A stretch of DNA of 64,000 bases from Hydractinia symbiolongicarpus. Taxonomy: Eukaryota; Cnidaria; Hydrozoa; Anthoathecata; Hydractiniidae. A model generated the notes under the pieces. It did not search any database, was not told the DNA's origin, and worked only from the letters and a program-made list of their open reading frames with translations. Made by a program: the position numbers and the translations under genes. Location of the stretch: positions 33,021,501-33,085,500 of the forward strand of contig NC_079881.1 in the NCBI RefSeq assembly GCF_029227915.1, read 5' to 3'. Below are positions 1 through 64,000 of the stretch, in pieces; the first letter of the stretch is position 1; every line of letters starts with the position of its first letter.

Positions 1-2756
1 TCGGAAGCGAGCAAACAAGATTTTTTGCGCTTTTCTTGCATTCGACGCAGTCTTCGTGAGCTCAGCAGATTTCTATTTTTAGGCATGGTCCCAGTGGGAA
101 CCTCCAAATATTGCAACGCCGGCGATGTTTCACGCCGTAATGCGGGATATTGGGAAAAGTTTTCAATTAGCAATCACCACGCCTCGGTTAAACCTCATTG
201 GCTATGGTAATGCCACTGCGCAAAGCTAACCCAACAAGAACGGCAACCATCGCGTGCTTCTTTAACGTTGTCGATTGCTTGTGGTTACGGCATTTTGGTC
301 CCCACCTCGCCTTTCCCTTGTGCCACTTAAACAGTTTTCATATTCATAGCCGAACTAAGACAAGTGTCCGTTGTCGTCGTGAGAGTAAGGGCCAGTGCCG
401 CAACGAGCGCTTTGTCTCCACCACTGATTCGCCATTTACACCTAGAATGCCCACCGTCTGCGGAAGTGACCAGTTGCGTTGAAAAGAGGCGATGCATAAT
501 GTGTCCTGCTTTACACGAAAGGGTTCTTCTCCATTCGGAAGCGAGCAAACAAGAATTTTTGCGCTTTTCTTGCATTCGACGCAGTCTTCGTGAGCTCAGC
601 AGATTTCTATTTTTAGGCATGGTCCCAGTGGGAACCTCCAAATATTGCAACGCCGGCGATGTTTCACGCCGTCATGCGGGATATTGGGAAAAGTTTTCAA
701 TTAGCAATCACCACGCCTCGGTTAAACCTCATTGGCTATGGTAATGCCACTGCGCAAAGCTAACCCAACAAGAACGGCAACCATCGCGTGCTTCTTTAAC
801 GTTATCGATTGCTTGTTGTTACGGCATTTTGGTCCCCACCTCGCCTTTCCCTTGTGCCACTTAAACAGTTTTCATATTCATAGCCGAACTAAGACAAGTG
901 TCCGTTGTTGTCGTGAGAGTAAGGGCCAGTGCCGCAACGAGCGCTTTGTCTCCACCACTGATTCGCCATTTACACCTAGAATGCCCACCGTCTGCGGAAG
1001 TGACCAGTTGCGTTGAAAAGAGGCGATGCATAATGTGTCCTGCTTTACACGAAAGGGTTCTTCTCCATTCGGAAGCGAGCAAACAAGAATTTTTGCGCTT
1101 TTCTTGCATTCGACGCAGTCTTCGTGAGCTCAGCAGATTTCTATTTTTAGGCATGGTCCCAGTGGGAACCTCCAAATATTGCAACGCCGGCGATGTTTCA
1201 CGCCGTCATGCGGGATATTGGGAAAAGTTTTCAATTAGCAATCACCACGCCTCGGTGAAACCTCATTGGCTATGGTAATGCCACTGCGCAAAGCTAACCC
1301 AACAAGAACGGCAACCATCGCGTGCTTCTTTAACGTTGTCGATTGCTTGTGGTTACGGCATTTTGGTCCCCACCTCGCCTTTCCCTTGTGCCACTTAAAC
1401 AGTTTTCATATTCATAGCCGAACTAAGACAAGTGTCCGTTGTCGTCGTGAGAGTAAGGGCCAGTGCCGCAACGAGCGCTTTGTCTCCACCACTGATTCGC
1501 CATTTACACCTAGAATGCCCACCGTCTGCGAAAGTGACCAGTTGCGTTGAAAAGAGGCAATGCATAATGTGTCCTGCTTTACACGAAAGGGTTCTTCTCC
1601 ATTCGGAAGCGAGCAAACAAGAATTTTTGCGCTTTTCTTGCACTCGACGCAGTCTTCGTGAGCTCAGCAGATTTCTATTTTTAGGCATGGTCCCAGTGGG
1701 AACCTCCAAATATTGCAACGCCGGAGATGTTTCACGCCGTCATGCGGGATATTGGGAAAAGTTTTCAATTAGCAATCACCACGCCTCGGTTAAACCTCAT
1801 TGGCTATGGTAATGCCACTGCGCAAAGCTAACCCAACAAGAACGGCAACCATCGCGTGCTTCTTTAACGTTGTCGATTGCTTGTGGTTACGGCATTTTGG
1901 TCCCCACCTCGCCTTTCCCATGTGCCACTTAAACAGTTTTCATATTCATAGCCGAACTAAGACAAGTGTCCGTTGTCGTCGTGAGAGTAAGGGCCAGTGC
2001 CGCAACGAGCGCTTTGTCTCCACCACTGATTCGCCATTTACACCTAGAATGCCCACCGTCTGTGGAAGTGACCAGTTGCGTTGAAAAGAGGCGATGCATA
2101 ATGTGTCCTGCTTTACACGAAAGGGTTCTTCTCCATTCGGAAGCGAGCAAACAAGACTTTTTGCGCTTTTCTTGCATTGGACGCAGTCTTCGTGAGCTCA
2201 GCAGATTTCTATTTTTAGGCATGGTCCCAGTGGGAACCTCCAAATATTGCAACGCCGGCGATGTTTCACGCCGTCATGCGGGATATTGGGAAAAATTTTC
2301 AATTAGCAATCACCACGCCTCGGTTAAACCTCATTGGCTATGGTAATGCCACTGCGCAAAGCTAACCCAACAAGAACGGCAACCATCGCGTGCTTCTTTA
2401 ACGTTGTCGATTGCTTGTGGTTACGGCATTTTGGTCCCCACCTCGCCTTTCCCTTGTGCCACTTAAACAGTTTTCATATTCATAGCCGAACTAAGACAAG
2501 TGTCCGTTGTTGTCGTGAGAGTAAGGGCCAGTGCCGCAACGAGCGCTTTGACTCCACCACTGATTCGCCATTTACACCTAGAATGCCCACCGTCTGCGGA
2601 AGTGACCAGTTGCGTTGAAAAGAGGCGATGCATAATGTGTCCCGCTTTACACGAAAGGGTTCTTCTCCATTCGGAAGCGAGCAAACAAGAATTTTTGCGC
2701 TTTTCTTGCATTCGACGCAGTCTTCGTGAGCTCAGCAGATTTCTATTTTTAGGCAT

Positions 2757-2897
2757 GGTCCCAGTGGGGACCTCCAAATATTGCAACGCCGGCGATGTTT
2801 CACGCCGTCATGCGGGATATTGGGAAAAGTTTTCAATTAGCAATCATCACGCCTCGGTTAAACCACATTGGCTATTGTAATGCCACTGCGCAAAGCG
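2757..2897 (-). pseudogene. Degenerate U4 snRNA copy 6
   Basis: Relative to the consensus this copy has A1C, C22A, A33T, G51A and T128C. C22A and G51A each break a base pair of the 5' stem. A33T removes a base of the tandem sheared G-A pairs that define the kink-turn, so SNU13 binding should be lost. U6-pairing stem I and the Sm site remain. The number of hits at positions fixed in most other copies suggests that it is no longer a functional gene. Confidence 0.75.
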
Positions 2898-3290
2898 AAC
2901 CCAACAAGAACGGCAACCATCACGTGCTTCTTTAACGTTATCGATTGCTTGTGGTTACGGCATTTTGGTCCCCACCTCGCCTTTTCGTTGTGCCACTTAA
3001 ACAGTTTTCATATTCATTGCCGAACTAAGACTAGTGTCCGTTGTCGTCGTGAGAGTAAGGGCCAGTGCCGCAACGAGCGCTTTGTCTCCACCACTGATTC
3101 GCCATTTACACCTAGAATGCCCACCGTCTGCGGAAGTGACCAGCTGCTTTGAAAAGAGGCGATGCATAATGTGTCCTGCTTTACACGAAAGGGTTTTTCT
3201 CCATTCGGAAGCGAGCAAACAAGAATTTTTGCGCTTTTCTTGCATTCGACGCAGTCCTTGTGAGCTCAGCAGATTTCTATTTCTAGGCAT

Positions 3291-3431
3291 GGTCCCAGTG
3301 GGAACCTCCAAATATTGCAATGCCGGCGATGTTTCACGCCGTCATGCGGGATATTGGGAAAAGTTTTCAATTAGCAATCACCACGCCTCGGTTAAACCTC
3401 ATTGGCTATGATAATGCCACTATGCAGAGCT
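3291..3431 (-). pseudogene. Degenerate U4 snRNA copy 7
   Basis: Changes seen are T5C, G9A, C10T, C21T and G111A. Three of them fall in nt 1-16, the stretch that pairs with U6 in stem II and that is invariant from this array to human. C21T leaves a U-G wobble. The unit also carries the 8-bp spacer duplication about 100 bp upstream of its start site. A non-functional copy is the simplest reading. Confidence 0.7.
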
Positions 3432-3533
3432 AACCCAACAAGAACGGCAACCATCGCGTGCTTCTTTAACGTTATCGATTGCTTGTGGTTACGGCATTTT
3501 GGTCCCCACCTCGCCTTTCCCTTGTGCCACTTA

Positions 3534-3549
3534 AACAGTTTAACAGTTT
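3534..3549. repeat. 8-bp tandem duplication in a spacer
   Basis: AACAGTTT occurs twice in a row (3534-3541 and 3542-3549), where other units have one copy. It shifts the phase of all later units by 8 bp and looks like replication slippage. Confidence 0.95.
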
Positions 3550-6500
3550 TCATATTCATAGCCGAACTAAGACAAGTGTCCGTTGTCGTCGTGAGAGTAA
3601 GGGCCAGTGCCGCAACGAGCGCTTTGTCTCCACCACTGATTCGCCATTTACACCTAGAATGCCCACCGTCTGCGGAAGTGACCAGTTGCGTTGAAAAGAG
3701 GCGATGCATAATGTGTCCTGCTTTACACGAAAGGGTTCTTCTCCATTCGGAAGCGAGCAAACAAGAATTTTTGCGCTTTTCTTGCATTCGACGCAGTCTT
3801 CGTGAGCTCAGCAGATTTCTATTTTTAGGCATGGTCCCAGTGGGAACCTCCAAATATTGCAACGCCGGCGATGTTTCACGCCGTCATGCGGGATATTGGG
3901 AAAAGTTTTCAATTAGCAATCACCGCGCCTCGGTTAAACCTCATTGGCTATGGTAATGCCACTGCGCAAAGCTAACCCAACAAGAACGGCAACCATCGCG
4001 TGCTTCTTTAACGTTATCGATTGCTTGTTGTTACGGCATTTTGGTCCCCACCTCGCCTTTCCCTTGTGCCACTTAAACAGTTTTCATATTCATAGCCGAA
4101 CTAAGACAAGTGTCCGTTGTCGTCGTGAGAGTAAGGGCCAGTGCCGCAACGAGCGCTTTGTCTCCACCACTGATTCGCCATTTACACCTAGAATGCCCAC
4201 CGTCTGCGGAAGTGACCAGTTGCGTTTAAAAGAGGCGATGCATAATGTGTCCTGCTTTACACGAAAGGGTTCTTCTCCATTCGGAAGCGAGCAAACAAGA
4301 ATTTTTGCGCTTTTCTTGCATTCGACGCAGTCTTCGTGAGCTCAGCAGATTTCTATTTTTAGGCAAGGTCCCAGTGGGAACCTCCAAATATTGCAACGCC
4401 GGCGATGTTTCACGCCGTCATGCGGGATATTGGGAAAAGTTTTCAATTAGCAATCACCACGCCTCGGTTAAACCTCATTGGCTATGGTAATGCCACTGCG
4501 CAAAGCTAACCCAACAAGAACGGCAACCATCGCGTGCTTCTTTAACGTTGTCGATTGCTTGTGGTTACGGCATTTTGGTCCCCACCTCGCCTTTCCCTTG
4601 TGCCACTTAAACAGTTTTCATATTCATAGCCGAACTAAGACAAGTGTCCGTTGTCGTCGTGAGAGTAAGGGCCAGTGCCGCAACGAGCGCTTTGTCTCCA
4701 CCACTGATTCGCCATTTACACCTAGAATGCCCACCGTCTGCGGAAGTGACCAGTTGCGTTGAAAAGAGGCGATGCATAATGTGTCCTGCTTTACACGAAA
4801 GGGTTCTTCTCCATTCGGAAGCGAGCAAACAAGAATTTTTGCGCTTTTCTTGCATTCGACGCAGTCTTCGTGAGCTCAGCAGATTTCTATTTTTAGGCAT
4901 GGTCCCAGTGGGAACCTCCAAATATTGCAACGCCGGCGATGTTTCACGCCGTCATGCGGGATATTGGGAAAAGTTTTCAATTAGCAATCACCACGCCTCG
5001 GTTAAACCTCATTGGCTATGGTAATGCCACTGCGCAAAGCTAACCCACCAAGAACGGCAACCATCGCGTGCTTCTTTAACGTTGTCGATTGCTTGTGGTT
5101 ACGGCATTTTAGTCCCCACCTCGCCTTTCCCTTGCGCCACTTAAACAGTTTTCATATTCATAGCCGAACTAAGACAAGTGTCCGTTGTCGTCGTGAGAGT
5201 AAGGGCCAGTGCCGCAACGAGCGCTTTGTCTCCACCACTGATTCGCCATTTACACCTAGAATGCCCACCGTCTGCGGAAGTGACCAGTTGCGTTGAAAAG
5301 AGGCGATGCATAATGTGTCCTGCTTTACACGAAAGGGTTCTTCTCCATTCGGAAGCGAGCAAACAAGAATTTTTGCGCTTTTCTTGCATTCGACGCAGTC
5401 TTCGTGAGCTCAGCAGATTTCTATTTTTAGGCATGGTCCCAGTGGGAACCTCCAAATATTGCAACGCCGGCGATGTTTCACGCCGTCATGCGGGATATTG
5501 GGAAAAGTTTTCAATTAGCAATCACCACGCCTCGGTTAAACCTCATTGGCTATGGTAATGCCACTGCGCAAAGCTAACCCAACAAGAACGGCAACCATCG
5601 CGTGCTTCTTTAACGTTGTCGATTGCTTGTGGTTACGGCATTTTGGTCCCCACCTCGCCTTTCCCTTGTGCCACTTAAACAGTTTTCATATGCATAGCCG
5701 AACTAAGACAAGTGTCCGTTGTCGTCGTGAGAGTAAGGGCCAGTGCCGCAACGAGCGCTTTGTCTCCACCACTGATTCGCCATTTACACCTAGAATGCCC
5801 ACCGTCTGCGTAAGTGACCAGTTGCGTTGAAAAGAGGCGATGCATAATGTGTCCTGCTTTACACGAAAGGGTTCTTCTCCATTCGGAAGCGAGCAAACAA
5901 GAATTTTTGCGCTTTTCTTGCATTCGACGCAGTCTTCGTGAGCTCAGCAGATTTCTATTTTTAGGCATGGTCCCAGTGGGAACCTCCAAATATTGCAACG
6001 CCGGCGATGTTTCACGCCGTCATGCGGGATATTGGGAAAAGTTTTCAATTAGCAATCACCACGCCTCGGTTAAACCTCATTGGCTATGGTAATGCCACTG
6101 CGCAAAGCTAACCCACCAAGAACGGCAACCATCGCGTGCTTCTTTAACGTTGTCGATTGCTTGTGGTTACGGCATTTTGGTCCCCACCTCGCCTTTCCCT
6201 TGTGCCACTTAAACAGTTTTCATATTCATAGCCGAACTAAGACAAGTGTCCGTTGTCGTCGTGAGAGTAAGGGCCAGTGCCGCAACGAGCGCTTTGTCTC
6301 CACCACTGATTCGCCATTTACACCTAGAATGCCCACCGTCTGCGGAAGTGACCAGTTGCGTTGAAAAGAGGCGATGCATAATATGTCCTGCTTTACACGA
6401 AAGGGTTCTATTCCATTCGGAAGCGAGCAAACAAGAATTTTTGCGCTTTTCTTGCATTCGACGCAGTCTTCGTGAGCTCAGCAGATTTCTATTTTTAGGC

Positions 6501-7036
6501 ATGGTCCCAGTGGGAACCTCCAAATATTGCAACGCCGGCGATGTTTCACGCCGTCATGCGGGATATTGGGAAAAGTTTTCAATTAGCAATCACCACGCCT
6601 CGGTTAAGCCTCATTGGCTATGGTAATGCCACTGCGCAAAGCTAACCCAACAAGAACGGCAACCATCGCGTGCTTCTTTAACGTTGTCGATTGCTTGTGG
6701 TTACGGCATTTTGGTCCCCACCTCGCCTTTCCCTTGTGCCACTTAAACAGTTTTCATATTCATAGCCGAACTAAGACAAGTGTCCGTTGTCGTCGTGAGA
6801 GTAAGGGCCAGTTCCGCAACGAGCGCTTTGTCTCCACCACTGATTCGCCATTTACACCTAGAATGCCCACCATCTGCGGAAGTGACCAGTTGCGTTGAAA
6901 AGAGGCGATGCATAATATGTCCTGCTTTACACGAAAGGATTCTATTCCATTCGGAAGCGAGCAAACAAGAATTTTTGCGCTTTTCTTGCATTCGACGCAG
7001 TCTTCGTGAGCTCAGCAGATTTCTATTTTTAGGCAT

Positions 7037-7177
7037 GGTCCCAGTGGGAACCTCCAAATATTGCAACGCCGGCGATGTTTCACGCCGTCATGCGGGATAT
7101 TGGGAAAAGTTATCAATTAGCAATCACCGCGCCTCTGTTAAACCTCATTGGCTATGGTAATGCCACTGCGCAAAGCT
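7037..7177 (-). pseudogene. Probable degenerate U4 snRNA copy 14
   Basis: C42A breaks G34-C42, T49C breaks A23-T49, and A66T lies 3' of stem I. Two pairs of the kink-turn stem-loop are lost in one copy. T49C is shared with the copy at 3833-3973. Its upstream spacer also shares two changes (at about 7298 and 7313) with the spacer of the degenerate copy at 2757-2897, so these left-hand units share ancestry. Confidence 0.55.
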
Positions 7178-10100
7178 AACCCAACAAGAACGGCAACCAT
7201 CGCGTGCTTCTTTAACGTTATCGATTGCTTGTGGTTACGGCATTTTGGTCCCCACCTCGCCTTTCCCTTGTGCCACTTAAACAGTTTTCATATTCATTGC
7301 CGAACTAAGACTAGTGTCCGTTGTCGTCGTGAGAGTAAGGGCCAGTGCCGCAACGAGCGCTTTGTCTCCACCACTGATTCGCCATTTACACCTAGAATGC
7401 CCACCGTCTGCGGAAGTGACCAGTTGCGTTGAAAAGAGGCGATGCATAATGTGTCCTGCTTTACACGAAAGGGTTCTTCTCCATTCGGAAGCGAGCAAAC
7501 AAGAATTTTTGCGCTTTTCTTGCATTCGACGCAGTCTTCGTGAGCTCAGCAGATTTCTATTTTTAGGCATGGTCCCAGTGGGAACCTCCAAATATTGCAA
7601 CGTCGGCGATGTTTCACGCCGTCATGCGGGATATTGGGAAAAGTTTTCAATTAGCAATCACCACGCCTCGGTTAAACCTCATTGGCTATGGTAATGCCAC
7701 TGCGCAAAGCTAACCCAACAAGAACGGCAACCATCGCGTGCTTCTTTAACGTTATCGATTGCTTGTTGTTACGGCATTTTGGTCCCCACCTTGCCTTTCC
7801 CTTGTGCCACTTAAACAGTTTTCATATTCATAGCCGAACTAAGACAAGTGTCCGTTGTCGTCGTGAGAGTAAGGGCCAGTGCCGCAACGAGCGCTTTGTC
7901 TCCACCACTGATTCGCCATTTACACCTAGAATGCCCACCGTCTGCGGAAGTGACCAGTTGCGTTGAAAAGAGGCGATGCATAATGTGTCCTGCTTTACAC
8001 GAAAGGGTTCTTCTCCATTCGGAAGCGAGCAAACAAGAATTTTTGCGCTTTTCTTGCATTCGACGCAGTCTTCGTGAGCTCAGCAGATTTCTATTTTTAG
8101 GCATGGTCCCAGTGGGAACCTCCAAATATTGCAACGCCGGCGATGTTTCACGCCGTCATGCGGGATATTGGTGAAAGTTTTCAATTAGCAATCACCACGC
8201 CTCGGTTAAACCTCATTGGCTATGGTAATGCCACTGCGCAAAGCTAACCCAACAAGAACGGCAACCATCGCGTGCTTCTTTAACGTTGTCGATTGCTTGT
8301 GGTTACGGCATTTTGGTCCCCACCTCGCCTTTCCCTTGTGCCACTTAAACAGTTTTCATATTCATAGCCGAACTAAGACAAGTGTCCGTTGTCGTCGTGA
8401 GAGTAAGGGCCAGTGCCGCAACGAGCGCTTTGTCTCCACCACTGATTCGCCATTTACACCTAGAATGCCCACCGTCTGCGGAAGTGACCAGTTGCGTTGA
8501 AAAGAGGCGATGCATAATGTGTCCTGCTTTACACGAAAGGGTTCTTCTCCATTCGGAAGCGAGCAAACAAGAGTTTTTGCGCTTTTCTTGCATTCGACGC
8601 AGTCTTCGTGAGCTCAGCAGATTTCTATTTTTAGGCATGGTCCCAGTGGGAACCTCCAAATATTGCAACGCCGGCGATGTTTCACGCCGTCATGCGGGAT
8701 ATTGGGAAAAGTTTTCAATTAGCAATCACCACGCCTCGGTTAAACCTCATTGGCTATGGTAATGCCACTGCGCAAAGCTAACCCAACAAGAACGGCAACC
8801 ATCGCGTGCTTCTTTAACGTTGTCGATTGCTTGTGGTTACGGCATTTTGGTCCCCACCTCGCCTTTCCCTTGTGCCACTTAAACAGTTTTCATATTCATA
8901 GCCGAACTAAGACAAGTGTCCGTTGTCGTCGTGAGAGTAAGGGCCAGTGCCGCAACGAGCGCTTTGTCTCCACCACTGATTCGCCATTTACACCTAGAAT
9001 GCCCACCGTCTGCGGAAGTGACCAGTTGCGTTGAAAAGAGGCGATGCATAATGTGTCCTGCTTTGCACGAAAGGGTTCTTCTCCATTCGGAAGCGAGCAA
9101 ACAAGAATTTTTGCGCTTTTCTTGCATTCGACGCAGTCTTCGTGAGCTCAGCAGATTTCTATTTTTAGGCATGGTCCCAGTGGGAACCTCCAAATATTGC
9201 AACGCCGGCGATGTTTCACGCCGTCATGCGGGATATTGGGAAAAGTTTTCAATTAGCAATCACCACGCCTCGGTTTAACCTCATTGGCTATGGTAATGCC
9301 ACTGCGCAAAGCTAACCCAACAAGAACGGCAACCATGGCGTGCTTCTTTAACGTTGTCGATTGCTTGTGGTTACGGCATTTTGGTCCCCACCTCGCCTTT
9401 CCCTTGTGCCACTTAAACAGTTTTCATATGCATAGCCGAACTAAGACAAGTGTCCGTTGTCGTCGTGAGAGTAAGGGCCAGTGCCGCAACGAGCGCTTTG
9501 TCTCCACCACTGATTCGCCATTTACACCTAGAATGCCCACCGTCTGCGGAAGTGACCAGTTGCGTTGAAAAGAGGCGATGCATAATGTGTCCTGCTTTAC
9601 ACGAAAGGGTTCTTCTCCATTCGGAAGCGAGCAAACAAGAATTTTTGCGCTTTTCTTGCATTCGACGCAGTCTTCGTGAGCTCAGCAGATTTCTATTTTT
9701 AGGCATGGTCCCAGTGGGAACCTCCAAATATTGCAACGCCGGCGATGTTTCACGCCGTCATGCGGGATATTGGGAAAAGTTTTCAATTAGCAATCACCAC
9801 GCCTCGGTTTAACCTCATTGGCTATGGTAATGCCACTGCGCAAAGCTAACCCACCAAGAACGGCAACCATCGCGTGCTTCTTTAACGTTGTCGATTGCTT
9901 GTGGTTACGGCATTTTGGTCCCCACCTCGCCTTTCCCTTGTGCCACTTAAACAGTTTTCATATGCATAGCCGAACTAAGACAAGTGTCCGTTGTCGTCGT
10001 GAGAGTAAGGGCCAGTGCCGCAACGAGCGCTTTGTCTCCACCACTGATTCGCCATTTACACCTAGAATGCCCACCGTCTGCGGAAGTGACCAGTTGCGTT

Positions 10101-13100
10101 GAAAAGAGGCGATGCATAATGTGTCCTGCTTTACACGAAAGGGTTCTTCTCCATTCGGAAGCGAGCAAACAAGAATTTTTGCGCTTTTCTTGCATTCGAC
10201 GCAGTCTTCGTGAGCTCAGCAGATTTCTATTTTTAGGCATGGTCCCAGTGGGAACCTCCAAATATTGCAACGCCGGCGATGTTTCACGCCGTCATGCGGG
10301 ATATTGGGAAAAGTTTTCAATTAGCAATCACCACGCCTCGGTTAAACCTCATTGGCTATGGTAATGCCACTGCGCAAAGCTAACCCAACAAGAACGGCAA
10401 CCATCGCGTGCTTCTTTAACGTTGTCGATTGCTTGTGGTTACGGCATTTTGGTCCCCACCTCGCCTTTCCCTTGTGCCACTTAAACAGTTTTCATATGCA
10501 TAGCCGAACTAAGACAAGTGTCCGTTGTCGTCGTGAGAGTAAGGGCCAGTGCCGCAACGAGCGCTTTGTCTCCACCACTGATTCGCCATTTACACCTAGA
10601 ATGCCCACCGTCTGCGGAAGTGACCAGTTGCGTTGAAAAGAGGCGATGCATAATGTGTCCTGCTTTACACGAAAGGGTTCTTCTCCATTCGGAAGCGAGC
10701 AAACAAGAATTTTTGCGCTTTTCTTGCATTCGACGCAGTCTTCGTGAGCTCAGCAGATTTCTATTTTTAGGCATGGTCCCAGTGGGAACCTCCAAATATT
10801 GCAACGCCGGCGATGTTTCACGCCGTCATGCGGGATATTGGGAAACGTTTTCAATTAGCAATCACCACGCCTCCGTTAAACCTCATTGGCTATGGTAATG
10901 CCACTGCGCAAAGCTAACCCAACAAGAACGGCAACCATCGCGTGCTTCTTTAACGTTGTCGATTGCTTGTGGTTACGGCATTTTGGTCCCCACCTCGCCT
11001 TTCCCTTGTGCCACTTAAACAGTTTTCATATGCATAGCCGAACTAAGACAAGTGTCCGTTGTCGTCGTGAGAGTAAGGGCCAGTGCCGCAACGAGCGCTT
11101 TGTCTCCACCACTGATTCGCCATTTACACCTAGAATGCCCACCGTCTGCGGAAGTGACCAGTTGCGTTGAAAAGAGGCGATGCATAATGTGTCCTGCTTT
11201 ACACGAAAGGGTTCTTTTCCATTCGGAAGCGAGCAAACAAGAATTTTTGCGCTTTTCTTGCATTCGACGCAGTCTTCGTGAGCTCAGCAGATTTCTATTT
11301 TTAGGCATGGTCCCAGTGGGAACCTCCAAATATTGCAACGCCGGCGATGTTTCACGCCGTCATGCGGGATATTGGGAAAAGATTTCAATTAGCAATCACC
11401 ACGCCTCGGTTAAACCTCATTGGCTATGGTAATGCCACTGCGCAAAGCTAACCCAACAAGAACGGCAACCATCGCGTGCTTCTTTAACGTTGTCGATTGC
11501 TTGTGGTTACGGCATTTTGGTCCCCACCTCGCCTTTCCCTTGTGCCACTTAAACAGTTTTCATATGCATAGCCGAACTAAGACAAGTGTCCGTTGTCGTC
11601 GTGAGAGTAAGGGCCAGTGCCGCAACGAGCGCTTTGTCTCCACCACTGATTCGCCATTTACACCTAGAATGCCCACCGTCTGCGGAAGTGACCAGTTGCG
11701 TTGAAAAGAGGCGATGCATAATGTGTCCTGCTTTACACGAAAGGGTTCTTCTCCATTCGGAAGCGAGCAAACAAGAATTTTTGCGCTTTTCTTGCATTCG
11801 ACGCAGTCTTCGTGAGCTCAGCAGATTTCTATTTTTAGGCATGGTCCCAGTGGGAACCTCCAAATATTGCAACGCCGGCGATGTTTCACGCCGTCATGCG
11901 GGATATTGGGAAAAGTTTTCAATTAGCAATCACCACGCCTCGGTTAAAACTCATTGGCTATGGTAATGCCACTGCGCAAAGCTAACCCAACAAGAACGGC
12001 AACCATCGCGTGCTTCTTTAACGTTGTCGATTGCTTGTGGTTACGGCATTTTGGTCCCCACCTCGCCTTTCCCTTGTGCCACTTAAACAGTTTTCATATG
12101 CATAGCCGAACTAAGACAAGTGTCCGTTGTCGTCGTGAGAGTAAGGGCCAGTGCCGCAACGAGCGCTTTGTCTCCACCACTGATTCGCCATTTACACCTA
12201 GAATGCCCACCGTCTGCGGAAGTGACCAGTTGCGTTGAAAAGAGGCGATGCATAATGTGTCCTGCTTTACACGAAAGGGTTCTTCTCCATTCGGAAGCGA
12301 GCAAACAAGAATTTTTGCGCTTTTCTTGCATTCGACGCAGTCTTCGTGAGCTCAGCAGATTTCTATTTTTAGGCATGGTCCCAGTGGGAACCTCCAAATA
12401 TTGCAACGCCGGCGATGTTTCACGCCGTCATGCGGGATATTGGGAAAAGTTTTCAATTAGCAATCACCACGCCTCGGTTAAACCTCATTGGCTATGGTAA
12501 TGCCACTGCGCAAAGCTAACCCAACAAGAACGGCAACCATCGCGTGCTTCTTTAACGTTGTCGATTGCTTGTGGTTACGGCATTTTGGTCCCCACCTCGC
12601 CTTTCCCTTGTGCCACTTAAACAGTTTTCATATGCATAGCCGAACTAAGACAAGTGTCCGTTGTCGTCGTGAGAGTAAGGGCCAGTGCCGCAACGAGCGC
12701 TTTGTCTCCACCACTGATTCGCCATTTACACCTAGAATGCCCACCGTCTGCGGAAGTGACCAGTTGCGTTGAAAAGAGGCGATGCATAATGTGTCCTGCT
12801 TTACACGAAAGGGTTCTTCTCCATTCGGAAGCGAGCAAACAAGAATTTTTGCGCTTTTCTTGCATTCGACGCAGTCTTCGTGAGCTCAGCAGATTTCTAT
12901 TTTTAGGCATGGTCCCAGTGGGAACCTCCAAATATTGCAACGCCGGCGATGTTTCACGCCGTCATGCGGGATATTGGGAAAAGTTTTCAATTAGCAATCA
13001 CCACGCCTCGGTTAAAACTCATTGGCTATGGTAATGCCACTGCGCAAAGCTAACCCAACAAGAACGGCAACCATCGCGTGCTTCTTTAACGTTGTCGATT

Positions 13101-13963
13101 GCTTGTGGTTACGGCATTTTGGTCCCCACCTCGCCTTTCCCTTGTGCCACTTAAACAGTTTTCAAATGCATAGCCGAACTAAGACAAGTGTCCGTTGTCG
13201 TCGTGAGAGTAAGGGCCAGTGCCGCAACAAGCGCTTTGTCTCCACCACTGATTCGCCATTTACACCTAGAATGCCCACCGTCTGCGGAAGTGACCAGTTG
13301 CGTTGAAAAGAGGCGATGCATAATGTGTCCTGCTTTACACGAAAGGGTTCTTCTCCATTCGGAAGCGAGCAAACAAGAATTTTTGCGCTTTTCTTGCATT
13401 CGACGCAGTCTTCGTGAGCTCAGCAGATTTCTATTTTTAGGCATGGTCCCAGTGGGAACCTCCAAATATTGCAACGCCGGCGATGTTTCACGCCGTCATG
13501 CGGGATATTGGGAAAAGTTTTCAATTAGCAATCACCACGCCTCGGTTAAACCTCATTGGCTATGGTAATGCCACTGCGCAAAGCTAACCCAACAAGAACG
13601 GCAACCATCGCGTGCTTCTTTAACGTTGTCGATTGCTTGTGGTTACGGCATTTTGGTCCCCACCTCGCCTTTCCCTTGTGCCACTTAAACAGTTTTCATA
13701 TGCATAGCCGAACTAAGACAAGTGTCCGTTGTCGTCGTGAGAGTAAGGGCCAGTGCCGCAACGAGCGCTTTGTCTCCACCACTGATTCGCCATTTACACC
13801 TAGAATGCCCACCGTCTGCGGAAGTGACCAGTTGCGTTGAAAAGAGGCGATGCATAATGTGTCCTGCTTTACACGAAAGGGTTCTTCTCCATTCGGAAGC
13901 GAGCAAACAAGAATTTTTGCGCTTTTCTTGCATTCGACGCAGTCTTCGTGAGCTCAGCAGATT

Positions 13964-13972
13964 TCTATTTTT
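13964..13972 (-). terminator. 3' box of the U4 gene (representative unit)
   Basis: The minus strand reads AAAAATAGA, 7 to 15 nt past the inferred U4 3' end. This matches the AAARNNAGA part of the metazoan snRNA 3' box, which directs Integrator cleavage of polymerase II snRNA transcripts. It recurs at the same offset in the other units. Confidence 0.6.
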
Positions 13973-13978
13973 AGGCAT

Positions 13979-14119
13979 GGTCCCAGTGGGAACCTCCAAA
14001 TATTGCAACGCCGGCGATGTTTCACGCCGTCATGCGGGATATTGGGAAAAGTTTTCAATTAGCAATCACCACGCCTCGGTTAAACCTCATTGGCTATGGT
14101 AATGCCACTGCGCAAAGCT
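13979..14119 (-). ncRNA. U4 spliceosomal snRNA (representative consensus copy)
   Basis: U4 pairs with U6 in the U4/U6.U5 tri-snRNP and holds U6 inactive until spliceosome activation in the nucleus. Seen here, numbered from the 5' end (14119): nt 1-16 (AGCTTTGCGCAGTGGC) are identical to human U4 and form U4/U6 stem II; nt 20-52 form the 5' stem-loop with the kink-turn AATGA (29-33) opposite GA (43-44) that binds SNU13/15.5K and PRP31; nt 55-62 (TTGCTAAT) form stem I with U6; nt 91-108 form a central hairpin with an AAA loop; AATATTTGG (116-124) is the Sm site; nt 126-141 form the 3' stem-loop with an ACT loop. Length (141 nt) fits the family (about 145 nt in vertebrates). The 5' stem differs from human but stays paired (ACCA/TGGT instead of ATCG/CGAT). 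The 3' end is inferred from the stem-loop. Confidence 0.96.
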
Positions 14120-14164
14120 AACCCAACAAGAACGGCAACCATCGCGTGCTTCTTTAACGTTGTC

Positions 14165-14183
14165 GATTGCTTGTGGTTACGGC
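14165..14183 (-). promoter_or_regulatory. Candidate PSE of the U4 gene (representative unit)
   Basis: Read on the minus strand this segment, at -46 to -64 from U4 nt 1, contains CCGTAACCACAAG. The position is that of the proximal sequence element bound by SNAPc in animal snRNA genes, and CCGTAAC is shared with the human U6 PSE (ACCGTAACTTG). No TATA box is seen near -25, which fits RNA polymerase II rather than III. The element recurs at the same offset in the other units, at U4 5' end +46 to +64. Confidence 0.6.
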
Positions 14184-14231
14184 ATTTTGGTCCCCACCTC
14201 GCCTTTCCCTTGTGCCACTTAAACAGTTTTC

Positions 14232-14239
14232 ATATGCAT
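14232..14239 (-). promoter_or_regulatory. Octamer-like site in the U4 upstream spacer
   Basis: The minus strand reads ATGCATAT, one mismatch from the octamer ATGCAAAT used in distal sequence elements, at about -113 to -120 from U4. Many left-hand units have T instead of G on the plus strand here, which gives ATGAATAT and removes the match. A second, weaker site (ATGCATAA on the plus strand, 14384-14391) lies near -270. Function is a guess from motif and position. Confidence 0.25.
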
Positions 14240-17200
14240 AGCCGAACTAAGACAAGTGTCCGTTGTCGTCGTGAGAGTAAGGGCCAGTGCCGCAACGAGC
14301 GCTTTGTCTCCACCACTGATTCGCCATTTACACCTAGAATGCCCACCGTCTGCGGAAGTGACCAGTTGCGTTGAGAAGAGGCGATGCATAATGTGTCCTG
14401 CTTTACACGAAAGGGTTCTTCTCCATTCGGAAGCGAGCAAACAAGAATTTTTGCGCTTTTCTTGCATTCGACGCAGTCTTCGTGAGCTCAGCAGATTTCT
14501 ATTTTTAGGCATGGTCCCAGTGGGAACCTCCAAATATTGCAACGCCGGCGATGTTTCACGCCGTCATGCGGGATATTGGGAAAAGTTTTCAATTAGCAAT
14601 CACCACGCCTCGGTTAAACCTCATTGGCTATGGTAATGCCACTGCGCAAAGCTAACCCAACAAGAACGGCAACCATCGCGTGCTTCTTTAACGTTGTCGA
14701 TTGCTTGTGGTTACGGCATTTTGGTCCCCACCTCGCCTTTCCCTTGTGCCACTTAAACAGTTTTCATATGCATAGCCGAACTAAGACAAGTGTCCGTTGT
14801 CGTCGTGAGAGTAAGGGCCAGTGCTGCAACGAGCGCTTTGTCTCCACCACTGATTCGCCATTTACACCTAGAATGCCCACCGTCTGCGGAAGTGACCAGT
14901 TGCGTTGAAAAGAGGCGATGCATAATGTGTCCTGCTTTACACGAAAGGGTTCTTCTCCATTCGGAAGCGAGCAAACAAGAATTTTTGCGCTTTTCTTGCA
15001 TTCGACGCAGTCTTCGTGAGCTCAGCAGATTTCTATTTTTAGGCATGGTCCCAGTGGGAACCTCCAAATATTGCAACGCCGGCGATGTTTCACGCCGTCA
15101 TGCGGGATATTGGGAAAAGTTTTCAATTAGCAATCACTACGCCTCGGTTAAACCTCATTGGCTATGGTAATGCCACTGCGCAAAGCTAACCCAACAAGAA
15201 CGGCAACCATCGCGTGCTTCTTTAACGTTGTCGATTGCTTGTGGTTACGGCATTTTGGTCCCCACCTCGCCTTTCCCTTGTGCCACTTAAACAGTTTTCA
15301 TATGCATAGCCGAACTAAGACAAGTGTCCGTTGTCGTCGTGAGAGTAAGGGCCAGTGCCGCAACGAGCGCTTTGTCTCCACCACTGATTCGCCATTTACA
15401 CCTAGAATGCCCACCGTCTGCGGAAGTGACCAGTTGCGTTGAAAAGAGGCGATGCATAATGTGTCCTGCTTTACACGAAAGGGTTCTTCTCCATTCGGAA
15501 GCGAGCAAACAAGAATTTTTGCGCTTTTCTTGCATTCGACGCAGTCTTCGTGAGCTCAGCAGATTTCTATTTTTAGGCATGGTCCCAGTGGGAATCTCCA
15601 AATATTGCAACGCCGGCGATGTTTCACGCCGTCATGCGGGATATTGGGAAAAGTTTTCAATTAGCAATCACCACGCCTCGGTTAAACCTCATTGGCTATG
15701 GTAATGCCACTGCGCAAAGCTAACCCAACAAGAACGGCAACCATCGCGTGCTTCTTTAACGTTGTCGATTGCTTGTGGTTACGGCATTTTGGTCCCCACC
15801 TCGCCTTTCCCTTGTGCCACTTAAACAGTTTTCATATTCATAGCCGAACTAAGACAAGTGTCCGTTGTCGTCGTGAGAGTAAGGGCCAGTGCCGCAACGA
15901 GCGCTTTGTCTCCACCACTGATTCGCCATTTACACCTAGAATGCCCACCGTCTGCGGAAGTGACCAGTTGCGTTGAAAAGAGGCGATGCATAATGTGTCC
16001 TGCTTTACACGAAAGGGTTCTTCTCCATTCGGAAGCGAGCAAACAAGAATTTTCGCGCTTTTCTTGCATTCGACTCAGTCTTCGTGAGCTCAGCAGATTT
16101 CTATTTTTAGGCATGGTCCCAGTGGGAACCTCCAAATATTGCAACGCCGGCGATGTTTCACGCCGTCATGCGGGATATTGGGAAAAGTTTTCAATTAGCA
16201 ATCACCACGCCTCGGTTAAACCTCATTGGCTATGGTAATGCCACTGCGCAAAGCTAATCCAACAAGAACGGCAACCATCGCGTGCTTCTTTAACGTTGTC
16301 GATTGCTTGTGGTTACGGCATTTTGGTCCCCACCTCGCCTTTCCCTTGTGCCACTTAAACAGTTTTCATATGCATAGCCGAACTAAGACAAGTGTCCGTT
16401 GTCGTCGTGAGAGTAAGGGCCAGTGCCGCAACGAGCGCTTTGTCTCCACCACTGATTCGCCATTTACACCTAGAATGCCCACCGTCTGCGGAAGTGACCA
16501 GTTGCGTTGAAAAGAGGCGATGCATAATGTGTCCTGCTTTACACGAAAGGGTTCTTCTCCATTCGGAAGCGAGCAAACAAGAATTTTTGCGCTTTTCTTG
16601 CATTCGACGCAGTCTTCGTGAGCTCAGCAGATTTCTATTTTTAGGCATGGTCCCAGTGGGAACCTCCAAATATTGCAACGCCGGCGATGTTTCACGCCGT
16701 CATGCGGGATATTGGGAAAAGTTTTCAATTAGCAATCACCACGCCTCGGTTAAACCTCATTGGCTATGGTAATGCCACTGCGCAAAGCTAACCCAACAAG
16801 AACGGCAACCATCGCGTGCTTCTTTAACGTTGTCGATTGCTTGTGGTTACGGCATTTTGGTCCCCACCTCGCCTTTCCCTTGTGCCACTTAAACAGTTTT
16901 CATATTCATAGCCGAACTAAGACAAGTGTCCGTTGTCGTCGTGAGAGTAAGGGCCAGTGCCGCAACGAGCGCTTTGTCTCCACCACTGATTCGCCATTTA
17001 CACCTAGAATGCCCACCGTCTGCGGAAGTGACCAGTTGCGTTGAAAAGAGGCGATGCATAATGTGTCCTGCTTTACACGAAAGGGTTCTTCTCCATTCGG
17101 AAGCGAGCAAACAAGAATTTTTGCGCTTTTCTTGCATTCGACGCAGTCTTCGTGAGCTCAGCAGATTTCTATTTTTAGGCATGGTCCCAGTGGGAACCTC

Positions 17201-18250
17201 CAAATATTGCAACGCCGGCGATGTTTCACGCCGTCATGCGGGATATTGGGAAAAGTTTTCAATTAGCAATCACCACGCCTCGGTTAAACCTCATTGGCTA
17301 TGGTAATGCCACTGCGCAAAGCTAACCCAACAAGAACGGCAACCATCGCGTGCTTCTTTAACGTTGTCGATTGCTTGTGGTTACGGCATTTTGGTCCCCA
17401 CCTCGCCTTTCCCTTGTGCCACTTAAACAGTCTTCATACACATAGCCGAACTAAGACAAGTGTCCGTTGTCGTCGTGAGAGTAAGGGCCAGTGCCGCAAC
17501 GAGCGCTTTGTCTCCACCACTGATTCGCCATTTACACCTAGAATGCCCACCGTCTGCGGAGGTGACCAGTTGCGTTGAAAAGAGGCGATGCATAATGTGT
17601 CCTGCTTTACACGAAAGGGTTCTTCTCCATTCGGAAGCGAGCAAACAAGAATTTTTGCGCTTTTCTTGCATTCGACGCAGTCTTCGTGAGCTCAGCAGAT
17701 TTCTATTTTTAGGCATGGTCCCAGTGGGAACCTCCAAATATTGCAACGCCGGCGATGTTTCACGCCGTCATGCGGGATATTGGGAAAAGTTTTCAATTAG
17801 CAATCACCACGCCTCGGTTAAACCTCATTGGCTATGGTAATGCCACTGCGCAAAGCTAACCCAACAAGAACGGCAACCATCGCGTGCTTCTTTAACGTTG
17901 TCGATTGCTTGTGGTTACGGCATTTTGGTGCCCACCTCGCCTTTCCCTTGTGCCACTTAAACAGTTTTCATATTCATAGCCGAACTAAGACAAGTGTCCG
18001 TTGTGGTCGTGAGAGTAAGGGCCAGTGCCGCAACGAGCGCTTTGTCTCCACCACTGATTCGCCATTTACACCTAGAATGCCCACCGTCTGCGGAAGTGAC
18101 CAGTTGCGTTGAAAAGAGGCGATGCATAATGTGTCCTGCTTTACACGAAAGGGTTCTTCTCCATTCGGAAGCGAGCAAACAAGAATTTTTGCGCTTTTCT
18201 TGCATTCGACGCAGTCTTCGTGAGCTCAGCAGATTTCTATTTTTAGGCAT

Positions 18251-18391
18251 GGTCCCAGTGGGAACCTCCAAGTATTGCAACGCCGGCGATGTTTGACGCC
18301 GTCATGCGGGATATTGGGAAAAGTTTTCAATTAGCAATCACCACGCCTCGGTTAAACCTCATTGGCTATGGTAATGCCACTGCGCAAAGCT
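18251..18391 (-). pseudogene. U4 snRNA copy with an altered Sm site
   Basis: T120C (plus-strand 18272) gives AATACTTGG at the Sm site, and G97C (18295) disrupts the pair closing the central hairpin. The Sm ring prefers an unbroken run of U, so loading on this RNA should be weakened. Other parts match the consensus. Confidence 0.5.
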
Positions 18392-21300
18392 AACCCAACA
18401 AGAACGGCAACTATCGCGTGCTTCTTTAACGTTGTCGATTGCTTGTGGTTACGGCATTTTGGTCCCCACCTCGCATTTCCCTTGTGCCACTTAAACAGTT
18501 TTCATATGCATAGCCGAACTAAGACAAGTGTCCGTTGTCGTCGTGAGAGTAAGGGCCAGTGCCGCAACGAGCGCTTTGTCTCCACCACTGATTCGCCATT
18601 TACACCTAGAATGCCCACCGTCTGCGGAAGTGACCAGTTGCGTTGAAAAGAGGCGATGCATAATGTGTCCTGCTTTACACGAAAGGGTTCTTCTCCATTC
18701 GGAAGCGAGCAAACAAGAATTTTTGCGCTTTTCTTGCATTTGACGCAGTCTTCGTGAGCTCAGCAGATTTCTATTTTTAGGCATGGTCCCAGTGGGAACC
18801 TCCAAATATTGCAACGCCGGCGATGTTTCACGCCGTCATGCGGGATATTGGGAAAAGTTTTCAATTAGCAATCACCACGCCTCGGTTAAACCTCATTGGC
18901 TATGGTAATGCCACTGCGCAAAGCTAACCCAACAAGAACGGCAACCATCGCGTGCTTCTTTAACGTTGTCGATTGCTTTTGGTTACGGCATTTTGGTCCC
19001 CACCTCGCCTTTCCCTTGTGCCACTTAAACAGTTTTCATATGCATAGCCGAACTAAGACAAGTGTCCGTTGTCGTCGTGAGAGTAAGGGCCAGTGCCGCA
19101 ACGAGCGCTTTGTCTCCACCACTGATTCGCCATTTACACCTAGAATGCCCACCGTCTGCGGAAGTGACCAGTTGCGTTGAAAAGAGGCGATGCATAATGT
19201 GTCCTGCTTTACACGAAAGGGTTCTTCTCCATTCGGAAGCGAGCAAACAAGAATATTTGCGCTTTTCTTGCATTCGACGCAGTCTTCGTGAGCTCAGCAG
19301 ATTTCTATTTTTAGGCATGGTCCCAGTGGGAACCTCCAAATATTGCAACGCCGGCGATGTTTCACGCCGTCATGCGGGATATTGGGAAAAGTTTTCAATT
19401 AGCAATCACCACGCCTCGGTTAAACCTCATTGGCTATGGTAATGCCACTGCGCAAAGCTAACCCAAAAAGAACGGCAACCATCGCGTGCTTCTTTAACGT
19501 TGTCGATTGCTTGTGGTTACGGCATTTTGGTCCCCACCTCGCCTTTCCCTTGTGCCACTTAAACAGTTTTCATATGCATAGCCGAACTAAGACAAGTGTC
19601 CGTTGTCGTCGTGAGAGTAAGGGCCAGTGCCGCAACGAGCGCTTTGTCTCCACCACTGATTCGCCATTTACACCTAGAATGCCCACCGTCTGCGGAAGTG
19701 ACCAGTTGCGTTGAAAAGAGGCGATGCATAATGTGTCCTGCTTTACACGAAAGGGTTCTTCTCCATTCGGAAGCGAGCAAACAAGAATTTTTGCGCTTTT
19801 TTTGCATTCGACGCAGTCTTCGTGAGCTCAGCAGATTTCTATTTTTAGGCATGGTCCCAGTGGGAACCTCCAAATATTGCAACGCCGGCGATGTTTCACG
19901 CCGTCATGCGGGATATTGGGAAAAGTTTTCAATTAGCAATCACCACGCCTTGGTTAAACCTCATTGGCTATGGTAATGCCACTGCGCAAAGCTAACCCAA
20001 CAAGAACGGCAACCATCGCGTGCTTCTTTAACGTTGTCGATTGCTTGTGGTTACGGCATTTTGGTCCCCACCTCGCCTTTCCCTTGTGCCACTTAAACAG
20101 TTTTCATATCCATAGCCGAACTAAGACAAGTGTCCGTTGTCGTCGTGAGAGTAAGGGCCAGTGCCGCAACGAGCGCTTTGTCTCCACCACTGATTCGCCA
20201 TTTACACCTAGAATGCCCACCGTCTGCGGAAGTGACCAGTTGCGTTGAAAAGAGGCGATGCATAATGTGTCCTGCTTTACACGAAAGGGTTCTTTTCCAT
20301 TCGGAAGCGAGCAAACAAGAATTTTTGCGCTTTTCTTGCATTCGACGCAGTCTTCGTGAGCTCAGCAGATTTCTATTTTTAGGCATGGTCCCAGTGGGAA
20401 CCTCCAAATATTGCAACGCCGGCGATGTTTCACGCCGTCATGCGGGATATTGGGAAAAGTTTTCAATTAGCAATCACCACGCCTCGGTTAAACCTCATTG
20501 GCTATGGTAATGCCACTGCGCAAAGCTAACCCAACAAGAACGGCAACCATCGCGTGCTTCTTTAACGTTGTCGATTGCTTGTGGTTACGGCATTTTGGTC
20601 CCCACCTCGCCTTTCCCTTGTGCCACTTAAACAGTTTTCATATGCATAGCCGAACTAAGACAAGTGTCCGTTGTCGTCGTGAGAGTAAGGGCCAGTGCTG
20701 CAACGAGCGCTTTGTCTCCACCACTGATTCGCTATTTACACCTAGAATGCCCACCGTCTGCGGAAGTGACCAGTTGCGTTGAAAAGAGGCGATGCATAAT
20801 GTGTCCTGCTTTACACGAAAGGGTTCTTCTCCATTCGGAAGCGAGCAAACAAGAATTTTTGCGCTTTTCTTGCATTCGACGCAGTCTTCGTGAGCTCAGC
20901 AGATTTCTATTTTTAGACATGGTCCCAGTGGGAACCTCCAAATATTGCAACGCCGGCGATGTTTCACGCCGTCATGCGGGATATTGGGAAAAGTTTTCAA
21001 TTAGCAATCACCACGCCTCGGTTAAACCTCATTGGCTATGGTAATGCCACTGCGCAAAGCTAACCCAACAAGAACGGCAACCATCGCGTGCTTCTTTAAC
21101 GTTGTCGATTGCTTGTGGTTACGGCATTTTGGTCCCCACCTCGCCTTTCCCTTGTGCCACTTAAACAGTTTTCATATGCATAGCCGAACTAAGACAAGTG
21201 TCCGTTGTCGTCGTGAGAGTAAGGGCCAGTGCCGCAACGAGCGCTTTGTCTCCACCACTGATTCGCCATTTACACCTAGAATGCCCACCGTCTGCGGAAG

Positions 21301-24300
21301 TGACCAGTTGCGTTGAAAAGAGGCGATGCATAATGTGTCCTGCTTTACACGAAAGGGTTCTTCTCCATTCGGAAGCGAGCAAACAAGAATTTTTGCGCTT
21401 TTCTTGCATTCGACGCAGTCTTCGTGAGCTCAGCAGATTTCTATTTTTAGGCATGGTCCCAGTGGGAACCTCCAAATATTGCAACGCCGGCGATGTTTCA
21501 CGCCGTCATGCGGGATATTGGGAAAAGTTTTCAATTAGCAATCACCACGCCTCGGTTAAACCTCATTGGCTATGGTAATGCCACTGCGCAAAGCTAACCC
21601 AACAAGAACGGCAACCATCGCGTGCTTCTTTAACGTTGTCGATTGCTTGTGGTTACGGCATTTTGGTCCCCACCTCGCCTTTCCCTTGTGCGACTTAAAC
21701 AGTTTTCATATGCATAGCCGAACTAAGACAAGTGTCCGTTGTCGTCGTGAGAGTAAGGGCCAGTGCCGCAACGAGCGCTTTGTCTCCACCACTGATTCGC
21801 CATTTACACCTAGAATGCCCACCGTCTGCGGAAGTGACCAGTTGCGTTGAAAAGAGGCGATGCATAATGTGTCCTGCTTTACACGAAAGGGTTCTTCTCC
21901 ATTCGGAAGCGAGCAAACAAGAATTTTTGCGCTTTTCTTGCATTCGACGCAGTCTTCGTGAGCTCAGCAGATTTCTATTTTTAGGCATGGTCCCAGTGGG
22001 AACCTCCAAATATTGCAACGCCGGCGATGTTTCACGCCGTCATGCGGGATATTGGGAAAAGTTTTCAATTAGCAATCACCACGCCTCGGTTAAACCTCAT
22101 TGGCTATGGTAATGCCACTGCGCAAAGCTAACCCAACAAGAACGGCAACCATCGCGTGCTTCTTTAACGTTGTCGATTGCTTGTGGTTACGGCATTTTGG
22201 TCCCCACCTCGCCTTTCCCTTGTGCGACTTAAACAGTTTTCATATGCATAGCCGAACTAAGACAAGTGTCCGTTGTCGTCGTGAGAGTAAGGGCCAGTGC
22301 CGCAACGAGCGCTTTGTCTCCACCACTGATTCGCCATTTACACCTAGAATGCCCACTGTCTGCGGAAGTGACCAGTTGCGTTGAAAAGAGGCGATGCATA
22401 ATGTGTCCTGCTTTACACGAAAGGGTTCTTCTCCATTCGGAAGCGAGCAAACAAGAATTTTTGCGCTTTTCTTGCATTCGACGCAGTCTTCGTGAGCTCA
22501 GCAGATTTCTATTTTTAGGCATGGTCCCAGTGGGAACCTCCAAATATTGCAACGCCGGCGATGTTTCACGCCGTCATGCGGGATATTGGGAAAAGTTTTC
22601 AATTAGCAATCACCACGCCTCGGTTAAACCTCATTGGCTATGGTAATGCCACTGCGCAAAGCTAACCCAACAAGAACGGCAACCATCGCGTGCTTCTTTA
22701 ACGTTGTCGATTGCTTGTGGTTACGGCATTTTGGTCCCCACCTCGCCTTTCCCTTGTGCCACTTAAACAGTCTTCATATGCATAGCCGAACTAAGACAAG
22801 TGTCCGTTGTCGTCGTGAGAGTAAGGGCCAGTGCCGCAACGAGCGCTTTGTCTCCACCACTGATTCGCCATTTACACCTAGAATGCCCACCGTCTGCGGA
22901 AGTGACCAGTTGCGTTGAAAAGAGGCAATGCATAATGTGTCCTGCTTTACACGAAAGGGTTCTTCTCCCTTCGGAAGCGAGCAAACAAGAATTTTTGCGC
23001 TTTTCTTGCATTCGACGCAGTCTTCGTGAGCTCAGCAGATTTCTATTTTTAGGCATGGTCCCAGTGGGAACCTCCAAATATTGCAACGCCGGCGATGTTT
23101 CACGCCGTCATGCGGGATATTGGGAAAAGTTTTCAATTAGCAATCACCACGCCTCGGTTAAACCTCATTGGCTATGGTAATGCCACTGCGCAAAGCTAAC
23201 CCAACAAGAACGGCAACCATCGCGTGCTTCTTTAACGTTGTCGATTGCTTGTGGTTACGGCATTTTGGTCCCCACCTCGCCTTTCCCTTGTGCCACTTAA
23301 ACAGTTTTCATATGCATAGCCGAACTAAGACAAGTGTCCGTTGTCGTCGTGAGAGTAAGGGCCAGTGGCGCAACGAGCGCTTTGTCTCCACCACTGATTC
23401 GCCATTTACACCTAGAATGCCCACCGTCTGCGGGAGTGACCAGTTGCGTTGAAAAGAGGCGATGCATAATGTGTCCTGCTTTACACGAAAGGGTTCTTCT
23501 CCATTCGGAAGCGAGCAAACAAGAATTTTTGCGCTTTTCTTGCATTCGACGCAGTCTTCGTGAGCTCAGCAGATTTCTATTTTTAGGCATGGTCCCAGTG
23601 GGAACCTCCAAATATTGCAACGCCGGCGATGTTTCACGCCGTCATGCGGGATATTGGGAAAAGTTTTCAATTAGCAATCATCACGCCTCGGTTAAACCTC
23701 ATTGGCTATGGTAATGCCACTGCGCAAAGCTAACCCAACAAGAACGGCAACCATCGCGTGCTTCTTTAACGTTGTCGATTGCTTGTGGTTACGGCATTTT
23801 GGTCCCCACCTCGCCTTTCCCTTGTGCCACTTAAACAGTTTTCATATGCATAGCCGAACTAAGACAAGTGTCCGTTGTCGTCGTGAGAGTAAGGGCCAGT
23901 GCCGCAACGAGCGCTTTGTCTCCACCACTGATTCGCCATTTACACCTAGAATGCCCACCGTCTGCGGAAGTGACCAGTTGCGTTGAAAAGAGGCGATGCA
24001 TAATGTGTCCTGCTTTACACGAAAGGGTTCTTCTCCATTCGGAAGCGAGCAAACAAGAATTTTTGCGCTTTTCTTGCATTCGACGCAGTCTTCGTGAGCT
24101 CAGCAGATTTCTATTTTTAGGCATGGTCCCAGTGGGAACCTCCAAATATTGCAACGCCGGCGATGTTTCACGCCGTCATGCGGGATATTGGGAAAAGTTT
24201 TCAATTAGCAATCACCACGCCTCGGTTAAACCTCATTGGCTATGGTAATGCCACTGCGCAAAGCTAACCCAACAAGAACGGCAACCATCGCGTGCTTCTT

Positions 24301-26794
24301 TAACGTTGTCGATTGCTTGTGGTTACGGCATTTTGGTCCCCACCTCGCCTTTCCCTTGTGCCACTTAAACAGTTTTCATATGCATAGCCGAACTAAGACA
24401 AGTGTCCGTTGTCGTCGTGAGAGTAAGGGCCAGTGCCGCAACGAGCGCTTTGTCTCCACCACTGATTCGCCATTTACACCTAGAATGCCCACCGTCTGCG
24501 GAAGTGACCAGTTGCGTTGAAAAGAGGCGATGCATAATGTGTCCTGCTTTACACGAAAGGGTTCTTCTCCATTCGGAAGCGAGCAAACAAGAATTTTTGC
24601 GCTTTTCTTGCATTCGACGCAGTCTTCGTGAGCTCAGCAGATTTCTATTTTTAGGCATGGTCCCAGTGGGAACCTCCAAATATTGAAACGCCGGCGATGT
24701 TTCACGCCGTCATGCGGGATATTGGGAAAAGTTTTCAATTAGCAATCACCACGCCTCGGTTAAACCTCATTGGCTATGGTAATGCCACTGCGCAAAGCTA
24801 ACCCAACAAGAACGGCAACCATCGCGTGCTTCTTTAACGTTGTCGATTGCTTGTGGTTACGGCATTTTGGTCCCCACCTCGCCTTTCCCTTGTGCCACTT
24901 AAACAGTTTTCATATGCATAGCCGAACTAAGACAAGTGTCCGTTGTCGTCGTGAGAGTAAGGGCCAGTGCCGCAACGAGCGCTTTGTCTCCACCACTGAT
25001 TCGCCATTTACACCTAGAATGCCCACCGTCTGCGGAAGTGACCAGTTGCGTTGAAAAGAGGCGATGCATAATGTGTCCTGCTTTACACGAAAGAGTTCTT
25101 CTCCATTCGGAAGCGAGCAAACAAGAATTTTTGCGCTTTTCTTGCATTCGACGCAGTCTTCGTGAGCTCAGCAGATTTCTATTTTTAGGCATGGTCCCAG
25201 TGGGAACCTCCAAATATTGCAACGCCGGCGATGTTTCACGCCGTCATGCGGGATATTGGGAAAAGTTTTCAATTAGCAATCACCACGCCTCGGTTAAACC
25301 TCATTGGCTATGGTAATGCCACTGCGCAAAGCTAACCCAACAAGAACGGCAACCATCGCGCGCTTCTTTAACGTTGTCGATTGCTTGTGGTTACGTCATT
25401 TTGGTCCCCACCTCGCCTTTCCCTTGTGCCACTTAAACAGTTTTCATATGCATAGCCGAACTAAGACAAGTGTCCGTTGTCGTCGTGAGAGTAAGGGCCA
25501 GTGCCGCAACGAGCGCTTTGTCTCCACCACTGATTCGCCATTTACACCTAGAATGCCCACCGTCTGCGGAAGTGACCAGTTGCGTTGAAAAGAGGCGATG
25601 CATAATGTGTCCTGCTTTACACGAAAGGGTTCTTCTCCATTCGGAAGCGAGCAAACAAGAATTTTTGCGCTTTTCTTGCATTCGACGCAGTCTTCGTGAG
25701 CTCAGCAGATTTCTATTTTTAGGCATGGTCCCAGTGGGAACCTCCAAATATTGCAACGCCGGCGATGTTTCACGCCGTCATGCGGGATATTGGGAAAAGT
25801 TTTCAATTAGCAATCACCACGCCTCGGTTAAACCTCATTGGCTATGGTAATGCCACTGCGCAAAGCTAACCCAACAAGAACGGCAACCATCGCGTGCTTC
25901 TTTAACGTTGTCGATTGCTTGTGGTTACGGCATTTTGGTCCCCACCTCGCCTTTCCCTTGTGCCACTTAAACAGTTTTCATATGCATAGCCGAACTAAGA
26001 CAAGTGTCCGTTGTCGTCGTGAGAGTAAGGGCCAGTGCCGCAACGAGCGCTTTGTCTCCACCACTGATTCGCCATTTACACCTAGAATGCCCACCGTCTG
26101 CGGAAGTGACCAGTTGCGTTGAAAAGAGGCGATGCATAATGTGTCCTGCTTTACACGAAAGGGTTCTTCTCCATTCGGAAGCGAGCAAACAAGAATTTTT
26201 GCGCTTTTCTTGCATTCGACGCAGTCTTCGTGAGCTCAGCAGATTTCTATTTTTAGGCATGGTCCCAGTGGGAACCTCCAAATATTGCAACGCCGGCGAT
26301 GTTTCACGCCGTCATGCGGGATATTGGGAAAAGTTTTCAATTAGCAATCACCACGCCTCGGTTAAACCTCATTGGCTATGGTAATGCCACTGCGCAAAGC
26401 TAACCCAACAAGAACGGCAACCATCGCGTGCTTCTTTAACGTTGTCGATTGCTTGTGGTTACGGCATTTTGGTCCCCACCTCGCCTTTCCCTTGTGCCAC
26501 TTAAACAGTTTTCATATGCATAGCCGAACTAAGACAAGTGTCCGTTGTCGTCGTGAGAGTAAGGGCCAGTGCCGCAACGAGCGCTTTGTCTCCACCACTG
26601 ATTCGCCATTTACACCTAGAATGCCCACCGTCTGCGGAAGTGACCAGTTGCGTTGAAAAGAGGCGATGCATAATGTGTCCTGCTTTACACGAAAGGGTTC
26701 TTCTCCATTCGGAAGCGAGCAAACAAGAATTTTTGCGCTTTTCTTGCATTCGACGCAGTCTTCGTGAGCTCAGCAGATTTCTATTTTTAGGCAT

Positions 26795-26935
26795 GGTTCC
26801 AGTGGAAACCTCCAAATATTGCAACGCCGGCGATGTTTCACGCCGTCATGCGGGACATTGGGAAAAGTTTTCAATTAGCAATCACCACGCCTCGGTTAAA
26901 CCTCATTGGCTATGGTAATGCCACTGCGCAAAGCT
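26795..26935 (-). ncRNA. U4 snRNA copy with a compensatory 3' stem change
   Basis: Two changes fall on opposite sides of one base pair in the 3' stem-loop: G138A (plus-strand 26798) and C130T (26806). The C-G pair becomes U-A and the hairpin is kept. A third change is A80G (26856). The double change is what selection on RNA structure would leave, though one copy cannot exclude chance. Confidence 0.85.
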
Positions 26936-29900
26936 AACCCAACAAGAACGTCAACCATCGCGTGCTTCTTTAACGTTGTCGATTGCTTGTGGTTACGGCA
27001 TTTTGGTCCCCACCTCGCCTTTCCCTTGTGCCACTTAAACAGTTTTCATATGCATAGCCGAACTAAGACAAGTGTCCGTTGTCGTCGTGAGAGTAAGGGC
27101 CAGTGCCGCAACGAGCGCTTTGTCTCCACCACTGATTCGCCATTTACACCTAGAATGCCCACCGTCTGCGGAAGTGACCAGTTGCGTTGAAAAGAGGCGA
27201 TGCATAATGTGTCCTGCTTTACACGAAAGGGTTCTTCTCCATTCGGAAGCGAGCAAACAAGTATTTTTGCGCTTTTCTTGCATTCGACGCAGTCTTCGTG
27301 AGCTCAGCAGATTTCTATTTTTAGGCATGGTCCCAGTGGGAACCTCCAAATATTGCAACGCCGGCGATGTTTCACGCCGTCATGCGGGATATTGGGAAAA
27401 GTTTTCAATTAGCAATCACCACGCCTCAGTTAAACCTCATTGGCTATGGTAATGCCACTGCGCAAAGCTAACCCAACAAGAACGGCAACCATCGCGCGCT
27501 TCTTTAACGTTGTCGATTGCTTGTGGTTACGGCATTTTGGTCCCCACCTCGCCTTTCCCTTGTGCCACTTAAACAGTTTTCATATGCATAGCCGAACTAA
27601 GACAAGTGTCCGTTGTCGTCGTGAGAGTAAGGGCCAGTGCCGCAACGAGCGCTTTGTCTCCACCACTGATTCGCCATTTACACCTAGAATGCCCACCGTC
27701 TGCGGAAGTGACCAGTTGCGTTGAAAAGAGGCGATGCATAATGTGTCCTGCTTTACACGAAAGGGTTCTTCTCCATTCGGAAGCGAGCAAACAAGAATTT
27801 TTGCGCTTTTCTTGCATTCGACGCAGTCTTCGTGAGCTCAGCAGATTTCTATTTTTAGGCATGGTCCCAGTGGGAACCTCCAAATATTGCAACGCCGGCG
27901 ATGTTTCACGCCGTCATGCGGGATATTGGGAAAAGTTTTCAATTAGCAATCACCACGCCTCGGTTAAACCTCATTGGCTATGGTAATGCCACTGCGCAAA
28001 GCTAACCCAACAAGAACGGCAACCATCGCGTGCTTCTTTAACGTTGTCGATTGCTTGTGGTTACGGCATTTTGGTCCCCACCTCGCCTTTCCCTTGTGCC
28101 ACTTAAACAGTTTTCATATGCATAGCCGAACTAAGACAAGTGTCCGTTGTCGTCGAGAGAGTAAGGGCCAGTGCCGCAACGAGCGCTTTGTCTCCACCAC
28201 TGATTCGCCATTTACACCTAGAATGCCCACCGTCTGCGGAAGTGACCAGTTGCGTTGAAAAGAGGCGATGCATAATGTGTCCTGCTTTACACGAAAGGGT
28301 TCTTCTCCATTCGGAAGCGAGCAAACAAGAATTTTTGCGCTTTTCTTGCATTCGACGCAGTCTTCGTGAGCTCAGCAGATTTCTATTTTTAGGCATGGTC
28401 CCAGTGGGAACCTCCAAATATTGCAACGCCGGCGATGTTTCACGCCGTCATGCGGGATATTGGGAAAAGTTTTCAATTAGCAATCACCACGCTTCGGTTA
28501 AACCTCATTGGCTATGGTAATGCCACTGCGCAAAGCTAACCCAACAAGAACGGCAACCATCGCGTGCTTCTTTAACGTTGTCGATTGCTTGTGGTTACGG
28601 CATTTTGGTCCCCACCTCGCCTTTCCCTTGTGCCACTTAAACAGTTTTCATATGCATAGCCGAACTAAGACAAGTGTCCGTTGTCGTCGTGAGAGTAAGG
28701 GCCAGTGCCGCAACGAGCGCTTTGTCTCCACCACTGATTCGCCATTTACACCTAGAATGCCCACCGTCTGCGGAAGTGACCAGTTGCGTTGAAAAGAGGC
28801 GATGCATAATGTGTCCTGCTTTACACGAAAGGGTTCTTCTCCATTCGGAAGCGAGCAAACAAAAATTTTTGCCCTTTTCTTTCATTCGACGCAGTCTTCG
28901 TGAGCTCAGCAGATTTCTATTTTTAGGCATGGTCCCAGTGGGAACCTCCAAATATTGCAACGCCGGCGATGTTTCACGCCGTCATGCGGGATATTGGGAA
29001 AAGTTTTCAATTAGCAATCACCACGCCTCGGTTAAACCTCATTGGCTATGGTAATGCCACTGCGCAAAGCTAACCCAACAAGAACGGCAACCATCGCGTG
29101 CTTCTTTAACGTTGTCGATTGCTTGTGGTTACGGCATTTTGGTCCCCACCTCGCCTTTCCCTTGTGCCACTTAAACAGTTTTCATATGCATAGCCGAACT
29201 AAGACAAGTGTCCGTTGTCGTCGTGAGAGTAAGGGCCAGTGCCGCAACGAGCGCTTTGTCTCCACCACTGATTCGCCATTTACACCTAGAATGCCCACCG
29301 TCTGCGGAAGTGACCAGTTGCGTTGAAAAGAGGCGATGCATAATGTGTCCTGCTTTACACGAAAGGGTTCTTCTCCATTCGGAAGCGAGCAAACAAGAAT
29401 TTTTGCGCTTTTCTTGCATTCGACGCGGTCTTCCTGAGCTCAGCAGATTTCTATTTTTAGGCATGGTCCCAGTGGGAACCTCCAAATATTGCAACGCCGG
29501 CGATGTTTCACGCCGTCATGCGGGACATTGGGAAAAGTTTTCAATTAGCAATCACCACGCCTCGGTTAAACCTCATTGGCTATGGTAATGCCACTGCGCA
29601 AAGCTAACCCAACAAGAACGGCAACCATCGCGTGCTTCTTTAACGTTGTCGATTGCTTGTGGTTACGGCATTTTGGTCCCCACCTCGCCTTTCCCTTGTG
29701 CCACTTAAACAGTTTTCATATGCATAGCCGAACTAAGACAAGTGTCCGTTGTCGTCGTGAGAGTAAGGGCCAGTGCCGCAACGAGCGCTTTGTCTCCACC
29801 ACTGATTCGCCATTTACACCTAGAATGCCCACCGTCTGCGGAAGTGACCAGTTGCGTTGAAAAGAGGCGATGCATAATGTGTCCTGCTTTACACGAAAGG

Positions 29901-32666
29901 GTTCTTCTCCATTCGGAAGCGAGCAAACAAGAATTTTTGCGCTTTTCTTGCATTCGACGCAGTCTTCGTGAGCTCAGCAGATTTCTATTTTTAGGCATGG
30001 TCCCAGTGGGAACCTCCAAATATTGCAACGCCGGCGATGTTTCACGCCGTCATGCGGGATATTGGGAAAAGTTTTCAATTAGCAATCACCACGCCTCGGT
30101 TAAACCTCATTGGCTATGGTAATGCCACTGCGCAAAGCTAACCCAACAAGAACGGCAACCATCGCGCGCTTCTTTAACGTTGTCGATTGCTTGTGGTTAC
30201 GGCATTTTGGTCCCCACCTCGCCTTTCCCTTGTGCCACTTAAACAGTTTTCATATGCATAGCCGAACTAAGACAAGTGTCCGTTGTCGTCGTGGGAGTAA
30301 GGGCCAGTGCCGCAACGAGCGCTTTGTCTCCACCACTGATTCGCCATTTACACCTAGAATGCCCACCGTCTGCGGAAGTGACCAGTTGCGTTGAAAAGAG
30401 GCGATGCATAATGTGTCCTGCTTTACACGAAAGGGTTCTTCTCCATTCGGAAGCGAGCAAACAAGAATTTTTGCGCTTTTCTTGCATTCGACGCAGTCTT
30501 CGTGAGCTCAGCAGATTTCTATTTTTAGGCATGGTCCCAGTGGGAACCTCCAAATATTGCAACGCCGGCGATGTTTCACGCCGTCATGCGGGATATTGGG
30601 AAAAGTTTTCAATTAGCAATCACCACGCCTCGGTTAAACCTCATTGGCTATGGTAATGCCACTGCGCAAAGCTAACCCAACAAGAACGGCAACCATCGCG
30701 TGCTTCTTTAACGTTGTCGATTGCTTGTGGTTACGGCATTTTGGTCCCCACCTCGCCTTTCCCTTGTGCCACTTAAACAGTTTTCATATGCATAGCCGAA
30801 CTAAGACAAGTGTCCGTTGTCGTCGTGACAGTAAGGGCCAGTGCCGCAACGAGCGCTTTGTCTCCACCACTGATTCGCCATTTACACCTAGAATGCCCAC
30901 CGTCTGCGGAAGTGAACAGTTGCGTTGAAAAGAGGCGATGCATAATGTGTCCTGCTTTACACGAAAGGGTTCTTCTCCATTCGGAAACGAGCAAACAAGA
31001 ATTTTTGCGCTTTTCTTGCATTCGACGCAGTCTTCGTGAGCTCAGCAGATTTCTATTTTTAGGCATGGTCCCAGTGGGAACCTCCAAATATTGCAACGCC
31101 GGCGATGTTTCACGCCGTCATGCGGGATATTGGGAAAAGTTTTCAATTAGCAATCACCACGCCTCGGTTAAACCTCATTGGCTATGGTAATGCCACTGCG
31201 CAAAGCTAACCCAACAAGAACGGCAACCATCGCGTGCTTCTTTAACGTTGTCGATTGCTTGTGGTTACGGCATTTTGGTCCCCACCTCGCCTTTCCCTTG
31301 TGCCACTTAAACAGTTTTCATATGCATAGCCGAACTAAGACAAGTGTCCGTTGTCGTCGTGAGAGTAAGGGCCAGTGCCGCAACGAGCGCTTTGTCTCCA
31401 CCACTGATTCGCCATTTACACCTAGAATGCCCACCGTCTGCGGAAGTGACCAGTTGCGTTGAAAAGAGGCGATGCATAATGTGTCCTGCTTTACACGAAA
31501 GGGTTCTTCTCCATTCGGAAGCGAGCAAACAAGAATTTTTGCGCTTTTCTTGCATTCGACGCAGTCTTCATGAGCTCAGCAGATTTCTATTTTTAGGCAT
31601 GGTCCCAGTGGGAACCTCCAAATATTGCAACGCCGGCGATGTTTCACGCCGTCATGCGGGATATTGGGAAATGTTTTCAATTAGCAATCACCACGCCTCG
31701 GTTAAACCTCATTGGCTATGGTAATGCCACTGCCCAAAGCTAACCCAACAAGAACGGCAACCATCGCGTGCTTCTTTAACGTTGTCGATTGCTTGTGGTT
31801 ACGGCATTTTGGTCCCCACCTCGCCTTTCCCTTGTGCCACTTAAACAGTTTTCATATGCATAGCCGAACTAAGACAAGTGTCCGTTGTCGTCGTGAGAGT
31901 AAGGGCCAGTGCCGCAACGAGCGCTTTGTCTCCACCACTGATTCGCCATTTACACCTAGAATGCCCACCGTCTGCGGAAGTGACCAGTTGCGTTGAAAAG
32001 AGGCGATGCATAATGTGTCCTGCTTTACACGAAAGGGTTCTTCTCCATTCGGAAGCGAGCAAACAAGAATTTTTGCGCTTTTCTTGCATTCGACGCAGTC
32101 TTCGTGAGCTCAGCAGATTTCTATTTTTAGGCATGGTCCCAGTGGGAACCTCCAAATATTGCAACGCCGGCGATGTTTCACGCCGTCATGCGGGATATTG
32201 GGAAAAGTTTTCAATTAGCAATCACCACGCCTCGGTTAAACCTCATTGGCCATGGTAATGCCACTGCGCAAAGCTAACCCAACAAGAACGGCAACCATCG
32301 CGTGCTTCTTTAACGTTGTCGATTGCTTGTGGTTACGGCATTTTGGTCCCCACCTCGCCTTTCCCTTGTGCCAATAACAGTTTTCATATGCATAGCCGAA
32401 CTAAGACAAGTGTCCGTTGTCGTCGTGACAGTAAGGGCCAGTGCCGCAACGAGCGCTTTGTCTCCACCACTGATTCGCCATTTACACCTAGAATGCCCAC
32501 CGTCTGCGGAAGTGACCAGTTGCGTTGAAAAGAGGCGATGCATAATGTGTCCTGCTTTACACGAAAGGGTTCTTCTCCATTCGGAAGCGAGCAAACAAGA
32601 ATTTTTGCGCTTTTCTTGCATTCGACGCAGTCTTCGTGAGCTCAGCAGATTTCTATTTTTAGGCAT

Positions 32667-35600
32667 GGCCCCAGTGGGAACCTCCAAATATTGCAACGCC
32701 GGCGATGTTTCACGCCGTCATGCGGGATATTGGGAAAAGTTTTCAATTAGCAATCACCACGCCTCGGTTAAACCTCATTGGCTATGGTAATGCCACTGCG
32801 CAAAGCTAACCCAACAAGAACGGCAACCATCGCGTGCTTCTTTAACGTTGTCGATTGCTTGTGGTTACGGCATTTTGGTCCCCACCTCGCCTTTCCCTTG
32901 TGCCACTTAAACAGTTTTCATATGCATAGCCGAACTAAGACAAGTGTCCGTTGTCGTCGTGAGAGTAAGGGCCAGTGCCGCAACGAGTGCTTTGTCTCCA
33001 CCACTGATTCGCCATTTACACCTAGAATGCCCACCGTCTGCGGAAGTGACCAGTTGCGTTGAAAAGAGGCGATGCATAATGTGTCCTGCTTTACACGAAA
33101 GGGTTCTTCTCCATTCGGAAGCGAGCAAACAAGAATTTTTGCGCTTTTCTTGCATTCGACGCAGTCTTCGTGAGCTCAGCAGATTTCTATTTTTAGGCAT
33201 GGTCCCAGTGGGAACCTCCAAATATTGCAACGCCGGCGATGTTTCACGCCGTCATGCGGGATATTGGAAAAAGTTTTCAATTAGCAATCACCACGCCTCG
33301 GGTAAACCTCATTGGCTATGGTAATGCCACTGCGCAAAGCTAACCCAACAAGAACGGCAACCATCGCGTGCTTCTTTAACGTTGTCGATTGCTTGTGGTT
33401 ACGGCATTTTGGTCCCCACCTCGCCTTTCCCTTGTGCCACTTAAACAGTTTTCATATGCATAGCCGAACTAAGACAAGTGTCCGTTGTCGTCGTGAGAGT
33501 AAGGGCCAGTGCCGCAACGAGCGCTTTGTCTCCACCACTGATTCGCCATTTACACCTAGAATGCCCACCGTCTGCGGAAGTGACCAGTTGCGTTGAAAAG
33601 AGGCGATGCATAATGTGTCCTGCTTTACACGAAAGGGTTCTTCTCCATTCGGAAGCGAGCAAACAAGAATTTTTGCGCTTTTCTTGCATTCGACGCAGTC
33701 TTCGTGAGCTCAGCAGATTTCTATTTTTAGGCATGGTCCCAGTGGGAACCTCCAAATATTGCAACACCGGCGATGTTTCACGCCGTCATGCGGGATATTG
33801 GGAAAAGTTTTCAATTAGCAATCACCACGCCTCGGTTAAACTTCATTGGCTATGGTAATGCCACTGCGCAAAGCTAACCCAACAAGAACGGCAACCATCG
33901 CGTGCTTCTTTAACGTTGTCGATTGCTTGTGGTTACGGCATTTTGGTCCCCACCTCGCCTTTCCCTTGTGCCACTTAAACAGTTTTCATATGCATAGCCG
34001 AACTAAGACAAGTGTCCGTTGTCGTCGTGAGAGTAAGGGCCAGTGCCGCAACGAGCGCTTTGTCTCCACCACTGATTCGCCATTTACACCTAGAATGCCC
34101 ACCGTCTGCGGAAGTGACCAGTTGCGTTGAAAAGAGGCGATGCATAATGTGTCCTGCTTTACACGAAAGGGTTCTTCTCCATTCGGAAGCGAGCAAACAA
34201 GAATTTTTGCGCTTTTCTTGCATTCGACGCAGTCTTCGTGAGCTCAGCAGATTTCTATTTTTAGGCATGGTCCCAGTGGGAACCTCCAAATATTGCAACG
34301 CCGGCGATGTTTCACGCCGTCATGCGGGATATTGGGAAAAGTTTTCAATTAGCAATCACCACGCCTCGGTTAAACCTCATTGGCTATGGTAATGCCACTG
34401 CGCAAAGCTAACCCAACAAGAACGGCAACCATCGCGTGCTTCTTTAACGTTGTCGATTGCTTGTGGTTACGGCATTTTGGTCCCCACCTCGCCTTTCCCT
34501 TGTGCCACTTAAACAGTTTTCATATGCATAGCCGAACTAAGACAAGTGTCCGTTGTCGTCGTGAGAGTAAGGGCCAGTGCCGCAACGAGCGCTTTGTCTC
34601 CACCACTGATTCGCCATTTACACCTAGAATGCCCACCGTCTGCGGAAGTGACCAGTTGCGTTGAAAAGAGGCGATGCATAATGTGTCCTGCTTTACACGA
34701 AAGGCTTCTTCTCCATTCGGAAGCGAGCAAACAAGAATTTTTGCGCTTTTCTTGCATTCGACGCAGTCTTCGTGAGCTCAGCAGATTTCTATTTTTAGGC
34801 ATGGTCCCAGTGGGAACCTCCAAATATTGCAACACCGGCGATGTTTCACGCCGTCATGCGGGATATTGGGAAAAGTTTTCAATTAGCAATCACCACGCCT
34901 CGGTTAAACCTCATTGGCTATGGTAATGCCACTGCGCAAAGCTAACCCAACAAGAACGGCAACCATCGCGTGCTTCTTTAACGTTGTCGATTGCTTGTGG
35001 TTACGGCATTTTGGTCCCCACCTCGCCTTTCCCTTGTGCCACTTAAACAGTTTTCATATGCATAGCCGAACTAAGACAAGTGTCCGTTGTCGTCGTGAGA
35101 GTAAGGGCCAGTGCCGCAACGAGCGCTTTGTCTCCACCACTGATTCGCCATTTACACCTAGAATGCCCACCGTCTGCGGAAGTGACCAGTTGCGTTGAAA
35201 AGAGGCGATGCATAATGTGTCCTGCTTTACACGAAAGGGTTCTTCTCCATTCGGAAGCGAGCAAACAAGAATTTTTGCGCTTTTCTTGCATTCGACGCAG
35301 TCTTCGTGAGCTCAGCAGATTTCTATTTTTAGGCATGGTCCCAGTGGGAACCTCCAAATATTGCAACGCCGGCGATGTTTCACGCCGTCATGCGGGATAT
35401 TGGGAAAAGTTTCCAATTAGCAATCACCACGCCTCGGTTTAACCTCATTGGCTATGGTAATGCCACTGCGCAAAGCTAACCCAACAAGAACGGCAACCAT
35501 CGCGTGCTTCTTTAACGTTGTCGATTGCTTGTGGTTACGGCATTGTGGTCCCCACCTCGCCTTTCCCTTGTGCCACTTAAACAGTTTTCATATGCATAGC

Positions 35601-38600
35601 CGAACTAAGACAAGTGTCCGTTGTCGTCGTGAGAGTAAGGGCCAGTGCCGCAACGAGCGCTTTGTCTCCACCACTGATTCGCCATTTACACCTAGAATGC
35701 CCACCGTCTGCGGAAGTGACCAGTTGCGTTGAAAAGAGGCGATGCATAATGTGTCCTGCTTTACACGAAAGGGTTCTTCTCCATTCGGAAGCGAGCAAAC
35801 AAGAATTTTTGCGCTTTTCTTGCATTCGACGCAGTCTTCGTGAGCTCAGCAGATTTCTATTTTTAGGCATGGTCCCAGTGGGAACCTCCAAATATTGCAA
35901 CGCCGGCGATGTTTCACGCCGTCATGCGGGATATTGGGAAAAGTTTTCAATTAGCAATCACCACGCCTCGGTTAAACCTCATTGGCTATGGTAATGCCAC
36001 TGCCCAAAGCTAACCCAACAAGAACGGCAACCATCGCGTGCTTCTTTAACGTTGTCGATTGCTTGTGGTTACGGCATTTTGGTCCCCACCTCGCCTTTCC
36101 CTTGTGCCACTTAAACAGTTTTCATATGCATAGCCGAACTAAGACAAGTGTCCGTTGTCGTCGTGAGAGTAAGGGCCAGTGCCGCAACGAGCGCTTTGTC
36201 TCCACCACTGATTCGCCATTTACACCTAGAATGCCCACCGTCTGCGGAAGTGACCAGTTGCGTTGAAAAGAGGCGATGCATAATGTGTCCTGCTTTACAC
36301 GAAAGGGTTCTTCTCCATTCGGAAGCAAGCAAACAAGAATTTTTGCGCTTTTCTTGCATTCGACGCAGTCTTCGTGAGCTCAGCAGATTTCTATTTTTAG
36401 GCATGGTCCCAGTGGGAACCTCCAAATATTGCAACGCCGGCGATGTTTCACGCCGTCATGCGGGATATTGGGAAAAGTTTTCAATTAGCAATCACCACGC
36501 CTCGGTTAAACCTCATTGGCCATGGTAATGCCACTGCGCAAAGCTAACCCAACAAGAACGGCAACCATCGCGTGCTTCTTTAACGTTGTCGATTGCTTGT
36601 GGTTACGGCATTTTGGTCCCCACCTCGCCTTTCCCTTGTGCCACTTAAACAGTTTTCATATGCATAGCCGAACTAAGACAAGTGTCCGTTGTCGTCGTGA
36701 GAGTAAGGGCCAGTGCCGCAACGAGCGCTTTGTCTCCACCACTGATTCGCCATTTACACCTAGAATGCCCACCGTCTGCGGAAGTGACCAGTTGCGTTGA
36801 AAAGAGGCGATGCATAATGTGTCCTGCTTTACACGAAAGGGTTCTTCTCCATTCGGAAGCGAGCAAACAAGAATTTTTGCGCTTTTCTTGCATTCGACGC
36901 AGTCTTCGTGAGCTCAGCAGATTTCTATTTTTAGGCATGGTCCCAGTGGGAACCTCCAAATATTGCAACGCCGGCGATGTTTCACGCCGTCATGCGGGAT
37001 ATTGGGAAAAGTTTTCAATTAGCAATCACCACGCCTCGGTTAAACCTCATTGGCTATGGTAATGCCACTGCGCAAAGCTAACCCAACAAGAACGGCAACC
37101 ATCGCGTGCTTCTTTAACGTTGTCGATTGCTTGTGGTTACGGCATTTTGGTCCCCACCTCGCCTTTCCCTTGTGCCACTTAAACAGTTTTCATATGCATA
37201 GCCGAACTAAGACAAGTGTCCGTTGTCGTCGTGAGAGTAAGGGCCAGTGCCGCAACGAGCGCTTTGTCTCCACCACTGATTCGCCATTTACACCTAGAAT
37301 GCCCACCGTCTGCGGAAGTGACCAGTTGCGTTGAAAAGAGGCGATGCATAATGTGTCCTGCTTTACACGAAAGGGTTCTTCTCCATTCGGAAGCGAGCAA
37401 ACAAGAATTTTTGCGCTTTTCTTGCATTCGACGCAGTCTTCGTGAGCTCAGCAGATTTCTATTTTTAGGCATGGTCCCAGTGGGAACCTCCAAATATTGC
37501 AACGCCGGCGATGTTTCACGCCGTCATGCGGGATATTGGGAAAAGTTTTCAATTAGCAATCACCACGCCTCGGTTAAACCTCATTGGCCATGGTAATGCC
37601 ACTGCGCAAAGCTAACCCAACAAGAACGGCAACCATCGCGTGCTTCTTTAACGTTGTCGATTGCTTGTGGTTACGGCATTTTGGTCCCCACCTCGCCTTT
37701 CCCTTGTGCCACTTAAACAGTTTTCATATGCATAGCCGAACTAAGACAAGTGTCCGTTGTCGTCGTGAGAGTAAGGGCCAGTGCCGCAACGAGCGCTTTG
37801 TCTCCACCACTGATTCGCCATTTACACCTAGAATGCCCACCGTCTGCGGAAGTGACCAGTTGCGTTGAAAAGAGGCGATGCATAATGTGTCCTGCTTTAC
37901 ACGAAAGGGTTCTTCTCCATTCGGAAGCGAGCAAACAAGAATTTTTGCGCTTTTCTTGCATTCGACGCAGTCTTCGTGAGCTCAGCAGATTTCTATTTTT
38001 AGGCATGGTCCCAGTGGGAACCTCCAAATATTGCAACGCCGGCGATGTTTCACGCCGTCATGCGGGATATTGGGAAAAGTTTTCAATTAGCAATCACCAC
38101 GCCTCGGTTAAACCTCATTGGCTATGGTAATGCCACTGCGCAAAGCTAACCCAACAAGAACGGCAACCATCGCGTGCTTCTTTAACGTTGTCGATTGCTT
38201 GTGGTTACGGCATTTTGGTCCCCACCTCGCCTTTCCCTTGTGCCACTTAAACAGTTTTCATATGCATAGCCGAACTAAGACAAGTGTCCGTTGTCGTCGT
38301 GAGAGTAAGGGCCAGTGCCGCAACGAGCGCTTTGTCTCCACCACTGATTCGCCATTTACACCTAGAATGCCCACCGTCTGCGGAAGTGACCAGTTGCGTT
38401 GAAAAGAGGCGATGCATAATGTGTCCTGCTTTACACGAAAGGGTTCTTCTCCATTCGGAAGCGAGCAAACAAGAATTTTTGCGCTTTTCTTGCATTCGAC
38501 GCAGTCTTCGTGAGCTCAGCAGATTTCTATTTTTAGGCATGGTCCCAGTGGGAACCTCCAAATATTGCAACGCCGGCGATGTTTCACGCCGTCATGCGGG

Positions 38601-41600
38601 ATATTGGGAAAAGTTTTCAATTAGCAATCACCACGCCTCGGTTAAACCTCATTGGCTATGGTAATGCCACTGCGCAAAGCTAACCCAACAAGAACGGCAA
38701 CCATCGCGTGCTTCTTTAACGTTGTCGATTGCTTGTGGTTACGGCATTTTGGTCCCCACCTCGCCTTTCCCTTGTGCGACTTAAACAGTTTTCATATGCA
38801 TAGCCGAACTAAGACAAGTGTCCGTTGTCGTCGTGAGAGTAAGGGCCAGTGCCGCAACGAGCGCTTTGTCTCCACCACTGATTCGCCATTTACACCTAGA
38901 ATGCCCACCGTCTGCGGAAGTGACCAGTTGCGTTGAAAAGAGGCGATGCATAATGTGTCCTGCTTTACACGAAAGGGTTCTTCTCCATTCGGAAGCGAGC
39001 AAACAAGAATTTTTGCGCTTTTCTTGCATTCGACGCAGTCTTCGTGAGCTCAGCAGATTTCTATTTTTAGGCATGGTCCCAGTGGGAACCTCCAAATATT
39101 GCAACGCCGGCGATGTTTCACGCCGTCATGCGGGATATTGGGAAAAGTTTTCAATTAGCAATCACCACGCCTCGGTTAAACCTCATTGGCTATGGTAATG
39201 CCACTGCGCAAAGCTAACCCAACAAGAACGGCAACCATCGCGTGCTTCTTTAACGTTGTCGATTGCTTGTGGTTACGGCATTTTGGTCCCCACCTCGCCT
39301 TTCCCTTGTGCGACTTAAACAGTTTTCATATGCATAGCCGAACTAAGACAAGTGTCCGTTGTCGTCGTGAGAGTAAGGGCCAGTGCCGCAACGAGCGCTT
39401 TGTCTCCACCACTGATTCGCCATTTACACCTAGAATGCCCACCGTCTGCGGAAGTGACCAGTTGCGTTGAAAAGAGGCGATGCATAATGTGTCCTGCTTT
39501 ACACGAAAGGGTTCTTCTCCATTCGGAAGCGAGCAAACAAGAATTTTTGCGCTTTTCTTGCATTCGACGCAGTCTTCGTGAGCTCAGCAGATTTCTATTT
39601 TTAGGCATGGTCCCAGTGGGAACCTCCAAATATTGCAACGCCGGCGATGTTTCACGCCGTCATGCGGGATATTGGGAAAAGTTTTCAATTAGCAATCACC
39701 ACGCCTCGGTTAAACCTCATTGGCCATGGTAATGCCACTGCGCAAAGCTAACCCAACAAGAACGGCAACCATCGCGTGCTTCTTTAACGTTGTCGATTGC
39801 TTGTGGTTACGGCATTTTGGTCCCCACCTCGCCTTTCCCTTGTGCCACTTAAACAGTTTTCATATGCATAGCCGAACTAAGACAAGTGTCCGTTGTCGTC
39901 GTGAGAGTAAGGGCCAGTGCCGCAACGAGCGCTTTGTCTCCACCACTGATTCGCCATTTACACCTAGAATGCCCACCGTCTGCGGAAGTGACCAGTTGCG
40001 TTGAAAAGAGGCGATGCATAATGTGTCCTGCTTTACACGAAAGGGTTCTTCTCCATTCGGAAGCGAGCAAACAAGAATTTTTGCGCTTTTCTTGCATTCG
40101 ACGCAGTCTTCGTGAGCTCAGCAGATTTCTATTTTTAGGCATGGTCCCAGTGGGAACCTCCAAATATTGCAACGCCGGCGATGTTTCACGCCGTCATGCG
40201 GGATATTGGGAAAAGTTTTCAATTAGCAATCACCACGCCTCGGTTAAACCTCATTGGCTATGGTAATGCCACTGCGCAAAGCTAACCCAACAAGAACGGC
40301 AACCATCGCGTGCTTCTTTAACGTTGTCGATTGCTTGTGGTTACGGCATTTTGGTCCCCACCTCGCCTTTCCCTTGTGCCACTTAAACAGTTTTCATATG
40401 CATAGCCGAACTAAGACAAGTGTCCGTTGTCGTCGTGAGAGTAAGGGCCAGTGCCGCAACGAGCGCTTTGTCTCCACCACTGATTCGCCATTTACACCTA
40501 GAATGCCCACCGTCTGCGGAAGTGACCAGTTGCGTTGAAAAGAGGCGATGCATAATGTGTCCTGCTTTACACGAAAGGGTTCTTCTCCATTCGGAAGCGA
40601 GCAAACAAGAATTTTTGCGCTTTTCTTGCATTCGACGCAGTCTTCGTGAGCTCAGCAGATTTCTATTTTTAGGCATGGTCCCAGTGGGAACCTCCAAATA
40701 TTGCAACGCCGGCGATGTTTCACGCCGTCATGCGGGATATTGGGAAAAGTTTTCAATTAGCAATCACCACGCCTCGGTTAAACCTCATTGGCTATGGTAA
40801 TGCCACTGCGCAAAGCTAACCCAACAAGAACGGCAACCATCGCGTGCTTCTTTAACGTTGTCGATTGCTTGTGGTTACGGCATTTTGGTCCCCACCTCGC
40901 CTTTCCCTTGTGCGACTTAAACAGTTTTCATATGCATAGCCGAACTAAGACAAGTGTCCGTTGTCGTCGTGAGAGTAAGGGCCAGTGCCGCAACGAGCGC
41001 TTTGTCTCCACCACTGATTCGCCATTTACACCTAGAATGCCCACCGTCTGCGGAAGTGACCAGTTGCGTTGAAAAGAGGCGATGCATAATGTGTCCTGCT
41101 TTACACGAAAGGGTTCTTCTCCATTCGGAAGCGAGCAAACAAGAATTTTTGCGCTTTTCTTGCATTCGACGCAGTCTTCGTGAGCTCAGCAGATTTCTAT
41201 TTTTAGGCATGGTCCCAGTGGGAACCTCCAAATATTGCAACGCCGGCGATGTTTCACGCCGTCATGCGGGATATTGGGAAAAGTTTTCAATTAGCAATCA
41301 CCACGCCTCGGTTAAACCTCATTGGCTATGGTAATGCCACTGCGCAAAGCTAACCCAACAAGAACGGCAACCATCGCGTGCTTCTTTAACGTTGTCGATT
41401 GCTTGTGGTTACGGCATTTTGGTCCCCACCTCGCCTTTCCCTTGTGCGACTTAAACAGTTTTCATATGCATAGCCGAACTAAGACAAGTGTCCGTTCTCG
41501 TCGTGAGAGTAAGGGCCAGTGCCGCAACGAGCGCTTTGTCTCCACCACTGATTCGCCATTTACACCTAGAATGCCCACCGTCTGCGGAAGTGACCAGTTG

Positions 41601-44600
41601 CGTTGAAAAGAGGCGATGCATAATGTGTCCTGCTTTACACGAAAGGGTTCTTCTCCATTCGGAAGCGAGCAAACAAGAATTTTTGCGCTTTTCTTGCATT
41701 CGACGCAGTCTTCGTGAGCTCAGCAGATTTCTATTTTTAGGCATGGTCCCAGTGGGAACCTCCAAATATTGCAACGCCGGCGATGTTTCACGCCGTCATG
41801 CGGGATATTGGGAAAAGTTTTCAATTAGCAATCACCACGCCTCGGTTAAACCTCATTGGCTATGGTAATGCCACTGCGCAAAGCTAACCCAACAAGAACG
41901 GCAACCATCGCGTGCTTCTTTAACGTTGTCGATTGCTTGTGGTTACGGCATTTTGGTCCCCACCTCGCCTTTCCCTTGTGCGACTTAAACAGTTTTCATA
42001 TGCATAGCCGAACTAAGACAAGTGTCCGTTGTCGTCGTGAGAGTAAGGGCCAGTGCCGCAACGAGCGCTTTGTCTCCACCACTGATTCGCCATTTACACC
42101 TAGAATGCCCACCGTCTGCGGAAGTGACCAGTTGTGTTGAAAAGAGGCGATGCATAATGTGTCCTGCTTTACACGAAAGGGTTCTTCTCCATTCGGAAGC
42201 GAGCAAACAAGAATTTTTGCGCTTTTCTTGCATTCGACGCAGTCTTCGTGAGCTCAGCAGATTTCTATTTTTAGGCATGGTCCCAGTGGGAACCTCCAAA
42301 TATTGCAACGCCGGCGATGTTTCACGCCGTCATGCGGGATATTGGGAAAAGTTTTCAATTAGCAATCACCACGCCTCGGTTAAACCTCATTGGCTATGGT
42401 AATGCCACTGCGCAAAGCTAACCCAACAAGAACGGCAACCATCGCGTGCTTCTTTAACGTTGTCGATTGCTTGTGGTTACGGCATTTTGGTCCCCACCTC
42501 GCCTTTCCCTTGTGCGACTTAAACAGTTTTCATATGCATAGCCGAACTAAGACAAGTGTCCGTTGTCGTCGTGAGAGTAAGGGCCAGTGCCGCAACGAGC
42601 GCTTTGTCTCCACCACTGATTCGCCATTTACACCTAGAATGCCCACCGTCTGCGGAAGTGACCAGTTGCGTTGAAAAGAGGCGATGCATAATGTGTCCTG
42701 CTTTACACGAAAGGGTTCTTCTCCATTCGGAAGCGAGCAAACAAGAATTTTTGCGCTTTTCTTGCATTCGACGCAGTCTTCGTGAGCTCAGCAGATTTCT
42801 ATTTTTAGGCATGGTCCCAGTGGGAACCTCCAAATATTGCAACGCCGGCGATGTTTCACGCCGTCATGCGGGATATTGGGAAAAGTTTTCAATTAGCAAT
42901 CACCACGCCTCGGTTAAACCTCATTGGCTATGGTAATGCCACTGCGCAAAGCTAACCCAACAAGAACGGCAACCATCGCGTGCTTCTTTAACGTTGTCGA
43001 TTGCTTGTGGTTACGGCATTTTGGTCCCCACCTCGCCTTTCCCTTGTGCCACTTAAACAGTTTTCATATTCATAGCCGAACTAAGACAAGTGTCCGTTGT
43101 CGTCGTGAGAGTAAGGGCCAGTGCCGCAACGAGCGCTTTGTCTCCACCACTGATTCGCCATTTACACCTAGAATGCCCACCGTCTGCGGAAGTGACCAGT
43201 TGCGTTGAAAAGAGGCGATGCATAATGTGTCCTGCTTTACACGAAAGGGTTCTTCTCCATTCGGAAGCGAGCAAACAAGAATTTTTGCGCTTTTCTTGCA
43301 TTCGACGCAGTCTTCGTGAGCTCAGCAGATTTCTATTTTTAGGCATGGTCCCAGTGGGAACCTCCAAATATTGCAACGCCGGCGATGTTTCACGCCGTCA
43401 TGCAGGACATTGGGAAAAGTTTTCAATTAGCAATCACCACGCCTCGGTTAAACCTCATTGGCTATGGTAATGCCACTGCGCAAAGCTAACCCAACAAGAA
43501 CGGCAACCATCGCGTGCTTCTTTAACGTTGTCGATTGCTTGTGGTTACGGCATTTTGGTCCCCACCTCGCCTTTCCCTTGTGCGACTTAAACAGTTTTCA
43601 TATGCATAGCCGAACTAAGACAAGTGTCCGTTGTCGTCGTGAGAGTAAGGGCCAGTGCCGCAACGAGCGCTTTGTCTCCACCACTGATTCGCCATTTACA
43701 CCTAGAATGCCCACCGTCTGCGGAAGTGACCAGTTGCGTTGAAAAGAGGCGATGCATAATGTGTCCTGCTTTACACGAAAGGGTTCTTCTCCATTCGGAA
43801 GCGAGCAAACAAGAATTTTTGCGCTTTTCTTGCATTCGACGCAGTCTGCGTGAGCTCAGCAGATTTCTATTTTTAGGCATGGTCCCAGTGGGAACCTCCA
43901 AATATTGCAACGCCGGCGATGTTTCACGCCGTCATGCGGGATATTGGGAAAAGTTTTCAATTAGCAATCACCACGCCTCGGTTAAACCTCATTGGCTATG
44001 GTAATGCCACTGCGCAAAGCTAACCCAACAAGAACGGCAACCATCGCGTGCTTCTTTAACGTTGTCGATTGCTTGTGGTTACGGCATTTTGGTCCCCACC
44101 TCGCCTTTCCCTTGTGCCACTTAAACAGTTTTCATATTCATAGCCGAACTAAGACAAGTGTCCGTTGTCGTCGTGAGAGTAAGGGCCAGTGCCGCAACGA
44201 GCGCTTTGTCTCCACCACTGATTCGCCATTTACACCTAGAATGCCCACCGTCTGCGGAAGTGACCAGTTGCGTTGAAAAGAGGCGATGCATAATGTGTCC
44301 TGCTTTACACGAAAGGGTTCTTCTCCATTCGGAAGCGAGCAAACAAGAATTTTTGCGCTTTTCTTGCATTCGACGCAGTCTTCGTGAGCTCAGCAGATTT
44401 CTATTTTTAGGCATGGTCCCAGTGGGAACCTCCAAATATTGCAACGCCGGCGATGTTTCACGCCGTCATGCGGGATATTGGGAAAAGTTTTCAATTAGCA
44501 ATCACCACGCCTCGGTTAAACCTCATTGGCTATGGTAATGCCACTGCGCAAAGCTAACCCAACAAGAACGGCAACCATCGCGTGCTTCTTTAACGTTGTC

Positions 44601-46157
44601 GATTGCTTGTGGTTACGGCATTTTGGTCCCCACCTCGCCTTTCCCTTGTGCCACTTAAACAGTTTTCATATGCATAGCCGAACTAAGACAAGTGTCCGTT
44701 GTCGTCGTGAGAGTAAGGGCCAGTGCCGCAACGAGCGCTTTGTCTCCACCACTGATTCGCCATTTACACCTAGAATGCCCACCGTCTGCGAAAGTGACCA
44801 GTTGCGCTGAAAAGAGGCGATGCATAATGTGTCCTGCTTTACACGAAAGGGTTCTTCTCCATTCGGAAGCGAGCAAACAAGAATTTTTGCGCTTTTCTTG
44901 CATTCGACGCAGTCTTCGTGAGCTCAGCAGATTTCTATTTTTAGGCATGGTCCCAGTGGGAACCTCCAAATATTGCAACGCCGGCGATGTTTCACGCCGT
45001 CATGCGGGATATTGGGAAAAGTTTTCAATTAGCAATCACCACGCCTCGGTTAAACCTCATTGGCTATGGTAATGCCACTGCGCAAAGCTAACCCAACAAG
45101 AACGGCAACCATCGCGTGCTTCTTTAACGTTGTCGATTGCTTGTGGTTACGGCATTTTGGTCCCCACCTCGCCTTTCCCTTGTGCCACTTAAACAGTTTT
45201 CATATGCATAGCCGAACTAAGACAAGTGTCCGTTGTCGTCGTGAGAGTAAGGGCCAGTGCTGCAACGAGCGCTTTGTCTCCACCACTGATTCGCCATTTA
45301 CACCTAGAATGCCCACCGTCTGCGGAAGTGACCAGTTGCGTTGAAAAGAGGCGATGCATAATGTGTCCTGCTTTACACGAAAGGGTTCTTCTCCATTCGG
45401 AAGCGAGCAAACAAGAATTTTTGCGCTTTTCTTGCATTCGACGCAGTCTTCGTGAGCTCAGCAGATTTCTATTTTTAGGCATGGTCCCAGTGGGAACCTC
45501 CAAATATTGCAACGCCGGCGATGTTTCACGCCGTCATGCGGGATATTGGGAAAAGTTTTCAATTAGCAATCACCACGCCTCGGTTAAACCTCATTGGCTA
45601 TGGTAATGCCACTGCGCAAAGCTAACCCAACAAGAACGGCAACCATCGCGTGCTTCTTTAACGTTGTCGATTGCTTGTGGTTACGGCATTTTGGTCCCCA
45701 CCTCGCCTTTCCCTTGTGCCACTTAAACAGTTTTCATATGCATAGCCGAACTAAGACAAGTGTCCGTTGTCGTCGCGAGAGTAAGGGCCAGTGCCGCAAC
45801 GAGCGCTTTGTCTCCACCACTGATTCGCCATTTACACCTAGAATGCCCACCGTCTGCGGAAGTGACCAGTTGCGTTGAAAAGAGGCGATGCATAATGTGT
45901 CCTGCTTTACACGAAAGGGTTCTTCTCCATTCGGAAGCGAGCAAACAAGAATTTTTGCGCTTTTCTTGCATTCGACGCAGTCTTCGTGAGCTCAGCAGAT
46001 TTCTATTTTTAGGCATGGTCCCAGTGGGAACCTCCAAATATTGCAACGCCGGCGATGTTTCACGCCGTCATGCGGGATATTGGGAAAAGTTTTCAATTAG
46101 CAATCACCACGCCTCGGTTAAACCTCATTGGCTATGGTAATGCCACTGCGCAAAGCT
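32667..46157 (-). ncRNA. U4 snRNA gene cluster, copies 62-87
   Basis: Twenty-six complete U4 genes, 5' ends at 32807 + 534k for k = 0 to 25. Changes noted: A139G (32807, still a G-U pair), C74T with A40C (33341), C110T with G34A (33875), C110T (34943), T38A with A65G (35477), C8G (36011, in U4/U6 stem II), A25G (36545, 37613 and 39749), A80G with nt 84 changed (43487). The run from about 40 to 43 kb is nearly invariant in the gene. Confidence 0.94.
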
Positions 46158-46550
46158 AACCCAACAAGAACGGCAACCATCGCGTGCTTCTTTAACGTTG
46201 TCGATTGCTTGTGGTTACGGCATTTTGGTCCCCACCTCGCCTTTCCCTTGTGCCACTTAAACAGTTTTCATATGCATAGCCGAACTAAGACAAGTGTCCG
46301 TTGTCGTCGTGAGAGTAAGGGCCAGTGCCGCAACGAGCGCTTTGTCTCCACCACTGATTCGCCATTTACACCTAGAATGCCCACCGTCTGCGGAAGTGAC
46401 CAGTTGCGTTGAAAAGAGGCGATGCATAATGTGTCCTGCTTTACACGAAAGGGTTCTTCTCCATTCGGAAGCGAGCAAACAAGAATTTTTGCGCTTTTCT
46501 TGCATTCGACGCAGTCTTCGTGAGCTCAGCAGATTTCTATTTTTAGGCAT

Positions 46551-49500
46551 GGTCCCAGTGGGAACCTCCAAATATTGCAACGCCGGCGATGTTCACGCCG
46601 TCATGCGGGATATTGGGAAAAGTTTTCAATTAGCAATCACCACGCCTCGGTTAAACCTCATTGGCTATGGTAATGCCACTGCGCAAAGCTAACCCAACAA
46701 GAACGGCAACCATCGCGTGCTTCTTTAACGTTGTCGATTGCTTGTGGTTACGGCATTTTGGTCCCCACCTCGCCTTTCCCTTGTGCCACTTAAACAGTTT
46801 TCATATGCATAGCCGAACTAAGACAAGTGTCCGTTGTCGTCGTGAGAGTAAGGGCCAGTGCCGCAACGAGCGCTTTGTCTCCACCACTGATTCGCCATTT
46901 ACACCTAGAATGCCCACCGTCTGCGGAAGTGACCAGTTGCGTTGAAAAGAGGCGATGCATAATGTGTCCTGCTTTACACTAAAGGGTTCTTCTCCATTCG
47001 GAAGCGAGCAAACAAGAATTTTTGCGCTTTTCTTGCATTCGACGCAGTCTTCGTGAGCTCAGCAGATTTCTATTTTTAGGCATGGTCCCAGTGGGAACCT
47101 CCAAATATTGCAACGCCGGCGATGTTTCACGCCGTCATGCGGGATATTGGGAAAAGTTTTCAATTAGCAATCACCACGCCTCGGTTAAACCTCATTGGCT
47201 ATGGTAATGCCACTGCGCAAAGCTAACCCAACAAGAACGGCAACCATCGCGTGCTTCTTTAACGTTGTCGATTGCTTGTGGTAACGGCATTTTGGTCCCC
47301 ACCTCGCCTTTCCCTTGTGCCACTTAAACAGTTTTCATATGCATAGCCGAACTAAGACAAGTGTCCGTTGTCGTCGTGAGAGTAAGGGCCAGTGCCGCAA
47401 CGAGCGCTTTGTCTCCACCACTGATTCGCCATTTACACCTAGAATGCCCACCGTCTGCGGAAGTGACCAGTTGCGTTGAAAAGAGGCGATGCATAATGTG
47501 TCCTGCTTTACACGAAAGGGTTCTTCTCCATTTGGAAGCGAGCAAACAAGAATTTTTGCGCTTTTCTTGCATTCGACGCAGTCTTCGTGAGCTCAGCAGA
47601 TTTCTATTTTTAGGCATGGTCCCAGTGGGAACCTCCAAATATTGCAACGCCGGCGATGTTTCACGCCGTCATGCGGGATATTGGGAAAAGTTTTCAATTA
47701 GCAATCACCACGCCTTGGTTAAACCTCATTGGCTATGGTAATGCCACTGCGCAAAGCTAACCCAACAAGAACGGCAACCATCGCGTGCTTCTTTAACGTT
47801 GTCGATTGCTTGTGGTTACGGCATTTTGGTCCCCACCTCGCCTTTCCCTTGTGCCACTTAAACAGTTTTCATATGCATAGCCGAACTAAGACAAGTGTCC
47901 GTTGTCGTCGTGAGAGTAAGGGCCAGTGCCGCAACGAGCGCTTTGTCTCCACCACTGATTCGCCATTTACACCTAGAATGCCCACCGTCTGCGGAAGTGA
48001 CCAGTTGCGTTGAAAAGAGGCGATGCATAATGTGTCCTGCTTTACACAAAAGGGTTCTTCTCCATTTGGAAGCGAGCAAACAAGAATTTTTGCGCTTTTC
48101 TTGCATTCGACGCAGTCTTCGTGAGCTCAGCAGATTTCTATTTTTAGGCATGGTCCCAGTGGGAACCTCCAAATATTGCAACGCCGGCGATGTTTCACGC
48201 CGTCATGCGGGATATTGGGAAAAGTTTTCAATTAGCAATCACCACGCCTCGGTTAAACCTCATTGGCTATGGTAATGCCACTGCGCAAAGCTAACCCAAC
48301 AAGAACGGCAACCATCGCGTGCTTCTTTAACGTTGTCGATTGCTTGTGGTTACGGCATTTTGGTCCCCACCTCGCCTTTCCCTTGTGCGACTTAAACAGT
48401 TTTCATATGCATAGCCGAACTAAGACAAGTGTCCGTTGTCGTCGTGAGAGTAAGGGCCAGTGCCGCAACGAGCGCTTTGTCTCCACCACTGATTCGCCAT
48501 TTACACCTAGAATGCCCACCGTCTGCGGAAGTGACCAGTTGCGTTGAAAAGAGGCGATGCATAATGTGTCCTGCTTTACACGAAAGGGTTCTTCTCCATT
48601 CGGAAGCGAGCAAACAAGAATTTTTGCGCTTTTCTTGCATTCGACGCAGTCTTCGTGAGCTCAGCAGATTTCTATTTTTAGGCATGGTCCCAGTGGGAAC
48701 CTCCAAATATTGCAACGCCGGCGATGTTTCACGCCGTCATGCGGGATATTGGGAAAAGTTTTCAATTAGCAATCACCACGCCTCGGTTAAACCTCATTGG
48801 CTATGGTAATGCCACTGCGCAAAGCTAACCCAACAAGAACGGCAACCATCGCGTGCTTCTTTAACGTTGTCGATTGCTTGTGGTTACGGCATTTTGGTCC
48901 CCACCTCGCCTTTCCCTTGTGCGACTTAAACAGTTTTCATATGCATAGCCGAACTAAGACAAGTGTCCGTTGTCGTCGTGAGAGTAAGGGCCAGTGCCGC
49001 AACGAGCGCTTTGTCTCCACCACTGATTCGCCATTTACACCTAGAATGCCCACCGTCTGCGGAAGTGACCAGTTGCGTTGAAAAGAGGCGATGCATAATG
49101 TGTCCTGCTTTACACGAAAGGGTTCTTCTCCATTCGGAAGCGAGCAAACAAGAATTTTTGCGCTTTTCTTGCATTCGACGCAGTCTTCGTGAGCTCAGCA
49201 GATTTCTATTTTTAGGCATGGTCCCAGTGGGAACCTCCAAATATTGCAACGCCGGCGATGTTTCACGCCGTCATGCGGGATATTGGGAAAAGTTTTCAAT
49301 TAGCAATCACCACGCCTCGGTTAAACCTCATTGGCTATGGTAATGCCACTGCGCAAAGCTAACCCAACAAGAACGGCAACCATCGCGTGCTTCTTTAACG
49401 TTGTCGATTGCTTGTGGTTACGGCATTTTGGTCCCCACCTCGCCTTTCCCTTGTGCCACTTAAACAGTTTTCATATGCATAGCCGAACTAAGACAAGTGT

Positions 49501-52500
49501 CCGTTGTCGTCGTGAGAGTAAGGGCCAGTGCCGCAACGAGCGCTTTGTCTCCACCACTGATTCGCCATTTACACCTAGAATGCCCACCGTCTGCGGAAGT
49601 GACCAGTTGCGTTGAAAAGAGGCGATGCATAATGTGTCCTGCTTTACACGAAAGGGTTCTTCTCCATTCGGAAGCGAGCAAACAAGAATTTTTGCGCTTT
49701 TCTTGCATTCGACGCAGTCTTCGTGAGCTCAGCAGATTTCTATTTTTAGGCATGGTCCCAGTGGGAACCTCCAAATATTGCAACGCCGGCGATGTTTCAC
49801 GCCGTCATGCGGGATATTGGGAAAAGTTTTCAATTAGCAATCACCACGCCTCGGTTAAACCTCATTGGCTATGGTAATGCCACTGCGCAAAGCTAACCCA
49901 ACAAGAACGGCAACCATCGCATGCTTCTTTAACGTTGTCGATTGCTTGTGGTTACGGCATTTTGGTCCCCACCTCGCCTTTCCCTTGTGCCACTTAAACA
50001 GTTTTCATATGAATAGCCGAACTAAAACAAGTGTCCGTTGTCGTCGTGAGAGTAAGGGCCAGTGCCGCAACGAGCGCTTTGTCTCCAAAACTGATTCGCC
50101 ATTTACACCTAGAATGCCCACCGTCTGCGGAAGTGACCAGTTGCGTTGAAAAGAGGCGATGCATAATGTGTCCTGCTTTACACGAAAGGGTTCTTCTCCA
50201 TTTGGAAGCGAGCAAACAAGAATTTTTGCGCTTTTCTTGCATTCGACGCAGTCTTCGTGAGCTCAGCAGATTTCTATTTTTAGGCATGGTCCCAGTGGGA
50301 ACCTCCAAATATTGCAACGCCGGCGATGTTTCACGCCGTCATGCGAGATATTGGGAAAAGTTTTCAATTAGCAATCACCACGCCTCGGTTAAACCTCATT
50401 GGCTATGGTAATGCCACTGCGCAAAGCTAACCCAACAAGAACGGCAACCATCGCGTGCTTCTTTAACGTTGTCGATTGCTTGTGGTTACGGCATTTTGGT
50501 CCCCACCTCGCCTTTCCCTTGTGCCACTTAAACAGTTTTCATATGCATAGCCGAACTAAGACAAGTGTCCGTTGTCGTCGTGAGAGTAAGGGCCAGTGCC
50601 GCAACGAGCGCTTTGTCTCCACCACTGATTCGCCATTTACACCTAGAATGCCCACCGTCTGCGGAAGTGACCAGTTGCGTTGAAAAGAGGCGATGCATAA
50701 TGTGTCCTGCTTTACACGAAAGGGTTCTTCTCCATTCGGAAGCGAGCAAACAAGAATTTTTGCGCTTTTCTTGCATTCGACGCAGTCTTCGTGAGCTCAG
50801 CAGATTTCTATTTTTAGGCATGGTCCCAGTGGGAACCTCCAAATATTGCAACGCCGGCGATGTTTCACGCCGTCATGCGGGATATTGGGAAAAGTTTTCA
50901 ATTAGCAATCACCACGCCTCGGTTAAACCTCATTGGCTATGGTAATGCCACTGCGCAAAGCTAACCCAACAAGAACGGCAACCATCGCGTGCTTCTTTAA
51001 CGTTGTCGATTGCTTGTGGTTACGGCATTTTGGTCCCCACCTCGCCTTTCCCTTGTGCCACTTAAACAGTTTTCATATGCATAGCCGAACTAAGACAAGT
51101 GTCCGTTGTCGTCGTGAGAGTAAGGGCCAGTGCCGCAACGAGCGCTTTGTCTCCACCACTGATTCGCCATTTACACCTAGAATGCCCACCGTCTGCGGAA
51201 GTGACCAGTTGCGTTGAAAAGAGGCGATGCATAATGTGTCCTGCTTTACACGAAAGGGTTCTTCTCCATTCGGAAGCGAGCAAACAAGAATTTTTGCGCT
51301 TTTCTTGCATTCGACGCAGTCTTCGTGAGCTCAGCAGATTTCTATTTTTAGGCATGGTCCCAGTGGGAACCTCCAAATATTGCAACGCCGGCGATGTTTC
51401 ACGCCGTCATGCGGGATATTGGGAAAAGTTTTCAATTAGCAATCACCACGCCTCGGTTAAACCTCATTGGCTATGGTAATGCCACTGCGCAAAGCTAACC
51501 CAACAAGAACGGCAACCATCGCGTGCTTCTTTAACGTTGTCGATTGCTTGTGGTTACGGGATTTTGGTCCCCACCTCGCCTTTCCCTTGTGCCACTTAAA
51601 CAGTTTTCATATGCATAGCGGAACTAAGACAAGTGTCCGTTGTCGTCGTGAGAGTAAGGGCCAGTGCCGCAACGAGCGCTTTGTCTCCACCACTGATTCG
51701 CCATTTACACCTAGAATGCCCACCGTCTGCGGAAGTGACCAGTTGCGTTGAAAAGAGGCGATGCATAATGTGTCCTGCTTTACACGAAAGGGTTCTTCTC
51801 CATTCGGAAGCGAGCAAACAAGAATTTTTGCGCTTTTCTTGCATTCGACGCAGTCTTCGTGAGCTCAGCAGATTTCTATTTTTAGGCATGGTCCCAGTGG
51901 GAACCTCCAATTATTGCAACGCCGGCGATGTTTCACGCCGTCATGCGGGATATTGGGAAAAGTTTTCAATTAGCTATCACCACGCCTCGGTTAAACCTCA
52001 TTGGCTATGGTAATGCCACTGCGCAAAGCTAACCCAACAAGAACGGCAACCATCGCGTGCTTCTTTAACGTTGTCGATTGCTTGTGGTTACGGCATTTTG
52101 GTCCCCACCTCGCCTTTCCCTTGTGCGACTTAAACAGTTTTCATATGCATAGCCGAACTAAGACAAGTGTCCGTTGTCGTCGTGAGAGTAAGGGCCAGTG
52201 CCGCAACGAGCGCTTTGTCCCCACCACTGATTCGCCATTTACACCTAGAATGCCCACCGTCTGCGGAAGTGACCAGTTGCGTTGAAAAGAGGCGATGCAT
52301 AATGTGTCCTGCTTTACACGAAAGGGTTCTTCTCCATTCGGAAGCGAGCAAACAAGAATTTTTGCGCTTTTCTTGCATTCGACGCAGTCTTCGTGAGCTC
52401 AGCAGATTTCTATTTTTAGGCATGGTCCCAGTGGGAACCTCCAAATATTGCAACGCCGGCGATGTTTCACGCCGTCATGCGGGATATTGGGAAAAGTTTT

Positions 52501-55500
52501 CAATTAGCAATCACCACGCCTCGGTTAAACCTCATTGGCTATGGTAATGCCACTGCGCAAAGCTAACCCAACAAGAACGGCAACCATCGCGTGCTTCTTT
52601 AACGTTGTCGATTGCTTGTGGTTACGGCATTTTGGTCCCCACCTCGCCTTTCCCTTGTGCCACTTAAACAGTTTTCATATGCATAGCCGAACTAAGACAA
52701 GTGTCCGTTGTCGTCGTGAGAGTAAGGGCCAGTGCCGCAACGAGCGCTTTGTCTCCACCACTGATTCGCCATTTACACCTAGAATGCCCACCGTCTGCGG
52801 AAGTGACCAGTTGCGTTGAAAAGAGGCGATGCATAATGTGTCCTGCTTTACACGAAAGGGTTCTTCTCCATTCGGAAGCGAGCAAACAAGAATTTTTGCG
52901 CTTTTCTTGCATTCGACGCAGTCTTCGTGAGCTCAGCAGATTTCTATTTTTAGGCATGGTCCCAGTGGGAACCTCCAAATATTGCAACGCCGGCGATGTT
53001 TCACGCCGTCATGCGGGATATTGGGAAAAGTTTTCAATTAGCAATCACCACGCCTCGGTTAAACCTCATTGGCTATGGTAATGCCACTGCGCAAAGCTAA
53101 CCCAACAAGAACGGCAACCATCGCGTGCTTCTTTAACGTTGTCGATTGCTTGTGGTTACGGCATTTTGGTCCCCACCTCGCCTTTCCCTTGTGCCACTTA
53201 AACAGTTTTCATATGCATAGCCGAACTAAGACAAGTGTCCGTTGTCGTCGTGAGAGTAAGGGCCAGTGCCGCAACGAGCGCTTTGTCTCCACCACTGATT
53301 CGCCATTTACACCTAGAATGCCCACCGTCTGCGGAAGTGACCAGTTGCGTTGAAAAGAGGCGATGCATAATGTGTCCTGCTTTACACGAAAGGGTTCTTC
53401 TCCATTCGGAAGCGAGCAAACAAGAATTTTTGCGCTTTTCTTGCATTCGACGCAGTCTTCGTGAGCTCAGCAGATTTCTATTTTTAGGCATGGTCCCAGT
53501 GGGAACCTCCAAATATTGCAACGCCGGCGATGTTTCACGCCGTCATGCGGGATATTGGGAAAAGTTTTCAATTAGCAATCACCACGCCTCGGTTAAACCT
53601 CATTGGCTATGGTAATGCCACTGCGCAAAGCTAACCCAACAAGAACGGCAACCATCGCGTGCTTCTTTAACGTTGTCGATTGCTTGTGGTTACGGCATTT
53701 TGGTCCCCACCTCGCCTTTCCCTTGTGCCACTTAAACAGTTTTCATATGCATAGCCGAACTAAGACAAGTGTCCGTTGTCGTCGTGAGAGTAAGGGCCAG
53801 TGCCGCAACGAGCGCTTTGTCTCCACCACTGATTCGCCATTTACACCTAGAATGCCCACCGTCTGCGGAAGTGACCAGTTGCGTTGAAAAGAGGCGATGC
53901 ATAATGTGTCCTGCTTTACACGAAAGGGTTCTTCTCCATTCGGAAGCGAGCAAACAAGAATTTTTGCGCTTTTCTTGCATTCGACGCAGTCTTCGTGAGC
54001 TCAGCAGATTTCTATTTTTAGGCATGGTCCCAGTGGGAACCTCCAAATATTGCAACGCCGGCGATGTTTCACGCCGTCATGCGGGATATTGGGAAAAGTT
54101 TTCAATTAGCAATCACCACGCCTCGGTTAAACCTCATTGGCTATGGTAATGCCACTGCGCAAAGCTAACCCAACAAGAACGGCAACCATCGCGTGCTTCT
54201 TTAACGTTGTCGATTGCTTGTGGTTACGGCATTTTGGTCCCCACCTCGCCTTTCCCTTGTGCCACTTAAACAGTTTTCATATGCATAGCCGAACTAAGAC
54301 AAGTGTCCGTTGTCGTCGTGAGAGTAAGGGCCAGTGCCGCAACGAGCGCTTTGTCTCCACCACTGATTCGCCATTTACACCTAGAATGCCCACCGTCTGC
54401 GGAAGTGACCAGTTGCGTTGAAAAGAGGCGATGCATAATGTGTCCTGCTTTACACGAAAGGGTTCTTCTCCATTCGGAAGCGAGCAAACAAGAATTTTTG
54501 CGCTTTTCTTGCATTCGACGCAGTCTTCGTGAGCTCAGCAGATTTCTATTTTTAGGCATGGTCCCAGTGGGAACCTCCAAATATTGCAACGCCGGCGATG
54601 TTTCACGCCGTCATGCGGGATATTGGGAAAAGTTTTCAATTAGCAATCACCACGCCTCGGTTAAACCTCATTGGCTATGGTAATGCCACTGCGCAAAGCT
54701 AACCCAACAAGAACGGCAACCATCGCGTGCTTCTTTAACGTTGTCGATTGCTTGTGGTTACGGCATTTTGGTCCCCACCTCGCCTTTCCCTTGTGCCACT
54801 TAAACAGTTTTCATATGCATAGCCGAACTAAGACAAGTGTCCGTTGTCATCGTGAGAGTAAGGGCCAGTGCCGCAACGAGCGCTTTGTCTCCACCACTGA
54901 TTCGCCATTTACACCTAGAATGCCCACCGTCTGCGGAAGTGACCAGTTGCGTTGAAAAGAGGCGATGCATAATGTGTCCTGCTTTACACGAAAGGGTTCT
55001 TCTCCATTCGGAAGCGAGCAAACAAGAATTTTTGCGCTTTTCTTGCATTCGACGCAGTCTTCGTGAGCTCAGCAGATTTCTATTTTTAGGCATGGTCCCA
55101 GTGGGAACCTCCAAATATTGCAACGCCGGCGATGTTTCACGCCGTCATGCGGGATATTGGGAAAAGTTTTCAATTAGCAATCACCACGCCTCGGTTAAAC
55201 CTCATTGGCTATGGTAATGCCACTGCGCAAAGCTAACCCAACAAGAACGGCAACCATCGCGTGCTTCTTTAACGTTGTCGATTGCTTGTGGTTACGGCAT
55301 TTTGGTCCCCACCTCGCCTTTCCCTTGTGCCACTTAAACAGTTTTCATATGCATAGCCGAACTAAGACAAGTGTCCGTTGTCGTCGTGAGAGTAAGGGCC
55401 AGTGCCGCAACGAGCGCTTTGTCTCCACCACTGATTCGCCATTTACACCTAGAATGCCCACCGTCTGCGGAAGTGACCAGTTGCGTTGAAAAGAGGCGAT

Positions 55501-57904
55501 GCATAATGTGTCCTGCTTTACACGAAAGGGTTCTTCTCCATTCGGAAGCGAGCAAACAAGAATTTTTGCGCTTTTCTTGCATTCGACGCAGTCTTCGTGA
55601 GCTCAGCAGATTTCTATTTTTAGGCATGGTCCCAGTGGGAACCTCCAAATATTGCAACGCCGGCGATGTTTCACGCCGTCATGCGGGATATTGGGAAAAG
55701 TTTTCAATTAGCAATCACCACGCCTCGGTTAAACCTCATTGGCTATGGTAATGCCACTGCGCAAAGCTAACCCAACAAGAACGGCAACCATCGCGTGCTT
55801 CTTTAACGTTGTCGATTGCTTGTGGTTACGGCATTTTGGTCCCCACCTCGCCTTTCCCTTGTGCCACTTAAACAGTTTTCATATGCATAGCCGAACTAAG
55901 ACAAGTGTCCGTTGTCGTCGTGAGAGTAAGGGCCAGTGCCGCAACGAGCGCTTTGTCTCCACCACTGATTCGCCATTTACACCTAGAATGCCCACCGTCT
56001 GCGGAAGTGACCAGTTGCGTTGAAAAGAGGCGATGCATAATGTGTCCTGCTTTACACGAAAGGGTTCTTCTCCATTCGGAAGCGAGCAAACAAGAATTTT
56101 TGCGCTTTTCTTGCATTCGACGCAGTCTTCGTGAGCTCAGCAGATTTCTATTTTTAGGCATGGTCCCAGTGGGAACCTCCAAATATTGCAACGCCGGCGA
56201 TGTTTCACGCCGTCATGCGGGATATTGGGAAAAGTTTTCAATTAGCAATCACCACGCCTCGGTTAAACCTCATTGGCTATGGTAATGCCACTGCGCAAAG
56301 CTAACCCAACAAGAACGGCAACCATCGCGTGCTTCTTTAACGTTGTCGATTGCTTGTGGTTACGGCATTTTGGTCCCCACCTCGCCTTTCCCTTGTGCCA
56401 CTTAAACAGTTTTCATATGCATAGCCGAACTAAGACAAGTGTCCGGTGTCGTCGTGAGAGTAAGGGCCAGTGCTGCAACGAGCGCTTTGTCTCCACCACT
56501 GATTCGCCATTTACACCTAGAATGCCCACCGTCTGCGGAAGTGACCAGTTGCGTTGAAAAGAGGCGATGCATAATGTGTCCTGCTTTACACGAAAGGGTT
56601 CTTCTCCATTCGGAAGCGAGCAAACAAGAATTTTTGCGCTTTTCTTGCATTCGACGCAGTCTTCGTGAGCTCAGCAGATTTCTATTTTTAGGCATGGTCC
56701 CAGTGGGAACCTCCAAATATTGCAACGCCGGCGATGTTTCACGCCGTCATGCGGGATATTGGGAAAAGTTTTCAATTAGCAATCACCACGCCTCGGTTAA
56801 ACCTCATTGGCTATGGTAATGCCACTGCGCAAAGCTAACCCAACAAGAACGGCAACCATCGCGTGCTTCTTTAACGTTGTCGATTGCTTGTGGTTACGGC
56901 ATTTTGGTCCCTACCTCGCCTTTCCCTTGTGCCACTTAAACAGTTTTCATATGCATAGCCGAACTAAGACAAGTGTCCGGTGTCGTCGTGAGAGTAAGGG
57001 CCAGTGCCGCAACGAGCGCTTTGTCTCCACCACTGATTCGCCATTTACACCTAGAATGCCCACCGTCTGCGGAAGTGACCAGTTGCGTTGAAAAGAGGCG
57101 ATGCATAATGTGTCCTGCTTTACACGAAAGGGTTCTTCTCCATTCGGAAGCGAGCAAACAAGAATTTTTGCGCTTTTCTTGCATTCGACGCAGTCTTCGT
57201 AAGCTCAGCAGATTTCTATTTTTAGGCATGGTCCCAGTGGGAACCTCCAAATATTGCAACGCCGGCGATGTTTCACGCCGTCATGCGGGATATTGGGAAA
57301 AGTTTTCAATTAGCAATCACCACGCCTCGGTTAAACCTCATTGGCTATGGTAATGCCACTGCGCAAAGCTAACCCAACAAGAACGGCAACCATCGCGTGC
57401 TTCTTTAACGTTGTCGATTGCTTGTGGTTACGGCATTTTGGTCCCCACCTCGCCTTTCCCTTGTGCCACTTAAACAGTTTTCATATGCATAGCCGAACTA
57501 AGACAAGTGTCCGGTGTCGTCGTGAGAGTAAGGGCCAGTGCCGCAACGAGCGCTTTGTCTCCACCACTGATTCGCCATTTACACCTAGAATGCCCACCGT
57601 CTGCGGAAGTGACCAGTTGCGTTGAAAAGAGGCGATGCATAATGTGTCCTGCTTTACACGAAAGGGTTCTTCTCCATTCGGAAGCGAGCAAACAAGAATT
57701 TTTGCGCTTTTCTTGCATTCGACGCAGTCTTCGTGAGCTCAGCAGATTTCTATTTTTAGGCATGGTCCCAGTGGGAACCTCCAAATATTGCAACGCCGGC
57801 GATGTTTCACGCCGTCATGCGGGATATTGGGAAAAGTTTTCAATTAGCAATCACCACGCCTCGGTTAAACCTCATTGGCTATGGTAATGCCACTGCGCAA
57901 AGCT
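46551..57904 (-). ncRNA. U4 snRNA gene cluster, copies 88-109
   Basis: Twenty-two complete U4 genes, 5' ends at 46690 + 534k for k = 0 to 21. The first copy (46551-46690) is 140 nt because one A of the central AAA loop (nt 98-100) is missing; this loss also shifts the phase of everything downstream by one base. Other changes: G43A in the kink-turn (5' end 47758), C83T (50428), and the double-hit copy ending at 52030 listed separately. The last copy (57764-57904) lies next to the retrotransposon insertion and is intact. Confidence 0.94.
51890..52030 (-). pseudogene. U4 snRNA copy with Sm-site and stem I hits
   Basis: T120A (plus-strand 51911) turns the Sm site from AATATTTGG into AATAATTGG, and T56A (51975) lies in the TTGCTAAT segment that pairs with U6 in stem I. 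Both sites are needed for snRNP assembly or U6 pairing, so this copy is probably inactive. It is surrounded by consensus copies. Confidence 0.6.
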
Positions 57905-57914
57905 AACCCAACAA
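57905..57914 (+). repeat. Left direct repeat, putative target-site duplication
   Basis: AACCCAACAA here is repeated at 60971-60980 after the element tail. In normal units this decamer occupies U4 -1 to -10. If it is a true target-site duplication, the insert comprises the 77-bp U4 fragment plus the element. Confidence 0.65.
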
Positions 57915-57991
57915 TATTGGGAAAAGTTTTCAATTAGCAATCACCACGCCTCGGTTAAACCTCATTGGCTATGGTAATGCCACTGCGCAAA
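57915..57991 (-). pseudogene. Truncated U4 fragment abutting the retrotransposon
   Basis: 77 bp identical to U4 nt 4-80 in the usual minus orientation, placed between the 10-bp direct repeat at 57905-57914 and the retrotransposon 5' end. On the plus strand the junction runs from AACAA straight into TATTGGG, so U4 nt 81-141 and the whole spacer are absent. The other end stops 3 bases short of U4 nt 1. It is either a partial tandem duplication into which the element inserted, or filler acquired when the 5' end of the element was joined. Confidence 0.9.
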
Positions 57992-58002
57992 ACGAGGAAA
58001 AG

Positions 58003-58422
58003 ATGGCGGATAAGCAGAGACGTTGTATTAAAGTTGTTAAAGATTTTGAGTATGTTAACTTAAATGGAAAGCTGCTTTCCAGCAATGAGATATTGGAAAT
58101 GGATCTTAGATCTTGCTGTGGAGATTGTGAAGATAATGAAACTATTTCTAATGGTTTACAGAAGTGTATAGAACAACGTATAGATATACTTCGTACTGAG
58201 ATTATGTCAGAAGTAAAACAAATTGCAAACGACAAGAATAAATTTGGTGATAATCATAGAATTTTAGAAAACCGTATTATAATGTTACAGGAAGATAACA
58301 CTTTTTTGAAAAAACAGTTGACTGATTTGACCGGTTTTTTAGAAGTTTTAGTGGAATGTATAAACGAACGGCGAAGTCAATCATGCATGACGACGGTAAA
58401 ACCGTTTAAAAAACCTCATTAA
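58003..58422 (+). CDS. Retrotransposon ORF1-like coiled-coil protein
   Basis: 139 residues starting at an ATG in a good context (A at -3, G at +4). Residues 1-50 hold a basic start and a cysteine cluster (C38, C39, C42). Residues 52-123 are rich in Glu, Lys, Leu and Ile with heptad-like spacing and probably form a coiled coil. LINE ORF1 proteins are usually RNA-binding and self-associating, and a coiled coil fits, but I see no CCHC knuckle or RRM. The C-terminus from about residue 127 lies at the deletion junction, and its last codons overlap the ORF2 frame at 58400-58422 in another phase. The natural ORF1 may therefore have been longer. Confidence 0.65.
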   Translation: MADKQRRCIKVVKDFEYVNLNGKLLSSNEILEMDLRSCCGDCEDNETISNGLQKCIEQRIDILRTEIMSEVKQIANDKNKFGDNHRILENRIIMLQEDNTFLKKQLTDLTGFLEVLVECINERRSQSCMTTVKPFKKPH

Positions 58423-60793
58423 AAAACCAACGTGTCACAAATCATTACAAAATCCATCATGTGTCGATCACATATGGGTGTCTGATTCTAAACGATTCCA
58501 CCACACCAGCATTTTGGAAAACGACCTTTCTGATTATCACGATATAGTTGTAACTTTCTTAAATGTGGAAATACCAAAGAAAGATCCTAAAATTATAAAT
58601 TATCGTTGTTACAGACTTTTTAATGACGAACATTTTAAACATGACCTTGAGTCACTTATTGCATCAAACAATGACTTAAATTACAACGACTTTGACGAAC
58701 AATTCAGTCAGTTGGTCAGCAAACACGCCCCTATAAAATACAAAGTTGTTAGAAATAATAACTCTCCATTTATAACAAAAGCAGTACGAAAGGAGATAAT
58801 GACTCGATCGAGATTTAAAAATATCTACAATAAGCACCCTTCTATTAAAAACTGGGAAAACTTTAAAAGGCAAAGAAACAAATGTGTCACTGTTTGTAGA
58901 GACGCGAAAAGAATTTATTACACATCACTAAATATGAACAACATTTTTGATAACAAAAAGTTCTGGAAAACTGTAAAGCCGATATTTTCCAACAAATGTG
59001 TAAAAGATACAGTCCAAGTAATAGTTGAAAATGATCAAATAATTTGTGAAAAAGAACATATAGCAAATATAATAAATGATCATTTTGTTAATGTCACGAA
59101 TTCTTTGAATATTGATGGAATTCCGCACGAAAACTATAACGATATTAAAAACGATATTGAAAACGTCATCAAGAATTACGAACAGCATCCAAGTATAATA
59201 TGGATAAAGAAACATGTTACCACTACCAACAAAATGAGGTTCAAATCAATTGAAATTGACATCATGAAAAAGTATATTGGTAACCTAAAAGAAAACAAAT
59301 CTGGTCCCAAAGGAGCAATTCCACCATGTTTCCTCAAATATTACGTCGATGTATACGGAGAACATCTCAACAAGCTGTTTGAGAAATCTATTGTCGATGA
59401 AGTTTTCCCTGGAGCAATGAAATTGGCTGATATTTGTCCACTATTTAAAAACGGAGATCGTTCATCAAAATTGAATTATCGTCCTGTTAGTAAACTGAGC
59501 AGTGCGTCAAAAATTTTTGAACGTATTATGTTTGATCAGATTTATGAATTTATTGATAATAAATTATCACCTCTTTTGTCAGGTTTTCGAAAGGGTTTTA
59601 GCAGCCAGCATGTTTTGCTTCACATGATAGAATCGTGGCGAAAAGATCTCGATAAAGGAAATGCTGTAGGGGCGTTATTGATGGATTTGAGTAAAGCATT
59701 TGATTGTGTGGATCATAATCTGTTAATAGCGAAACTACATGCATATGGTTTCTCAAAAAGTGCTTTAGGTCTTTTAAGGAGTTTTCTCACCAATCGGTTC
59801 CAAAGAGTCGGAATTGATGGCTATTTCAGCTTGTGGAAAGAAATTATTAGTGGTGTTCCACAAGGTTCGATTCTGGGTCCACTTTTATTCAATATTTATA
59901 TAAATGATTTAATGTTTATTTTTAATGATAGAGCTGATGTTAAAATTTGTAATTACGCAGATGACAATACACTTTATACATATGGAAAACAATTTGAGGA
60001 GATAAAGTTATGTTTAGAAAGTGCTTTTTCAACTGTTAGCACATGGTTTTCCAATAATGGGCTTCAGTTAAATTCTGAGAAGTGCAAACTGCTCATTCTG
60101 GGAAAATCAAAAAACAAAAACTTTGTTACTTTAAATTTGAAAAATAATATATTACAAGAGTCTCCATACGTAAATTTGTTGGGTATAATTCTGGACAATC
60201 AGCTTTCTTTCAGGCAACATGTTCTTCCATTATGTAAGAAGGCTAATGCCAAGATCAATGCCCTAAAACGTATATCACCATATATGTCTAATTATAAGCG
60301 AAATGTTATTGCAAATTCATTTATTTCTAGCATATTTAATTACTGCCCTCTTATATGGGGATTTTCAAGTAGAGATCTACTACATAAAGTTAATAGCATT
60401 CATAGTAGAGCAAATAGACTTTTATGCGACAGAATTGAAAATGAATGCAGAATCAGTATTCATGAAAAGTTCTGCCGAAAATTGTTAAAGGAGGTTTTTA
60501 AAACAAAAATGAAACAGAATCCATCCTACATGAATGATGTTTTTGTATTCAAAAACACAGCATATAGTTTCCGTGCATCAAGTTCTCTTGAAAGGTGCAG
60601 AACTCGCACCACAAAGCATGGTCTATTAAGCGTATCTTATATTGCTTCTAAATTATGGGAGAAGCTTCCAAACTCTGTCCGAAATGCCCCTTCGTTGTCT
60701 TTATTCCATCGCGGGCTAAACACCATTCCGTTTATTCAGTGCAGTTGTCGTCTCTGTGCCACATATATTTGTAACGTAGGATATACGAATTAA
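58400..60793 (+). CDS. Retrotransposon ORF2: endonuclease remnant plus reverse transcriptase
   Basis: The frame is open from 58400 (stop TAA just before) to the stop at 60793. It has no ATG until 58799, so the natural start was lost with the upstream part. Numbering from the GTG at 58478: 58403-58545 encode the C-terminal end of an APE-type endonuclease (NPSCVD at 58451, LSDYH at residues 17-21, where His is the usual catalytic one). The reverse transcriptase covers about residues 310-560, with motif A LMDLSKAFD (Asp403), SGVPQGSILGPLLF (458-471) and YADD (493-496, Asp495 and Asp496). The C-terminal region ends with C755-x-C757-x2-C760. Full-length relatives carry about 200 more endonuclease residues. 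No stop or frameshift breaks the polymerase, so it may be young or selected. Translation as it stands is doubtful. Confidence 0.9.
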   Translation, partial: NRLKNLIKKPTCHKSLQNPSCVDHIWVSDSKRFHHTSILENDLSDYHDIVVTFLNVEIPKKDPKIINYRCYRLFNDEHFKHDLESLIASNNDLNYNDFDEQFSQLVSKHAPIKYKVVRNNNSPFITKAVRKEIMTRSRFKNIYNKHPSIKNWENFKRQRNKCVTVCRDAKRIYYTSLNMNNIFDNKKFWKTVKPIFSNKCVKDTVQVIVENDQIICEKEHIANIINDHFVNVTNSLNIDGIPHENYNDIKNDIENVIKNYEQHPSIIWIKKHVTTTNKMRFKSIEIDIMKKYIGNLKENKSGPKGAIPPCFLKYYVDVYGEHLNKLFEKSIVDEVFPGAMKLADICPLFKNGDRSSKLNYRPVSKLSSASKIFERIMFDQIYEFIDNKLSPLLSGFRKGFSSQHVLLHMIESWRKDLDKGNAVGALLMDLSKAFDCVDHNLLIAKLHAYGFSKSALGLLRSFLTNRFQRVGIDGYFSLWKEIISGVPQGSILGPLLFNIYINDLMFIFNDRADVKICNYADDNTLYTYGKQFEEIKLCLESAFSTVSTWFSNNGLQLNSEKCKLLILGKSKNKNFVTLNLKNNILQESPYVNLLGIILDNQLSFRQHVLPLCKKANAKINALKRISPYMSNYKRNVIANSFISSIFNYCPLIWGFSSRDLLHKVNSIHSRANRLLCDRIENECRISIHEKFCRKLLKEVFKTKMKQNPSYMNDVFVFKNTAYSFRASSSLERCRTRTTKHGLLSVSYIASKLWEKLPNSVRNAPSLSLFHRGLNTIPFIQCSCRLCATYICNVGYTN

Positions 60794-60950
60794 CTTCTTA
60801 TTATTATAATATAAATCTCCTATTTTTTTAGAAACTTTATTTTAGGACAGTCGATTTTAATTAGCCCAAGGCTAACAAATTTTTTTTTTTTTTTTTAATT
60901 AATGTATCTAGCATGTTTTATTGTATATTGTATATCGACTTTAAAGAAAG
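60794..60950 (+). other. Retrotransposon 3' untranslated region
   Basis: AT-rich, with no further ORF. It contains a perfect 6-bp hairpin, TTAGCC-CAA-GGCTAA (60861-60875), then a run of 17 T (60880-60896). A 3' hairpin of this kind can be the reverse transcriptase recognition site in LINEs; that role is inferred here. Confidence 0.6.
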
Positions 60951-60970
60951 AATAAATAAATAAATAAAAA
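60951..60970 (+). repeat. Retrotransposon 3' tail, AATA/TAAA type
   Basis: Four AATA repeats followed by A residues join the array directly. Short TAAA-like repeats at the 3' end are typical of CR1/Jockey-group elements and are used to prime on the target. AATAAA polyadenylation signals are included. Confidence 0.85.
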
Positions 60971-60980
60971 AACCCAACAA
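60971..60980 (+). repeat. Right direct repeat, putative target-site duplication
   Basis: AACCCAACAA follows the A-rich tail directly and is the partner of 57905-57914. The bottom strand here ends GGGTT before U4 nt 1, so a nick at TT/AG would give a 3' TT able to pair with the A-rich tail and prime reverse transcription. Confidence 0.65.
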
Positions 60981-61363
60981 GAACGGCAACCATCGCGTGC
61001 TTCTTTAACGTTGTCGATTGCTTGTGGTTACGGCATTTTGGTCCCCACCTCGCCTTTCCCTTGTGCCACTTAAACAGTTTTCATATGCATAGCCGAACTA
61101 AGACAAGTGTCCGGTGTCGTCGTGAGAGTAAGGGCCAGTGCCGCAACGAGCGCTTTGTCTCCACCACTGATTCGCCATTTACACCTAGAATGCCCACCGT
61201 CTGCGGAAGTGACCAGTTGCGTTGAAAAGAGGCGATGCATAATGTGTCCTGCTTTACACGAAAGGGTTCTTCTCCATTCGGAAGCGAGCAAACAAGAATT
61301 TTTGCGCTTTTCTTGCATTCGACGCAGTCTTCGTGAGCTCAGCAGATTTCTATTTTTAGGCAT

Positions 61364-63640
61364 GGTCCCAGTGGGAACCTCCAAATATTGCAACGCCGGC
61401 GATGTTTCACGCCGTCATGCGGGATATTGGGAAAAGTTTTCAATTAGCAATCACCACGCCTCGGTTAAACCTCATTAACTATGGTAATGCCACTGCGCAA
61501 AGCTAACCCAACAAGAACGGCAACCATCGCGTGCTTCTTTAACGTTGTCGATTGCTTGTGGTTACGGCATTTTGGTCCCCACCTCGCCTTTCCCTTGTGC
61601 CACTTAAACAGTTTTCATATGCATAGCCGAACTAAGACAAGTGTCCGGTGTCGTCGTGAGAGTAAGGGCCAGTGCCGCAACGAGCGCTTTGTCTCCACCA
61701 CTGATTCGCCATTTACACCTAGAATGCCCACCGTCTGCGGAAGTGACCAGTTGCGTTGAAAAGAGGCGATGCATAATGTGTCCTGCTTTACACGAAAGGG
61801 TTCTTCTCCATTCGGAAGCGAGCAAACAAGAATTTTTGCGCTTTTCTTGCATTCGACGCAGTCTTCGTGAGCTCAGCAGATTTCTATTTTTAGGCATGGT
61901 CCCAGTGGGAACCTCCAAATATTGCAACGCCGGCGATGTTTCACGCCGTCATGCGGGATATTGGGAAAAGTTTTCAATTAGCAATCACCACGCCTCGGTT
62001 AAACCTCATTGGCTATGGTAATGCCACTGCGCAAAGCTAACCCAACAAGAACGGCAACCATCGCGTGCTTCTTTAACGTTGTCGATTGCTTGTGGTTACG
62101 GCATTTTGGTCCCCACCTCGCCTTTCCCTTGTGCCACTTAAACAGTTTTCATATGCATAGCCGAACTAAGACAAGTGTCCGTTGTCGTCGTGAGAGTAAG
62201 GGCCAGTGCCGCAACGAGCGCTTTGTCTCCACCACTGATTCGCCATTTACACCTAGAATGCCCACCGTCTGCGGAAGTGACCAGTTGCGTTGAAAAGAGG
62301 CGATGCATAATGTGTCCTGCTTTACACGAAAGGGTTCTTCTCCATTCGGAAGCGAGCAAACAAGAATTTTTGCGCTTTTCTTGCATTCGACGCAGTCTTC
62401 GTGAGCTCAGCAGATTTCTATTTTTAGGCATGGTCCCAGTGGGAACCTCCAAATATTGCAACGCCGGCGATGTTTCACGCCGTCATGCGGGATATTGGGA
62501 AAAGTTTTCAATTAGCAATCACCACGCCTCGGTTAAACCTCATTGGCAATGGTAATGCCACTGCGCAAAGCTAACCCAACAAGAACGGCAACCATCGCGT
62601 GCTTCTTTAACGTTGTCGATTGCTTGTGGTTACGGCATTTTGGTCCCCACCTCGCCTTTCCCTTGTGCCACTTAAACAGTTTTCATATGCATAGCCGAAC
62701 TAAGACAAGTGTCCGGTGTCGTCGTGAGAGTAAGGGCCAGTGCCGCAACGAGCGCTTTGTCTCCACCACTGATTCGCCATTTACACCTAGAATGCCCACC
62801 GTCTGCGGAAGTGACCAGTTGCGTTGAAAAGAGGCGATGCATAATGTGTCCTGCTTTACACGAAAGGGTTCTTCTCCATTCGGAAGCGAGCAAACAAGAA
62901 TTTTTGCGCTTTTCTTGCATTCGACGCAGTCTTCGTGAGCTCAGCAGATTTCTATTTTTAGGCATGGTCCCAGTGGGAACCTCCAAATATTGCAACGCCG
63001 GCGATGTTTCACGCCGTCATGCGGGATATTGGGAAAAGTTTTCAATTAGCAATCACCACGCCTCGGTTAAACCTCATTGGCTATGGTAATGCCACTGCGC
63101 AAAGCTAACCCAACAAGAACGGCAACCATCGCGTGCTTCTTTAACGTTGTCGATTGCTTGTGGTTACGGCATTTTGGTCCCCACCTCGCCTTTCCCTTGT
63201 GCCACTTAAACAGTTTTCATATGCATAGCCGAACTAAGACAAGTGTCCGGTGTCGTCGTGAGAGTAAGGGCCAGTGCCGCAACGAGCGCTTTGTCTCCAC
63301 CACTGATTCGCCATTTACACCTAGAATGCCCACCGTCTGCGGAAGTGACCAGTTGCGTTGAAAAGAGGCGATGCATAATGTGTCCTGCTTTACACGAAAG
63401 GGTTCTTCTCCATTCGGAAGCGAGCAAACAAGAATTTTCGCGCTTTTCTTGCATTCGACGCAGTCTTCGTGAGCTCAGCAGATTTCTATTTTTAGGCATG
63501 GTCCCAGTGGGAACCTCCAAATATTGCAACGCCGGCGATGTTTCACGCCGTCATGCGGGACATTGGGAAAAGTTTTCAATTAGCAATCACCACGCCTCGG
63601 TTAAACCTCATTGGCTATGGTAATGCCACTGCGCAAAGCT
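61364..63640 (-). ncRNA. U4 snRNA gene cluster, copies 110-114
   Basis: Five complete U4 genes right of the retrotransposon, 5' ends at 61504 + 534k for k = 0 to 4. The first has C27T and C28T, which turn two C-G pairs of the 5' stem into U-G wobbles. The third (5' end 62572) has A25T at the bulged base. The fifth (63640) has A80G. The next copy would start beyond the window. Confidence 0.94.
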
Positions 63641-64000
63641 AACCCAACAAGAACGGCAACCATCGCGTGCTTCTTTAACGTTGTCGATTGCTTGTGGTTA
63701 CGGCATTTTGGTCCCCACCTCGCCTTTCCCTTGTGCGACTTAAACAGTTTTCATATGCATAGCCGAACTAAGACAAGTGTCCGTTGTCGTCGTGAGAGTA
63801 AGGGCCAGTGCCGCAACGAGCGCTTTGTCTCCACCACTGATTCGCCATTTACACCTAGAATGCCCACCGTCTGCGGAAGTGACCAGTTGCGTTGAAAAGA
63901 GGCGATGCATAATGTGTCCTGCTTTACACGAAAGGGTTCTTCTCCATTCGGAAGCGAGCAAACAAGAATTTTTGCGCTTTTCTTGCATTCGACGCAGTCT

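Follow-up and report, generated by a model that had tools for sequence, protein, structure and literature searches.

Chromosome 7 of Hydractinia symbiolongicarpus carries a very large tandem array of U4 snRNA genes

A stretch of 64,000 nucleotides of chromosome 7 of Hydractinia symbiolongicarpus, here called the window, contains a 534-bp tandem repeat, which raises the question of whether the repeat is an anonymous satellite or an array of genes. The earlier note had read it as an array of U4 snRNA genes, and matches to the Rfam U4 profile (RF00015) bore this out. A total of 115 matches in the window reached the gathering score of 46 bits, every one on the minus strand. As the earlier note had anticipated, 114 of them were full-length copies, mostly 534 bp apart, with scores of 104.9 to 120.5 bits (E 9.2e-23 to 6.9e-27). 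The 115th match (57912-57994, 75.8 bits) was an incomplete copy adjoining a retrotransposon. The window covers part of a very large tandem U4 gene array on chromosome 7, with the following features (window coordinates).

1..57907, minus strand: tandem array of 534-bp units with one U4 snRNA gene each (RF00015, spacing); continues leftward
60973..64000, minus strand: tandem array resuming after the retrotransposon insertion; start approximate; continues rightward to the assembly gap
4367..4507, minus strand: example U4 RNA coding region, running from nt 1 (4507) to nt 141 (4367) (RF00015)
4558..4564, minus strand: CCACAAG heptamer, proposed PSE (snRNA promoter element), -57 to -51 of the example unit
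4351..4358, minus strand: AAATAGAA, 3'-box-like element, +150 to +157 of the example unit
4384..4392, minus strand: AAUAUUUGG, which we take to be the Sm site, ahead of the terminal stem-loop (sequence, RF00015 alignment)
57912..57994, minus strand: truncated U4 fragment at the retrotransposon's 5' junction; forms the second copy of a 90-bp duplication
57992..60972, plus strand: non-LTR retrotransposon within the array (Pfam RVT_1); ends approximate

The exact 17-nt U4 5' end occurred 110 times in the window. The intervals between these ends were exactly 534 bp in 103 of 109 cases, and the others measured 533, 532, 1068 (twice), 1610 and 3600 bp. The units were very uniform, the median unit departing from the 534-position consensus at 2 sites (112 window units aligned), and the window contained no N. 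TRF did not detect the U4 array in the window because its longest period was 500. As the array runs beyond both ends of the window, 114 is the count for the window and not for the array. In the RF00015 alignments and the consensus fold the 5' stem-loop, the Sm site and the 3' stem-loops of the array U4 were intact. The earlier note had described nt 1-16 as identical to U4; relative to the Rfam consensus, nt 2 and nt 13 differed. An Sm-like string on the strand opposite U4 was noticed by eye. The RNA length of about 141 nt predicted earlier agrees with the modelled fold, in which the terminal stem-loop would end at nt 141. An Rfam scan (E<=1) of a 1,201-bp piece with two copies of U4 gave only U4 and its clan overlaps, and the idea of a further RNA gene in the spacer, such as a spliced leader, was rejected on this result.

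The non-LTR retrotransposon inserted in the array contained Pfam RVT_1, and no endonuclease family was found in its frame as it stands (57992..60972). Close to the left edge of the array, another element lies at a different place in the unit. The two insertions gave no evidence of site-specificity, and U4 as a specific target of retrotransposons was rejected on these two.

Genome-wide, 828 exact 17-nt U4 5' ends were counted, 475 forward and 353 reverse. The array copies are preceded by T, and 2 of the 828 ends had another base at -1; these two belong to dispersed, intact U4 genes at 9.07 Mb and 9.49 Mb of chromosome 7. In the same run the dispersed U4 scored slightly higher against RF00015 than the array copies (121.4 versus 120.4 bits). 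The two types differ at 5 of 141 nt (nt 88, 95, 103, 104 and 111), all within the 3' stem-loop and confined to pair-keeping or loop positions. Four of the five differences form two pair-keeping double changes; 52 of 500 shuffles did as well, and only one contrast, among three distinct sequences, underlies this result. The U5 genes of Hydractinia have the same layout, with an array and at least one dispersed gene whose sequence differs. Oocyte and somatic 5S RNA would offer a parallel for a U4 supply of two types. It is quite doubtful that there are two U4 systems, in which the array would provide one type and the solo genes a second type with another 3' stem-loop, possibly in a stage- or cell-specific manner. 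If this were true, array-type U4 might serve, for example, eggs, embryos or stem cells.

Animal snRNA genes have a proximal promoter element near -55, and a candidate for such an element was common to the U4 (array and dispersed), U2 and U5 genes of Hydractinia. The heptamer CCACAAG was located at -54 in 12 of 12 U2 loci examined and at -55 in 12 of 12 U5 loci, one being a dispersed U5 gene, against a background of 5 occurrences in 161,200 positions almost wholly outside the U4 arrays. It was kept in 107 of the 111 full window units and the 3'-box-like element in all 111, and in 64 of the 111 the heptamer, the consensus U4 and the 3' box were all unchanged. A 7-nt run at -57 and another at +151 were common to the array and the two dispersed U4 genes at identical offsets. 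Each was reached by none of 100,000 mononucleotide shuffles, and by 2 and 5 of 20,000 circular shifts, respectively. The 3' box downstream of the coding region was compared among U4 genes, and the array shares it with the two dispersed ones. The array flanks do not stand out in pairwise shuffle tests against the dispersed genes: 112 and 29 of 300 shuffles equalled the upstream 16-mer matches, and 157 (dispersed gene L053; not significant) and 6 of 300 the downstream 10-mer matches. Because the heptamer and the 3' box recur at the dispersed U4 genes and the heptamer at the U2 and U5 loci, the array units look like whole transcription units, and a satellite without gene content was rejected as the likeliest reading.

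The variation within the arrays was counted only on units aligned over all 534 positions, which explains the difference between the 111 units used for the window and its 114 full-length U4 copies. At least one change within U4 was present in 45 of the 111 units, and U4 is no more conserved than the spacer in the window. Variable sites made up 47 of 141 U4 positions and 97 of 393 spacer positions (Fisher p 0.06), with 0.00428 versus 0.00394 minor alleles per site and unit. With 205 units of the window's array, variable sites were 70/141 in U4 versus 146/393 in the spacer (p 0.012), and minor alleles were slightly fewer in U4 (0.00370 versus 0.00439). The slight excess of variable sites in U4 persisted outside CpG (59/123 versus 116/341). 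In 44 units of a second U4 array, described below, the values were 21/141 versus 57/393 (p 0.89) and 0.00532 versus 0.00700. Selection on U4 was not clearly found in the comparison with the spacer in any of the three samples. This lack of clear constraint is expected if hundreds of copies make each one dispensable, and a dead satellite would look alike. Rare variants were common to neighbouring units at 0.109 per pair at lag 1, compared with a shuffled mean of 0.014 and a shuffled maximum of 0.055 (200 shuffles). Head-to-tail units that are nearly identical, including their spacers, and most alike between neighbours are the pattern of concerted evolution. Unequal exchange or gene conversion among units close to one another, and not selection on the individual copies, would maintain the uniformity.

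The window's array (array 2) has a length of about 200 kb, from about 33,003.7 kb of chromosome 7 to an assembly gap at 33,204,353, with its extent beyond 33,125.5 kb obtained by sampling. Sampling also located the second array (array 1), which is inverted and about 266 kb long, at 21.5-21.8 Mb, 11 Mb away. The right flank of array 1 has an inverted match at the left of array 2, at 96.1, 92.4 and 99.0% over successive stretches (about 5 kb). Further probes of the mirrored flank matched at 94-95% (two probes) and at 99.9% (one probe about 60 kb out), and about 210 kb out a 267-bp end match of 97.8% was obtained. A probe about 0.6 Mb out, itself a repeat with 58 matches, had its best non-self match in the mirrored place (95%). 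Because one flank is common in inverted order, the arrays may be haplotypes of one locus, and most likely they are two such haplotypes, one of them a retained haplotig. Array 2 terminates at a 500-N gap, as a broken haplotig would, and a heterozygosity of 1.33% for Hydractinia (PMC11067881) and 6.5% duplicated BUSCOs for assembly HSymV2.0 (PMC10411563) have been published. These values, the gap and the mirrored flank argue against a true inverted duplication on chromosome 7, with roughly 860 U4 genes per haploid genome, which appears somewhat unlikely. Such a duplication would nevertheless agree with the position of both arrays within one published chromosome-scale scaffold and with the four spacer positions that distinguish the consensus of the units read in one array from that in the other. 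A probe about 110 kb out (L031) also had no counterpart in the 5 kb examined, which may have missed the place. Whether there are two loci or two haplotypes is a matter apart from whether the repeat consists of genes or of satellite.

For the latter question, the favoured explanation is that each 534-bp unit holds one U4 gene, accompanied by a PSE-like CCACAAG at -57 and a 3' box of its own, so that each intact unit could be transcribed alone. We infer that such transcription, for which RNA polymerase II is the presumed enzyme, would yield a U4 about 141 nt long, and that the hundreds of array copies may provide the bulk of U4; the published U1, U2, U5 and U6 arrays of Hydractinia presumably supply their RNAs likewise. 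This explanation as a whole, with complete transcribable genes, bulk supply, uniformity kept by exchange and a haplotype pair, is considered probable. A U4-derived satellite, that is, a silent array grown by unequal exchange while the two dispersed genes of chromosome 7 supply U4, is unlikely. It would accord with the intactness of these two genes, which have heptamer and 3' box and score slightly higher, with the changed U4 in many window units, with the unclear constraint and with a host genome of 61% repeats (PMC10411563). Against it stand the heptamer in nearly all and the 3' box in all full window units, the same heptamer upstream of U2 and U5, departures from the dispersed type at pair-keeping or loop positions only, and the report that other major snRNAs of Hydractinia are arrayed (PMC11067881). 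As the spacers are equally uniform, the conservation seen within the array counts for little on its own. An inflation of a few U4 genes by misassembly is very improbable. Although tandem repeats are error-prone and the window's array stops at a gap, the published assembly was made from HiFi reads (PMC10411563), no N occurs in the window, and rare unit variants are clustered locally. Array 1 moreover borders on non-array DNA at its left end, and its other edge is decayed and shared.

Human RNU2 and other animal U1/U2 genes form tandem arrays. The array described here is likewise a tandem snRNA repeat, but it consists of U4, in hundreds of 534-bp units, in a cnidarian. The human U2 genes are described as tandemly repeated (PMC9138887). 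U4 snDNA sites have reportedly been mapped on fish chromosomes (Azambuja et al. 2023, Zebrafish, as cited in PMC12923391), and defective U4 copies are described in Ancistrus (PMC10532334). In the protist Perkinsus, SL RNA genes are clustered with U2 and U4 (PMC3101222); U4 is linked there to small-RNA repeats in mixed clusters of few units, whereas the Hydractinia array holds U4 alone. For Hydractinia itself, Schnitzler et al. 2024 (PMC11067881) described ncRNA arrays of U1, U2, U5, U6, U3, rRNA and tRNA. Their main text gives U1, U2, U5 and U6 as 'four of the five' major snRNAs and does not name U4, which is arrayed here in the same animal, in HSymV2.0. In our genome search the scored U2 and U5 matches were many and mostly regularly spaced. 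The search for U6, in which 48 of 42,524 candidates were scored, gave four matches, one just over the cut-off (47.5 bits, cut-off 44), and is no evidence of absence because U6 is arrayed according to the published text (PMC11067881). Among the literature matches listed (open-access texts), none dealt with an array of U4 in Hydractinia. The earlier note had called a long array of this kind less familiar; this does not apply to snRNA arrays in this animal, which were already known, but the U4 array is new as far as the literature examined shows.

U4 is the fifth major spliceosomal RNA found arrayed in Hydractinia and completes the published four (PMC11067881). The finding indicates that U4 can grow to several hundred homogenised copies in one array, and that essential RNA genes can be lost from view under a repeat mask; the 'small RNA' repeats of HSymV2.0 total 8.67 Mb (PMC10411563). 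The probable haplotype pair, differing at the consensus level, is a usable case for studies of concerted evolution, and by the five diagnostic bases RNA sequencing can tell which U4 genes supply the spliceosome.

The window, C7:33,021,501-33,085,500, contained 115 matches to the Rfam U4 model RF00015 above the gathering score (cmscan, Rfam 15), all on the minus strand; 114 were full length and one was a truncated fragment. The earlier note had described the 534-bp repeat as a tandem array of at least 114 U4 genes and had proposed an RF00015 check of the minus strand; the 114 full-length matches, mostly at 534-bp spacing, bear this out. The exact 17-nt U4 5' end occurred 110 times, with a spacing of 534 bp in 103 of 109 intervals, and the median divergence of units from their consensus was 2 of 534 positions (112 units in one alignment, 111 in another). 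The note had also given nt 1-16 as identical to U4; compared with the Rfam U4 consensus, the array U4 differs at nt 2 and 13.

Contiguous reading combined with sampling traced this array (array 2) from about C7:33,003.7 kb as far as a 500-N gap at 33,204,353. A second array of opposite orientation (array 1) occupies C7 from 21,523,932 to about 21,789,900. Full units were read for 205 repeats of array 2 and 44 of array 1, the remainder being sampled or unread. The exact 17-nt 5' end gave 475 forward and 353 reverse matches in the genome searched (480.9 Mb, 76 contigs; the HSymV2.0 paper gives 482.9 Mb and 84 sequences for clone 291-10, PMC10411563). Of these, 826 were preceded by T, as in array units, and are presumed to lie in the two arrays, positions being listed for the first 100 matches. 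Only two, at C7:9.07 and 9.49 Mb, had another base at -1, a count of dispersed genes that is blind to copies with T at -1 or an altered 5' end. Dividing the spans less inserts by 534 gave roughly 500 units for array 1 and 360 for array 2, in keeping with the 5'-end counts.

To the right of the gap, repeated tRNA genes (Met, Gln, Val and others) were found at C7:33,204.9-33,221 kb (pieces L051, L040-L044 and L023), so that two small-RNA repeats adjoin in the scaffold. C7 is 33,314,500 bp long; its last 10 kb (L016) carried a tandem repeat at the contig end and no TTAGGG. Two inserted elements were located in array 2:

57992-60972 of the window: non-LTR retrotransposon (RVT_1), inside one U4 unit
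3012-9119 of L014 (fetched piece of C7 near the left edge of array 2): another element, unlike the first and about 6 kb long, in spacer

Searched against the database, the frame of the retrotransposon was closest to a Hydractinia symbiolongicarpus protein (89% identity, 83% of the query). The 5' junction of this element carries 90 bp of U4 and upstream sequence in a further, incomplete copy, an unusual arrangement that may reflect duplication of the target or a tandem duplication arising later. The 6-kb element looks by eye like a non-LTR retrotransposon. Beyond it were the last U4 units and then a decayed edge, which was also present at array 1.

Rare variants were common to neighbouring window units at 0.109 per pair versus 0.014 in shuffled order (maximum 0.055 in 200 shuffles), and this sharing dropped to background at lags of 10 to 20 units, a decay expected of unequal exchange or gene conversion acting locally. 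No clear constraint on U4 was detected in the window, minor alleles per site and unit being 0.00428 in U4 and 0.00394 in the spacer. Among 205 units, variable sites were more frequent in U4 (70/141 versus 146/393, p 0.012) and minor alleles slightly fewer (0.00370 versus 0.00439). In the 44 units of array 1 the minor-allele values were 0.00532 for U4 and 0.00700 for the spacer, with equal shares of variable sites. As each of hundreds of copies is nearly dispensable, these values decide neither for a gene array nor for a dead satellite.

The argument for function comes from flank signals and family comparison. Over nt 1-142 the two dispersed U4 genes had one and the same sequence, which departed from the consensus of the array at nt 88, 95, 103, 104 and 111, all in the 3' stem-loop. 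Pair 95:104 is G-C in one type and U-A in the other, and 88:111 is U-G and G-C, so that pairing is kept; this comparison comprises three distinct sequences and one contrast, and was reached by 52 of 500 shuffles. The array consensus and both dispersed genes had two 7-nt runs in common in fixed register, CCACAAG at -57 and another at +151. Each was reached in 0 of 100,000 mononucleotide shuffles, and in 2 and 5 of 20,000 circular shifts, respectively. Pairwise tests of the array against the dispersed genes, which are weaker, did not single out the array, the match being reached by 112 and 29 of 300 shuffles upstream and by 157 and 6 of 300 downstream.

CCACAAG was also present in genes not used in finding the heptamer: all 12 U2 loci fetched had it at -54 and all 12 U5 loci fetched had it at -55, one of these being a dispersed U5 gene with different upstream sequence. 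Since loci of the same array are near copies, the 24 loci amount to one case for U2 and two for U5. In 161,200 positions taken as background, which included about 1 kb from the edge of a U4 array and otherwise lay outside these arrays, the heptamer occurred 5 times. The vertebrate proximal sequence element sits near -55, and we read CCACAAG as the putative proximal sequence element of H. symbiolongicarpus. In the window the heptamer was intact in 107 of 111 full units, the 3' box in 111, the consensus U4 in 66 and all three in 64. The tandem array of U4 genes is real and large and, judged from these sequence features, most likely functional.

At least 46 U2 copies, all on C9 and commonly 5.85 kb apart, and at least 46 U5 copies, 45 lying within C11:18.2-18.8 Mb and the other at 20.8 Mb, were scored; these counts are lower bounds because only the best candidates were scored. 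Both results agree with the text of Schnitzler et al. 2024 (PMC11067881), which names U1, U2, U5 and U6 as arrayed in Hydractinia and leaves out U4. The scored U2 copies were distributed over 5 Mb (C9:7.1-12.3 Mb) in runs of both orientations, a much looser layout than that of U4. The dispersed U5 gene (L076, C11:20,842,746-20,842,864) differed in sequence and scored 92.4 bits versus at most 87.9 for the 45 others, so U5, with an array and a solo gene, has the same layout as U4. The words 'tandem' and 'snRNA' are absent from the main text of the HSymV2.0 paper (PMC10411563), but 'small RNA' repeats are tabulated there at 8.67 Mb. Among the open-access matches listed, none dealt with a U4 array in Hydractinia. 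Thus snRNA arrays were already known in Hydractinia, and the U4 array is new as far as could be seen.

The right-hand flank of array 1 recurred, inverted, to the left of array 2, with 96.1, 92.4 and 99.0% identity in successive stretches over about 5 kb. Further probes gave 94-95% at two places and 99.9% at one about 60 kb out, and about 210 kb out a 267-bp match of 97.8% lay at the end of the fetched piece. Probe L031, about 110 kb out, had no counterpart within the 5 kb fetched, and that of L034 was absent from the piece fetched at about 0.6 Mb; L034 is a repeat with 58 matches, the best non-self one (95%) lying in mirrored order on C7. L060 had no match among the pieces compared, a set lacking its expected mirrored place. 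The array consensuses differed at 4 of 393 spacer positions and 0 of 141 in U4 among the units read, too few for a sparing of U4 to be inferred. With the inverted shared flank, the published heterozygosity of 1.33% (PMC11067881) and the 6.5% duplicated BUSCOs in HSymV2.0 (PMC10411563) make it likelier that the arrays are haplotypes of one locus, one kept as a haplotig. If so, the two haploid arrays would hold about 500 and at least 360 U4 genes.
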